From Bryum argenteum (Eukaryota; Streptophyta; Bryopsida; Bryales; Bryaceae), in contig CM073329.1 in the NCBI GenBank assembly GCA_037043015.1, positions 12,230,648-12,294,647 of the forward strand: a stretch of 64,000 bases of DNA, in the 5' to 3' direction. The position numbers and the translations under genes are program-made. Below, one piece after another: positions 1 to 64,000 of the stretch. Below the pieces are notes generated by a model. It ran no database searches. It had not been told where the DNA came from and saw only the letters and a program-made list of their open reading frames with translations. Within the stretch, counting starts at the first letter, position 1; every line of letters starts with the position of its first letter.

Positions 1-640
1 TCCGTGTGAGTTTACTTGTTTAAATTCCAATACCTAAAGTACATAGCAAAATTAGAAATCTTAGGAACGTTGAGTTTTGGTACTTTTTGGTATAAGGGAA
101 GGACATAAAATTTTAGTACGTTTTGGTACAAAGAACTTTCCCTAAAGATTGTCACCCTAGTGTCCTTCAACTCTTAGGGTTCTTTAATCCTTGCATAAGA
201 ATCATGGATGGATATACCATTCTAATCAGATTTGAAAAATTAGGTTTTACAATGACTTTGGGTGAACCAAGAAAATTTGGGTATTTAGAAATCAGATGAC
301 ACCATTAATATCATTTCAAAAGTCAAAGTAATTGTTTTCAATAAAGTATGTTACTAAATTCTAAAAACCTAAGAATAGTATAAGATAAACTAAAATATAT
401 TATTGAACACTAGCTTGAAGTATTTTATACTTCAAGTCATACGAGATGTGATATGTTATTATCATGTGATTAACGATTAGAAGACACGAAGTTTCTATAT
501 ATCATAAGATTCATATGCACTAAATCTTGTAGGATCTAAATAAGAAATGAAGATGTCTAGAATAATGTGGCTTAGCTACACACCTTATTTTTGAGAAAGT
601 TAAGAGTGAGAAAGTTAAGTAAACAATGAGTTGGGAAACA
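1..640. other. Non-coding flank upstream of A copy 1; old duplicate of 5600-5900
   Basis: I see no gene here. The stretch around 220-560 aligns by eye, with many differences, to about 5600-5900, for example the shared phrases around 'ttacaatgactttg' and 'tattgaacact'. Both stretches lie upstream of a family A exon 1, at 875 and about 6230. This suggests that the duplication unit of family A reaches several hundred bases upstream of the start codon. No ORF of note and no terminal repeats were found. Confidence 0.4.
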
Positions 641-874
641 CGCGGTTACGTGCGGTCACTTGCGTTACGTAACAAACTGGAACGCGCCTGTGTAACCACG
701 GTACGTTTATGTGTGTGTGTAACCACGGTTGTTTGCGGTGTACACGGTGAGCACTGAAATGCATATAAACTGGGACTTGCTAAGCTTTCAGTCTTTATCA
801 AAGGCTTGTCTATATTGTGTTGAATGTTTTGTTGTGCATTTCTATTTTTGTGTTCAGCTTTGATGTAGGAAACT
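641..874 (+). promoter_or_regulatory. Promoter and leader of A copy 1
   Basis: A TATA box (TATAAA, 764-769) lies 105 bases before the ATG at 875. Upstream, the 10-mer GTAACCACGG occurs twice (692-701 and 719-728) in a locally GC-rich patch that also holds 'gttacgt' motifs. The paired motifs could be binding sites, but that is inference. The two open family A genes also have a TATATAA box about 100-115 bases before their ATG, so the spacing is a family trait. Confidence 0.45.
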
Positions 875-2640
875 ATGGAAGATAATCGCCATGCCTCAGT
901 AGATACGAGACCACCTACAAGAGTAAGATTTTGTGTACAAGTAGGATGTGATAGTTTCTATGATGGGTATCACTTCGCAAGTACAAGTATTGGAGACGAT
1001 AGAGATATTTGTTCATCACTTTCTCAAGTTTTGGGGCAACAAGATCTTCAATACAACTTCTTGTCAGCTTTATCATATTCTTATTTCTCAATCAATAGAA
1101 TTGTTTCTCCTACACAATCGTGAAAAAGCCTCGTCTCCAACGATACAATATTTTGCAAAGACTCTAATTATGTTTGTATTGCATTATGGCAGAAAACCGT
1201 TTGTTTGAATGGAACCTCAATTCCGTTAAAATGGCACTATTCCATGTCTCATTTTAGCAGAGCTAAAATGCCATATTGTGCAAACGTACCATTTTACAAG
1301 CATATTTTTGAACTGAAGTTCAAAAGTATTTATGCCTACAAAATGGCATGTTTATTTATATTACACATGTGCTCCGTAATATCACCAAAATTTCTGTAAT
1401 ATCACTAAAATTTCCATAATATCACACATTTTTAAAGGTTTTTGACCTTGGGACATATAAAAAAGGGCAATATTTCTGAACAGCCGTTCAGAAACATTGT
1501 TGTTTTTGAACGGCCGTTTAGAAATATTTACCCTATCATGTCAAAACTCGACAAAAACCAGCATCATTTTTTTCATTATAAGCATCCCAAAAAGCGCCAT
1601 TTTAGGGGAATAACGCCATTTTAACGAAATTGAGGTTATGGCCAGCTCGGAGAAGATGATTACATAACATCGCTATATCTGCAAAACTATGACGGTAGCA
1701 AGCTTCACCAGGTCGTCGTTGATGGCACTCTCGAAGATGGGCTTGTGAAAGGGAAAAGAAAACTGGTGGCACTCGTAGAATCCTGCGCCCTCAATGATCA
1801 GGGCCAAGGTTTGCCAAATGGCACAGGCAATGGGAGAAGAGGAGGTCAAGCAGCACAGACGCTACGGAGCTATGTGGTCGCTGGTGATGATAACACCGCT
1901 TACGATGATAATACTTAAGGGACTGTACTTAGAATTCAAGAAACTGGCGATCCGTCTGAGTGGACGCCTTCGGGAGATGCGGCTGGGGCTGTGGCGCCAC
2001 CAGCTTGTGTTCACAGTGTTCACAGCAAGCGTCGAAGTGAAGCAACCAAGGGTATACTTCGTTTGCTGCTGCTACACACTAAAAAGGTGAGTGATGGATT
2101 TTTGTAATCTGCACTTCAGTGCATTTTTTCCGTGTTTCGACTTTTTTTTTATGCGACGATTGTTGTTTCTTTTTATTCGGCCGGAGTCTCATCGGATTCG
2201 AGGAGTTTCAAGACGTCCAAGGGAGCCGGATACTGACAAGGGAGCCATACCTATCTCCAACACCCTATGTCTTAATGAGGCCTTTCCTTCTACTTGTTGA
2301 GGGGAATTCCGCACGAGAGGGTGGTAATGAACTTCGACTCCACGAAATCCACTGCCCTTGGGCAGTCGAGGGCGCCGTATGGGAATGTGATCGCGGCTGT
2401 GACGCCTACAACTGGTCATCGTCCCGTTAAGAGCCAACGTCCAGATGAGCAGATCGAACCTGTGACAACCTAGCAGCAACGCACCTAGAAAGTGAGTGAT
2501 GGGTTTCCGGTGAGCTGCAATTTAGTCCTCATTTCGGTTTTCGATCTTCGTTCAGTGAGTTAATTGTTATGAGTTAATTGTTAAGTCTGTTATGATGCCC
2601 CAGCCCAATGCACGGGATCTCCCATCTCCAGATTCCAGAG
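875..2640 (+). pseudogene. Family A copy 1, decayed, with a MITE in its first intron
   Basis: Exon 1 starts at ATG 875 and reads MEDNRHASVDTRPP then RVRFCVQVGCDSFYDGYHF, ending at a GT near 1025. It matches exon 1 of the open copies at 8400 and 44152. The intron carries a complete MITE (1213-1637). Exon 2 matter resumes at about 1646 (QLGEDDYITSLYLQNYDG, then DGTLEDGLVKGKRKLVALVE) and soon meets an in-frame stop. Parts of the third exon (SRRPREPDTDKGAIPISNT, about 2200-2270) and the intron start GTGAGTGATGGG (near 2490) are also recognisable. Codons are broken in several places, so I call it a pseudogene. It is the most diverged copy in the window. The family function is unknown. Confidence 0.65.
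1213..1637. mobile_element. MITE, AACCTC-family, complete
   Basis: The ends are inverted repeats: AACCTCAATTCCGTTAAAAT at the left and its near-perfect complement at the right, with one base missing. ATGG immediately flanks both ends (1209-1212 and 1638-1641), a 4-bp target duplication. The interior has the family's repeated TAATATCAC words (about 1378-1430) and a palindrome near 'gaacagccgttcag'. There is no coding capacity, so it is non-autonomous. It sits in the first intron of A copy 1. The superfamily is not settled: a 4-bp duplication other than TTAA is seen in Sola, for example, but the ends alone do not decide it. Confidence 0.85.
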
Positions 2641-2827
2641 TAGCTGCTCCAATCAATGTGGCACAATGTTGCATATCATAATAAAGATGAGCTCCATGTT
2701 GACCATGTTGAAAATGTGTCAAATAGAGACTCAGTGCACCTTATACCACATATTGTACAAGGAGGTGGCTCTCCATACTGAATTCACATAACAAATTGCC
2801 GATGAGAATAATGAACATAATCCATGA

Positions 2828-3265
2828 AACCTCAATTTCTTTAAAATGGTGGTATTCTTTGTGCCATTTAGCCAAATCCCCTAAGAGCCATCTTGGTTGC
2901 ATTCTAAAATGTGCCCTTTTACAAGCATATTTTAGAAGTAGAAGTTCAGAAGTATTTATGCCTGCAAAATGGCATGTTTATTAATATCACACATGTACTA
3001 TGTAATATCAAATGATTTCTGTAATATCACCAAAATTTCCATAATATCACACAACTTATATGGTTTTTGACCTTTGGATATAGTCAAAGGGCAATATGCC
3101 AATATTTATGAATGGCCGTTTAAAAACATTGTTTTTTTTTAATGCGGTTAGAAATATGCACCTATCATGTCAAACCTTGACAAAACCCAACTTTATCTTT
3201 TTCATTTTAAGCACCCAAAAAGACGCATTGTACCGGAATGACGCCATTTTAACGGAATTGAGGTT
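2828..3265. mobile_element. MITE, AACCTC-family, complete
   Basis: This is the same family as 1213-1637: the inverted ends begin AACCTCAATT and finish AATTGAGGTT, and the interior has several TAATATCAC words and the 'gaatggccgtt' palindrome region. The flanks are ATGA and AGGA, a 4-bp duplication with one difference. About 440 bases long, with no coding capacity. It inserted about 190 bases beyond the end of A copy 1. Confidence 0.85.
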
Positions 3266-4540
3266 AGGACCACTATTTGTATACAATCATAAAGCCTATT
3301 GGATTTCAAAATTATATAGATCTACATATCTAAGAAGTCTTTCGCACTAAAAATGAGATAGCAGAGAATGTTATGATTAAGTTCCTCTCGTATAATATAC
3401 AATCAAAGACAAGATCATTCAGCATGATCTTTTCTCAACCTCACGTGCACTTGTAAATACTAGTCAACAAAAGTATTCAGACAAGATGCTTCCTCTTCCA
3501 ATATGAGCTAGTTTTCCTACATAACTCACATTCAAGTTGTAGAAATTTCAACATTCAATTACATAGTTACAACATCCATGTAAACATAACATTTATAATA
3601 AAAAATTGTCAATAAAAAATAAAAGACAGGATGTGGGTGTCCAATTCTTTATTCAAAAAGTAAAGTGGTTATCTATTTACATTGAAACCAATGTCGTGAG
3701 GTACAAAATCAAGCTAAAAACTAAAATGTATAATCATCATGACTATTTAAAAACTTGAATGAACAATAATGATGACTATGATTGTGTATAACCACCTTTT
3801 CCTTGATAAACTTCATTCTCATTCGATCTACTTCATTCTAAATGTGTTACTACACTATTACAATTCAAGGGGTTTGCAAGGTTTTATATTCAAACATTGC
3901 TAAAGTCAAGCACCGTTTTGGATCATGATTGATCAACGTTCTCAAGAAAATAGACAACATTATGACATCACCACGTAAGTGACGTAACGCCATTGATAAT
4001 CTAATTGAAAACCTTGCTTATTTTGCTCAAGCAAGATCCAACACGTTATTAGAGAGAAGCAACGTATACACAAAAGCAACGCTTGTAACGTTGCAAACCC
4101 CTCTCTTTTCTAGTAGTCATAGGAACTAAGTCAAGAGATTGAGGTTGATGTCAAATTAGTTGAAACTTTTGTACTAACTACTAAGGTAGGACCGTAGGAG
4201 TGGTGAAAATCTTCTGAATTTCAGCTTTGCATACTTGGAATAGTGGTGTAAAATTTTAATTATTTTTCCATGGTCTGCAAAGCTAGTGCAAATCCACCCC
4301 AAATTTTTTTTTTTTTTTTTTTGAGTAATCCTATAATTTCCTATGAATTTTTGAATCTCGAGTCTTAGGAGTCTTACTACCCGAACATAGAGTGCTGGCT
4401 TTTTTGCAAGGTTGTATTCCGAAAACTATGGATTGAATGTCCCAAAATGAATTAAAATAGGTTCAGGAACTGACATAGGAGTTGTCTAAAACCGTTCAGC
4501 ATGCATGGTGGGAGCTAAAAACAGTGGATGGTTCCCAAAA
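3266..4540. other. AT-rich intergenic stretch, no gene seen
   Basis: No supportable ORF or RNA gene was seen. A T-tract of about 20 bases lies at about 4301-4321. Short matching words at about 4194-4215 and 4613-4635 are in inverted order (GTAGGAGT then a GAAAA motif, and its complement) and might be the ends of a small element next to the Tc1 remnant. The match is too short to call. Confidence 0.3.
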
Positions 4541-4549
4541 CCTGTCAGT

Positions 4550-5400
4550 TTACCATGAACGGACGGTTTTATAGACCCTACCCATAAACCTACTGTGCGG
4601 TTTTTGGGGCTGGACGGTTTTCACGACTCCTACCTTAACAACCAATCTCTGTAACATACTTAAAGTATTTTCGGGATTGTTGTTGTGGTGAATAATAACA
4701 TTCTCCTCTCCATAATCATGCATGTGTGTAGTATCCATGAATTCTATCTCCATAATTCCACGATACTTATACTTATCTATGTTCCTTTTCATAAAACGAA
4801 AGTTGCCAACATCCTATGAAGGCATACCTCCTCAGACCATAATATATCCACCTCCAAAATCCAAATTTGAAAGTAGGTTGCACATGCAGATCTAAAAGAT
4901 GCTCCCCTCTCTTCCTCCAATGATATTGCCTTTCATCTCGGCCAAATAAAATGAATTTTGACTCATGTGAAAAAAACACACAATTCCAATCCATCCAACT
5001 TGCATGACTACTCTTCTTAGCCCATGCATATTGACGTGCTTTGTGCTTTTTTGACAAGAATGGCTTCATACTTTTCACTCATGCTTTCAATCCTTCCCTC
5101 TGAAGACATCCTCCAAGTCTATCATCACTCAAATCCAATGATTCCAATCCTTGAGATTGCAGTTTGTACCCAGAGCTGCAACTGTACCATTAGGTGATGC
5201 ATTCAACAACCTTACAACGATACTATTAGCATGTTCATCAAGAATTCAAGGTCTTTTTTGTGAAAGAGCATCTCTCAAATGAACTTTCATTGTTAAGCTC
5301 TGTATAATTGCATCGCAAGTGCTTCAAGGTATACCTAAAACCACTGAAATATCAGAATATATAGTTCTTCTCTCATTAGTCTCATGCAGCTATAGAACTA
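4550..5400 (-). pseudogene. Tc1/mariner-type transposase remnant
   Basis: On the minus strand, 5078-4773 reads KKHKARQYAWAKK, then DWNCVFFSHESKFILFGRDE and QYHWRKRGEH. This is the classic Tc1 block around the second part of the DDE domain (normally FSDESKF), and here the aspartate is histidine. A second frame at 4792-4550 reads KYRGIMEIEF and then HHNNNPENT, the equivalent of the usual QQDNDPKHT, also with the catalytic Asp replaced by Asn. Upstream, about 5080-5400, traces of the helix-turn-helix region are out of frame and contain stops. It is a dead plain DNA transposon of Tc1 type, with at least one frameshift between the two blocks. Confidence 0.75.
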
Positions 5401-5439
5401 ACTTTGCTTCTTATTGACTACAAACTAGTAGTTATGGAG

Positions 5440-6160
5440 TGATAGGTGAACCACTACCTTAAAGAAAGTTTTTAATGATCACCTAGGAATGATAAAATAG
5501 GGTGCAAACATGGCACCAAGGCCCAAGGGTGCTTCTACCAAGGGTCATAGAACCCTTCTAACATCAAGATAATGCAAGGAATATACGAATCCAATTAATT
5601 CATGTAGGATTAGGTCTTACAATGACTTTGAGTGAATCCGATGAATAAAAGCATTTAGAAGTTAGAATTTTTTTATAAATTTACAAATGTACCTTAAAAT
5701 TCAAGGTGACTCTTATAGAAAAATTTGCTTCCATAAATTTAGGAATAATGTAGCAACATCTAGATTCTCGTATTGAACACTTAAGAATTTATTCTACTTA
5801 TACTTGGGGTGATGACAAGTGTGATATAATATTTTTAAGTTATTAGAATATTTAAAAGATGAACTTTTTACAAATTTGTGGTATATTCTTAAGGACTCCT
5901 CAAAAGTAATAAGTCAATAGTCCATGCTATAGTGTAAATTGTACTTTACGTATACAAGGGTGGAAGGACAATTTTATTAAAATAGAGGCACAAGAGCTAT
6001 ATGTACAAACTAAGATACACTTTGTTTTTTTATTTTTTTTCTTTGTAACGTTTCCTCCCATATGTCAATAGACTCTGTTGGAGGAGTGCTAGTTCATGTC
6101 ACACGTGTGGTTGAGATTGAGTTACAATCTACAATATATAACATTCTCATTCGTCCCATT
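5440..6160. other. Intergenic; pieces duplicated elsewhere in the window
   Basis: No gene was seen. About 5440-5560 (around 'gggtgcttctaccaaggg') matches about 44490-44620 in the opposite direction. About 5600-5900 matches 220-560. Both matches lie upstream of family A copies, so this is duplicated upstream flank. Confidence 0.4.
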
Positions 6161-6169
6161 GTCGTGGTC

Positions 6170-6640
6170 AGTTTATTGTAGTCTATTATAGTGCCCAGTT
6201 GTTTTTGTGTAAGGAATTGAGGTGGTCCATAGAAACGATGGAAAACAATTGGCGTAACTCGATAGATAGGAGACCACTTGCAAGAGTAAGATTTCGTGTG
6301 TTGAAGTAGGACGTAAAAATTTTTAAAGCGGATTTCACTTGCCAAGCATGAGCATTAGTAACTTCATTATCACGATACAAGTATCATTGGCACACCCTCT
6401 GACTTTTGGAGTTGAAAGATTTTGAGTGCATGAATCTCATATAAGATTTTTTTTTGCGTCAACTCTATGCATTTTGCAAACATTAAAATTCTCTCAATTA
6501 CAAAACCAGAGAAGTTCATGTCCACAACGATACACGTTTTTGAGGTTCAAGCATGTTGCAAGAATACTAATGTTTATGTTGGCATGAAGTAAACTGTTCG
6601 CTACAAGCCTAGAACAACCAGATTGCACCCTGCTGCCTTA
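6170..6640 (+). pseudogene. Family A fragment: exon 1, intron and start of exon 2 only
   Basis: The leader ('gaattgaggtggtccatagaaacg') and ATGGAAAAC at about 6238 match the family A start. The exon 1 text continues as ARVRFRV with a frameshift, then 'ggatttcacttgccaagcatgagcattag' up to 'atcacgatacaag' at about 6370. The intron and the beginning of exon 2 ('ctgttcgctacaa', about 6597) follow, then similarity stops. It looks like a truncated duplicate. The intron sequence resembles that of copy 5 (17680 on) more than that of the open copies. Confidence 0.6.
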
Positions 6641-7089
6641 ATCCCCAACCGGAATTTTAGTTATTTGGTGAAGGAGTGAGACATATGCCACACCTCCTTA
6701 TACCAACATGAAAATTATAAAAAATGAAAAAATACAGTTGATACATTTTTCAACCCAAAAATCACACTTCTGAATCAAGAATTCAAGTTTTTATCAAGGG
6801 AGTGAGGCACATCCCATGTCCCTTGAGAATTATATGAATACACAAAAAATAATTGCCACACATCCCCACTTAGAAATCACTGTTTGGAAATTCCAATATT
6901 CATAATAGGGGTGAGGCATGTGCCTCACTCTAAACCTATTTTTCTTGTTGTATGGATCATGTTTCACTGTAAGGCCATGATGCCAATATTTTATGCATAG
7001 ATCTGATGTGATTCTCAACCATAAAACGTAGCTTAAGCACCACCCCTGATGTGGCTTTAGTGAAAACACAAACGTAGCAAATTGGGTCA
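6641..7089. other. Intergenic, no gene seen
   Basis: There is no supportable gene. The word GTGAG(A/G)CA(T/C) recurs near 6675, 6799 and 6909, each followed by a short C-rich word, at roughly 110-125 base intervals. This suggests a worn tandem repeat of about 115 bases. No other signal was seen. Confidence 0.3.
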
Positions 7090-7560
7090 AATTCTAGTAG
7101 TGAACCAATGTTACTATATAACATGTGGTATATATGTTTTCCATGTGTTTTGAGTATATGATGTATAGCACATGTGGAGTATATAATTTTAATATATGGT
7201 CCTATATATATAATGGATTCAAATTTCCAATACATTATGTGGTATATAATTTACATATCGGTGTTTTGTATACAAATTTCTATATGTGTTGCATGATCAT
7301 TCAATACATTGTTTATTGCATATGTTTGTAGTATGCACAATATGTTATATTGTATATGATATATGGTCTCTCATATATTGTTCCAATACATGAGAGGTTG
7401 TATATAATATGTAATTTGTGCTATAGTATTTGTAATATACAGTGTGAATTGCATTATTTGTAATGAATGTTCTTCTATATACATGTGTAGTTTACCATAT
7501 ATCACTTGAGAAAGTATACAAACATGTGACCAACCTTGTTTATGGCGTCCCATTTGTTAT
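7090..7560 (+). repeat. AT-rich dispersed repeat, copy 1
   Basis: Very AT-rich sequence made of 'tatat', 'gtatat' and 'atgtgt' words. It has relatives at 33740-34075 (same strand) and 51940-52300 (opposite strand). The sharing is visible in 'aaatttctatatgtgttgca' (7270-7289) against its complement near 52025-52045, and in 'tttatggcgtcccatttgtt' (7538-7557) against 'ttcatagagtcccacttgtt' (34052-34071). No terminal repeats or coding capacity were found, so its class is unknown. Confidence 0.5.
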
Positions 7561-8290
7561 ATCGGAGAAAGTATTCTCTCTTGTTCTTGATTGGTGACAG
7601 TTTCGACTTGCTCAATCCTCGAGTTGCTAGGTTACTAGTAGCAATAGTGCTGAAGACAATTTGATTTGTATTACGATTCAATATTTATCGATTGCCTTCA
7701 TTTACACTCATTGTTGACGGTGCTCAAAGCACAACCATTAACTTTCTTAAACAATGTATATTTTCCTTGTTGTGTTGCCTATCTTAACATTTCTCATCCA
7801 CCAAAAACTTTGTAAGAAGTTGGCATCAATATATGAGGAAATCAATTGTTTCATAATCTACTTTGAAATTTACGTTCTAAAAGACCATAACACTACATTA
7901 ATAGATATTTTTAGAAGTTATTTTCATTAATATTATAAACAATCCTATTATCAAATTTACATGATTCATTAATAATCAATTTTTTGGCTATTTCTAAATT
8001 TAAATAATATTTTTATACATACTCCTAATATTAGTCTTTACCATACACTTCCTCATGCAAAATTTCCCTAAGCTTCAAAGAAAACTCAATTTGTGCCGCA
8101 AAGTCAAAGATCTCTTCAACTTCCCACAGTCGTCGACCAAAAGTTCTCGTTTGGCTTTATGATGTATCAAAAACTAACATTTTCCCGTGACGATTTAATT
8201 CCCTTAGAGGATACTTTTGGATTGTGTTAAGGAAGTTGCCAAGTTGGTGACTCGAATCGCTTGTTCATTGGCCGATACACTCACGATCCA
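7561..8290. other. Upstream flank of A copy 2
   Basis: No gene was seen. Part of it, about 8050-8170 ('gaaaactcaatttgtgcc'), matches 45060-45180 in the opposite direction, which lies upstream of the minus-strand A gene. The A duplication unit therefore includes at least about 250 bases 5' of the TATA box. Confidence 0.45.
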
Positions 8291-8294
8291 CAAG

Positions 8295-8399
8295 TATATA
8301 ACATGCTCAATTCAGCCTTCTCCTCTCCGTCTTTTTGTTGTAGCCTATTGTGGTGCACTATTGTTTTCGTGTTGGGAATTGTGGTGGTCCATAGGAACC
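8295..8399 (+). promoter_or_regulatory. TATA box and leader of A copy 2
   Basis: TATATAA at 8295-8301 lies 105 bases before ATG 8400. The leader (ctcctctccgtctttttgtt, then the 'gtggtccataggaacc' context before the ATG) is nearly the same in the minus-strand copy, where TATATAA is at 44274-44268 and the ATG at 44152. Conserved box, spacing and leader argue that both are live promoters or only recently dead. Confidence 0.55.
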
Positions 8400-10403
8400 A
8401 TGGTAGAAAATCACCGTGCAAGATTTCATGTTGAAGTAGGACGTTACATTATTTATGACGGATTTCACTTCCCAAGCATGAGCATTAGAGATTTTCTTAT
8501 CACGATACAGGTATTGCTACACTCTCTTGAATGTTGGAGTTGAAAGATCTGAATTGCCTCATTCTTAAATCAAAACTTGCTATTTGCATCGTCTCTCACT
8601 TTACTTTTTGCAAACATCGGTATTGTTCATGTTCGCAATGATAATTCTTTGAGCTTCAAGCACACTGATGTTTATGTTTGATGTTTATGTTGCATGCAGA
8701 CAAATCTTCGCTACAATAACCAGATTCGAGAAGAAGATTACATAACATGCTTAGAGATGAGAAACGATGACAATAGCGAGACGGAGAAGTTCGCTTTAGA
8801 TGCCAGCCTCGAAGATGTGCTTGTGCGAAAAGGGGACAAGAAACTGGTAGCTGTTCTAACATCGATCAACTCATCACCAGCTTCCCTTACCGATCAGCGT
8901 CAAGCTTTGCCAAATGGTACTGGCGATGGTAGGAGAGGGGCTCAACGAGCACGGCCTCCACAAAACGACGTCAGTGCCGGTGCTGCCAACTCTCGCGAAC
9001 CTCCTGTGCTCACATCTAGCGATCTTCTCTATTCGAAACCGAAAAAGCTATTCAGCTACCCTAATGCAAGGTCACCGCTAGTCGCCAAGAAGGACTCTTC
9101 TCTTCCGAACGAGGGCGCCACTGCTATTGCTTTCGCCCAAGCTCTTGATGTGGGCACCAGCCGGCATCCGGTTGTGGCGCAAATCGGCCGCAGAGAAGCT
9201 CAAGCGACAGCACCCCCACGGAGCGATGTCGTCGCAGGTGTTACCAACTTTGCGATATCCAACCCTTCCGAACTCCATGTGGGCAGATTTAGCGAAGTTT
9301 TCCAGTCGAGTTCGAAAAAACAGATCAGTAACCCTCGTTCAAATACACCGACAGTCCCGAGGGTACACACTGCTCCCTCAGAGAAGGGTGCCCCGGATAT
9401 TGCCATCGCCCAAGCTCCCAAAGAAAACACTTATCGGCAGACGGTTGTGACGAATTTCTCATCGGCGTCCGATGACCATATCGACGCCGTGACTCGTGAG
9501 CAGCAACGCACCATCAATGTGAGTGATGGGATTCCGGTGAGCTGCATTTTAGTCATTATAACGGTTTTCAAACGTTCATTGTGTTGATTGTTGATTCTTG
9601 TTATTTGCAGCCCCAGCCAATTGCACGGGTTCTTCGAACTCGTCTGGTGCCACGAGGACACTATAGTGATTCGGATTCTGAGGAGACTATTTCGGATCCT
9701 GAGGAATGCACCAGCACCCAAGCTCCAGACGAGGACAATCATCATCACCCAGTGGCTGCGAATTTTCCACCCGATGCTGTGCCTGTACGAAGCATCCACG
9801 AAACCGGCGATCAGCAGGAGAATGTGACAGTTGCCCAGACTACCGAGCAACGGGGCACCATCAATGTGAGTAAAGAATTGACTTGAGTCGTGATCGTGAA
9901 GTTCATGCTTTTGAATCTTTTGAATCTTTCGTGCTTTCCCTCTACTCTTGATTTCAGATTTGTTTTGTTCACTTTAAAAAAGGTTCGATCGCATGTATCT
10001 CCCCAGCCCGGATCAGAAGACGCTACGAAAACGCCGAGAAGTTCACAATTGCACGGAACTTGTGGACGCAGTCGCAACGTATCCTGGCCATTACATAAGC
10101 CTGTAAAGTTCAGGAACAATAAAATGCTTCGGGAACAATAAATTGCCTCCACTTGAGTTTAGTTTCCCTATTTCGATCAAGTTGTCTTGCCTCGCACTGT
10201 ATGTTGTCCAATTTCATGATCTAGATAAAGGTGATTAACAACATTCTTTACCATGCAACTAGGTACCAAGTTTTGCTGACGTGGCCGATCATATAGAGCG
10301 CGTAACTGCTCAGATTGCTCTTGGGAAGCGCCTCAGAGCGCCCAACCAACAAAAGAACTCTCTGGAGAGAGCGAATGATGAGAATGATGACAACTCACTT
10401 TGA
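8400..10403 (+). CDS. Family A gene, copy 2, five exons, open throughout
   Basis: My exon model is 8400-8510, 8700-9518, 9611-9865, 9983-10102 and 10263-10403. Every intron starts GT, ends AG and lies in phase 0, giving 481 residues. Residues 8 to about 93 (RARFHVEVGRYIIYDGFHF ... LEDVLVRKGDKKLVAVL) alternate in hydrophobic and charged residues in a way that could be a small beta-grasp domain such as PB1 or ubiquitin-like; this is inference. The middle is low-complexity, rich in Ser, Pro, Ala and Arg, with SDSDSEE-type acidic patches. The last exon encodes VPSFADVADHIERVTAQIAL then GKRLRAPNQ, the best-conserved C-terminal motif of the family. The function and family name are unknown to me. 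Four of the five introns begin GTGAGT-like or GTA(T/A). A family B copy follows 0.8 kb downstream on the same strand. RNA evidence would be needed to confirm the exons. Confidence 0.7.
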
Positions 10404-11160
10404 AATGGTCAAAGCGGTGCCCTTAAGCGGTGCCCTTGCTGGGGAGAATGTGACAAAGATAACATGCTAACAATTCGCACAGCTGGAAATTTCATATGTT
10501 ATCAATGCAACATAACAACAATATTGCTTGTTTCATTATCCTGTGAGTATTGGAAAAATACATCCTTGTGTCTTTCTCGAATTTAGGTAGGCTTTGCACT
10601 TATTTTGAGTCCTAATAGTAACTAAATAAAACAAGGTTACAACAATGCAATCAAGAATTGACCTTTGAAAGCTTAGATTATGATTTTTTTGGATTCTCAA
10701 AAAAAAAAAAAAAATTATCAATATGGGAGAGCTTCACTAAGCAATGGGGAACTCATACTAGGTTTTACCTCATTTAGGAAGCCTTGTTTTATAATGTAGT
10801 CAAATTCAAACATAATTCCGTATAACTCTCTTGAAACCATTCAATAAGAGTTTGGTTTTCAAGTTTCCTCTTTCAGAAGGTATTTCTTGATGTGACATGT
10901 TATTATGTTGTCATGGAGCCGATACTATGAGAGGTGATTTTAACGGCAAATGAGAGGTGATTTTAACGGCAATAAGATCATATAAAAACTAACACGTTTC
11001 CAGAGGTAGATTATGAGAGGTTATGAACTTATGATGAGGATGAAACTTATTCTGAACTTGAGGAATTTTGGCTTTGAGGTAACTCACATTTTGTTCCGAA
11101 TATCAACCGCAATCTTCCTTAAAATTACACCGATTAAGATTATCACTTTCTTACTAGCTG
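10404..11160. other. Conserved A-B linker, copy 1
   Basis: This is the spacer between A copy 2 and B copy 1. The block from about 10540 (TTGGAAAAATACATCC...) through 'cttagattatga', the 'atgggagagc' word and 'aagccttgttttat' is repeated between A copy 5 and B copy 2 (19730-20050). In part it is also at 15695-15840 and, inverted, at 41200-41460 between A copy 6 and B copy 3. It contains an A-tract near 10699. The direct repeat 'gagaggtgattttaacggca' occurs twice (around 10930 and 10950). No ORF is supported. Confidence 0.6.
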
Positions 11161-11624
11161 TCCATATTTTGTGAATCCAGACGCGAAGAAGCTCAGGAGC
11201 CACACCTGTTGAAAGGACGACTACTGCTGCGAACCAGCTTGTGGGGGACACTGTTGAGGAGTCAGGCGGCTAGTGGTCGCGCCCGGAGCCCGTAAGGATG
11301 AACCCGCATACTGTTGAAATAAAATCAACTGGCACGGAGGAGACTGCGGGAATTGTGAGAAGGAAGGAAGAGACGAAATTCCTGTGGTGAGACATTCTGC
11401 TGAATCATCTGCCAGGCGTTCCAAGCCGATGATCCAGAATCCTCTCTCTGTGGAGGAGGCTTCGAGGAATACGCCGGTAGGCAATACTGCGAGGGGAGCG
11501 GAGGGAGGAGTCGCGGTGCCGCTGCTGAGAAAATTCTGATCATCGAGGCCCCAATGGCGAGCTCACGAGTGCTAAACCTGCTATTTTGACAGCTTTGGAG
11601 ATCATGTTGATTTTAAAGCCTGCC

Positions 11625-11900
11625 AACCCCAATTCTGTTAAAATGGCACTAGCCATGTGCCATTTTGTCACACTAGATCTTACATTTGTGCTCAAATAAA
11701 ATGATGTATTCCTGTAATATCACAATTTTTTTTGTAATATCACTTCTTTATATACATTGTCACTCATTTTCCCTAATATCACCTTAAAATTCTGTTATAT
11801 CACATGGTTTTTGAACTACAGTTCAGAAAGTTGAGGTGTGCCATTTTACCGGAATAATGCCATTTTACCGGAATAATGCCATTTTAACGGAATTGGGGTT
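11625..11900. mobile_element. MITE, AACCTC-family, short form, inside B copy 1
   Basis: The inverted ends read AACCCCAATTCTGTTAAAAT and the complement of AACCCCAATTCCGTTAAAAT. The interior again has several TAATATCAC words. B copy 3 keeps the uninterrupted site (AAGTCTGCTAGAGCG on its coding strand). In copy 1 it is split as CCTGC-C-element-A-CTGCT, which supports a 4-bp CTGC duplication. It is in the opposite orientation to the short copy at 16916-17172. Confidence 0.85.
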
Positions 11901-11968
11901 ACTGCTAAAGCGACGGAGCGTTCTTCTTAGCTTTCTTAGCTTGAGATGCCTGATTTTGCTGCTACTAA

Positions 11969-12618
11969 GGCCCAGTTTATACTTGGGGCCCGATTGAGGG
12001 CCGGCCCAAACTCTCCAATTTTCAACCAATAGGATTGCTCGATTCTCTCAAATCGGGCCCAAGGGTTTTATACTAGGGCCGGTCCCAAGCATGAACATAT
12101 CCTACATGGCAGCTTATGTGGCAATGATTTGGCGCCAAATCTTTGGGCCTATGTGGTGTAATCGGGACAAGGTTTTCCTTGACCCGAAGATGAAACTTGG
12201 GCCCGAATGTCCACCTCCGTTGGATTCTTTCAATCCCCACCATCCATCAAAAGCTAGCAAAAGGACAAAGAATCGCAATTAACGAACTCGGAGATCGCAG
12301 AATCCGAACTGGAGAAGCATGCAAGCAAGGTCCGAAGAATGTGGCCGCTGCAGTTGGTGGCGAGATTGTCGACCCCAATCCATGTCCCGGCGGATCCCAC
12401 CGTTCTCTCACTCACCCATCCAGCCAGCCATGGCCGCTTCCACTTGGCGATCGGCTCGCCTGCCCACTCATATAAAGATCGCACTTCTCAAGAATTGGGC
12501 CTAAGGAGTTTACATGCCCCTTGGGCTGGATCCCGAAGGTCAGGCCCGATTGGAGGCTGAAAGGTGCCCAAATCAGGACCGCCTTCGGGCCGGCCCCTGT
12601 TCGTGTATAAACTCGCCC
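11969..12618. mobile_element. PIF/Harbinger-like MITE inside B copy 1
   Basis: The ends are inverted: GGCCCAGTTTATAC at the left and GTATAAACTCGCCC at the right. TAA flanks both sides (11966-11968 and 12619-12621). The 3-bp TWA duplication and the GGGC(C)-AGTTTATAC type of end are typical of PIF/Harbinger. The interior is GC-rich, with repeated GGGCCGGCCC and GGGCCC words near both ends, so the subterminal regions are also inverted. It has no transposase. B copy 3 shows the empty site with a single TAA (minus strand, 40439-40437). Confidence 0.85.
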
Positions 12619-12680
12619 TAAGACTGCTGGGAGTGAGGCAGTGAGCCGCTTGTAAAATCTACTTTGTAATTCAGTAATTC

Positions 12681-12924
12681 AGTAATTGGATGGAAATTGT
12701 GTATCTCCTTTGTTTACCGTTGAATTTATTTTTTGAAATGGATTCCAATTACAGTCTGGTTTTAGTACTTTTATTAGTGTGCTTTCACCCCATAGATGAA
12801 AATATAAATATCTTGAAAATATAAATATCTTATTCAGATCTCATACAATTTCAAAGTAGAATTGTTGTAGGGCATATGGACCAAACTATGAGTCACAAAG
12901 CCATATTTAGGTTGCATGAGAACA
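12681..12924. other. Short intergenic stretch, nothing recognised
   Basis: I see no gene or element here. 'cagtaatt' is repeated near 12675 and there is a small direct repeat 'atataaatatcttgaaa' near 12805-12830. Confidence 0.3.
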
Positions 12925-13164
12925 TAGTGTATTAGTATTAAAGTTTGATAATGTATTAGTATTAAAGTTTGATAATGTATTAGTATTAAAGTTTGATACT
13001 ATATTAGTATGAAAGTTTGATACTATATTAGTATCAAAGTTTGATAATGTATTAGTATTAAAGTTTGATACTGTATTAGTATTAAAGTTTGATACTATAT
13101 TAGTATCGAAGTTTGATATTGTATTAGTACTAAAGTTTGATAATGTATTAGTATTAAAGTTTGA
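12925..13164 (+). repeat. 24-bp minisatellite, ten units
   Basis: Ten head-to-tail units of 24 bases, each of the form TA(A/C/G/T)(T/A)..ATTAGTA..AAAGTTTGA, fill 12925-13164 exactly with no length change between units. Variants are base changes only (TAATG, TACTA, TACTG and TATTG starts). Some variants alternate, which suggests duplication of two-unit blocks. No coding role was seen. Confidence 0.95.
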
Positions 13165-13371
13165 TTACGGTATAAGGAGTAACTGAACACTACAACATAA
13201 GGAGCAATTGACCACTACAACACAAGCTAGTGTGCATGATTTGCCACTATTCTTCAACCATGATTTGCCAATATTTTTCAACCCATCTTGAACCCCATCT
13301 TGCCTAATCTACAATCAACCATACTTAACATCTTGAACCCCATCTTGCCTAATCTACAATTAACCATACTT
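13165..13371 (+). repeat. 44-bp direct repeat and flank
   Basis: The phrase 'atcttgaaccccatcttgcc' plus about 24 further bases is present twice in tandem (about 13286-13329 and 13330-13373), with one base change. The rest shows short repeats ('accactacaacac', 'catgatttgcca'). No gene was seen. Confidence 0.7.
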
Positions 13372-13530
13372 AACCTCAATTTCGTTAAAATGGCGTTATT
13401 ATGCTAAAATGGCGCTTTTTGGGGTGCTTAAAATGAGAAAAATGCTGCTGGTTTTTGTCAGAGTTTTGACATGATAGGGTAAATATTTCTTAACGACCGT
13501 TTAAGAACAACAATACTTGATGATGTCCTA
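13372..13530. mobile_element. AACCTC-family MITE, one half only
   Basis: It starts AACCTCAATTTCGTTAAAAT. It then matches, in reverse, the right half of the element at 1213-1637 (AATGGCGCTTTTTGGG..., the 'gacatgataggg' phrase and the 'gaccgtt' palindrome arm). Similarity stops near 13530 without the second end. Confidence 0.75.
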
Positions 13531-14343
13531 CAAACACACAATACTTAAACACGCAATACTTATGATATCCTACAAACACACAATACTCGGTTTAGGGTAC
13601 AAGCATATGGTTACATGAATATGGACACTAAGCTTGTCAACCTGGTATGTGGTTACATAAAAATGAATATGGACACAAAGCTTGTCAATCTGGTCCCATG
13701 GTTACATGAATATGGACACTAAGCTTGTCAATCTGGTCTCGATACTGAGGAAGTGCTTGCACCAACTTTTGCACCAACTTTTGCATGTCCCTGGTAAACA
13801 ACTCCTGCCCCTCCCTGTAGCAAGTGGAAAGCTGTTGTTTAGACAATGACAAGACATCCAACAAATCTAAACCAGATACTCGGCATCTACCCCTGTGTAT
13901 CAAACAAAAGTTATGAACCCTCGGTCCACAGCCCTGTTATCAAAACAGGACTACCCTTTTACAACAAAAGCAAAAAGGCCGAATCAAACTTTCAATCACA
14001 TCCTCTTGATGGTGCGTCAAGCGAAAGAGATGCGCTGTACCTCGCACCCAGTTGCAGTTGAGCAGCTTTGTTTTTATTTGTAAACATTGCCATATTATCC
14101 GAAAGCCGCAAGCTTGCCTGGGATTTTTTCAACCGACTACTTCGGAGGCCCAAAAAATACCAGACTAAATGAGCGAATCAAAGGAATGGAAATAACGTAC
14201 ATCGGCAATGAAAAGGTCCCGCATGTTCCACCGAGATAAGATCGTGTTCCTCCAACAGCACCTCTTTGCGCTCCTTTCTTACTCCGTTCATTATCTGGAG
14301 ATTCACCGAGGAAAAATCAGCCAACTCCGATCATCCGCAATCC

Positions 14344-14443
14344 GAACCTGCCATTCTCCAACACGCACTGCACTCACAAAAGCAAAACAAACAGAACCTG
14401 CCATTCTCCAACACGCACTGCACTCACAAAAGCAAAACAAACA
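14344..14443 (+). repeat. Two exact 50-bp tandem units
   Basis: The 50 bases starting GAACCTGCCATTCTCC (14344-14393) are repeated without change at 14394-14443. The identity implies a recent duplication. It lies in the space between the two SEC1 fossil exons. Confidence 0.95.
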
Positions 14444-14591
14444 GCATGTCTCTGGACGCTGCTTATATCCATTCGTCGGTCTCACAGGACACGCACAACA
14501 GTTCAGTAGAACATATTCCATACCTCATGAGAATACTTGTTGCCTTCCAACTCCAAAAGATCATGGCACATTGCAACATACGACCAATCAG

Positions 14592-14658
14592 CCACTTGCA
14601 ACAATCGACCACTCAACCCACTTGCAACAATCGACCACTCAACCCACTTGCAACAATC
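14592..14658 (+). repeat. 26-bp tandem repeat, 2.6 units
   Basis: The unit CCACTTGCAACAATCGACCA plus CTCAAC is present at 14592-14617 and 14618-14643, with a partial third unit to 14658. The copies are identical. Confidence 0.9.
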
Positions 14659-15337
14659 TTCTTGATGAAAATCTTAATCTTGTCACACTGACATGCAGCA
14701 CAGGGTTGCGCCTACACAAACCAACTACTCTGCCGCTGTGAGAAACGACTATGCGTGTCAGTTCACCGGGGAGTCTAGGCTGCAAGATAATAAAAGAATA
14801 ACAGTCCAAAACAGCAGTCAGAAAATTTGATCCATCGAACAAACGAAAAAATCGCCTACAGGATCTATTGATCTATCCACGATGATGAGGTCGCAGGTTT
14901 CTGATTGTGGAAAGTTGAGTAAGGATGCCTTGTACTTCATTAGCTTATCCCACGACAAAGCTGCCACCTTGGTTGGCACTAGGTCACGAGCTGCTGTGGT
15001 CGTCGATGCATCCATAACGAAGGAGAGCTCCTGAAACAAAACCGCTTGTTCCATGAGCAAGGTAACGAGAAGAGCTCCAGACCATCGAAACTACATGCAC
15101 TAATTCCAGTCGCTTCTGCCACCTCTTCTCACTCCTCAACGACCTCGATCATCGAGTTGCTGCTTTCCCTTCAAGCTCCCGCCATGGCCACTTCAAAACC
15201 CTAATCTGTTCTCTCGGCTTCTTCTACCTCTGTAAGCTATCAGAAAAGGAATGCAGCAATTGGGGTTGTGGACTTCAACAATGAAAGGCCTGTGATGCTA
15301 TAATGGAATGGAGTGCCGCATTGAGCGTGTGCACCGT

Positions 15338-15510
15338 CAATGCTCTCCCTCCCTCCGGCGATCCAGCTCTCCCTCCCTCCGGCGATCCAGCTCTCCATCC
15401 CTCCGGCGCTCCAGCTCTCCCTCCCTCCGGCGCACCAGTACTGATTCTGCGAAAACGAAAACGTCAATGCTCTCCCTCTCTCCTTCCCTCCGGCGCTCCA
15501 GTACTTATTC
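15338..15510 (+). repeat. CT-rich tandem repeat (CTCCCTCCCTCCGGCG type)
   Basis: The 24-base unit CTCCCTCCCTCCGGCGATCC plus AGCT is repeated about four times from 15345, with a further variant around 15470-15500. Both strands are open by composition only. I do not call a gene. Confidence 0.8.
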
Positions 15511-15584
15511 TGTGCAGGCTAAGTACATACTTCGAAGGCTATTTCTTATTCATCGGATGCTAGGTCTGTACTCAAACTCCACAA

Positions 15585-15695
15585 AATGCACGACCAGTCG
15601 GCGAAGGCGGCATCGGGGGATGTAACTGTTACTGTAGGCCAGCAACTGGTAATCCTAGCTAGAGCTCAGATGACCAGATCGAAGCCGTGACTCTT
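15585..15695 (+). pseudogene. Family A fragment: part of an internal exon
   Basis: 'aaaatgcacgaccagtcggc' and the following 80 bases match the minus-strand A gene at about 42255-42150, which encodes MHDQSARGPSGDGTATVG ... SSDDQIEAVT. Only this piece of the internal exon is present, and it is interrupted. It passes at once into a copy of the A-B linker. Confidence 0.6.
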
Positions 15696-15840
15696 AGTAT
15701 TGAAAAAATGAATCCTTGTGTCTTTTTTGAATTCAAGTAGACTTTGCACCTATTTTGAGTCCCAATAGTGACTAAATAAAACAAGGTTACACCAACGCAA
15801 TCAAGAATTGACCTTTGGAAGCTTAGATTATGAACTTGGT
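15696..15840 (+). repeat. A-B linker, partial copy
   Basis: The block starting TTGAAAAAATGAATCCTTG and ending 'cttagattatgaacttg' matches 10545-10690 and 19735-19880, with few differences over about 140 bases. It lies between an A fragment on the plus strand and one on the minus strand, so two rearranged pieces meet here. Confidence 0.7.
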
Positions 15841-16620
15841 GCGGTTACGTAAGCGAAGCTTGTAAGCAAAGCTTGGCACCTACCACCTGGTTGCATGACA
15901 AAACATGCTGTGAATCTAGATTATTAAATTCAACAACTAGAGTGCGAGGCAAGACAGTCAACTTGATCGACTAGAAAGACAAGTAAAAGAAATTTATTGT
16001 TCTTGAACTTTATAGTCAACTTGATCAACTAGAAAGACAAGTAAAAGGAATTTATTGTTCTTGAACTTTACAGGTTTACGTAATGGCCCAGGAGGCTGGG
16101 TTGCGGCTGCGTCCACAAGTTCCCTGCAATTGTGAACTAGAGGCTCTCGGCGTTTTCGGGCTCGGGAGATACATGCGATCAAACATTTTTTAAATTGAAC
16201 AAAACCAATCTGAAAACAAGAGTAGAGGAAAAGCACTGTGATTCAAAAGCATGAACTTCACGATCACGACGATCGCTAGTCACGGCTTTGATATGGTGAT
16301 CTGAAAGCTTGCTATCATGTCTATCTGGAAGAGCAACAGCACCAGTCACATTCTCCTTCTGATCGCGGGTTTCGCGGATGTTTCGTACAGGCACAGCATC
16401 GAGTGGAAAATTAGCAGCTACTGGGTGCTGATGATTGTCCTCATCGGGAGCTTGGGTGCTGGCGCTGGCGCTCTCCTCAGAATCCGAATCACTCTCCTTA
16501 GAATCCGTCCACTGTCCTCGTGGCACCAGACGTGTTCGAAGAACCCGTGCAATTGGCTAGGGCTGCAAACAATCAACACAATGAAAGTTTGAAATTCATA
16601 AGAAGATGAAAGTTTGAAAT
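15841..16620 (-). pseudogene. Family A copy 4, 3' half, inverted fragment
   Basis: Read on the minus strand it shows PRGQWTDSKESDSDSEESAS (about 16526 on), then APDEDNHQHPVAANFPLDAV and PVRNIRETRDQKENVT, which equals exon 3 of A copy 2. The 'cgatcgcatgtatctcccgagcc' exon and the intron before the final exon follow (down to about 15860), with 'ggtgccaagctttgc' at the far end. Exons 1 and 2 are absent. A 58-base tandem duplication (15956-16013 and 16014-16071) lies in its last intron. Confidence 0.65.
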
Positions 16621-16915
16621 TCATAAGAAGGTATGCGATGCTTTACCTTACCTCCCATGTAAGATGTGATTCATCTATGTATAGACCCAAAATGAAATCC
16701 TAAGCATCAAGGCACTTACTAAAGTTAAATCTGTCTCAAGATTACAATTTTCATTCTATTTAGTGTGGTACATCGGCAATAGATGCAGCTAATGTGATCC
16801 TTGATTGCATTTCATTCTACAAACAAGAGACACGATATGTGGTTGTAACACACATTCTAGAGTAGTTGTACTTTTTACACCTGTCCTCTTCCATGAGCGT
16901 CAAGCATTTACCTCG
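16621..16915. other. Intergenic, nothing recognised
   Basis: There is no gene or repeat that I can name in this short stretch between A copy 4 and the MITE at 16916. Confidence 0.3.
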
Positions 16916-17172
16916 ATCCCCAATTCCATTAAAATGGCATTATGTTGTTAAAATGGCACACCTCAACTTTCTGAACTGCAGTTCAAAAACCATGTGATAT
17001 AACAGAATCTGAAGGTAATATTATGGAAAATGAGTGACAATTTATATGAAGGAGTGATATTATTTAAAAATTTGTGATATTATAGAATACACCCTTCCAT
17101 GTGAGCACATATGTAAGATTTGGTGTGACAAAATGGCACATGGCATAGTGCCATTTTAACGGAATTGAGGTT
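16916..17172. mobile_element. MITE, AACCTC-family, short form
   Basis: The ends are inverted (ATCCCCAATTCCATTAAAAT and the complement of AACCTCAATTCCGTTAAAAT). CTCG flanks both sides (16912-16915 and 17173-17176), an exact 4-bp duplication. It is the reverse-oriented relative of 11625-11900, sharing the 'tttctgaactgcagttcaaa' palindrome and the 'atggcacatgg' block. Confidence 0.9.
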
Positions 17173-17670
17173 CTCGCTCAAATTTGTACTTACAACATAG
17201 AGGTAGGAGGTGCTAAAAGTCGCTAAGGGCATCATCAAGCTTTGCTTGCCAATGAGGTATGTTAATGAACACTTGACACACAAATGGAGCGTACAATGTT
17301 TGTCGAGCTTTGACGACCATTCAGAGGTTATCCGCTCAAGAAATAGCTCAATAAGCACACTTTGCACTTAGGTGAGGTGTTCACTGTGAATCTCCATTTT
17401 GTCATGAGAGTAGTAAGTAGTAAGCAAGTTAAATTAAGCGAATAGTGTTTTCAAACTTTGACCGTGAATATCACCTAAAGTATCAGCTCGTTTGATCGAT
17501 GCAATTCCGGCCGTTATTCTTTGTTTCAGAATGCGTGGGCCACTCAACCATTTATACCTCCACCAAATGGCAGTGAAGTAGAGAAAAGAGCTTGGAGGAT
17601 TCTCAAAATTGAGAGTCTCAGTTTAACAAAAATGACCATGTTAGGACATGCCTCTCAAATAAAGTTTGTC
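17173..17670. other. Intergenic before A copy 5
   Basis: No supportable gene was seen. The sequence is unrelated by eye to the promoter of the open A copies, so copy 5 lacks its exon 1 and promoter. Confidence 0.35.
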
Positions 17671-17679
17671 TTCATTATT

Positions 17680-18770
17680 AATTACGATACAAGTATCATT
17701 GCTACACCCTTTCAGTTTTGAAGTTGAAAGATTTTGAGTACATGAATCTTTCAATTAGAGAACAGAGAAGTTCATGTCCACAATGATATTTAAAAGTTCA
17801 AGCATGTTGCAAGAATTCTAATGTTTATGTTGCATGAAGAAAACTGTTCGCTACAACAACCAGATCGCAGAAGATTACATAACCTTCTTAGAGACGAGAA
17901 ACAAATGAATGATGATAGCAAGCCGGAGCAGCTCCTCTTCGAAGGATGTGCTTGTAAGCAAAGGGGACAAGAAAATGGTGGCTGTCGTAGCATCATCAGT
18001 ACATCACGAGCTGCCCTTAACGATCAGGGTCAAGCTTCTCAAGCTTCCCCGATGGGAAATGGTACTGGCGAATTTGATGCACCAGTTGACAAGGTGGCGG
18101 ACAGCATGCTCAATGAACTCCTCCACGAGTATGTTGAAAAGGTGGCAGAGAATGAGATTGCCTCCGAGTGGCCTTCGAATGACGGCGGTGTTGAAACCAA
18201 CAATGCGAATGACCGGAGAGCATCTCAAGAGCAGCAGGGCACCAACACGGTGAGTGATGCATCGACTTAAGTCGTGATGGAGAGGTTCATGCATTTGAGA
18301 TCTCAGTGCTTTCCTCTACTCTTGTTCTCAGATTTTTTGTGTTCAATTTAAACCAGGTTCGATCGCATGTATCTCCCCAGCCCGGATCAACTCCGAGAGC
18401 CTCTATCACACAGATGGGGATACTTCTGGACGCAGCCGCAACCCAGCGTGGCCAATCTGTAAAGCTCAAGAACAATAAAATTCTTCGAAGTTTAGTTTTG
18501 CTTGTTCGATCAATTTGTCTTGCTTCGCACTCTATTTTGTCAAATTTCATGATCAAAATGGGTAATTCACAACATGTTTTGTCGTGCATCTAGGTGCTAA
18601 GCTTTGCTGACGTAACCGATCATATAGAGGAGTGCTCAGGTTCCCCTTGAGAAGCGCCCGAGAGCGCCCAACCAACAAGAGAACTCCATGGAGCAGGCGA
18701 ATGATGACAACACGCTTGAGGGTGGTGGTGCCCCGACAACACGCTTGAGGGTGGTGCCCTTGGTCAAGAG
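17680..18770 (+). pseudogene. Family A copy 5, no exon 1, broken
   Basis: It begins in what is intron 1 of the family ('cgatacaagtatcattgcta'). Exon 2 text follows at about 17830 (VRYNNQIAEDYITFLETRNK) and is closed by a stop. The (L)VSKGDKKMVAVVAS segment is in another frame. From about 18075 to 18200 there is a segment not seen in other copies (VDKVADSMLNELLHEYVEKV, AENEIASEW). The EQQGTN-GTGAGTGATG exon end, the 'cgatcgcatgtatctcc' exon and the last exon (18597 on, LSFADVTDHIEE) are recognisable; the last has a small deletion that shifts the frame. Together with B copy 2, which starts 1.6 kb downstream, it is a second A-B module with a dead A and an open B. Confidence 0.65.
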
Positions 18771-18960
18771 AAGCAAACGAAGGTACAAAGAAGCAAATAA
18801 AGATAACATGCTAACAATTTGCACAACTGGAAATATTATAAGTTACTAGTATACACTCGTGTTCTCACAATGCTCAAAAAAGAATATATATATATTTAAT
18901 TAATTTGTGAGTAAGGTCCTCCTCGTCCCGATGGGTGTGCTCTCTATAAGTCTATATTAT
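18771..18960. other. Start of A-B linker, copy 2
   Basis: 'gataacatgctaacaattt' matches the sequence just after A copy 2 (10456 on). The linker is then interrupted by the pyrimidine-rich repeat at 18961-19460 and resumes at about 19690. Confidence 0.5.
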
Positions 18961-19460
18961 GTGTTCTTCAAAATCTACCCCCTATCCCGGTTTCCTTGTT
19001 GACGTCCCCTTGCTTTTTAAGATTCGTAGCATGTATTCCGTTCCCTCGTTCCTAGATTCTAGTCTTCTATTCTGATTCCCCATCCTCCAATTTTTTGTTA
19101 TTAGTTCCCTATCTCCAAACTCCTCTTTTCTGTTCCCAACCTTTGTTCCTCGTTCCCCATTACACAACTGACAACTCCCCTTCTTGGTGGCCATCATTCA
19201 TTCCCAACTCCCCATCCCAAACTCCCTTACTTAGTTCCCATCATTTGTTCCCAATTCCCCATCCGCCAACTCCCCCTTTTAGTTTCCAGCATTCATTCCT
19301 AGTTCCCATTATTCGTTCCTAGTTTTCATCATTTGTTCATCATTCCCCTCCTTCGTTCCCAATTCCCATCTTTTGTTTCTCGTTCCTAGTTTCCGCCTCA
19401 TGTAATCCCTTAATCACCCGTTCACTCCTTCTTTGCTCCCATTTTTATTTCCCACGTTCC
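18961..19460 (+). repeat. Degenerate TTCCC/CGTTCC low-complexity tract
   Basis: About 500 bases are built of TTCCC, GTTCC, ATTCC and CATTCGTTCCTAG-type words at irregular spacing, almost lacking A/G runs. The pattern is that of a worn short-period repeat. It separates two parts of the conserved A-B linker, so it was probably inserted or expanded there after the duplication. Confidence 0.6.
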
Positions 19461-20423
19461 TTGTCCCTTCGACTCCTTGTTATATTAGGATCTAATAAAC
19501 TCTTAAAAACAATAAAATATCACTTACCAAAACCCTTCAAAATCTTCAAAACTCTTCATGCGGTGTATATAGCATGGGCTTGTTACCTTTTCGTTGTCTT
19601 TTTTCAAAACTTTTTGGTAAATTCAGCTTTAAAAGGAGCTCATAGAAAATAGTAAGTCACAAAAACTTATTCTATTATAGTGTTGAGAGATTAATGTCAC
19701 ATATGTTACCGCGATATTGTTTGTTTCATTACTCCATCAATATAGAAAAAATGAATCTTTATTTCTTTTATGAAGTCAAGTAGACTTTGCACCTATTTTG
19801 AGTCCCGATAGTAACAAAATGAAACAAGATTATAACAATGAAATCAAGTATCAACCTTTGGAAGCTTAGATTATAAACTTGTTGGATTAAAACTCTTCAG
19901 TATGGGAGAGCCTTACTTAGCTATGGAGAACTTATGCTAGATTTGAACTCATTTAAGAAGCCTTGTTTTATGTAGTCAATTTCAAACAAAATTCCTTATA
20001 AATCTCTTGAAACCTTTCAACATGAGTCTGATTTTAAGTTTCCTCTTTTAAAAGGTATTCCTGACTTTACATATTACTCTTTTGTATTTATGAAAGTGAA
20101 CCATTTTAGTGTAGCCGTGTATTTATGGCACTCTTGTGGACTTGACATGTTACTATGTTGTACTAGAGCCGCCGATATTAATATTAATATATGCTCAGAG
20201 GTGATTATAAGGGCAGAAAGATTATGTAGAAACTAACAGGTTTTCAAAGTGTCTGTAGGTTACGAGAGGTTCCGAAGAGGATGAAACTTATTCTTAACTT
20301 AGGGAGGAATTTCGGCTCTGAGATTACTCACATTTTGTTCCAAATTTTAACCGTTGTTTCCCTTAAAAGTACACCGACTGAGATTATCACTTCTTACTAG
20401 CTTTTCATATTTTGTGAATCCAG
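19461..20423. other. A-B linker, copy 2, and upstream region of B copy 2
   Basis: From about 19690 on it matches 10490-11180 (the ATATTG...TTTCATTA word, 'actttgcacctattttgagt', 'atgggagagc', 'aagccttgttttatgtag', 'gaggtgatt'). Just before B, 'aggatgaaacttattctt' (about 20278) matches the same phrase at 11038 and, inverted, at about 41100. This may be a short upstream exon of B (reading RMKLILN). Its splice donor is GT only in copy 1, so I leave it open. Confidence 0.5.
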
Positions 20424-21767
20424 ACGCGAAGAACCTCAGGAGCCACACCTGCGGAGAGGACTGCTGCTGCGAACAAGCTTGTGCGGGACACTGTTGTGGA
20501 GAAGTCAGGCGGCGAGAGGTCGCGCCCGGAGCCCCGAAGGATGAACCCGCATGCTGCTGAAATCGAATCAACTGGCACAGAGGAGACTGGGGGAATTGAG
20601 AGGTCTTCCAGAGGTGAGAAGGAAGGAAGAGTCGCGGTACCTGTGGCGAAGCATATTGATAAGCGTTCCATGCCGATGATCACGGATCCTCTTCATGCGG
20701 AAGAGCCTACGAGGAATAAGCCGCTTAACGAGTCGGCTGGTGGAGAGGAGGAAGGAGTCGCGGTGCCGGTGGTGGCAAAATCTGATGAAGGAAAGGCCGA
20801 GCCCTTCAAGGGCGAGCTCACTAGTGCTCAACCTGATGCTGCAAAGACTGCGGGAATTAAGCCGCGTGACAAGTCTGGTAGAGGTGAGAAGGAAGAAATC
20901 AGCACGGAGCCGTTGGTGGAACATTCTGGTGATCGTGGCGCCAAGCTTTTCAAGGGCGACCTCACGAGTGATCAACCTGCTGCTGTGAGGACTGCAGAAA
21001 TTGAGCCGCCTGCCGAGTCTGCTAAGGAAGGACTCACCACGGTGCCGGCGGTGAAACATTCTGGTGATGGAGGCGCCAAGCGCTGCAGGGGCAAGCTTGC
21101 GAGTGCTCAACCTGCTGCTGTGAAGACTGCTGGTATTGAGCTGCTTGATAAGTCTGTTAGAGGCGAGAATGAAGGACTCACCACGGTGCCGGAGGTTGAA
21201 CATTCTGGTGATCGAGGCGCCAAGCGCTCCAAAGGCGAGCTCACGAGTGCTCAACCTGCTGCTTTGACGGGTTCGGAGATCATGGAGGATGCTAAAGTGA
21301 GGGAGCGTTCAGCCGAGCTTTCCAAGGGCGAGCTTACGATGCTTACGATGGCTCATTCTGCAGCTGTTATTAGCGCCTGGAGTGAGCCGCTTGTGAAAAT
21401 TGCTAAGGCGGGACTCGTCCAGGCACCTGCGGTGGAGCGTTCTGCTGATCGACGCGCGGAGATTTCAAAAGGGAAGCTCAAGATTGATCCTCCTATGACA
21501 GAAGAAGCGGGAATCAAGCCACTTGAGAAGACTGATGACGGGAAGATGGAAGAAAACGAAGGCGTGAATCTGGTGCACCGTAGTGCTGGTCGCTATCAAT
21601 CCAAGCGCGGGCTTAAGAAAGGTAAGCGCGGGCTTAAGAAATCCAAGCGCGGGCTTAAGAAATCCAAGCGCGGGCTTAAGAAATCCAAGCGCGGGCTCAA
21701 GGAAGCTTTTCCTACTGCTGTGAAGACAAATGACTCCTCCGGTTCGGAAGAGGGCGAGATCCGGTGA
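20424..21767 (+). CDS. Family B gene, copy 2: lysine-rich internal-repeat protein
   Basis: A single open exon of 447 codons plus stop follows an acceptor-like 'gtgaatccag' at 20423. The first in-frame ATG is at 20541 (MNPHAAEIESTGTEE); an upstream exon may supply an earlier start. After an N-terminal part shared with B copy 3, the protein has about four imperfect repeats of roughly 45 residues, each of the form (A)K-fKG-LTSAQPAA-kTAgIE--dks--ge-eglttvP-veHSGDrG (about 20805-21265). A lysine/arginine C-terminus is built of the seven-residue unit KSKRGLK, encoded by exact 21-base repeats (21600-21705), and is followed by GEEGEIR-like acidic residues. It is highly charged and probably disordered; the KRGLKKSKR tail would suit nuclear targeting or nucleic-acid binding (inference). 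No known family was recognised. Confidence 0.6.
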   Translation, partial: TRRTSGATPAERTAAANKLVRDTVVEKSGGERSRPEPRRMNPHAAEIESTGTEETGGIERSSRGEKEGRVAVPVAKHIDKRSMPMITDPLHAEEPTRNKPLNESAGGEEEGVAVPVVAKSDEGKAEPFKGELTSAQPDAAKTAGIKPRDKSGRGEKEEISTEPLVEHSGDRGAKLFKGDLTSDQPAAVRTAEIEPPAESAKEGLTTVPAVKHSGDGGAKRCRGKLASAQPAAVKTAGIELLDKSVRGENEGLTTVPEVEHSGDRGAKRSKGELTSAQPAALTGSEIMEDAKVRERSAELSKGELTMLTMAHSAAVISAWSEPLVKIAKAGLVQAPAVERSADRRAEISKGKLKIDPPMTEEAGIKPLEKTDDGKMEENEGVNLVHRSAGRYQSKRGLKKGKRGLKKSKRGLKKSKRGLKKSKRGLKEAFPTAVKTNDSSGSEEGEIR

Positions 21768-22680
21768 TCAATCTCATACATTACCTTTCTCAACCTTCGT
21801 GTATCCTTTCTCATCATGCAGCGATTCAAGCTCTGATAGGGATCTGGGTAGCTCTATTCCGTTTTCATGTGAATATACAGACTTTCTTCAGGGAAATAGC
21901 TTTTGTTGCACAGAACTGGTTGTTGTCATTTTTCTTGGACGTTGTTTGAACAATATGTACGTGAGTTTGATATGAGTTTGAGATTGTCAAAGATGCACTC
22001 ACATTCTTCACCTATCAACAACTTATCTTGACACGGTCATATTGTTTCTATAAAAGCATTGAAAATTGTTATATAAGGATGTGTAGAGTTTCCGAGTGCA
22101 ATAAATGTCAAGTCATGTTGTATTCTATCAATTGTGAAGTAACAGTTTACACAGGAGGCAATTTGAATAGAAGTGACATACCTAAAGCTTGTGGACCTTT
22201 ATACTGTTGATGAACTTTGGATACTACACTTTTGAATTTGAGTTGATAAATGATGATACTATAGTTACTATCCTCTTTGTATAATCACATCATTGTGAAA
22301 GTGCTTAACAACGCATATTTGCTTATAAAATGAACATATAAATAACTCAATTAAGAAAATAAGAAATTATATACCCGTTTAACATTTGAAATAATTCGCC
22401 GGGCCCCAATTATGGTTTTGTGATTTCGTAAAGCCAACGCTTCATCACTATTTGGAGAGTTTCTGAAACCAAATGTTGCACTTTTTAATCCCCTCGTTAA
22501 GATGCATTGAAATCATATAACTTTTTTCTTAAGTGAGTTTTGAACAAGTGCAATTGAATCTTGAAATAGACATCGGGTTTATTTGGGATCTCGAGGCCGG
22601 TCATATGGTTTATTTGTGAAAACTTATGGGTATATTAGATAAAATTATTAATTGAAAAAAAAAAGTTAATGATATTAATA
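21768..22680. other. 3' flank of B copy 2, no gene seen
   Basis: No supportable gene. The sequence becomes AT-rich after about 22000. No terminator or polyadenylation signal can be placed with certainty. Confidence 0.3.
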
Positions 22681-22689
22681 ATGTAATGG

Positions 22690-23400
22690 TGAAAAATACC
22701 AAAAAGTTTACAAATAAGCAATAGACCAAATCTTTTTTTGTTCCACTCAAAACCATGCGTCAGAGACACTTAACATAGGGAGCCAAGTCGTTGAAGAAGG
22801 TGATAGAGGGCAAATTTTCCTCTTTCCTGAATTGATCCATATCTGACAATTCTCAAGATGTGCCAATCACATAGAAGGGACTTTTTGACCTCCATTCGCT
22901 CCATGTACTGTACAACTTGACTTACCACCTAAAAGTCCCTTATCTTCAGAACACCCTTGAATGGGCTAAGGTTTTATCACTACAACTAGACTCTTAGAGT
23001 TGGGATTTATTTCAAGAAGTGAAGCTGAAATCCAAGAGTGGATGAAGGAGATATAGGTCCTCAAAAATTATCCATTTTTCCACTTTTTCTCCAAAGAAAT
23101 GTCATTGTAGATCCGATACCAACATTATTCTGATCAAATTTCTTTTAACTAGAAAGTTCTTGGAATTCATCTTACAATTATACTTCTGTAAAAAAATTAT
23201 AAAACTATTTCTTGACTTTACATAATGTGCTTGCATGGTAAAGCATGCATAATGTTTGAAAACCTAAAAATAGAAGTTGCTTCGGATCAAATGCATGTGA
23301 GAAATGCAAATTTTTTAAGATATCACAAACTAAAACGAACTTGGTTTAAGACCCAAAACCAAGTGATTTTGTGAAAAAAAGACTTCAGTTGGGATAGACC
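22690..23400 (+). mobile_element. Worn copy of the TTAA element of 27421-28399
   Basis: The order of phrases 'aaatgaaggagatata', 'tccatttttccactttttct', 'catgataaa' type words, 'gcttgcatggtaaagcatgc' and 'aagtgattttgtgaaa' follows the interior of the complete element at 27421-28399, at perhaps 70% identity by eye. Neither CCCCTAAACG end is preserved. It is non-coding. Confidence 0.5.
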
Positions 23401-23509
23401 TTGATATCTAAAAAATGAAACCAACACTCATGAGGTTTACTCAAACCACCTTTCCACTCGAGAAAGCTAATAAGGATTGAGGAGTCTTAAACAAAAGACT
23501 AAAAGAAAT

Positions 23510-24055
23510 TTTTATAAAAGGTGCCTTTACGTCCAAAGATAAAGAGTGATTTCGATAGGTTACTAGGCTTGAAGAGTCGTTGTCCTTTGCAAGTCGAGGG
23601 CCCGTGGGAGGTTGTCAAATTTTGCAAGTCAAATAGTGAATTCTTTAGAAGTCATATAAATATACCTCGTAGTAGCACTCTTTACAAAGTATATTAGCTA
23701 CCAAGGGATACTTAATACTTATAGTTGACTACAAGTTAGAGATTCTATTTACCATGGGTTTTGAAAATTTCCCTTTAATTTATTTTTCTAAGTGATAAAA
23801 GCATCACACCAAAACACTTATTCAATATACTTATATGGCCTTTCCATAAGCTCATGAAGAGTCAATAAAAAGAAAAATCTCTAATAAAAACTTATAAAAG
23901 GACTGGTCCCTTTACGCCAAAGATAGAAAATGATTTGCATAGGTTAGAGGGTATGAAGAGTCACTATCTTTTGCAAGTTAAGGGCCCCTTGGAAGGGTGT
24001 CACATTTGGTAATTTAGATAGCGGATTTATAAAAACGTCATATTAATCCTTATCT
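23510..24055 (+). repeat. Direct duplication of about 160 bases
   Basis: About 23517-23675 (GGTGCCTTTACGTCCAAAGA ... 'gtcatataaata') and 23900-24055 (GGTCCCTTTACGCCAAAGAT ... 'gtcatattaa') are diverged direct copies, about 380 bases apart. No coding or terminal features. Class unknown. Confidence 0.65.
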
Positions 24056-25300
24056 TACATTTAGACCTTGTCGGGAAGCCCTTCCTACGAGGTTTTATCT
24101 TATGCTTCAATGTTGGAATAATGTAGTTTGTATAATTTAGTTATTTTGTCAAATACTTGATGTGAGTTTGGTGTGAATTGGATTATTAATTTAATTTCAT
24201 GAATTTTCCTTGTTTTCTAATTTTTTTGCAAATTATGGTATTCTAAATCTAAAACAATCAGTTTGTCTTGAATACTTAAGCCTTGTAATGACCTATTTAT
24301 TCTGGTTTGTTCTAATTGCTTCATTTCACATCAATGATTGCTTATGTTTTGTGGAAATTAGTCATGGGGGAAAATCCCTTAGTAATTAATTGGATTTAGA
24401 TGCAATAGAATGAATGAATTTATGAAAGTTATATTATAGATTAGTTTATTAGAGTTAGAGAGTTTTTTGCAATCTAAGATCTATTTTCTTAGGGCCATTT
24501 TTGAATCGTCTTGCTTGTGGTTTTTGTGACAATTGTTTTGAATCTAATTTTTGCATGTGAGAGGAGAGAGTTATGAGTGATGTAGCTATGGAGGTCCTAG
24601 TGGTGTGATCTAATAAGGAAAAGTGCGTGAAAGTGTTGTGTGTAGGTGTGAGTGTAGGTAGATGGATGTAAATGAAGTGTGTGTGTAAATGTTTGTGGAT
24701 GTTTGTGATATGTATGTAATATGCATGAAAAGGTGTAAGTTGAATTTTAGGTTAAGAAGACCATTGTTTGGAAGGATTATATTCTCACCTACACTTCCAG
24801 CCCGACTTGTAACCTTAAATTGGAGCAAGCAGATTTTGGGCTCACAAGGAAGTTAAGGTGCAACCAGCTACCGCTTCAAATAATACCCTTATCATGAGTG
24901 CAAAAATAAATAACATACATTTGTTTCTTGCCTAAGACATGGACACTTGGACGTTTCAAAGTTGAGACTAGATTGAGAGTAAAAGAGCTTGTAAGAAGGA
25001 TTGTTTGTCCAATTTTAGTACAATATCCTTTTCAATGAGCAGTATACAAATCTACCTTTAATTTATACAAATCTGCCTTTTACTTCTTTAGCAATAGCAA
25101 CGTAAGAACCTATCCACTTGAGTCCCATTGAACAAACCCCGACAAAGTACTGCAAATTCTTCGCAAAGGCGAGCAGCACTCCACCTCTAATTTGAAACCG
25201 GACAACGAACCTCCAACTCTCAGCATCAATTCCGCAATTTCACGTTATTCATACCGTACATTGATCCAGTGATCGAAGCTGTTGGTACACGACGACGCCG
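24056..25300. other. Intergenic, no gene seen
   Basis: I see no supported gene. Around 24620-24725 there are many 'gtgtgtaggtg' and 'gatgtttgtg' words, a loose GT-rich simple repeat. Confidence 0.3.
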
Positions 25301-25319
25301 CATTGCTAACTGTACAACA

Positions 25320-25790
25320 TTGACATCATGGAGGAAATTAACTTGAAATGGAACAACCAAATAGAACAACATTTGCACGAATCAGTTGCATCGAAACAGG
25401 ATTTGGTGATCAACGGGCAACTAAAAGCAGAGAACATTTCGCTGCAGAATACTTTACTTTACAAGGAGAAGAATGAAGGATGTGATGTGCGGGTTAGGGT
25501 TTTCGGATTTAATGGCTGGCTGAAGTGTACATTAGGTACACATGAGCTGCTAGAATGAAGCATGTGATGTGCGGGTTAGGGTTTTCGGATTTAATGGCTA
25601 CCAGTAAGTTGAATTTTGATATACTTGTTCGACGTACGATGATAAAGACAACGAATCATCGGGCGTTTCGATTTTCCAATTTTAAACGTTTCATGTGCTT
25701 AATTGTTGTTTCTCCGCAGCCAAATGCAGGATGGTCCGGTTCGTTAAGTGATGCTTTGCATCTGGAGCCTTGAGTGAGATACTGCCCTCA
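25320..25790 (+). pseudogene. Duplicated gene fragment C, copy 1
   Basis: The reading MEEINLKWNNQIEQHLHESV (25328 on), then NGQLKAENISLQNTLLYKEK, is matched at 31580-31720 by NLKQTKCREEI and GQRQVKAENITLQNAI. 'gatgtgcgggttagggtttt' occurs twice within this copy (25486 and 25565). The 'Q-KAENI-LQN' stretch looks like a coiled coil. No family was recognised; it could be a fragment of a host gene duplicated with its surroundings. Confidence 0.4.
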
Positions 25791-25999
25791 ATTTGGCGCC
25801 TCGTCAATATGAGGATAAGCTGGAACGGTTAGTCTGATGCAGTCGGTAGAACCCGATTGTCCGTCCGTCCGCGCGTCGCTTTCCGGATCGGAAGGCAAGC
25901 TGCATTCGGCAAGAAAAACAACATTCAACCACATGGAAAGTTTGTATAGTGGAACAATACCTTGATTGCAAATCATCGGAGTCCAGTCACTCACTTTAA

Positions 26000-26226
26000 C
26001 CCTTAAACGTCGCCCGAGGGGTTGGGTTTTTTTTTGAGAGAATCTTGCTCATAACTTACACTCCATTATACCAAATGGAATTTTTTAAATTCCAAACTGA
26101 GCACCTTAAAGAGATCTATACTTTCTTAGAATAGAGCTCACGCAAATTAAAAATAGAATAATGCTAAAAGTGGAGTTTAAAAGAGATTTTGGGTGTGGTA
26201 TCAGGACAGCATATGACGTTTAAGGG
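26000..26226. mobile_element. TTAA-flanked MITE, 227 bp, piggyBac-like ends
   Basis: TTAA flanks both sides (25996-25999 and 26227-26230). The ends are a perfect 12-base inverted repeat, CCCTTAAACGTC. It has no coding capacity. Integration at TTAA with ends starting CCY is the hallmark of piggyBac elements; no transposase of that family was seen in the window, so assignment rests on ends and target only. Confidence 0.8.
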
Positions 26227-26230
26227 TTAA

Positions 26231-26800
26231 TGACATGGTGCTGCTCAAGAATCACGGTGCCCACAACAATGCCTCTGACTGGGCTGTATTTGGTGCGTTG
26301 GAAACCAAAGTGATTCCAATACGTTACTTTACTTGTAGTTTTTTGCGAGTAATTCTTGGGTGAGCTAAGTAGTTCTCTACTCTTGTCAAGCTAAGTAGTT
26401 CTCTACTCTTGTCATGTATGTATTTTTCTCAGTTTATTAATATATGATTTAGAAGAAGTAAAAAACAAGATCTAATTATATTCTAGTTCTCTACTGTTGT
26501 CATGTACTCCTTCTGTCCCTCACATCGATAAGTTCTCTTAAATCGTATTAAGATTTAAAATATGGTATGTTGAGATTCGTGAACACCCAATTTACATGAC
26601 CTCGTTTGACTTAATGGATTTTTACACCTATTCATGGTAAAAAATATATTTATTTATCTTACAAAAAAATAAAAAAATAAAAAAATAAAAAATAAAAAAT
26701 AAAAAAATAAAAAAACTCATGGCTACTTTACACTAGCCCATGAAGGTCCATAAAACCGAGAACAGGTTTTTGCAATTTAAGGCAGTCTGGATGGCTAACA
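26231..26800. repeat. Simple repeats and a lone Stowaway-like end
   Basis: A 27-base unit ending CTACTCTTGTCA is doubled at about 26360-26413 and echoed at 26489-26503. ACTCCTTCTGTCCCTCACAT at about 26506 resembles a Stowaway end but has no partner nearby. An A-rich (AAAAAAT)n tract fills about 26664-26715. No gene. Confidence 0.6.
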
Positions 26801-27223
26801 GGATATTATGACCCTTAGTAGCCTAGATTGTTAATTATTTAGATATTATGACTCTTAGTAACCAGTTCCCTTCTAGGTAGTGCTCTCATGTAATTCCTCC
26901 TAGTTGTTAGTTGACCCAACTTGAAAGTTGACTTGACCTAGCAATCGGCCCAACTCTGTAGCCAGATCCTGATTCAAATCCAGATCTGTTTCAAATCTAG
27001 ATTTAGATTGAGATGTAGATTCAAATCTACATATAGATTATGGATCTTTTCATTGTATCTTCTTCTTATAAGTGAAGGTCATTGTATCTTCTTCATGTGT
27101 GGTTACACACATTGAGCTTAGGCATGTTTAGCAATGTGATGGCTCTTGTGTCAAGTTTGCCCTACTAGTAGGTAGAACACTTTCCCTCTTTACCATAAAT
27201 GAAGGGGTCAAAAGTGATTGTTT

Positions 27224-29063
27224 TCCTAAGATTTTTACATGGAGATTCTAATACTGCAAAGTGTATGTGGTACATTCTCCAAAGCCAAATTCCAATTTTA
27301 GAACCTTCATTTATAAATTGTAGGTTTCAAGTACAAGACTCGGACTTGAAACCTAGAATTTTTGAGTTTGAAATTTTTTATTTTATTTTTAAGTATGATC
27401 ATTACCGAATCACTATTTAACCCCTAAACGTCCCAGCCTTTTTTTAGCAGAAAAGCACATTTCCATAAAAATTGTCATAGATGAAAATCAAGAGAAGCTA
27501 ATAACATCTCAACCGTACAAACTTGTAATAGACTTATCGAAGATCATGTGGACCAAAACCAAAATTTGAGTCATGAGGCCTTATAGATCGGGAGATCGTA
27601 ACATATCAATACTAAAAACAAACTGCAAAATTTCATCATTTTCACTTTGAGGTGGAAATGCTACCAATATACCTATTGCAATGAAAAAGTCACCAACTAG
27701 AAAGATGTTCACCTTCATCTTAATAATTCCTTTACCCAACAAAAATTCATCAAATAAATTTCTTGGCTCAAATAAAAGCCATGCAATGGTAAAAACTACC
27801 GAAAATTTTACAAAGGAAAAATAGTCCAAAACTAGACCCTTTGCATTCAATTTCATGCCTTATCTTCAAAACATCTTTGATCTTGTTAAGGTTTCTACCA
27901 CTTAGACTAGACTCTAATTGGAGGCCATTCCAAAAAATTAAGTTGAAATCCAACGGTGGATGAAGGAGATATAGCTCCTCAAATATCATCCATTTTCTCA
28001 CTTTTTTCTGTTGACAAAACATCATTGCCAATCCAGTAGCAAAATCATTTGGATCAAAAAACTTCTCACTACAAAGTTGTTAAGAATCACCTTAAAATCA
28101 TGACCATGAAAAAAAAATCATGAAAAACTATTTTTAATTTCACATAATTGGCTTGCAATGGTAATACATGCCCCATGCTTGGAAACCCAAAAACAAGAGT
28201 TGTCTTCACTAAAGTGCATTCCATTAATTCATACTTTATTGTATGGGCTTGCAAATTTTACGACACAAACTAGACTTGATTTGGAACCCAACACAAGTGA
28301 TTTCATCCAGAACGGAGTTTGGATGAAGGCGTTATGGCTCTTCAAAGTTTCTGCCCTCCATCCAAAATGTAGAAAAACGACATTGGGGACGTTTAGGGGT
28401 TAAGCTCCAAAGTAACACAAGTCAAAAAGTTTACCAATTTTACAAGGACACCTTTAAAAAAGTACAACAATCTTCATGATATTTGGTAATTTTCCAATTA
28501 TTTTTTTCAAATTTTGTGAAAATTCAAGATCTTGAAATTTTCTAGAAAAACTTTTGCTAAAAAATCATAAACCCATAAAGGAACCTACTCACTGTCTCTT
28601 TTTCCGTAAATAAAATACAATAGACGTGATGCTTGTTTTCTTGAATGTTTGTTTTTATACCTTCTTCTTGAAAAAATAATTATATGAAGGTTCAAAAAGC
28701 AAAATGAGTCTCTAAAATTTTGCATGGTTCATTCTCAACTTAATTGTCTACATGGAAGAAAATATGTGCAAAATGTTTGGGGCTATAATCATCAAGTCTC
28801 TCTTTGCTCAAACAAGACTTTGTCTCCCGGACAATACTAAAAAAAGTTTTGCATCAACTTTGTATATTACAATCTCACTATTGGTGCAGATCAATGGTTA
28901 GAATTTGAGAAGGTATTTCTAGTAACAGTTTCCTTTGAGATCTTACGGTTGAATAACCTTCAATATGGTAAACATTTCAGCCTTATCTCAATCTCTTCAA
29001 GGTGGTTAAATCATAGTTTTTGAGTTTGCAGATCCAAAGAACCCTTGGACCTTTAGAGGTTAA
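27224..29063. mobile_element. Old TTAA element, type 2, split by a nested type 1 element
   Basis: The parts 27224-27416 and 28404-29063 together follow the interior of the type 2 elements at 60013-60952 and 54273-55199: 'cctaagatttttac', 'gtttcaagtacaagactcgg', then 'aagtcaaaaagtttaccaat', 'ggcaaaactc'-type words and 'gatcttacggtt'. The right end is 'acctttagaggttaa' (TTAA 29060-29063), a worn version of GGATTTTTAGGGGTTAA. The left end is not recognisable. The break falls exactly at a TTAA, with the type 1 element 27421-28399 between. Non-coding. Confidence 0.75.
27421..28399. mobile_element. TTAA-flanked element, type 1, complete (979 bp)
   Basis: The inverted ends CCCCTAAACGTCCC (14 of 14) are flanked by TTAA at 27417-27420 and 28400-28403. 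It lies inside an older type 2 element. The corresponding uninterrupted sequence of type 2 at about 60287-60312 lacks the insert, which shows target-site duplication at TTAA. No ORF resembles a transposase, so it is non-autonomous. Relatives without ends are at 22690-23400 and 39760-40290. Confidence 0.9.
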
Positions 29064-30819
29064 GGTAAAAATCAAGGGGGGAAAAATACCAATGGGAGGC
29101 TTAAAAATTGAGGAGCCAAAGAAATAAGGTTTTACATTTGCAAATCCAAGTCCAAAGGACAAAAAGAGGGAAAAATGATAGGAACTTGTAAGACTTTGAT
29201 CCTTCATGTCAACAACGAACACAATGATGAGGGGCCCTAGAATTATAGTTAGGCCTTAACGATAAATCCGGGGGCTTAACCATCGATCTAGGGGCCACTA
29301 ATGTGAAAATTTACAACGAATTATTTATTGGATTTTAAATTTATCTAAGAAAAAGCTCCACATGGGAGCTTTTGGCCTTGTCTCACTTTACAGTTTACAC
29401 TACATCCAACGGCTATGACTTCTCAAGCATTGGCCTCTCGTGCGTTGGTCAAAGTGAGCTTGAAAGCTTGAGTGTTGGTCAAACTGAGATTGAACGCTTG
29501 AGTTGGACTACATGTCTTGTGTTTATAGATTATTTGAATACGAGTTGATACCATATAGTAACAATGGGTTGGAGCAAACAGGTGAATCAAATGGTTGTAT
29601 AACCTTAATAATGTGAGTCAACGGCTCAATTGTGTGACAAATCACAATACTAGTGCAAATGCTTGATTTTTGGTGTGGTCCATTATTACATGAACGCATG
29701 TTAAGCTGTGGTTTTACAATTCAAGCTAGAGATTGAGTTGGTGAAACACGAGTAATGTGGCTCTAACATCAAGTATGGGCTAGGGCATAAGTGGAGTTTG
29801 GCAGGAGGCTATTTGTTTTTGATGTAAAGTCGGCCTTAAAAGCAGTTATTATTTAACAACTTAATCCGCAACCTATATCAATTAATTTACGAAGGTATCG
29901 CTAAACTTTGATGTCGCGGACAAAACCCACAGAGGGGGATGAAGGAGCGACACAAAGGTGTTAGATGTGGGATATTGGAGGGAGCCGTGTGACTAGAGCA
30001 GGTTTAATGGAGTTGTAGCAAGAGTGGAGCTTGAAGCAACATGGGGTGGTTCCCCACTCATTTGCAACTAGCTAGCACTTCTCTTTGCTTTCACCCTAAG
30101 AAGTTAGTGCAATGGGACTACAACTACACAAGAGTTGTTAATTAGTGTTATGTGGAGATTAATCTAATGGATACCTCTTGGTAAATAACACTGTTTCTAA
30201 ACTTTTTTAAGATTAGTGTTCACTTTAGTTCGCCATTGCAATCAATGTCCCTTGTCTTTTCTTGGCACCATTTAAAATAGTTTTATCAATGGTACCACTT
30301 CCAATAGATCCTTCCACTTGGAAGAAAGTTTGCTTGCTCTCACATACATTGTTATGGTTTGAGGCCCCAGATGAGGAGGTCTTGGGATCTATTCCCCATG
30401 TCGGTGTGGTGCTCACCACTATAGTCCACCCAACTATTGTGGGAGGTCCTTGGACCTTGTTGTGCGGGTACCTTAAAGCCCTTTGGGGGGATACTATGTG
30501 AAGTATCTTCAAGGCACAAGTAACTAGGCTAGAAACTAGCGTAGTTATAGTGTCCACCCTCGAAAAGGGGAGGTAGTATTGTTGTAATTTCCCCTTGTCC
30601 GGTGGCCATCGGGATATTAGCATTACGAACGGACACTTCTTTCACACCGGCCCCTTAGAAAGGATCTGAGTTTCTATCTATCTCTTATGGTTTGACAATT
30701 GTGTTGTAATACTATGGTGACGTTTGACATTTTGTATTGCGGCTTGCAATTTCTAGTTTGTAAGAAGGCTTTTAGTAAAAGTACAAAAGAATGCAAGAAA
30801 CTTCCCTGCCAAGTAGCTC
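29064..30819. other. Intergenic, no gene supported
   Basis: Open stretches at about 30225-30623 have no recognisable motif, start context or relatives, and I do not call them. 'gaaagcttgagtgttggtcaaactgag' and 'gaacgcttgag' near 29460-29505 form a short direct repeat. The composition from 29900 to 30660 is less AT-rich than around it, as in many old transposons, but no ends were found. Confidence 0.3.
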
Positions 30820-31388
30820 TAAGGTAGCGGCACCCACTCCCGTGGGTATAAGATAGATTGCACAATTGTGTAAAATAAGTGAATTTTCAACCGGACAGTC
30901 ATGAAGGCAAATACCAAACGGATAGTATTGTGAGAAAAAATCCATGAAAATTGAAAGATGTTGTACAATTTGGTCACTCAAACTGAAAAGTATGCAGGCA
31001 CTCTTCACTGAGTCAGAGCGGCACCACTCTTGTGACATGAGGACACACAATGCACGCTAACGTACACCTCAACTCAAGCACCTGGACTCCAAAAAACCGT
31101 GCTAGACATGCACCGAAATCCATTCCCAAAAGCCCCTATTCATGTGTCGAACTGTAGCACAAACAGTGAGTCACTAATTTGCATCTAAGTTTTAGTATAC
31201 TAAGGACGCCATTGCCGCTGTCTTGCACGACTGATGCCCACCCACTTTGCACTGGGCTCCCTTTTCCTGATCTCCCTTTTCTGATTTGGGAGGTACCAGG
31301 AACCGTGCTTGTAGGAAGTACCCGGATTGAGGTGCCGCTGTATTATGCGGGAATGGGCACTCTCACGGGAGTGGGTGCCGCTACCTTA
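30820..31388. mobile_element. Element with 25-bp inverted ends (TAAGGTAGCGGCACCC)
   Basis: TAAGGTAGCGGCACCCACTC plus CCGTG at 30820-30844 is repeated exactly in reverse complement at 31364-31388. The 569 bases between have no coding capacity. No clear target duplication can be read (flanks GTAGCTC and AAGGTTC). 'gaggtgccgctgtatta' near 31330 is a second, internal partial copy of the end. This looks like a non-autonomous DNA transposon of unknown superfamily. Confidence 0.75.
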
Positions 31389-31514
31389 AAGGTTCATGAT
31401 TGTATTTCTCTCAATTGATTAATATGTCCATTGATATTTAAAATAAAGAAAAACATATAAAACAAAAAAGAAAAGAAAAATAAAGGACTTAAAAAGAATT
31501 TTAAAAACAGAAAA

Positions 31515-31880
31515 CTTTGATGCCGTGATGCTGACGATTACTACATCGTCATCACCCTGCAGACGGGAGAAAATTAACATGAAAGGACCAAATAAACACC
31601 GCACGACTAACTTAAAGCAGACAAAATGTCGTGAAGAAATCGGCAAAATAAGCTTTGGAGATCAACGGCAAGTTAAAGCAGAGAACATTACACTGCAGAA
31701 TGCTATACAAAGTAAAGGATTGAACACATTTATTGGTTAGAAAAGAAACAAAGAGAAGATGAGATTAGGGTTCAAATATTAATGAACAACGGCTGGCGGA
31801 AGTATATAATTCTACATTAGGGTCACGAGCTTCGAAACGAGGAACATGAGCTGTTCCGAATGACCAAATTTCGACATGGC
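31515..31880 (+). pseudogene. Duplicated gene fragment C, copy 2
   Basis: 'gatcaacggcaagttaaagcagagaacatt' and 'ctgcagaatgct' match 25410-25455. 'aacggctggcggaagtat' and 'ctacattaggg' match 25510-25540 of copy 1. The reading is broken more than in copy 1. The copies are 6 kb apart on the same strand with different transposons around them. Confidence 0.4.
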
Positions 31881-32161
31881 CGGAGTGAATCTTTGTGAAT
31901 CATGCGAATGGCGGACTATACTGTTAATACAATTCTCCGGAAACTCAACGGATGCAGGAACAGCGAAGAATTTCCATTAAAATGGTGAAGTCGCGCCATG
32001 GAATCACTTAACAGCGGAAGACTCGGAGACTTGGTCGTATCTGGAATGCAGTGCACCCAACAAGTTCTAAAATTACCTTCCTAAGAATTTTTATGAGAAA
32101 GTGATCTTTGGGTCCCTTTACACCAAGAGCCATGACCAAGAATATTAAAATCATTTTCATG
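31881..32161. other. Short intergenic stretch, nothing recognised
   Basis: I see no supported feature between gene fragment C copy 2 and the TTAA element that follows. Confidence 0.3.
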
Positions 32162-32165
32162 TTAA

Positions 32166-32527
32166 CCCTTAAACGCCCTTGGGGTCTAAAACGGGCAGCC
32201 CAAAATTGGATCACAGCATCTTTTGGACTTGGGCATCATGAATAGTGCACTTTTTGAACTTGGGCATCATGAATGGACCAATCAATGATGAGCTTGCAAC
32301 CTCCTACAAGGTTATGTACCACCCCAACCTACCTACCACAATCCTTTCAAAGCACAAAATCCTTCATACAAATTGTGATTTGAATTGTAGAAATTCACTT
32401 TTTGAATGCATCATAAGATGGTGACCAGTTTGACATCAAAATATAAGTGAAAAGTTGAGTACAGTGAGAGCCACAGGGAAGATTCTGTTGGAATCAAGCC
32501 CCTCGGGCTTGCTTGGGCGTTTAAGGG
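32166..32527. mobile_element. TTAA-flanked MITE, 362 bp
   Basis: TTAA at 32162-32165 and 32528-32531 flanks inverted ends CCCTTAAACGCCC. Its right end ('gggcttgcttgggcgtttaaggg') is shared with the 72-bp element at 33572-33643, so both belong to one subfamily. An internal direct repeat 'ttttggacttgggcatcatgaat' / 'ttttgaacttgggcatcatgaat' lies at about 32221-32273. Confidence 0.8.
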
Positions 32528-32617
32528 TTAAACATCCCAAGTTTAGGGCCCGTCCCTGTAATTACACCTCAGAAGCCCTTGAAAATCATGGACCACTATC
32601 AAAGAATTATATATAGG

Positions 32618-32726
32618 GCAATCACCTGCTCCTTGGGCAATGCGCCCAATAATTTCGTGACAAGGGGAGCAAAGCCCGACAAGGAGAGGGATCATTTGGC
32701 GCATTGCCCAAGGAGTAGGTGGTTGC
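32618..32726. repeat. Hairpin with 29-bp arms; possible small-RNA foldback
   Basis: The left arm GCAATCACCTGCTCCTTGGG (continuing CAATGCGCC, 32618-32646) pairs with 32698-32726, 27 of 29 bases, across a 51-base loop. A TATATA lies just upstream (32610-32615). The size and near-perfect arms suit a miRNA-like precursor or a tiny fold-back transposon. Which strand is transcribed, if any, cannot be told. Confidence 0.6.
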
Positions 32727-32739
32727 TCAACATAATGTC

Positions 32740-33480
32740 CACGGGAATTATCCAAAATAGGGATGAAACTCAAAATTGGATGAAGGTCACGGAGGATATT
32801 TTCATAATCTCCTAATACGATAGAAAACCCACACAATAAAAATTACACCTTACAACTCCTTTGCAATAAGAAGGCAAAAGTTCTCCCGAGGAGTGTAAAA
32901 AGGGCCATCCACATGTCTTCCCTTGAAATCCAAATTTAAGTCTTCCTTTTGAGAAAATAGTGGTCTTGTATTTGAGAAAGCACTATTCATTCTCAAAAGG
33001 CAGACAAGAGGACAAAGCCTCCAAATTTGCATTATGAGTTCTATTATTATGTCAAGGGCTTGACACCTCCCCTTGGCAAGCCCTTGAAATATTACGGTTC
33101 CCGCAAAATTAATTACGGGTTCTTGTGAAACTAGTTACGGTTTGGGTTGCATGGAAAGGGCTTGCTTTTTTGTGACTTTCTCGATTTTATGAGGACAGGT
33201 CTTACATGGAAATGAGGCTTAGACCTCGATAAACATTTATGATGATAAATAGTTATGTTTGTTTTGCTATTTTCTCAGACAATCAATAGATCAATTGAGA
33301 GCTATACAATCATGAACTAAAGTAGCAAGTTGCTTGACAAGAAAATTTGTATGATTCTATTAAAGGACCTCACTCAAACATGACCCTAATAACACATCCC
33401 CACCCTTGCAAACATTACTCCCACTGTTGTACCCCATACCATCGCACATCAGAGAGGGCATGTCGTTAGTATTGTGGTTA
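32740..33480. other. Intergenic, no gene seen
   Basis: There is no supportable feature. A short pair of words ('gggcttg', 'aagcccttg') near 33055-33085 is the only local repeat. Confidence 0.3.
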
Positions 33481-33494
33481 TTTATATTTTGGAG

Positions 33495-33553
33495 ATTTTT
33501 TTTTTTAATTTTTTTTTTTTAATTTTTTTTTTTATTTTTATTTTTTTTTTTAA
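33495..33553 (+). repeat. T-rich simple tract
   Basis: This is about 60 bases of T-runs broken by AA and A (TTTTTTTTTAATTTTTT pattern), immediately upstream of the 72-bp TTAA element. Confidence 0.95.
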
Positions 33554-33571
33554 AACCAATCATTGCATTAA

Positions 33572-33643
33572 CTTTTAAACGCCTAGCCATGTGGAAAATA
33601 CACTGAAAATCAAGCCCGAGAGGCTTGCTTGGGCGTTTAAGGG
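33572..33643. mobile_element. TTAA-flanked MITE, 72 bp
   Basis: TTAA at 33568-33571 and 33644-33647; the ends are CTTTTAAACGCC and GGGCGTTTAAGGG (inverted, slight wear). It is an extreme internal deletion of the 32166-32527 type, keeping the 'aggcttgcttgggcg' end. Confidence 0.75.
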
Positions 33644-33739
33644 TTAACTGGTTGACCTTTCAAGAGGAGTGATTGGTTGATTTTTCAAAATGTGTGATTG
33701 GTTACTTGTTCAAGTGGTGTGATTAGTTAATTTTTTAAG

Positions 33740-34075
33740 AAGTGTGTTTGACCGACTATATATATGGCATATAATACACAATCGCACTATATGGTGTTAT
33801 ATATGTTTATACATGTAGTACCCACAGTTCAATAAATAGTCTAATGTATTTAATGTAATGTACAGCTTTATTATACAATTTAATAAATATGGTCTTCCAT
33901 ATATGATATCGATGTATGAGTTTTAGTATGCTACTTATACAATATAAGCAATATAACAACTATTCCGTACACGATGTTGAGTACCGTTGCAACAAACAAT
34001 ATATTATGAATATTTCATGTCATACAAGAGGGGAATGGGCAATCAACTTTGTTCATAGAGTCCCACTTGTTTTGA
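33740..34075 (+). repeat. AT-rich dispersed repeat, copy 2
   Basis: Same kind of 'tatatatggcatataata' text as 7090-7560, ending with the shared phrase 'ttcatagagtcccacttgtt' (34052-34071). Non-coding. Confidence 0.5.
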
Positions 34076-34384
34076 AACGAATCAATTAATGACAACATCT
34101 CCAACGCAACCCTTTTAGGCATCCTTGGAGGATTTTGTATCTTTGGTTGTTTAGAGTATAAATACTCTACATATATCCTACATATCTAAATTGCATCTGA
34201 TAGCCAACTTACCAAGCATTTGTCTCATCAAATATTTTCTCAAAATCTTTAGTACTCTAGGCATGATAAGACAAAGTTTTGGATTGACCCAAAATATACG
34301 TCTTAAAGCTGTACTTCTCAATTGATTATACATTGATTGCTTAGAATTTAAAAATGTAAAAGAATACTAGATTTTTTTTGAAAG

Positions 34385-36412
34385 GATGAAGATTCGTTTC
34401 GTCTGCTTTAATGCGCGATTGTTCAACCGTGCCGTTCACTGCGTGGTTTCCTGGTTACATTCGTCGTTCCATCGTCGCGCAGTTGAGTTCACCCAGCGGT
34501 TGTCCGCGGGCGAGTAGGGCAGTCACGTTGAGTTAGAGCGCCGCGACTGAGGCGCCGTCTGACAATAGCGCTACCACGACGGCGCGCAGCCCCGAATTCG
34601 GGATCGTCGTCGCGCTTGCCCCCGCTCTAGCGCTGGACGGGATACAGCTTTGGTTTGGAGTGGCCAATCCGTCACACTCCAAGAATGCCTCCCGCTTTTC
34701 CATGGCCCGATTTAGTAACTGCAAGCACTGGATTTCAAAGCCCATCCCTTCTCGCACCCCACTGTTCCTCGGAGGTCGGACTATTTTCCAGCCCCCAGTG
34801 GCACTCCCCCTGGCCCTGGCCCCCCTCCATCGGCAGTCAGTACTCTCCTGGTCGCGCGTTGCATGGAATAGAGCGTCGTCGTGGTGTTTCGTGGCGAGGG
34901 AAATGGAGCCTCACTGGCTTTTCGGGGACATACCTTGTTGTTGCCTCCACTTTCGACGACTGGAGGTAGCGGATCAATCGATCACGTCCCGCGCAGCTCC
35001 AGGTTCGGGATTTCTTGCATTTTTCAACTTGCCTAGCTTGAATGTAGGCCATAGTGTTGAGTTTAGGCCTTCGCTTAGAAGGCTGAAGTGTATCTTCGAT
35101 CTTCCCTATCATTCGTTTCTTTCAATACGGACGTTCTTGGATTGCATACACGACGGAAATTTGAAGTTAGGATGGTATTGGTGTGTATCTTGATTCTGAG
35201 ATTTATTGATCGAAGCGGAGGGCGTGAATTGTAGTGATTGTGTCGGTATCGCTCTCCGGTACTGGTTGTTGAGTGAGGGTAAGGTCTCTTTTGATTACGT
35301 TGATTGAAGTGGGTTTATTTCTTGCGGGAGTTCTTGCACTTTTTAAAGCACCTATCTTGAATGTAGGCCCCTTTTGTAGAATGGAAATCTGCGGTTTAGT
35401 TTCGATCTTGCCCGCGATTCGTTTCTTTGAACTAAATCCCGTTCTTGCACTGCATACATTTTGGAAATTTGAAATTAGAATGGTATTTGTGTGTATTTTG
35501 ATTCTGAGGTCTATCGATCGAAGTCGAGAGCGCGAATTGTAGTGACAGTATAGGTATCGTTCTCCGGTACTGGAGTTGGGAGTGAGGTGCGGTATCGTGT
35601 ACGATATTTTCTTGAATTTGCCAGTTGAATAGAGTGTTCGCTAGCACGAGGTGCTCTTATAGAGCTCGCATTTAAATGTGGAGGCTCCTGCACGTTCTGC
35701 GTGACCGCAGCGCGAGTAGCTCGTTAAGGGGTATTAGACCATCAAGTATTGCGTGAAACGAGTTTCGAACCATTCTTGCACTGTGAGGACTTAAGGTTAG
35801 CAATTTATTTGTTCCGAACTGGAGGTTTTGCGGTTACTCCAGTTGTTAGTTCAAGCGATTTATCAGGAGGCGAATTTCGATGAATATGAATGTGGAAGTG
35901 TCCCCGTGACTCTTAACATAAGCTTTTAAATTGCTGCATGTACATTCTGATTTGACGTGCCGTATTAGCTCTCTGTTTTTTTTCGATGGGAAAAGTGTAC
36001 TTCAGTTTGTTATGAATGATTCCGTGGATTTGGTGCGTGGAGTTCGCAGCCGTTCACGGTCGGATACCTTGCAAGTGATCACGAAACTAACATGGTACGT
36101 GTTCTTGCATTGCAGGTTCAAAAGCGCAGACTCGCGATTTCTGAGTGATCCCCGAGCTCTGTTGGTGAACGGTGAGTATATACGGAATTTGTTAATTCTC
36201 CACTTTAAGTGGTCATGGTTTTTGTCTTAAGCTTTTGATTCGCTTCGGATTTGACTCTTTTGATGGTGTGATGTTCGTGCAGATGTCATGCATGTCTTGC
36301 ATCTTTACAGCAAATGTATCGTTTGCCCATGAGGAACCCTGGAAACAGAATTCAAATCTAGCGCACAACATTCGTGTACAGTAGGAATGCCAGAGGACAC
36401 GACCACCGCCAG
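34385..36412 (+). promoter_or_regulatory. GC-rich upstream region and probable leader of the OVATE gene
   Basis: Composition changes sharply to GC-rich at about 34390 and stays so through the OVATE gene, marking a host-gene island. Between 34.4 and 36.4 kb there are several good splice-like signals (for example TTGCATTGCAG at 36115 followed by exon-like text and GGTGAGTATA at 36170, then TTCGTGCAG at 36281), so the transcript probably has a spliced non-coding leader. An in-frame TAG at 36359-36361 blocks any N-terminal extension directly upstream of the ORF. The region contains the tandem duplication 35007-35587. The open frames at 34655-35193 show no family likeness and are not called. Confidence 0.5.
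35007..35587 (+). repeat. Diverged tandem duplication of about 270 bases in the leader
   Basis: 35007-35278 and 35326-35587 share order and text: 'cttgaatgtaggcc', 'gatcttccctatcattcgtttcttt' against 'gatcttgcccgcgattcgtttcttt', 'ttgatcgaagcg' against 'tcgatcgaagtcg', and 'ctccggtactgg' with 'gagtgagg' at the end. Identity is roughly three quarters by eye, so the duplication is old and has been kept. Confidence 0.8.
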
Positions 36413-38518
36413 ATGCTGATAGAGAGTACTTCTAGCATGGACAGCGCTGAAAAGCCGAAGGGGAGACTCTTCGCTGCAGTCTTACCAAGTGTGTGGTTTA
36501 TCAAGCTGAGGGCGATGCGTCGAAAGTCTCGGAGCTCGAGAGCATCTGGCCATGAAACTGTAACACCCGATTCTGCGCCCTTCCTTCCCAAGTCCGTAGA
36601 AAATTGTTATAAACACGCACCGGGGTCTGAGGTTCGTGCGTTCTCTCCTCTTCAAGGTCCCGAGGCACCAAGCAGCCCGAGTCGTGAGAATGCTCCGGCT
36701 CCATCAACCATGACTTCAAGCAGGAAGAGTGTCGTCCGCTCTGAAGTGACCTCGAGGACCACTCCCGTGACCTCTATTGCGGCCACGACTACCTCTACGT
36801 CCTCCGTGTTCTCGAGGTGTATGTACAGATCCACATTCTTCTCTGGTGTAAGGAGTTTGTGCAAGCTCGTGGGAGACGAGGCGTTATCGACGAAGGGTGG
36901 CTCAAGCCCCTCGATGCAGTTCCGAAAGACTTCGATGCCGACAATGAGGCAATGGTTCTTGGTTGGCTGTGGAGGCGCTCCTCGACCACGTACCCGCCAT
37001 AGCAGTTTGGATCTTGAGAAAGAGTCGGGATTGATGGAGATGGATGGGGACTCGGCCCTTGATTGCATAGAGGAAGGATCGGGACTAGAATCCTCCTGGC
37101 CTACCAAATCCGCGTCGTGGTCTGGAGCCAATCCAACGCCATGGAATGTCGACACAAATGAAGAAGTGGTCAAAAATCAAGTGATTGTGAAGAAAAAGAT
37201 CTTTCCGAAGAGCAGGGAAATGAAGGGACTGAAAGATAAGTCCCCGGTTAAGCTGAAACCTGGATCTAAACCTACTCTTGGCCACCTGTTTTCGACTCGG
37301 TCTGATACGGATTCTCCAAGAAGGATTTTCCCAGACACCGAAGAGGAGTCGGAGGTTCATATTGAGGATCCCAAACTGGTTACGCTTCCGTGGAAATCAA
37401 CATCTTTCGGTAGTGACAGCACTTTTAGGGTTCCGTCGTTAGGTTCAGAGTACGGACTTGCGCTCTCAGGAAGAAAGCCGTATTTCTCGTTTTCAGAGTC
37501 CGATCCCCCGGGGGCGTTCAATGAAGAATTCGATAATGGTAATATTTCTGACAGTCAGAGCTTGCTGAGAGAGAAGGTGCTGGCAGCTGAGCGGCTGCGT
37601 GAAGGCTCGAAGTCTTGGAGAGATCATCGAAAGCTTTTAGACGCAAAGCAGAAGGATGAAGAAGCAATGATGCTTCTCGCATCGCTCGATCAAGCTTTGG
37701 ATCAACGCAACTTAAAGAAGCTGATAGAAGACGAAGAGGACAGCGGCTCAATGTTTGGTAGCACCAGATTTGAGCTTCACAACTCTCCTGTGTTCGAGAG
37801 TTTCCTTGAGTCCTCCGCGAAGGCATGGGGCATCGACTTCCCCACCTTGAAGGCCGAAGACTTAAAGCTCTCAGGGTCCCTTAGCGATAGAAGTAGGGAG
37901 CTGCACTGTGTCACAGTGCAAACTGCATCGCATGTGGAGAAAGCCAGAGAGCAGGCGCTGGAGAGGGAGAATCGAGGAAGAGAGGTTGTCCGTGCCACTC
38001 GATTGAATAATGCCTCGCCGGCGAAGGCACGCAAAGTGAAGCGTCCCGTGGAGAAGGAAGTAACGAAGAAGCCATCTCCATCACGAAAACCTCTCTCGAA
38101 GAACATCCGGGAGGAGCGGACCATCCATCCGCAACGGGAGGAGAGCATGGTGGATCCCGAGCTCCACGACGAGTTTAACCATGCCAGACGGAAATTCAGT
38201 GAGGCAAGGAAGCGGGCAAAGCAAAGGCGGTCTAAGCACGTTGCACCCGCCCCGTCTCCTCCTCTTGCTGCTGCTCCCAAGCAACAGCAAAGCGTCGTGA
38301 AAGAGCGAGTGGCTGTCGTAGTTGAGAGCTCTTACGACCCCTACAACGATTTCCGTGAGTCCATGATCGAGATGATCGTAGATCAGGATATTCAGGAAAC
38401 TGGGGATTTGGAGGAGCTTTTGCAGTGCTATCTGTCGCTCAATGAGGCGGAGTACCATAACGTCATCGTGGATGTCTTCACTGATGTTTGGCACGAGCTT
38501 TTCGAAAACAGGAATTAG
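36413..38518 (+). CDS. OVATE family protein, unusually long (701 residues)
   Basis: OVATE family proteins are plant transcriptional regulators that also bind homeodomain and TRM/cytoskeletal partners and shape organ growth. The C-terminal 63 residues are a textbook OVATE domain: SSYDPYNDFRESMIEMIVDQ, then DLEELLQCYLSLN, then YHNVIVDVFTDVWHELF. Near the N-terminus, AAVLPSVWFIKLRAM (residues about 21-35 from ATG 36413) matches the OFP N-terminal motif (IPNAWFYKLKDM). FLVGCGGAPRPR (about 182-193) resembles the GCGCR(K/R)P block. Between them lie long Ser/Pro/Thr-rich and charged stretches (a basic part at about 530-610), making it far longer than the usual 150-450 residues. It is one uninterrupted exon. 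The start is ATG 36413 or ATG 36437; both are downstream of an in-frame stop. I see no damage. Confidence 0.92.
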   Translation: MLIESTSSMDSAEKPKGRLFAAVLPSVWFIKLRAMRRKSRSSRASGHETVTPDSAPFLPKSVENCYKHAPGSEVRAFSPLQGPEAPSSPSRENAPAPSTMTSSRKSVVRSEVTSRTTPVTSIAATTTSTSSVFSRCMYRSTFFSGVRSLCKLVGDEALSTKGGSSPSMQFRKTSMPTMRQWFLVGCGGAPRPRTRHSSLDLEKESGLMEMDGDSALDCIEEGSGLESSWPTKSASWSGANPTPWNVDTNEEVVKNQVIVKKKIFPKSREMKGLKDKSPVKLKPGSKPTLGHLFSTRSDTDSPRRIFPDTEEESEVHIEDPKLVTLPWKSTSFGSDSTFRVPSLGSEYGLALSGRKPYFSFSESDPPGAFNEEFDNGNISDSQSLLREKVLAAERLREGSKSWRDHRKLLDAKQKDEEAMMLLASLDQALDQRNLKKLIEDEEDSGSMFGSTRFELHNSPVFESFLESSAKAWGIDFPTLKAEDLKLSGSLSDRSRELHCVTVQTASHVEKAREQALERENRGREVVRATRLNNASPAKARKVKRPVEKEVTKKPSPSRKPLSKNIREERTIHPQREESMVDPELHDEFNHARRKFSEARKRAKQRRSKHVAPAPSPPLAAAPKQQQSVVKERVAVVVESSYDPYNDFRESMIEMIVDQDIQETGDLEELLQCYLSLNEAEYHNVIVDVFTDVWHELFENRN

Positions 38519-39640
38519 AATCCTTAGATATTGGCCTTTATCGCATCCGTGAGTGTGGGGAATAAGAACGATTCGTGGTTTTCGTTGTGACGGCGTGGGA
38601 CATGGCCAAGTACACGATCGAAGTAGCTGTACAGCCCGGATGCTTTTTGTTGGAATTTACTTCGGATGAGCATTGCCGGAGCTGGCTTTTAGTGGGTGTA
38701 GATTGTGGGACCGCTCTTCAGAGCATTGTACAGTATTCTTATTCGTTAGTGCGGCACTGAAAATTCAGCAGTGCCCAACATCAGGAAATTGCTTTAGTTG
38801 TTGGAAAGTCGCAAGCAAGACACGCTTGTCTGATCGCCCAATACTTTAGAGATTCTGAGATAATATGATTCTTACCGCCATCATCACCTTCATCCTCTCC
38901 CCTCACCACCTTGGTATGTGCTTTCTTGTCACCATTTATTTTTCGTCTTGACCTTTGTCTCAAGATCGGAGCTGCTGTGCGGAGAGCAATCACATAGACA
39001 ACTAGTGACAGTTGCTTAGTGAGAGGATGAGGGTGGCCTGATCTATCGGAGCGGTTCAGATCCTGAGGCTTGTCCTTGATCGTACTCCATGGACGCGCAA
39101 TGTGAACATTTTGCAGGATTTTCGTTGGCTTATATGCAAATCTGGAGTTAGTTAGAAATTAGTTAGAAATTCGATACTTACTCAGAGACACGATTATCTT
39201 GATGCGCGCAGCTATTTTGCCACGGTTAGACTTTCTGACACTTTCTTCTACTTGTTTCCTTGGTTGGATCAGGTATTCGCGGACAATACAAATCTAAATG
39301 TGGGACACTGATCATGTTACGAAGAATGTAGGGATTGAACCTGTACAGAGTTTGAGAAATTGATAGGTCTGAGCGTTTTGTGATGGAGGAGCATCAGCGG
39401 TCAAGCACCTTCCGATCGATCCAAGCAGGTGTTGCGACGGCCAAAAGAGGTTGGCCTTGAACTAGAAGTGATGCATATTAGTGTCTCTAGAAAGGGTTTG
39501 GGGGAGATGGCGTTCTGTCACGACACCATAGTAGTACGTGACATGTTCAATATAGAACATAATACAGGATTGTCTCATGCTTTGTCTGCTTTGAAACACC
39601 TCTGGTAGACCCTCATGATCACGAAATTCTCATGTTTTTC
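38519..39640. other. 3' flank of the OVATE gene
   Basis: This is probably 3' UTR and downstream sequence; GC content falls gradually. No polyadenylation signal can be fixed with confidence and no further gene was seen. The tandem word 'ttagttagaaat' is at 39149-39172. Confidence 0.35.
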
Positions 39641-39759
39641 GCACTCTAGTCACATCAACTAAACATGAACAACCATATCTCCATTTTCATCTGTGGAGTG
39701 AAAGCACACCACAGTGGATCAAAATGCACCATATGCCCTCTAATTTCTATAATTACGTT

Positions 39760-40290
39760 TTCTTGTGCAATGATCGATCTTAGAAACCTCACAATTAAGT
39801 AGTTCAAATCTAAACCCAATACACTTAATTCTTTGCCTTATATTTAGAACATCTTTGTCTTAGTTCAGATTTCTACCACTAAAACTAGATTCTAATTGGA
39901 ATTCATTTCAAAAATTAAGTAGAAATATAAGTGTGAACGAAGAAGATATAGCTCCACAAATTTTGTCCATTTTTTCACTTTTTTCATTGTAAAAACATCA
40001 TTTGGATCAACATTTAAATTAAACTTCTATACTAAGATCATGAACATGAAAAAATAAGTTGATGAAAAACTAGTCTTCATTCAACATGGTTGGGTTGCAA
40101 TGGTAGAACATGCCCTATGTATGAAATCCCAGAACCAAATTTTATCACACAAAGTAGACTTTATTTGGGATTCAAGCCAAGTGATTTCGTCAAAAGCGCA
40201 CTCAATGATAATGTTATGACTCTTCAAAGTTTCTATTCAAAGTTTCTATACTTCATCCAAAAAGTAGAAAAACAACATTGGGAAGGTTTA
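39760..40290 (+). mobile_element. Worn copy of the type 1 TTAA element
   Basis: 'tttctaccactaaaactaga', 'gaagatatagctcc', 'catgaacatgaaaaaa', 'ttgcaatggtagaacatgcc' and 'aacaacattgggaaggttta' run in the same order as 27885-28395 of the complete element. The right end (GGACGTTTAGGGG) is degraded to 'ggaaggtttaag' and the left end is not seen. It abuts the end of B copy 3. Confidence 0.6.
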
Positions 40291-40465
40291 AGTTTGGTTC
40301 CCATAAATAATGTTCCAATCGTCTTCTCCTTACTTAGGGAACATATGTGACATACGTAATTCACAGTATGGAATTCGAATGGTCAAAAAACCAACATTAC
40401 AGAGCAGATTTCCCAAGCGGCTCACTCCCAGCAGTCTTAGTAGCAGCGGAATGAGGCATCTCGAG

Positions 40466-40951
40466 CTAGGCAGAACGCCTCGTCGCTCTAGCAGACTTCA
40501 AAATCGACATGATCTCCGAACCTGTCAAAGCAGCAGGTTGAGCACTCGTGGGCTCGCCATTGGGGCCTCGATGATCAGAATTTTCCACCACCGGCACTGC
40601 GACTCCTTCCTCCGCTCCCCTTGCAGAACTGCCTACCGGCGTAATCCTCGAAGCCTCCTCCACAGAAAGAGGATTCTGGATTATCGGCATGGAACGCCTG
40701 GCAGATGATTCAGCAAAATGCCTCACCACGGGAATTTCGACTCTTTCTCTATTCTCCCCTCTAAAAGACCTCTCAATTCCCGCGGTCTCCTCAATGCGAG
40801 TTGATTGCACTTCGGCAGCATGCGGGTTCATCCTTACGGGCTCCAGGCGCGACCTCTCGCCGCCTGACTCCACCACAACAGTTTGCCGCCCAAGCTGGTT
40901 CGCAGCAGTAGTAGTCCTCTCCGCTGATGTGGCTCCTGAGCTTCTTCTCGT
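40466..40951 (-). CDS. Family B gene, copy 3: short form without the tandem repeats
   Basis: It reads from the acceptor-like 'ttgtgaatccag' (just above 40951) as TRRSSGATSAERTTTAAN, then MNPHAAEVQSTRIEETAG (first ATG 40816) through to a stop at 40466, 161 codons. It aligns with B copy 2 at both ends, but where copy 2 has about four 45-residue repeats copy 3 has only one (NGEPTSAQPAALTGSEIM). It stops where copy 2 continues into the KSKRGLK tail. Homology to copy 1 continues for about 75 bases past the stop. A copy 6 lies 0.6 kb upstream on the same strand. Either this is a short functional isoform or the early stop is a loss; the sequence alone cannot say. Confidence 0.5.
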   Translation of the reverse strand, partial: TRRSSGATSAERTTTAANQLGRQTVVVESGGERSRLEPVRMNPHAAEVQSTRIEETAGIERSFRGENRERVEIPVVRHFAESSARRSMPIIQNPLSVEEASRITPVGSSARGAEEGVAVPVVENSDHRGPNGEPTSAQPAALTGSEIMSILKSARATRRSA

Positions 40952-40991
40952 CTGGATTCACAAAATATGGTCCACAGCTAGTAAGAAGTGA

Positions 40992-41553
40992 TAATCTCAG
41001 TCGGTGTAATTTTGAGGAAACAACCGTTGAAATTTGTAACAAAATGTAAATAAACTCAAAGTCAAAATTCCTCCGGAAGTTCAGAATAAGCTTCATCCTC
41101 ATCAGAATCTCTCATAACCTACGTTTGAAAACGCCTTAGTTTCTAGATCATCTAAGTTCGCCCTTAAAATCACCTCTCATATTAATATTGGTTCCATCAT
41201 AACATACTAACATGTGAACTTGTGAAGAGTGTCATAAATACACGGCGACACTAAAACGGTTCACTTTCATAAATACAAGAGAGTAATATGTAATGTCGAA
41301 AAATATCTTTCAAAAAAGGAAAGTGAAAACCAAACTCATGTTGAAAGGTTTCAGGAGAGTTATAAGGAATTTTGTTTGAATTTGACAACATCATAAAACA
41401 AGGCTCCTTAAATGAGGTCAACCTAGCATAAGTTCTCCATAGCTTACTAAACAAGAATTCATTCCTTCAATACTCACAAAGTAATTAAACAGGCAATAAT
41501 GAGGTAACATGTAAGGCATTTATAACATATGAGATTTCCAACTGTGCAAATCG
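40992..41553. other. A-B linker, copy 3 (inverted)
   Basis: On the minus strand it repeats 'aagccttgttttat', 'ggaatttt...caaattcaaac' and 'tttcctttttt' type phrases in the same order as 10780-11160 and 19960-20400. It lacks the 'cttagattatga' block, so the linker is shortened here. Confidence 0.6.
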
Positions 41554-44152
41554 TTAGCATGTTACCTGTGTCAAGTTCTCCCCAGCAAGAGCACCACTTT
41601 CACCACTAAGCGTGTCGTCATTCTCTTCCTCTACGGAGTTCTCTCGTTGGTTGGGCCCTCTGAGGTGCTTCCCAAGAGCAATCTGAGCAGTTACCAGCTC
41701 TATATGATCGATTACGTCGGCGAAGCTTGGCACCTGGTTGCATGGCAAAACATGCTGTGAATCTAAATTATTAAATTTGCCAACTACAGTACGAGACAAG
41801 ATAGTCAACTTGATCGACTAGAAAGACAAGTAATAGGAGTTAGTGTTCTTGAACTTTACAGGTCTACGAAATGGCACAGCGTCGGGTGGAAAATTCGCAG
41901 CGACTGGGTGCTGGTGATTGTCTTCATCAGGAGCTTCGGTGCTGGCGCTCTCCTCAGAATCCGAATCACTGTAGTGTCCTTGTGGAACAACAAGACGAGT
42001 TCGGAGAACCCGTGCAATTGGCTGGGGTTGCACATAAAATGAAAGCGACAGTCAACACAATGAACGTTTGAAAACCGTTAAGATGACTAAAATGCAGCTC
42101 ACCTGAATCCCATTACTCACATTGATGGTGCCTTGCTGCTCACGAGTCACGGCTTCGATCTGGTCATCTGAGCTCTGGCTAGGAACACGAGTTGCTGGCC
42201 CTACAGTAGCAGTACCATCCCCCGACGGCCCCCTAGCCGACTGGTCGTGCATTTCGTGGGGTTGAAGTACAGTCCCAGCTTCAGGTGAGGCATTTGCCCC
42301 AACAGTGTGCCAAGAAATGGCCTCATGAAGAGCTTGGGTGTTGGCAGCAGGAATGGCTCCCTTGTCGGAACCCGGATCCCTGGAGCCTCTTCTAGAAACT
42401 ATGCCCCAGGGGTCTCCTCTCGTCACCAGATGAGTTGGAAGAACCGGTACATTTGGCTGGGGCTGCATCAAAACATAAAATGACAATAAATTCACTGAAC
42501 GTTGAAACCTTATGATGACTAGAATGCAGCTCACCGGAATGGCGGAATCCCATCACTCACTTTGGCTGCGCCTTGTTGCTCGCTTGTCACGGCTTCGATC
42601 TGCTCATGTGGACGGTGGATATTGACTGGACGATGACCAGTTGTTGGCGTCACAGTCCAAGACGGCTCCGTAGTCGGCGCCCTAGTCGACTGGTCCCGCA
42701 TTTCTTGGGGTCGAAGTACAGTCTCACTCTCCGGTGTGGACTTCATCTCAACATGGGGCCATGGAATGGCGAGATTAAGAGCTTGGGTATTGGCAATAGG
42801 TACGTAGCCCTTGTCGGATCCCGGATCCCTGGAGCCCCGTCTCGAATCTTTACGAATCGAACTAGACTGCGGCCGCATGAAAATAAACAACAATCATCAC
42901 ATAAAACATTTAAAAAGCGAAAGAATTTAACTAAAATACAGATTATTTAGAAGAATCCATCACTCACTTTTCTGGTGCTTAGCAGCTCACGAACGTTTTG
43001 GACACCAATTGATGGCGCCACAGCTGCAGTCGCATTCTCTGCATGCCCCACCGCCGACTGATAGCCAGTTTCGTGAACGGTAGGTACACTCCCGGATGCA
43101 GGTGGGAAATTCATTACAACTGTGTGCCGATAAGCTTGGGCGATGGGAATATCCTTGATGCCCTCGTGTGTAGGAGAAGTGTGTTCCCTCTGGACTGGCG
43201 GTGTATTTGCCCGAGGGTTACTTACCTGCTTTTTTGCCCTCGACTGGAGAACTTCGCTGGACCTGCCCACATGGAGTTCGGAAGGGTTGGATATCGCAAT
43301 GTTGGTAACACGTGCGAAGTCGTCGCTCCGTGGGGGCGCTGTTGCTTGAGCTCCTCCGCTGCCGATTGGCGCCACAACTGAGTGCCGGCTAGTGCCCACA
43401 TCAGGAATAGCAGAGGCTGCCACGTTCGGATGAGAAGATTCGTTCTCCGCAGCGACTTGCGATGAACTTGCACTAGGGTTGATGAATAGCTTTTTCCCTT
43501 TCGGATAGAGAAAATTGCTGGATCTGCGGATTCTGCGAAAATTGCTGGATCTGCGGATTCTGCGCACAGGAGGTTCGCGAGAGATGGCAGCACCTGCAGT
43601 GACATCGTTTCGTGGAGGCCGTGCTCGTTGAGCCCCTCCGCTACCATCGCCAGTACCATGTGGCGAAGATTGACGCTGATCGGTAAGGGTAGTTGGTGAA
43701 TGTATCGATGTTACAACAGCTACCAGTTTCTTGTCCCCTTTGCGCACAAGCACATTTTCGAGACTGCCATACAAAACGAGCTGCTCCGCCTCGCTATCGT
43801 CATCGTTTCTCATCTTTAAGGCTGTTATGTAATCTTCTTCTCCAAGCTGGTTATGGTAGCGAAGAATTGTCTGCGCATGCAGCATAAACATCAGTGCGCT
43901 TGAACCTCAAAGTATCATTGCTGATATGAACTGTTCAGGTTTTGTTGCTGAAACAATACCGATATTTGCAAAAAGTAAAGAGACAATGCAAAAAGCAGGT
44001 TTAGATCTTTAACAATTGAGAGAGTGTAGCAATACCTGTATCGTGATGATAAAATCTGTGATGCTCATGCTTGGGAAGTGAAATCCGTCATAAATACTGT
44101 CACGTCCTACTTCAACACGGAACCTTACTCTTGCACGCTCATCGTCTACCAT
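41554..44152 (-). CDS. Family A gene, copy 6, six exons, open throughout
   Basis: My exon model is 44152-44036, 43870-42968, 42866-42561, 42462-42121, 42021-41860 and 41733-41554. All introns are GT-AG in phase 0, giving 669 residues. The N-terminal domain (RVRFRVEVGRDSIYDGFHF ... LVLYGSLENVLVRKGDKKLV) and the C-terminal VPSFADVIDHIELVTAQIAL motif match copy 2. Exons 3 and 4 both begin with (R)PQ and contain SRRGSRDPGSDKG, ANTQAL and EAVT-EQQG, so they are duplicates of one another; copy 2 lacks them as separate exons. At exon 5 the expected acceptor reads CAA instead of CAG, but an AG six bases inside (42023-42022) keeps the frame. Another in-frame ATG (MET, 44161) lies just upstream of the chosen start. 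Function unknown. B copy 3 follows on the same strand. Confidence 0.7.
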
Positions 44153-44274
44153 GGTTTCCATGGACCACCGCAACTCGCAACACCAAAACAAACCTGCACG
44201 ACTTCACCAGCTCACGCTACAACAAAAAGACAACAAAAAGACAGAGGAGAAGGAGGAATCGAGAAGGTTATATA
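44153..44274 (-). promoter_or_regulatory. TATA box and leader of A copy 6
   Basis: TATATAA on the minus strand at 44274-44268 lies 116 bases before the ATG (44152). The leader has a doubled 'ctttttgttgt' word. The arrangement is the same as in A copy 2. Confidence 0.55.
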
Positions 44275-44279
44275 TTAAG

Positions 44280-45370
44280 GATGGTGAGTCTCGGCGGTAG
44301 TGCACCAACGATACTTGTGACGAATAGTTGGCACTTTTTGGACAGAATCTTAAAATATCATTTGTGGGAAATCGCTTTGAGACAAAAAAAAACTTACAAT
44401 TATCTCAAGTGATCTCAACTGTTATTGTAAAGGTTTACAATTATCTCAAGTAGTCTCAACTATTATTGCAAGCAAGGGTTTTATGTCCTTTGGTAGAAGC
44501 ACCCTTGGTAGGTATGGCTACACCCTGAACAACCATTCCTATGTAATCATTAAAATTTTACTTCTTTTTAACTCGTAGTTCACCTATCATTCTGTAACTA
44601 CTAGTTTGTAGCCAACAAGATTAAAATTGAGCCATTTCTTGGTAACCAAGGTTAGATCTAGGTCGTGGATCTTACCAATATAATATATAAATAAAGGCCT
44701 TTGTATGTGAGGAGACACATTGATATTGTAGATGGTTAGGAATGTTTTGACTTTTGGTGTTGTTTAATTTGCTCTACCAAAGCACATATTTAATAAAAGG
44801 GAGCTTTTCCTGACTACCATCTAATTATTCAATTGAAATGTTATATTATTAATTTACTTATTTGTAAAATTTCTTGATGCAAAAGAAGTGATTATAGTAA
44901 AAGGAAAACTATACTTTACAGTTGACTTGTCTACAATCACCAAAATAGTTATACTGTAAATATAAAGTTGTCTCGACATTATGATTTATGAACTCAATAC
45001 AAAAAATTGAGTATTTGTAATCAACTCATAATAAGTAGGTTGTTCTTAATATGATGTTATTTTTTGAGACATCATAAAGCCTAACCAAAACTTTTGGTCA
45101 ATAACTGTCGCAAGTTGAAGAGTTCTTTGAATTTAAGGCACAAATTGAGTTTTCTTCACTACTTAGGAATTTTTTGCATGAAAAGATGAATCGTAACTGA
45201 TCTGATGAACAATTCGTTGTGGGTCAAACTTCCATCAGAGTTGGTGGAACATATCTGCTCAAATCTTTCTTTCTTGTATTGAGGATGAAATCATGTCAAC
45301 TGGTAATCACAACATTCATCTATATTTTACTTCGTTCGTTCTCAAATAGTGATTGCGTCTTCATCCCGAC
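44280..45370. other. Upstream flank of A copy 6
   Basis: No gene. About 44490-44620 matches 5440-5560 inverted, and 45060-45180 matches 8050-8170 inverted. Both are upstream flanks of other A copies. A palindromic word pair lies at 44310-44335 ('gtgacgaatagttggcac'). Confidence 0.4.
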
Positions 45371-45474
45371 GCCGCATTTCATCCAGCCGCCTGTTTCATC
45401 CCAACCCCGCGATTTCGACTGCAGTTAACCATTACTTATTTTTTATCTTTTACTTTGGGACTCCTAGTCCCACC

Positions 45475-46203
45475 TATATAAGGAGGGTTAAATTGCCCAT
45501 TATCATTTACTTATCTTCCATTGCCATTTTGCCTCACTCCCATCAAAGTTATTTGCGGCTCCATTTCTCTTCCTTTAAAAGTGTGACCCTGTACCTGCTC
45601 CAACTGAATATTATTTTTATAATACTATTCCTTTGACCGATACCATTCCAAGCAAAAATGGGTATGGTAAAGAGAACCCTCATCAAGAAGGCATGGCATA
45701 TGGAGACAATTGAAGAAGTCCAATCCTCACCAAGAAGACAACAATGGACACTCCAAAGGAGCTTCCACCCTAAGATGACCTCTCCAATGAAGGGAGTCCA
45801 TGCAAGGAACAACAAAGTAACGGTGGAAGAGGGTATTCAACGTTTAAGAGAGCTTCACAAAAAAGAAGAAGCAAAAAAAGCTCAAAGAAAAATTCAAGTC
45901 ATTAACAAGACGGCTCCAAGTAAGCGAACTAAGAAGACAACAATGCTTACCAAATTCAAACCTTTGCCTAAAACAACTCCACAAGTTGTAGAGTCAAGAG
46001 GATTTGTGGAGAGGAAAGAGGTTCCCGACATGGCCCCTCCCCGAGTTGTAAAGAGGAAAGAGATCCCGGACATGACTCCTCGAGTTCAAAAAGGAAGGTT
46101 ATGGAGAAAATCCATCCGAGATCATCACAAGCAAATCGTGTCTATGTGGCCACGCACAAACCGAGAGCGGCCCATTATTCTTCCCCGAGCATGGGAATTG
46201 TAA
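45475..46203 (+). CDS. Unrecognised basic protein of 181 residues with a TATA box
   Basis: The ORF is 45658-46203, starting MGMVKRTLIKKAWHMETIEE. It is strongly basic (many Lys and Arg), with a charged helical part (GIQRLRELHKKEEAKKAQRK) and two imperfect repeats (VERKEVPDMAPPRV / VKRKEIPDMTPRV). TATATAA at 45475-45481 in a 'cctagtcccacctatataagg' context is 177 bases upstream. I recognise no family. It may be a small orphan gene or the leading ORF of a transposon; no terminal repeats were found to decide. Codon composition is AT-richer than in the OVATE gene. Confidence 0.4.
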
Positions 46204-47730
46204 TCTATGAATGTTATGATCAGATCAAACAGATCGAATAGAAAACCAGGAATTCCAGATGTAGTGGTTTCCTGATATGAAGGACACGATTTGAAAAAAT
46301 ATCATAGCTCCCTGGTTTGAATTAGTTCCTCCAAAAGAGATTTAGTTGCTGAGATAAATTCTTTCAAGAATTCAATTATACCCAATGGGTATTGAATAAA
46401 TTTGAGCTTGAGGTAGCTGTCACTAAATCTCTGGAAGCCTAGAATAGCAACCAACGTTATCCGAATACAAGATTATTCTTGTATTTCAAATTTCAGAATG
46501 TATCAATGTTTGAGATAATATATATTTGATTATTACACTTTGTGTTTACAAATATACATAATGAGGTTTGTAATTATATGAATGTACAAAGAAAAATGTA
46601 TGTATGTGGAAGATTTATGACAAAAATATAGTTTTTTTCTCTAATCTAGTAACCATCGTAAGCACTAAGGTCGACGTATGTAATATGATGTTGTACTTAA
46701 TTTGGTTTCTAGCCTTGTTTTGGAAACTTAACATATTTTTAGTGTAAACTTTGACTCATAATAACTATTTCATACATTATCCAAATTACATGTTCATTGG
46801 TGTGTTGGAATTTTGTTTCACTTGTTCACAAGTATAAAGTTTTGATTGAAGTATATAAGCATAAGATTAAAAGTGGAAAAAGTAAGTGGAAGACTAGACC
46901 AAGTGAAATCATCACAATTGGGTTCGTTTCAATGTGACATAAGTTCTAGAAGTTAGACGTGTAGATGCTTCTAACATGGTGCTCTATAATTGTGACGCCT
47001 TGTAATGTTCGATGTAAGTACATGGAAAATAGAGTACAAAGCTATTTGGTACCTCTTAGTGTTTAACCCTTAAAGTAAAAAAGAGCCACATTGTGATTCT
47101 CTTGACGTTGGACAAGCTCTTACTTACCAAATTTAGATAGTTTGAAGTTGAAATTTTGGCAAATTGTAGAATTTTTTCCATATATGGGCAAGACCATTCG
47201 TGCTTCATTATTCCACACAATCTAGAAGATATTCACTCTCAAAAACTCTATTAGGGCATGCTATAATTTACCCAAAACTACGGTATATGTACATTCATTC
47301 TCAAACTTTGCCCAAAATCAATTAAATTGCAAGACCTTCATAAATTCACCGAAGACTCTAAGGCATAATTTCTCCATTTAGATTTGCAATCCAATTATTA
47401 TTTAATGGACTCAATAAATATCAAATACTAACCTTTCTATTTGAATTTTAGCATACTTCCATGTGTATAATCACGAATTTGTTTAAGTCATTTGAGCCCT
47501 ATGAGGGTAAATATTGTGTAGACATATCGCTAACCCACCTAGGCAATTCGAAGAGCCTCAAGTCATATTTTCTTTGAATTCTGATTTTTATTAACCAATG
47601 AAATACTTTGAACCCATCTTGCAACAATGAAAATGCAATCTTTTACAACTTTGTGCATTATGTGTAAAGATTCAGTATCTGTATTTGTAAGAAATAGACA
47701 CATAAAAGAAAGTCACCATTGACGTTGAGT
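46204..47730. other. Intergenic, no gene seen
   Basis: It is AT-rich with no supportable feature. A single TTAACCCTTAAA word at about 47062 resembles a type 1 TTAA end without a partner. Confidence 0.3.
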
Positions 47731-48182
47731 AAAAATCTGAAGAGCGACGAGATAACGGAAAAGCCATAAGGGCGCCGTCAACCAGCCGACTCGCATTTAC
47801 TTTTGGGCTTCTGCTCTAGGCATTTCCGCTCTCATGCAGTGAAGGAGCTCTCTTCATACTGGTAAACAAGCTGTTGCAGCATGTTCTAAACTTACAATCA
47901 ACCTGATTGTCTCTGTTGTGCACCGAACTCACAGGTTGTTAGGTCGTTTTAGTCCTCTTATCAGCCCTCGACGTTTTCCAGGACCGATTTGTGAAGTATT
48001 TCACGCTCTTGCAGGCTCGATGTCGATGAAAGGCTCAGAGAATTCGACGGCGGTATGAATATCATTCTGAACGTGATCTTACAGAATGTGATCCGCTTGT
48101 TTCAGGTTGCATTTGAGTCTGCTTAACTCACTTAGGGCTATGAACACCAACGAGTAGTTAGTGGGTTGTACTGATTTGCAAG
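47731..48182 (+). promoter_or_regulatory. Upstream region of the F-box gene
   Basis: GC content rises from about 47740. TGCAG-type acceptors (for example at 47841 and 48016) and GGTA-type donors suggest a spliced leader. No TATA box was placed. The start codon at 48183 is in the context 'tgcaagATGGCGG', which is good for plants. Confidence 0.4.
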
Positions 48183-49433
48183 ATGGCGGAAGAGGGCAGC
48201 CTGGAAAGAAGGTGTATCGATAAGAGTTTGAAGATACAAGCTGCTATTCGAGGGTTTGTGGGTTCTCTATATGAAATTCTCGATGAAGAGGAATTGTTCG
48301 AGAACGAAGCGGATGTGCTTGGTAGCGTTCTATGCCAAACAGAGGCAGAGTTTAAGAACCGTTTGAAGCAACTGAGGTTGAAGACGGACACTGCTGCAAT
48401 AGTTGCTTCAGCTTCCGAACCTGGTGACAATTTGGCAACAGCACGCCTTCACAGCAAACGAGCGACAAAGAGGTGTGCACACCCGGAGAGTGAAGTGGGC
48501 GGTTGTCGGCATTTTTGCAAAGATCATCCAGAATTGCTGGACATTTCGTTGTGGAAGACGCTCCCGGCAGAGGTGGTGGACCGTATCTGTGCTAGGCTTC
48601 CGGTGTCGAAAATCTTCGGACTATTGGGATCCTGTAACCCGCAGACAGCCACCAATTTGAGGCAACTGTGTGCAGAGGCCCGTGATGATCTCTCCGGTAT
48701 TTTGATGTTGTCTAAAGAGTTCCGGCTACACCCTTTTCGTCTTGCGATATATGATCATAAGCATCAAGAGTGGTTTCACTTACAGGTGGAGAGCATGCCT
48801 ATTGATTACGCGGATCTCTTTGAAGAATCCGAGTTAGTATTCGGACATGGTGGTGGATTAATATGTGTTGCGCCACATGGCTTCTATCCTCGCATCCTTG
48901 TCTTCAACCCATTGACAGGTGACACGAAATACATTGGTGTATCGAGCTTCACTGCATCTAGCCATAAGATGGTCATGTGTGCCGTGTTATTGCAATTGAT
49001 CATGGATGAAGAAAGGCAGTGCTACAAACTGATCTTGGTGACGCAAAGAACAATGCGTAGTAAAATAGGGTATCATTCAGAATCATACGACTCAATGAGC
49101 GGGCTTTGGAGCACATTGGACTCCGGGTTTGTACACGGCGATGGAGTTTTGGGGGAGAAACGATATCATGTTTGTTTTGACTGCAGGTTGAAGAAGTTTT
49201 GTACACCAGCAGAGTATGGAAAGTCTGTAAGAAACCCTCATTCTCATGTCTACCTCACCAATGTTCGTTCAAAGTACACGTATGATCCCTTCTGCACATT
49301 TGTGAGGGACCGTCGTTTCAAGGTGAAATATGTTCAGGTTGATGATGACGATGATGAGATTTTGAGCTTTAGGGCCGAGATATCCGAGAGTGTGTGGCAG
49401 AATGGCTGGCATGAGAAGTCGATAGTAGAGTAA
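48183..49433 (+). CDS. F-box protein with C-terminal frame break
   Basis: F-box proteins are substrate receptors of SCF ubiquitin ligases. The F-box is LWKTLPAEVVDRICARLPVS followed by KIFGLLGSCN (residues about 124-152). The region after it has the usual F-box-associated pattern (GHGGGLICVA, RILVFNPLTGDTKYIG, residues about 222-252). The N-terminal 120 residues are helical and charged, with an IQ-like start (LKIQAAIRGF). The frame closes at 49431-49433. Immediately after, another frame from about 49435 to 49692 gives ETRLLACTRYVLVLADDGRF and ends NLLLMCDLKWDALP, the kind of C-terminus such proteins have. A GTAAGT (49430) and TTGCAG (49510) exist but remove 81 bases and do not restore the frame. 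So there is either a one-base shift or an unusual intron. Confidence 0.8.
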   Translation: MAEEGSLERRCIDKSLKIQAAIRGFVGSLYEILDEEELFENEADVLGSVLCQTEAEFKNRLKQLRLKTDTAAIVASASEPGDNLATARLHSKRATKRCAHPESEVGGCRHFCKDHPELLDISLWKTLPAEVVDRICARLPVSKIFGLLGSCNPQTATNLRQLCAEARDDLSGILMLSKEFRLHPFRLAIYDHKHQEWFHLQVESMPIDYADLFEESELVFGHGGGLICVAPHGFYPRILVFNPLTGDTKYIGVSSFTASSHKMVMCAVLLQLIMDEERQCYKLILVTQRTMRSKIGYHSESYDSMSGLWSTLDSGFVHGDGVLGEKRYHVCFDCRLKKFCTPAEYGKSVRNPHSHVYLTNVRSKYTYDPFCTFVRDRRFKVKYVQVDDDDDEILSFRAEISESVWQNGWHEKSIVE

Positions 49434-49692
49434 GTTGGAAATGGACATACCATGTGAGCGCTCTGAAACAAGGTTGCTAGCATGTACTCGTTATGTGCTT
49501 GTACTTGCAGATGATGGAAGGTTTGCTGACTCTGAGGACACCCGTCAACATATGGCACTCTATGACAGGGTAACTTGTAATGAATTGCGTTCTATTCCGC
49601 AGTTTATGAATGAAGAGTTTCGCAATGACGAGTACCTCATGAGCCGTAATCTCCTGCTCATGTGTGACTTGAAATGGGATGCTCTTCCCTGA
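49434..49692 (+). pseudogene. Out-of-frame C-terminal part of the F-box gene
   Basis: It is open from 49429 to 49692 in the next frame. It reads CERSETRLLACTRYVLVLAD, then LYDRVTCNELRSIPQFMNEE and the terminal LMCDLKWDALP, a typical end of plant F-box/kelch-like proteins. It continues the F-box gene without a gap, so it belongs to that gene rather than being independent. Confidence 0.6.
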
Positions 49693-50736
49693 GAGCACGG
49701 TTTTCGTAAAGCTCGACGAGAAGCCTCAACAGCCACCATTTGTGAAAAAGATGCGAGTATAGCGTTTGCTACATCGTTGAAGATCTACACATTGAGAGAG
49801 ACTTTTTTTCTGGGGTTTCAATTAGGTATAGAAGCTTTGAGTAGTTTTTCAGACTTTTCGACTCCTAGGTTTGTAAGCATTGATTTCGGAAAATTTTGCT
49901 AGAACTCATCATCTGAATGCGTCTTTCTTCATAGTCAGAGGAAACAATTGTTCACCATTTGCACTACTCTTTCCGACGGTTTTCGCCTGCAATCTTGGAT
50001 GAAAGTTGCAGATTCGATCATCTCAACAGCTATGATGCAAACCTGCGGTATGACATAATTCCTCTCTATTTATCTTAAACCTCAGCTTCTGATACAGTCG
50101 TATACATCTCTCTCAAGATGTTGTATATCATGCATTTGAGAACGCGTTCGGAAGTTCAGCCTGTTGATTCCGAATGGTTCAAAATCCATAACACTGGTAT
50201 AGTATTCATCACTTCATACTTTTTCACCACTCTTGCAGTTGATACTATCACATATCAATGTTGCAGTCCTCATCACCAAGAGCACCCGTTCGTAAGTGGA
50301 AGTGTATTTGATCTGCACGTTTATTGATTGTTGTTATGAGGCCAAGAACATATTCTTGGACGTTGGCTTGACATCAAGCAACCTGTATCTTATGATCATC
50401 ATAATCCCTCAAAACTAGAATCGCTGAATTTTCGAATGCATGCGAGTATTATGTGATGATGGATTCTACTTTGTTTACTTGATTCACTACTTTGTTCACT
50501 TTGATTGATGTGTACACCAAGCTAACGATTTGTGTGATTTGTTGTCGTTCTCCACTCATTCCAAGGCAATGAAAGCTAAGGTAACTTCTGCTCTTTATCC
50601 CTCAAAGGTTGAGGCCCTTTCGGGTACAATCACCTTTCGGGTACAATCACACTCTGTGAGTAAAAATTGTTGAAGGGTTATAGTGCGTGAGGAGTTATAT
50701 CAAGCCGTTAGGAGTCTTATGACGGCCCTTGATATA
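49693..50736. other. 3' flank of the F-box gene, no further gene seen
   Basis: This is probably 3' UTR followed by spacer. A doubled phrase 'ctttcgggtacaatca' is at about 50617-50650. No other feature. Confidence 0.35.
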
Positions 50737-50738
50737 TA

Positions 50739-50840
50739 CTCCCTCTGTCCCATTATGATTTTCTGGTAGGTTCTCTCAAATCTACCTTTGGAGGTAGATT
50801 TGAGAGAACCTACCGGAAAATCATAATGGGACAGAGGGAG
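50739..50840. mobile_element. Stowaway-like MITE, near-perfect palindrome, 102 bp
   Basis: CTCCCTCTGTCCCATTATGA at the left is matched by its complement at the right. The arms run inward to 'aaatctacctttggaggtagattt' with only a few differences, so almost the whole element folds on itself. TA flanks both ends (50737-50738 and 50841-50842). The CTCCCTC(C/T)GTCCCA ends and TA target are those of Stowaway (Tc1/mariner) MITEs. Confidence 0.92.
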
Positions 50841-50842
50841 TA

Positions 50843-51177
50843 TTAAATAGTCATTGAGTTCAAGTTCTTTTGAGCAATATTGCTACTATTAACCCAACAA
50901 CTTAAGGGTTGAGCCAGACAAAAGTAATACCAATTAGGAACAAGAGACAATACTTTTACCAATATACCAAGTGGGATGCCATGAACGAAGTTGGTCAAAA
51001 GATTGTACACTTTGTACTCTGATATATGATGAACTTCATATAGAAGAACACTCATTACAGATGATATAAATTTGTATATTACAAATATCATATGACAAAC
51101 AACATATCATATATTTATACGTAATGGCTCATGTATTAAAACGATGTATAAGGCACTGCAAATTGCAAATTGTATAA
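50843..51177. other. Intergenic, nothing recognised
   Basis: AT-rich, with no gene or repeat that I can name. Confidence 0.3.
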
Positions 51178-51181
51178 TGAC

Positions 51182-51933
51182 AACCCCGATCCCAATAAAA
51201 TAGCATTATGCTTCTAAAATGGCACGAAACTGAGTGATAGTGTAAAAGAAGGAGGGATATTGATGCCACATTTGATTCAATCTGGACATGACATTCAAAA
51301 ATTATGGGCTAGAGAAAATTTTGGAAATTTTAAGTTTGTAGAATGACCATTACACTAATTGAAAGTTTACATTGGGAATGTGAATCCCCATATTTGTTAA
51401 ATTCGCCCAATCCCCTTTATATTTGGCCGCACAATATTTAAATTAAATAGAGTAAAGTGAAACATAGAGGGGGTCTTAAATACTCTAAAAATACCGTACT
51501 TGGGTCAGAAATATACCGTACTTGTAAAGTAATTTTAAATAGGTATCAAAAAAGTTTTAAAATGGAAAAATATATTAAGTATTTATTTTAGTCCTCTCAA
51601 TGCATGTTGATTTTAATGTAATTATCTACATGGCATTGTCTTCATTTGTGCTATTTTAAGCGGCCAAAATAATAGGGATTGGCCAATTTAACGAATATGG
51701 CGTTGTGAGTATATTCTTAAAGATCCCCTGATTTACATTTTTATGGTCACATTGTGTTCATTTGTTCATAGGGGGATGTTTGATGTCTTACTTCTAGTCT
51801 CCTTTTAGTCCAGAAGTAGCTAAATGTGTCTTCTTACAAAAAATATTGTGATGTTACAAAATATACCATATTGTATAGTTACAAATGTAAAATCCGGTAT
51901 CACAAATAGCGCCATTTTAAATAAATTGGGGTT
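51182..51933. mobile_element. AACCTC-family MITE, long worn copy (752 bp)
   Basis: The left end AACCCCGATCCCAATAAAAT and right end ATTTTAAATAAATTGGGGTT are worn inverted repeats of the family. Inside are 'aaaatggca' and 'gccattttaa' words near both ends, but the middle (51260-51700) is different from other members. It is either an older, longer subfamily or a member with an insertion. The flanks TGAC and CAGT do not match. Confidence 0.6.
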
Positions 51934-51939
51934 CAGTCC

Positions 51940-52300
51940 TCATATAGATATCAAATATTACATTGTTTATAACATAATGTGCATACTAAAAACATATTTA
52001 ATAGAAAATATATTGAATGTGCATGCAACACATATAGAAATTTGGATACAAAATACTCCTAAGTATGTATATCACATACCACATAATATATCTTAAGATT
52101 TATACCATATTATATGTATACAAAAGAGTGATAAGACCATACCTATTGAAATTGTATGTACAACATGCACAATACATCATATACTCAGAACATATGGAAA
52201 ATATATACACCACATAGTATATATGTATATAGAAAGTATATGAAACCACACAAACAATCGACAAATCATGGCTGCCAAAAGAAGGTCACAAACATAGTCA
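51940..52300 (-). repeat. AT-rich dispersed repeat, copy 3
   Basis: Inverted relative of 7090-7560: for example 'tgcaacacatatagaaattt' (52024-52043) is the complement of 7270-7289. 'acatatggaaaatatataca' (52189-52208) corresponds to the 'tgtatatattt..ccatatg' style of copy 1. Non-coding. Confidence 0.5.
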
Positions 52301-54265
52301 TTACAATAGTCTTTTTGTATTATGACACAAAAAACTAAAACAAGATGATAGCATTATAATTCAAAAACCAACAAGTGAAGACGTTTTGCAGGCATCCAAA
52401 ATTTAATTAGGAGAATTTATATTGAGCTTGGGTACAAAAGACAAACTCTATCATTATTCTTTTTTTCTTTTTTTTCTTTTTCTTTTTTTTCTTTTTTCGG
52501 CCATTTCGTTCGAGGTGTAAATGGTTGAATGGCCCACGCATTCCGGAAGTAAGAATAAGTGCCGGAATCGCATCGAGCATAAATGTATGAGTGGCCTTAC
52601 AAATATTTGAATCGATAAGAACTGCGAGGATCAAATGCTAACTCAAAACATTCTCGAACCAAGGATCCATTTTTTGTGCAACTTTAAAATTAGACTCTCA
52701 AAGTCTCAAAATAATGAGACTTGGTGTTTGGTGTTTTAATCTTCTTACCTAGGATGGTCTATTTGAAAGTATGCATGAATAACTATGGCTATGTTTGTTG
52801 AAATGATTGAGTGGATGAATTTTTTGGCAGTTGTTGAAATGGACATATTCCAACTGCCACTTCTTTGGATCTAAAGAATTTACTTGCATAAAGAGTTAAG
52901 TGGTATAGTTGATGGTGCCTTTAGAAAATGAAATAAGTGAAAAATAGATGAAGAAGAGAATATATGTACTTGAAAAATTAATATTTCAGGGGAGGAAAAC
53001 AGAGAATATTTAGTAAACAAATTACTTGGTATTTTCTTATTTTGAAACCTTTACCACTCACAAGTTTGACACACACCTGTACATGCTCTAATTGTTGTTC
53101 TAACATAATATTCAAGATCATTAGATGTCCAAGTAATTTTAACAATATGCTAAACAATTCTACTCTTGCAGAAACCAAAAGCAGCATATTGTCATGTAGA
53201 GAATCAAAAGAAAACAAATACTTTGTAACCTCCATGATTCATAATATTTTTACGAGCTTCACTACTATTTAATGAGGGCATTATAGCTCCTTAATTCAAC
53301 AAGGGCGCTAGCCCAATAACAACTTTGTTTTTTGGTTTTGTACACTCGTTTCATTTGATACTTGCAAAATAAACCCTATACTTAACATTAATCAAACTAA
53401 AAATAAAATCTCATGGAAGCAATTAAGTGAATCCTTGAACATGTAACACACTTATTGCTATCAGACCTTGTTTTCAATCCTCAAACCCCTTTGCGATTTG
53501 GATATATAATGAATTCTTTTACAAACCACCCCTTTTCTTTAGCTTACTTCTTTAGAACTCCTTTCTACAGACATTGGAACAAAAGAAAATTTACCTTTGA
53601 GAAGATGCATTCGAGCAAGGTTACAATCAAATTCATATCTTGAGCCAAAGACGTTAGAGATTGGAACCTTGATCTGGTAAACGAAGTATAGAGAAGATTG
53701 CAAGCATAGATGTGATGAATATTTTAATACTAGATGGCAACATAAAAAATAGCTTGCCTTTAATGAACCATATAAACCTCTTTTTTGTGATGACTAGCAA
53801 GATTCCTATAAGAAATATAAAAAGTTAGTAAGAAATGCTTTACATGGGAAGTCAAGTTGTTCATGGGGCACATGGAGGGCAAATATCTTCCCAACATGAT
53901 TGGTCCATTATTTGAACCATAAAAAATGAACCAATCACGTTGAGAGGGATTTCAATCTCTCTTTGCCACATGTAAAGCGTCCTTTAGACTTCTATAGCAA
54001 GATAAGATATGTATCAATTAAATATGTAAGAAGATTTTATTCTTTTATTACTTGAAAATTGAAATATTCAATACATTTATAAGTGCCTAATATTGTGATT
54101 CTTGTCTCTTACATAAATTCATTTTCGAAATAAAATACCAAAGTAAAAGCTAAGTTGTGCTAAGCTTGAAAACTGTCCATATTTGAGAAATAAGGTTGAG
54201 GAGAATATTTGTGTGAAAGCTCATATTTGGGACTCTTCCTAATCTCTTTTTCATTGTGTTAAAGT
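52301..54265. other. Intergenic; simple repeat and a worn inverted repeat
   Basis: A CTTTTT tract lies at 52458-52497. About 53838-53998 is an imperfect inverted repeat ('gctttacatg...caacatgattggtccatt' against 'aatgaaccaatcacgttg...cacatgtaaagc'), related in its ends to the element at 58625-58814. No host gene is supported. Confidence 0.4.
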
Positions 54266-54272
54266 AGTTTAA

Positions 54273-55199
54273 CCCCTAAAATTCCAAGCGTTTCCTCGAC
54301 CTCCAAAACCAAAAACTGCCATTTTTCACCTTCGTTGGAAGATGCAGAAATGGAGAAACTTTTTTTTCTGGTTTTAGACTTTGAACCGTAAGATCTTGTA
54401 CCTAACTTGTATACAAAGGACTGATCAAAATTTCAACCGTTGGATGTTTGTCATTTGTGAGATCATGACAATCAAAGTTTGTCCAACACTTTTTTTTGCC
54501 GCTGCGTGAGAGGCATTGTCTAAATGGTGCCAAGGGCAACTTGATGATTGTTACTCCAAACATTTTTCCCTCATTTTTTTTCATGTAGGTAATCAAGTTG
54601 GGTATGCTCGTGCAAAATTTTAAAAACCAATTCCACTTTTTGACCTTAATGTAAATTATTTTATGAAAGAAGGTCTAAAAACAACAATATAGTAAAACAA
54701 GCACCACATATGATATATTTAGTTTGAGAAAAATCTAGACGGTGAGTAGATGCATTTATGAGAATGTGAATTTTGAAAAAAAAATTCTTGGAAAAACTCC
54801 AAAATCTCAAATTTTGGCAATTTTTGAAAGAAAAAAATTGTAAAATTACTAGAAATTGTGAAGATTGTTTTTGAAAGTTTTGGTGGCTGCCCTTGTAAAA
54901 TTGGTAAACTTTTTGACTTTGGATATTTTGGAATTTGAATAGTAATTTGGTAATGAACATATTCCAAAAAGAAAATACTTAAAAAAAATTATTTTAAAGT
55001 GCCCGTTTTGGACTTGAAACCTAAAATTTCTAGATGAAGGTTATAAAATTAAAATTTGGCTTTGCAAATTTTACCACATACACATTACACTATGGGGAGT
55101 GTCCAGTAAAAATCTTAAGCAAAAATATCAATTTAATTGCTTAAAATGAGCTGCCCGAAATCTCAAAAAACCGAATCAATTTTCCTGGATTTTTAGGGG
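54273..55199. mobile_element. TTAA-flanked element, type 2 (927 bp)
   Basis: TTAA at 54269-54272 and 55200-55203. The ends are CCCCTAAAATTCCAAG and the complement of CCCCTAAAAATCCAGG. It is the same element as 60013-60952 in reverse orientation (for example 'caaccgttggatgtttgtca' against 'gacaaacatccaacggttg'), with high identity, so the two are recent copies. It has no transposase. Confidence 0.88.
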
Positions 55200-55204
55200 T
55201 TAAA

Positions 55205-56110
55205 TAACTTTTGGTGTGCTAGAGGCATAAATCTTAGAATAAAAATGTTCTCTCTGATGCTAAAAGACACCTCTATTCTTTAGGATCAGTTTCTAGTTGT
55301 CCTAGTCTAGTTTAGTCACGAAGTATCATTATTATAGTCCACAAAACATCTTAGTGTATCCAAGGTTGTCAAACCGAGCGCGTTTAGGTGATCGGGCGGG
55401 CAAACGGGGCGGACTATTTGTCCCGGACAGTCAGGCGTGCCTGCCCACCTTGATTGTAGGGGTGAGTAATTTTTCGTGGGTAAGAAACTTTGAAGTAAGA
55501 AGCCTCCCAACTTAATTGTAGGGGTGAGTAATTTTTCGTGGGTAACAAACTTTGAAGTAAGAAGCCTTTGTGGCGTCCCACTTGGCCCGTACGTGACGGC
55601 CAAGTGGCTTAGTTTTCACCTAATCCCTTGCCACATCGTCGTTTTTTGACCTAAATTAAAAGTCGATAGCCGTTCAACCCATTTGACCCTATCGAGCGAG
55701 TGAGAGCTCAATCAGGCGGGCAAGCGGCGTGCATGCCGAATTTGATAACCTTGAGTGTATCGTTAGCTAGCATGTATACAATCATAAATTGTCATAAATG
55801 AAAAAATAAAAGAAAGACACGGACGCTTTAGACGGGGAGTCGAGCCAATCATGGGGTCTAAGGTGGGAAAATATTCCTCTTTGAACATTTAACTCGTCCA
55901 TCTAAGATATTTTGTGAGATGGATCTAACACATAAGAGGAATTTATAAACACAATGAGAAAAAAAGGTTATACTCTTAAATGCATCTCAATAAGAGGATT
56001 CCATACTAATCTAATATCAATGTTGTTTTGTATTATAATAAAGAGGCTTTTGTAATATTATAACTTTTCGAGAAGGACAATACCAAACCACATGCTTGTA
56101 GTCAGTTTTA
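55205..56110 (+). repeat. Duplicated block, copy 1 (with hAT-like insert)
   Basis: 'aaaatgttctctctgatgct' to 'tagtgtat' (55238-55360) and 55754-55930 match 58455-58745 in the same order ('cacctctattctttaggat', 'gtcctagtctagtttagtca', 'agtcgagccaatcatgggg', 'gatattttgtgagatggatc'). The hAT-like element at 55361-55753 is present only here. Confidence 0.75.
55361..55753. mobile_element. hAT-like non-autonomous element, 393 bp, 8-bp duplication
   Basis: It begins CAAGGTTGTCAAA and ends TTTGATAACCTTG (inverted, one difference). AGTGTATC flanks both sides exactly (55353-55360 and 55754-55761). The duplicate block at 58570 has the region without the insert. An 8-bp duplication and CA(A/G)GGTTG ends fit the hAT superfamily. 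Inside is a tandem repeat of about 66 bases ('aattgtaggggtgagtaatt' twice, 55453 and 55515). Its GC-rich interior stands out from the AT-rich surroundings. Confidence 0.9.
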
Positions 56111-56820
56111 GCAACAACTCTAAAAAATACATGCTTTCAAAAGGCTGCTTTGAACAACTTAAACTTGCCACTGTTATAGAATACCACCATTCCGGCAGAA
56201 GAGAATGAGGTCGAAATCATGTAATTAAACAAAGGTAGCCTATACTCACAAACTAAACTAAAAATCTTCTTCACAAAATCCTCGAACTTGCTTTCAATGT
56301 GGATACATTGATTGATCAACAAATTCCAGAAAGTCAAAAAAGGAAACACAACAATCAGCTTGCTGGACTCGATGAGCAATTGTGAAGTACTTCGCTCAGC
56401 TGACAAGAATCCTCAAACTACACAACCACGACAAACATCCTCAAACTACAAAACCACGACAAGAATCCTCAAACTACACAACCACACGCTGCTATTTATC
56501 AGGGCGATATCTACTGTCTACTCTAAAGGCGAAATGAAGTTTTTTTACAAGCTCGTAAGACTTGTTCACAGTCTTCAGCAACACCTCAATCGTACATACC
56601 ATCGCTGATGATATCAAAACCCATACCAGATATCCATCCTCCGATTTAAGCTGTTGAGTCACTTCAGAGGTCTCTCACAACATCTGTAACTCCCTCATTC
56701 CATTTGAATAGGTCTTTTAAATTAAGATCCCCTCCATACCGACATCTGATCGACAGCATTCTACTTTGAATCCACGTATCCGCTTGACAACGCAGTCTAT
56801 CACTGATCAGCCCGATCCCC
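56111..56820. other. Spacer downstream of the AP2 gene
   Basis: Between about 56395 and 56480 the words 'caagaatcctcaaactacac', 'aaccacgacaa' repeat three times (period about 33-34). The remainder is probably the 3' region of the minus-strand AP2 gene. No separate gene is called. Confidence 0.45.
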
Positions 56821-57867
56821 TCATCTACTCCACCTCTCTCTCCGAAGCCTCCGTACTTCCTGACTAGGCAACGGCTGGGGTACCAGCATCCGACCGGCCC
56901 TCTCAACTTCGACATCGGTGTACAGGCTTGGCCGATAGTTTGTGATCTTAGCCAAAAGTACCGACGCCGGTTCGTACCTGAAGATGTACAACAACGCCAT
57001 GTCGTAAGCTCGTGCGGCTTCCTGCATCTTCTCGAATTTCCCCAGATTCCACTCCTTCTTGTGGGTGTCCGTGTATGAGATCTTCGCTTCGTACTGGATC
57101 TTCTTCGTCTTTCTTAAGCTGACTCCTCTCAGACCTACTCGGCCTCTGGTGAAATTGTGCGCATGTCGTCGGAGCCGCCACACGAAGTCGCGCACGCCAT
57201 AGGCGTCGTCAAAAGTCTCCATGTACTGCGCCTGCTTGGACGCAGGAAAGTTTAGAGTGTAGCGCGATCCGTCGGCAGCAGTCTTCTTGAACTTGATGGC
57301 CGCCCTGTCGTGTGCGTCCTGGGCACACTCCAAATCCTTGTAGCCTCCCAAGTTGATTTGCAAGCCGTTCTTCTCACGGTCACCGAGCTTCGTGTTGTTC
57401 ACCCGCACTTGAGCCTCCCACATGTCAGCCTTTTTGTTGAAACAGACCCCAATTGGATTCTGTCCTGGCTTCACCACATCAAACGTGACGTCTAGTGCAC
57501 GCCTGGCTGATACTGAGTTCATATCCTCGTATTCTTCCGACAGCACGTCTAGACTCCAATCTAAATCTCCCTCCTCTTCCATCACTGTAGCCTCCTTTTC
57601 GGCATCCTCCCCTTCGAGATCGCCGCCTGGAGCATCGATCATGAGCTCCTGATGAGCATGATCCAGCACGTGAATTGGAGCCTCATTCGAAGTACCTGGA
57701 GCCTCCAGGTTGACGTTCTGATAGTCCCGCTGGTACAATCCGGAGTCCAAAATGCTATATTCCGGAGCCGACATGCTGCTTCTTGATTGATAGTTCTTTG
57801 CGATGTCGATGACCGAAGCAGCTTGTGCTGTGCAAAGAGACTTCCGAGTGCACGTATGACAATGCAA
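56821..57867 (-). CDS. Divergent protein with two AP2-like domains
   Basis: AP2 domains bind GCC-type or related DNA elements in plant transcription factors. This 348-residue ORF has two such modules. Residues about 135-208 read PIGVCFNKKADMWEAQVRVN, then INLGGYKDLECAQDAHDRAA and TLNF. Residues about 243-312 read GLRGVSLRKTKKIQYEAKIS, then WNLGKFEKMQEAARAYDMAL and TNY. Both keep the WEA/YEA strand, the LG-(Y/F) strand and the AA-A(H/Y)D helix, but the canonical YRGVR start is altered (IGVCF, LRGVS). The N-terminal 120 residues are acidic (EGEDAEKEATVMEEEGDLDW), a possible activation region. Start: ATG 57867, or ATG 57774 (MSAPEYS), which I think equally likely. It lies in one exon, and a leader intron may lie near 57975. 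Confidence 0.82.
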   Translation of the reverse strand: MHCHTCTRKSLCTAQAASVIDIAKNYQSRSSMSAPEYSILDSGLYQRDYQNVNLEAPGTSNEAPIHVLDHAHQELMIDAPGGDLEGEDAEKEATVMEEEGDLDWSLDVLSEEYEDMNSVSARRALDVTFDVVKPGQNPIGVCFNKKADMWEAQVRVNNTKLGDREKNGLQINLGGYKDLECAQDAHDRAAIKFKKTAADGSRYTLNFPASKQAQYMETFDDAYGVRDFVWRLRRHAHNFTRGRVGLRGVSLRKTKKIQYEAKISYTDTHKKEWNLGKFEKMQEAARAYDMALLYIFRYEPASVLLAKITNYRPSLYTDVEVERAGRMLVPQPLPSQEVRRLRRERWSR

Positions 57868-58200
57868 TTAAAAGACACAAGGCAGAGGAACACTATCGAA
57901 AAGCAAGAACTATCGAAAAGCAAGATTTCCAAAGAGCTCTGCAAATGCCAACTTGACTTCAGAAAAATGAAAAACATACTTACTTATACTAGATGTCAAG
58001 AAGCCTCTGCAGTAGGTTTCCACTAACACAGTCTCGGGATGAGGTCTTAAACTGAAATAACACCGATTATAATGAGAAAATTGCATTATTTTGAGGAAAT
58101 ACATTTAGCTCGAGTCGGGCTAAATTGTACTTACAGATTGGTTAGTGAAACTGGACAAAACTACCAATCTTCAAAAATTTACATGATCATAACGTACCCA
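57868..58200. other. Upstream region of the AP2 gene
   Basis: On the minus strand a GTAAGTATG donor-like site (about 57985) suggests a leader intron. 'gaaaagcaaga..atcgaaaagcaaga' is doubled at about 57897-57924. No TATA box was placed. Confidence 0.35.
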
Positions 58201-58223
58201 AAGTTTGTCCAACTTGGGCATAT

Positions 58224-58448
58224 AACCTCAATTCCGTTAAAATGGCGGTATTCTTTGTGCCCTTTTGCCAAATCCCCTATGAGCCATTTTGGTCGAATTC
58301 TAAAATGTGCCATCTGATAAGCATATTTCTGAACTGAAGTTGAAGAATGTTTTTATGCCTACATAATGACATGTTTATTAAAATATCACACATATACTCC
58401 GTAATATCAAACGATATCTGTAATATCACCATAATTTCCATAATATCC
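58224..58448. mobile_element. AACCTC-family MITE, left half only
   Basis: It starts AACCTCAATTCCGTTAAAAT and matches 2828-3048 through the TAATATCAC words, then ends abruptly at 58448, where the duplicated block 58449-58745 begins. The junction suggests deletion or recombination within the MITE. Confidence 0.8.
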
Positions 58449-58830
58449 AAAGTAAAAATGTTCTCGGTGATGCCAAAAGACACCTCTATTCTTTAGGATT
58501 AATTTCTTGTTGTCCTAGTCTAGTTTAGTCAATAAGTATCATTTTTATAGTCCACTAAATATCTTGGTGTATTTTTCGGATGTATAAAATTTAAAAATGG
58601 CATAAATAAAAAATATAATTAATATAGGAACGCTTTACAAGAGGAGTCGAGCCAATCATGGGGACTAAGCCTCTAAGGAGGGCGAATATTCCTCTTCATG
58701 TAGCTGGTCCATCTAAGATATTTTGTGAGATGGATCTAACACGTAAGTCGAATTTTTTCCTTTTTTTGGTTTCATGATCATTCAGCTTGACTCCTCATGT
58801 AAAGAGTTCCTTATTTAGAAATCAACTGTA
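58449..58830 (+). repeat. Duplicated block, copy 2
   Basis: It matches 55230-55360 and 55754-55930 without the hAT insert, at roughly 80-85% identity by eye. It provides the uninterrupted state of the hAT-like insertion site ('atcttggtgtatttttcgg'). Confidence 0.75.
58625..58814. mobile_element. Possible small element with ends TAGGAACGCTTTACAAGAGG
   Basis: 58625-58653 (GGAACGCTTTACAAGAGGAG...) and 58785-58814 (complement GGAACTCTTTACATGAGGAG...) are inverted repeats of about 28 bases with three or four differences. Similar ends occur near 53838-53998, 55823 and 59745-59762, the last two single. No target duplication can be read. Confidence 0.5.
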
Positions 58831-59280
58831 AAATCTTTTAGAAGACTTATTGTAAGTCATACGAATTAAACCCTAAGTCACAACTCACAAGGGTGTTGTG
58901 ATAGGTTGCAAAATCATGATCTATGTGTGAATCATATATGGCGGAACTCGAGGTTCCCAAATGAAATTATAAGCATCAATTTTAGAATCACATTGCATAT
59001 GTTTATAAACACAATGAGAAAAAAAAGTTTTACTCTTGAATGCATCATTCACAATAAGAAGATTCCATAAAGAAAACTTTGATTACTAAACCCTTCAAAT
59101 TGTGCTGAAGAGATGGCATTTAGCCAAATGTTTACCAAATCATAAAAACCTTATGTGAAGCTCGAGTCCTGCCGATAGGCTCAAGTATTTAAAAATAAAA
59201 AATATAAATATAAAAAAATAAAAAATCCTTCTCACTACAAAGTGGAAATACTAGTAATAAAGCGGTTCATGGACCTACGG
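58831..59280. other. Intergenic, nothing recognised
   Basis: There is no gene. A short A-rich run (AAAATAAAAAATATAAATAT) lies at about 59192. Confidence 0.3.
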
Positions 59281-59293
59281 AGGAATAATCCAC

Positions 59294-59644
59294 AACTGAT
59301 ATTTAACTAATTATGGACAAATTCATAGTCCAGAAATAATGTCGGTTGTCCGCCGATATTACCTTAAGACTCCATGAGTAATCTTTGAAAGGTCATAACT
59401 CAAGTCGAATTTTGTCCAAATTAAACATATGAGGTGTTTTTTGATATCTACGAAAAATGTAGATGTCAAAAAACACCTCATATGTTTGATTTGGACAAAA
59501 TTTGAGTGAGTTATGGCCTTTTGAAAGTCGCAGATGTAGGGATGTATTGGCTGGCTGCCGATAAAACCAAGGTTCTTCATTAGTTGCAAAAAGTCCATAA
59601 ATTGGAAATAAGTCCATAAATCCATAATTAGTTAAATATCAGTT
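59294..59644. mobile_element. Fold-back element, 351 bp
   Basis: The outer ends AACTGATATTTAACTAATTA (59294 on) and the complementary TAATTAGTTAAATATCAGTT (59625-59644) pair. The centre is a second long hairpin: 59386-59452 against 59457-59518, about 60 bases with few mismatches ('ttgtccaaattaaacatatg' against 'catatgtttgatttggacaa') and a loop of under ten bases. CCAC flanks both sides. No coding capacity. Confidence 0.8.
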
Positions 59645-59659
59645 CCACTCATGTGGTTG

Positions 59660-60008
59660 GTCCATTTAAATTTTTTCAAAGCATGAATAATCCCATGAGA
59701 GGACTTTTGCACTCTTTAGGCTTTAAGAATAAACTTGACTCTCCATGTAAAGTGTCCCTTATGAAGTTTTTTTTCTCATCTCAAATATACTCTTTTACCA
59801 AAAAATATCAACAAGAAATTTGTGTGGCTTGTAATAATAGAGACATAGAGTGTGAAAAGATGCACAATATGAGATTGAATATGATTGTTTATTTAGTTGT
59901 GAGAGAATATCTCTAAAGTCTAAACCCCTAAACGTCCAATTGTAGTCAATACTTCAAAGGGTTGTCAAACTTACAAATAACTTATATAAGAAAACTAAAT
60001 CTCTTTCA
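59660..60008. other. Spacer with a lone TTAA-type end
   Basis: 'aaacccctaaacgtcc' at 59922-59937 is a good type 1 end without a partner. 'gactctccatgtaaagtgtcc' at 59738-59758 resembles the right end of the 58625 element. No gene. Confidence 0.4.
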
Positions 60009-60012
60009 TTAA

Positions 60013-60221
60013 CCCCTAAAAATCCAGGAAAACCGATTCGGTTTTCTGAGATTTCGGGCAGCTCATTTTAAGCATTTAAATTAATATTTTTGCCTAAGAT
60101 TTTTATTGGGTGCTCCCCATACAGTAATGTGTATGTGGTAAAATTTTCAAAGTCAAATTTTAATTTTATAACCTTAACCTAGAAATTTTAGGTTTCAAGT
60201 CCAAAACGGGCAGTTTAAAAT

Positions 60222-60263
<42 letters not shown>

Positions 60264-60952
60264 ATATGTTCATTACCAAGTTACTATTCGAATTCCAAAG
60301 TATCCGAAGTCAAAAAGTTTACCAATTTTACAAGGGCAGCCTCCAAAACTTTCAAAAACAATCTTCACAATTTCTAGTAATTTTACAATTTTTTCTTTCA
60401 AAAATTGCCAAAATTCGAGATTTTGGATTTTTTCCAAGATGTTTTATTTCCAAATTCACATTATCATAAATGCACCTACTCACCGTCCAGATTTTTCTCA
60501 AATTAAATATATCATACGTGGTGCTTGTTTTACTATATGGTTGTTTTTAGACCTTCTTTCATAAAATAATTTACATTAAGGTCAAAAAGTGGAATTGGTC
60601 TCTAAAATTTTGCATGAGCATACCCAACTTGATTACCTACATGAAAAAAAATGAGGGAAAAATATTTGGAATAACAATCATCAAGTTGCCCTTGGCACCA
60701 TTTAGACAATGCCTCTCACGCAGCGGCAAAAAAAAGTGTTGGTCAAACTTTGATTGTTATGATCTCACAAACGACAAACATCCAACGGTTGAAATTTTGA
60801 CCAGTCCTTTGTATACAAGTTAGGTACAAGATCTTACGGTTCAAAGTCTAAAACCGGAAAAAAAAGTTTCTCCATTTCCCCATTTCCCAACGAAGGTGAA
60901 AAATGGCAGTTTTTGGTTCTGGAGGTCGAGGAAACCCCTGGATTTTTAGGGG
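60013..60952. mobile_element. TTAA-flanked element, type 2 (940 bp)
   Basis: TTAA at 60009-60012 and 60953-60956. The ends CCCCTAAAAATCCAGG are present at both sides in inverted order. It is the inverted twin of 54273-55199, and its interior gives the unbroken form of the nested site at 27416/28404. A T-run of about 38 bases (60221-60258) replaces a shorter A/T stretch in the twin. Non-autonomous. Confidence 0.88.
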
Positions 60953-60969
60953 TTAAAAATTTGATGAGT

Positions 60970-61150
60970 CACAAGTCACAAGTTATATGTAATTTATGTA
61001 ATATGTGTAATATGTAATAAGTAAAATTTAATATATGTAATATATGTAATATGTGTAATATGTGTAATATGTGTAATATGTGTAATATGTAATATGTGTA
61101 ATCTGTAATATGTAATATATAATATGTAATATGTAGTTATTTATGAATAT
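60970..61150 (+). repeat. Microsatellite-like (TGTAATA)n tract
   Basis: Repeats of GTAATATGTG and shorter TAATATG variants cover about 180 bases, with the purest part at 61030-61095. Confidence 0.95.
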
Positions 61151-61179
61151 GTAATCATGTAATTTCATTTATATTCATT

Positions 61180-62180
61180 ATTAACTCATTATTAACGGAC
61201 CAAAGAAGACGTATTTTGCCGTGATGCAAGGACAAGGAGCATGAGTGTAGCTCAGATGGAAGATCACCTCCGTCCTCCGAGAGGGTCACTACTGGTGCCT
61301 ATAACATGATTGTGGCGACAAGATTCAAAAACTCGCCGACCATGTTCAACCCAACAAGTGATCTAACAAGATATCTCACATACTCTCAGTAAAACAAGGT
61401 ATCCGGATATCCCACATTCTCTCAATAAAATCCAAGTAGGGGTAGCTTACTAGCTTTACTAAGATATTAGAAAAGCTACATCAATGATCGTGTGCAAAGA
61501 AGGTGGACACATTGGTCCTTCCGATCAATCAACACGTTTGGGACAAGAACAACATTCAACAAACATCCATCCAATTGACTGGCCCAGCCGATCAACAGAC
61601 CGTGCAACAAAGCTCTACAAGACGCCGGCAGAGTTGGAGGTAACAAAAGAGATGTGGAAGCCAGAGATCGAAGGAGCCTAAATTCTAGAACCGCAGTCTG
61701 AATAAACACATCCGCCCCGGAATCTCATGGTGACTGTGATCATACCTTTTCCTCCTCTCGCTAGCAAACCTGCATTCCAAGCTGACAACGATTAAGCATA
61801 AGTTAAACGAATTCTAAAATCAGATCTGCACAACACGCTTAAAGAAGGTTTCTGAAATGACATTGATAGCTCTTCCGAAGTTTCAAGTTCTGATACGATG
61901 CAATTTAAGTCACGAGATGCTTACTGTTTGAACTTTAGCAAGAATACGGAAACCGGAAACGAAGAATGGTTTAGTCAGCAACGGCCTCATCAACTGACAA
62001 TTCAGTTGTCTGATTCATCATAAATTGATAGAATCAAAGATTATGATCTGATACCAATCCTTCATCAAGGGCATTCGATGAATGAGAGGACGTTTGATTG
62101 CGTTCAATACGGAAAACTGAAGTAAGTTTATCATTACGAATTCCAAGAAATTCTGAACATGTACTTAGGGCGCGCCTTAT
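61180..62180. other. Intergenic, no feature certain
   Basis: GC content is higher than in the neighbours. 'gtgtagctcagatggaagat' (61251-61270) has the look of a Pol III A-box, but no B-box of good quality follows. 'gcgcgcc' at 62170 marks the start of the GC-richer F-box fossil. Nothing is called. Confidence 0.3.
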
Positions 62181-62187
62181 TAAGTCC

Positions 62188-63506
62188 TCAGGTTGAAGCT
62201 GGCCCGGAATGCGACTCCAGCTGTCTGCTTATTCTCAAAACCGTGCCTCGGAACCATCTCCGTCGTGTACTCCCCCACAAGACATTGTACTGCACAAGGT
62301 AATCTTCCATGGAATGCTGCTTCCCCTTGCCGAGCACGAGAACCAGTTTCAAAAATCCGAGCCTTGTTCCGATATCGACGTCTTCGTCAACAACGATTGA
62401 CGCTCGCGGAGTGGAACCTCGATGGGCATGACCCCGTGGCCCTAAACTAGTCAACTCCAACGTGATCCCCCTCTAACTGGAAAACAAAAAACTGGAGAGG
62501 CATGTATATGGAACCAATCATGTGGAGATTCTCCCATATGTAAGTTCTCTCGATACCCCTTTGAATGAGAGAGAAACACATCTAGCCGTGCTGGAATCAC
62601 TGCAAACAGATGACCCATGCACTCCACCAGTTCTAAGTTGAGGAGAACGCGCTTTGTGCGAAACGAAAGATTGTCAGGATTCATCTCTTGCATACGCACG
62701 TCGATGTAGTACGATTTGGTCAGAAAAGACTGGGTGCGTAGTTGCCCATGCCCAGAGTGGATGTCCACTTCGAAGAGCCTCGAGCTCACGACCGCAGTTG
62801 AAAGGATGCATATGGGACTCCCAGCCAGTCTGTGGGCTTTCGCGAGCGCGTGTACTGGCATAATATATGTGAGGCCAATTCCAATCCCATGGGGAGGTGG
62901 ATCCGACCCTGTCCCCGACGAAAGTTGCTGTAGAGGTAAATCAACATACCTCGTATCTTCCCAGTTCTTACCCACACAGCTGTAAACGAGCAGCTGGGGT
63001 GGAGACAGAATTCCATTTCTCTTCGAGCAGTTTGTAGCTATTCTCATCTACCATGATCATGAAGAAGTTCACCCTACCGTCAAACCAAGTAAAATCAAGG
63101 TTGTCATCGCATTGGGGAAGTGGGAAGTACTTGGAATTGTTTGGTGAGTGGGTTGGTCACCAACAAACATGACCGACCTCTAGCACTCACGCTACAAGGT
63201 GTATTTGAAAAATGCCTTCCATTCGCCCACGTAATCATTTCAAAGACGTCAATGCCTTCTAAACTTGTCTTAACAACATATCGTATCTCCATACAATTAG
63301 GGTTGCAAGTGCTCTCTCATGGGCCACTTAGGGCTAATGGGCAGCAGGTAGTCCATAGAAGGGAGCTTAGCGAGCTTTGATCTAGATGAGTAACATGCAG
63401 TAGCATGCCACATGGCATGCAACACCAACAATCTGTCACGTATGAACGGCAATAAGTACACTTGCACTTCTACAATCCACTTGGAGAAGAGCAAATTACC
63501 AATCAA
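62188..63506 (-). pseudogene. Decayed F-box-type gene
   Basis: On the minus strand the text falls into three or four frames. 63420-63300 reads SKLAKLPSMDYLL; 63292-63104 has CSVSARGRSCLLVTNPLTKQ FQVLPTSP; 63100-62990 has DFTWFDGRVNFFMIMVDENS; 63047-62451 has LSPPQLLVYSCVGKNWEDTR, then LLNLELVECMGHLFAVIPAR. NPLTKQF-VLP, the IMVD-NSYK strand and the 'VECMGHLFAVI' strand are typical of plant F-box-associated/kelch-like C-terminal domains and resemble the layout of the gene at 48183. No F-box was found at its 5' end. Several frameshifts are visible, so it is a host pseudogene, unless some of the shifts are introns. Confidence 0.6.
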
Positions 63507-64000
63507 TCACTAGTATAGTATATGTATAGTATGTAATAGGCACTTAAGGTGTATAGTGTCATTGGCTATATTTTTGAATTAATTAATTAACAAGATGAAG
63601 CTTGTGGGGGCTTGTTTTGCCACAGTCATGGACCCGCTTAAGGAGGTGCCACATGGACTTGGGGTGCATTTAAAATCAAAATATCATTCCGTCCGGCCCT
63701 GCCCTCAACCCTCTTATACTTTTTAGGAAGAGGAAGCCGCTCCAAACAGTATGGGATAAATCCCTCCAAAACTCTCTCCCCCAAGACCCCGTCCCCAAGA
63801 CTCCCCTCACCCAAGAGTCCAAGACCCAGAACCCCCCCCCCCATACGTACCATCACCATGCCATACCATCACTATGACCTAGTAACCTAAGACCCCAGGA
63901 TCCCTGCTCTTGAACTCCTCCCCAGTAAAATAAAGAACTACATTGACACTACTAGTTAGAAAAAAGGGGGTAAGCAATGTCACAAACAATGCTTTTTGTG
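63507..64000. other. Terminal stretch, nothing recognised
   Basis: There is a small C-rich, CCCCAAGAC-type repeat tract at about 63779-63842 ending in a C-run (63832-63841). The window ends without a gene. Confidence 0.35.

Follow-up and report, generated by a model that had tools for sequence, protein, structure and literature searches.

In the window, a stretch of 64,000 nucleotides from the moss Bryum argenteum, three copies of a duplicated unit (W1 to W3) were found together with several smaller pieces (Table 1). The frames A and B, which the first-pass annotation had taken for two neighbouring genes, are best read as parts of a single multi-exon gene, A being its exon 2 and B its last exon. 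The two-gene claim was not borne out: in W3, the minus strand from 44152 to 40469 reads as seven exons that form one open frame, with GT-AG introns that are all in phase 0, and this gene is presumably spliced and expressed as such. AG precedes exon 2 in all seven copies read, and exon 1 is followed by GTAT or GTAC in all six exon-1-bearing copies of the alignment. A GT was also found behind exon 1 in eight copies by pattern search, but this is not independent evidence because the search pattern required a GTN codon there. Rfam and tRNA scans of the window were empty.

Table 1. Exons and exon-derived pieces in the window
Feature	Coordinates	Strand	Description
W3 exon 1	44036..44152	-	carries the start codon; first half of the N-terminal domain
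W3 exon 2 (A)	42968..43870	-	second half of the domain and long tail; followed by a GTGAGT donor
W3 exon 3	42561..42866	-	tail unit
W3 exon 4	42121..42462	-	tail unit; DNA about 74% identical to the exon 3 unit
W3 exon 5	41860..42021	-	last base placed by eye
W3 exon 6	41566..41733	-	VPSFADVIDHIE...
W3 exon 7 (B), terminal	40466..40951	-	includes the stop codon
W1 exon 1	8400..8510	+	open
W1 exon 2 (A)	8700..9518	+	open as far as the GTGAGT donor
W1 B exon	11181..11273	+	stop after 30 codons; damaged B sequence runs on
W2 exon 2 piece	17821..18037	+	damaged; exon 1 not recognisable
W2 B exon	20424..21767	+	447 codons open; tandem repeats of 144 bp and 21 bp
Diverged copy, exon 1 piece	917..1003	+	
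Diverged copy, exon 2 piece	1637..1813	+	
Exon 1 remnant	6300..6419	+	one stop
Middle and downstream pieces	15559..17172	.	scrambled, partly inverted; from self-comparison

Self-comparison of the window revealed a collinear A-to-B duplication between 8361-11623 (plus strand) and 44191-40491 (minus strand), with 76-90% identity in blocks; a third, incomplete duplicate lies at 17821-20840 (plus strand). The co-duplication of A and B proposed at first pass was thus confirmed, and it was also seen elsewhere in the genome. A search of the 259-Mb genome with the B protein yielded 11 rows, corresponding to seven loci, of which three contributed an additional piece, and one chance-level row (E 0.78). 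A and B share a strand at all seven loci, with B always downstream, so that their association is not due to chance. The same order was seen at C9:13.18M, at C7:5.65M and at two places at C8:1.6M, the copies being dispersed over chromosomes C7-C10. The distinct fates ascribed to the three window copies were upheld: exon 2 is open and B broken in W1, A is damaged and B open in W2, and both are open in W3. As for the additional A pieces that had been listed, those at 0.9 kb (exons 1 and 2 of a diverged copy) and 6.2 kb (an exon 1 remnant) are genuine, whereas the pieces at 15.6-17.2 kb derive from middle and downstream parts and hold no A domain.

Exons 1 and 2 encode a small domain. The corresponding domain of L050, a paralogue that carries an RWP-RK domain (E 4.9e-22), gave E 3.5e-7 with W1 and E 4.7e-7 with the C9:12.18M copy, and the reverse search, from the window family to the L050 domain, reached E 0.0017. 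A phase-0 intron interrupts the domain at the same place in the window copies and in L050, L051, L059, L060 and L061 of this genome. A protein search with L050 retrieved 11 homologues from mosses, liverworts and ferns, 7 of which contain the RWP-RK domain (PF02042). Judging from these sequences, the A exons are part of an N-terminal domain that characterises a conserved RWP-RK protein of plants. The families had been described as unrecognised; this still holds for B, whose only known relatives are those at these loci, and no longer for A. The window genes themselves gave less: the exon-2 frame of W3 and spliced W3 residues 1-100 had no match at E <=10 among about 5.8 billion proteins, in a search whose reach is limited by 5-residue word matching, and the A and B frames found nothing in Pfam. 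Likewise, no PB1 or ubiquitin row was obtained for the domains of W3, L050, L051, L058-type and L060 in Pfam, whose filters drop most weak matches, and the sequence of W3 produced no row below E 0.5 in the PDB. The viral protein STIV B116 (E 0.0083 over part of a 13-row domain profile in the PDB, other rows being above 0.3) was taken for a chance match. A row at C7:14.24M (E 3.6) was also dropped as chance; its long frame reads like a multi-pass membrane protein. AlphaFold predicted a ubiquitin-like beta-grasp for the domain of the homologues, as distinct from that of the window, with one of five models confident; the full-length Physcomitrium protein (mean pLDDT 38) was uninformative for the domain. 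The N-terminal domain may be a ubiquitin-like or PB1-like beta-grasp, like the models of its homologues. The self-comparison, genome and protein searches support the earlier view of a fast-turning unit that is, within the reach of the protein database, lineage-specific.

The lineage to which this domain points is greatly expanded in this genome. Among 150 scored candidates out of 182, 130 PF02042 rows exceeded the Pfam cut-off (4 of them only with neighbours in frame) and 20 fell below it; merging the 129 tabulated rows at 1.5 kb on one strand resulted in 120 loci, broken copies included. A review lists 4-13 RWP-RK genes for four other bryophytes (PMC11291829), and among the open-licence papers listed in our searches none describes a comparable expansion in a moss. 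Of the 72 rows for the L050 domain, 44 were used, namely the matches to exon 2 at E <=0.011 and not those to exon 1 or the weaker ones; among these 44, an RWP-RK domain lay just downstream in 25 of 36 copies outside the window branch and in none of the 8 copies within it, for which PF02042 was absent within 4 kb downstream. A purpose-built RWP-RK profile reached at best E 3.3 in the window and E 0.022 in any branch locus, the latter 5.7 kb away. Since no PF02042 was found, the window genes are filed as derived from the RWP-RK lineage and not as RWP-RK proteins. In the tree, six branch members grouped at 100/100 on a long stem. Because of the contrast in downstream RWP-RK domains, the window family appears to be a fast-evolving branch whose DNA-binding exon has apparently been lost; that this exon was lost, as against never having been present, is what we infer.

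Two identities were considered for exon 6 and not upheld, using six copies (W2 being left out) and a row labelled P0006 that holds the sequence of the fern relatives P0007-P0009. As a degenerate RWP-RK exon it gave no hhalign signal, and its best of 20 offsets corresponded to 37 of 2000 permutations, uncorrected for the 20 tries. Read instead as what remains of the exon after RWP-RK in relatives, it reached 48 of 2000 permutations at one anchored offset, but with no hhalign signal and no profile match, and it is retained as a lead only.

It is quite possible, although we would not expect it, that the copies, most of them if not all, no longer function as proteins and are duplicates in decay of a gene derived from RWP-RK; W3, with its open frames, would then be a young relic. 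Both W1 and W2 are broken, a frame break interrupts the domain of the C9:13.18M copy, and exon 2 of the C8:3.11M copy has an early stop. Moreover, exons were no more similar between copies than introns, the third-position excess was small, tails vary strongly, and B was near neutral, with a pN/pS of 1.07 against 0.58 for the domain and 0.85 for the exon-2 tail (seven copies for the domain; seven B copies including the 30-codon stub of W1). However, W3 is open across seven exons, and the pN/pS of the domain remained between 0.36 and 0.71 in 17 pairs with dS >0.2. Indels are also in frame in exons 1-3, 5 and 6: in pairs of five copies, which are not independent of one another, 100 of the 156 gaps in exons 1-6 had a length divisible by three, versus 39 of 225 in introns. 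This rule fails for exon 4 alone (6/16) and exon 7 alone (26/68), and the exon-5 columns of the alignment also include additional sequence, exonic and intronic, from other copies. Overall, the gene is under weak constraint, with several copies broken.

Another explanation, which we regard as highly improbable, is that A and B are two separate genes duplicated as a pair. In W3, each of them does have a long open frame, and the two share a strand. However, the A frame begins within an intron, and its C-terminal "motif", as first annotated, is a 5' splice site, the frame reading through a GTGAGT donor into the intron. The B frame in W3 opens right behind an AG acceptor, in phase with the preceding donor, further in-phase exons lie between A and B, and in W3 no conserved start codon stands at the beginning of either exon 2 or B. 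The stretch between them is indeed conserved among copies, as had been noticed, but it fits introns of one gene and not a spacer between two. Least credible is the reading of the module as a transposable element or its cargo, put forward at first pass as a gene-bearing mobile unit: the copies are dispersed and part of the 5' flank has further matches at sites without a reported A piece (e.g. C7:5.76M and C7:5.79M), but low copy number (about seven A-B copies in the genome) and variable 5' flanks, shared over about 40 bp by W1 and W3, 1.3 kb by W1 and C8:3.11M and more than 3 kb by the two C8:1.6M copies, speak against it, as do the lack of any transposon domain in the 15 distinct window frames searched with Pfam and the contrast with a high-copy window repeat that has fixed ends and 4269 candidates.

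A and B are therefore probably exons of one gene, from a fast-evolving branch of the RWP-RK lineage that keeps the N-terminal domain and has no detectable RWP-RK exon. This gene is present in this moss as several copies, some open and some broken, which would have been made by tandem and dispersed segmental duplication. The remainder of the protein would be a long repeat-bearing tail, growing by duplication of exons and of tandem repeats. The N-terminal domain might bind the partners of RWP-RK paralogues, or these paralogues themselves; the window proteins could then titrate or dampen them, a proposal that we consider doubtful. RWP-RK factors have been linked to nitrogen responses. Another source connects them with the formation of egg cells and with mating type in algae (PMC8000587). 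On a broader and rather unlikely view, a single ancestral RWP-RK regulator with the N-domain, still present in mosses, liverworts and ferns, ran away here into dozens or more of the roughly 120 loci. Two or more groups, among them the window branch and the one at C7:4.97-6.68M, with the N-terminal domain, hypervariable tails and no RWP-RK, would then act as fast-evolving antagonists or decoys of DNA-binding members, for instance in gamete or reproductive conflict, an example suggested by the regulation of egg cells and mating type by RWP-RK genes. A moss with about 120 RWP-RK loci and a branch limited to the N-terminal domain would offer a natural experiment on the escape of a conserved regulator from constraint, and the role of this domain becomes testable. 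It is also worth noting for annotation that conserved splice donors, when read through, can mimic protein motifs.

Several known systems can be compared with this branch. Microproteins are members of plant transcription-factor families that lack DNA binding. According to one report, clade-D ARFs are also without a DNA-binding domain (PMC10299833). The window proteins would act alike, with an interaction domain kept and DNA binding absent, but their tails are long and variable. PB1 is a beta-grasp-type domain, and NIN-like proteins (NLPs) are the RWP-RK subfamily that possesses it, C-terminal to RWP-RK. RWP-RK ancestry and, on the modelled fold, a beta-grasp-type domain would be common to NLPs and the window branch, whose domain is in contrast N-terminal and has no listed Pfam PB1 match. 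RKD is the RWP-RK subfamily without PB1. A conserved region upstream of RWP-RK is mentioned, unnamed, for RKD in the review cited above (PMC11291829). RKD proteins have RWP-RK, which was not detected in the window branch. RWP-RK proteins with the N-terminal domain (P0001 of Physcomitrium patens, P0004 of Marchantia paleacea, and those of Riccia, Calypogeia and Adiantum) mostly carry RWP-RK, whereas the window branch, with no detectable RWP-RK, differs from them also in its tail, which changes fast; their N-terminal domain is homologous to that of the window genes via L050, and the N-domain RWP-RK paralogues of this genome have the same split-domain layout.

Families A and B, which the first-pass annotation had taken for a pair of neighbouring genes, are better read from their sequences as exons of one predicted seven-exon gene, A being exon 2 and B exon 7; the two-gene reading found no support. 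The seven exons were traced on the minus strand of W3, the third A-B copy of the window (44152-40469), with GT/AG at each boundary, exon lengths all divisible by three and introns all in phase 0. In the alignment, the donor after exon 1 was GTAT or GTAC in all copies having this exon (six of seven), and AG preceded exon 2 in all seven copies read. When five copies were compared pairwise, 100 of 156 gaps of at most 60 bases in exons 1-6 had lengths in multiples of three, versus 39 of 225 in introns; exons 4 and 7 taken alone displayed no such excess (6/16 and 26/68, respectively). The 'A C-terminal motif' was rejected as a protein motif: it corresponds to a GTGAGT splice donor and its intron, and its repeated appearance is accounted for by a duplication, of which exons 3 and 4 (74% identical by self-comparison) are the two units.

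Features of the window (plain positions) and of the genome (contig and megabase position)
Feature	Position	Strand	Basis or remark
W3 exon 1	44152-44036	-	GT/AG, phase 0
W3 exon 2 (A)	43870-42968	-	GT/AG, phase 0
W3 exon 3	42866-42561	-	GT/AG, phase 0
W3 exon 4	42462-42121	-	GT/AG, phase 0
W3 exon 5	42021-41860	-	GT/AG, phase 0
W3 exon 6	41733-41566	-	GT/AG, phase 0
W3 exon 7 (B)	40951-40469, stop directly after	-	GT/AG, phase 0
A-B units, window	C9:12.239M, C9:12.248M, C9:12.274M		Genome searches
A-B unit	C9:13.183M		Genome searches
A-B unit	C7:5.650M		Genome searches
A-B units	C8:1.615M, C8:1.624M		Genome searches
A, with a piece of B-like DNA 11.7 kb beyond it	C10:12.316M		Genome searches
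Fragments, among others	C8:3.110M, C9:12.180M, C7:15.247M		Genome searches
936-bp repeat, two inverted copies	54268-55203, 60009-60957		Self-comparison
Open frame, C-terminal Ovate domain	36362-38518	+	Pfam, E 9e-26
423-aa open frame	48162-49433	+	F-box-protein-like by eye

The repetition itself was real: self-comparison of the window (C9:12230648-12294647) revealed two complete collinear A-to-B units, a partial third and several fragments. Searches of the assembly (258.8 Mb, 25 contigs) with B-side DNA, A-side DNA, the middle part and the B protein yielded a low-copy family, and A lay upstream on the same strand at all seven B loci. The 5' flanks shared by copies depended on the pair considered: a single 1.3-kb block for W1 (the first window copy) and C8:3.11M, over 3 kb for the two C8:1.6M copies, and only about 40 bp adjoining the start for W1 and W3. 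Together with the low copy number, this fits tandem and segmental duplication better than a transposon, and the earlier suggestion of a mobile unit was not upheld. By contrast, a 936-bp repeat also present in this window is of very high copy number, with 4269 candidates in the genome (40 of them scored), and its ends are fixed. Its two inverted window copies, 92% identical, flank an AP2-domain gene (56821-57867), with related pieces at 27211-28797; it is probably part of a transposon, at a guess an LTR. The window also has an open frame with a C-terminal domain of Ovate, a plant transcriptional repressor family, and a 423-aa frame that resembles an F-box protein by eye but gave zero Pfam matches.

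Exons 1-2 code for about 92 residues (N-domain), in which Pfam recognised no family. Newly seen is the ancestry that these residues point to, namely RWP-RK proteins. With window exons 1-2 as query, paralogues elsewhere in the genome were found at weak E-values, such as L050 at C9:8.344M (E 0.0017). Its N-domain is split as in the window copies by a phase-0 intron at the identical place, and its third exon carries the DNA-binding RWP-RK domain PF02042 (E 4.9e-22); the layout of a paralogue at C7:3.57M matches. Conversely, the L050 N-domain retrieved W1 (E 3.5e-7) and C9:12.180M (4.7e-7). The window's own sequences had zero homologues in a public-protein search; the L050 N-domain gave 11 rows, nine with a species name, and PF02042 was present in seven of the 11. 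Named homologues came from Physcomitrium patens (the best, 78% identity in the N-domain), Marchantia paleacea, Riccia sorocarpa, Riccia fluitans, Calypogeia fissa and two Adiantum species. In a tree of 18 N-domains, six members of the window branch (window copies and their nearest relatives) formed one cluster (support 100/100) whose stem measures 1.14 changes per column, and support was weak at the deeper forks. The lineage-specific, fast-turning character proposed earlier was supported.

Also newly seen, the DNA-binding exon is, as far as profiles can detect it, missing from the window branch. From the genome search with the L050 domain, 44 of the 72 rows were taken as N-domain rows (exon-2 rows with E up to 0.011). 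Of the 36 outside the branch, 25 had a same-strand RWP-RK match within 1.2 kb downstream (23 over cut-off) and 11 had none within 4 kb; downstream of the eight inside, no RWP-RK match was found within 4 kb. A home-made RWP-RK profile run on frames of the fetched loci reached only E 3.3 in the window and at best E 0.022 in any branch locus, at a site about 5.7 kb downstream from the fragment at C7:15.247M. W3 exon 6 shares its start phase with the exon following RWP-RK in relatives and faintly resembles it (48/2000 permutations; no profile support). A second N-domain group at C7:4.97-6.68M (L060, L061, L062, L064) has no RWP-RK row within 4 kb and very long, repeat-rich tails (longest frame 991 residues). 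In two public proteins, P0002 (Riccia sorocarpa) and P0007 (Adiantum nelumboides), the pre-RWP-RK part joins VRSLESTIHGLEHTIAVGQ directly and the RWP-RK exon is absent, either by an annotation slip or as a genuine RWP-RK-less splice form.

Pooled pN/pS was 0.58 for the N-domain, 0.85 for the exon-2 tail and 1.07 for B, and N-domain dN/dS was 0.36-0.71 in 17 pairs with dS above 0.2 and 0.63-1.22 in four younger pairs. Conservation in other plants and the most visible constraint here both fall on the N-domain. It appears beta-grasp-like, and such folds often bind partners. In the simplest working, an N-domain protein devoid of DNA binding would compete with RWP-RK paralogues for partners or, alternatively, enter inactive complexes with them. 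Between copies, exon similarity was no higher than intron similarity and exons had barely any third-position excess of changes, which points to weak constraint. Tandem repeats of 144 bp and 21 bp are present in the terminal exon of W2, the second window copy. The main rival is that the majority of copies are decaying. Decay and function may go together, with one or two working copies among relics.

A further new observation is how many RWP-RK loci Bryum argenteum has. PF02042 gave at least 150 rows in the genome, 130 of them over Pfam's cut-off (four only with neighbours), and 129 tabulated rows merged into 120 loci, many in arrays. Dense arrays of matches at C9:8.25-8.36M, C7:8.72-8.77M, C8:12.57-12.97M and C10:10.52-10.77M suggest local amplification. 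Counts tabulated in a review (PMC11291829) are 4 for Marchantia polymorpha, 13 for Physcomitrella patens, 9 for Sphagnum fallax and 10 for Anthoceros angustus, obtained by counting methods that differ from that behind the 120 loci. High numbers are not unique to this moss, 101 being quoted for Chrysanthemum lavandulifolium (PMC10105424).
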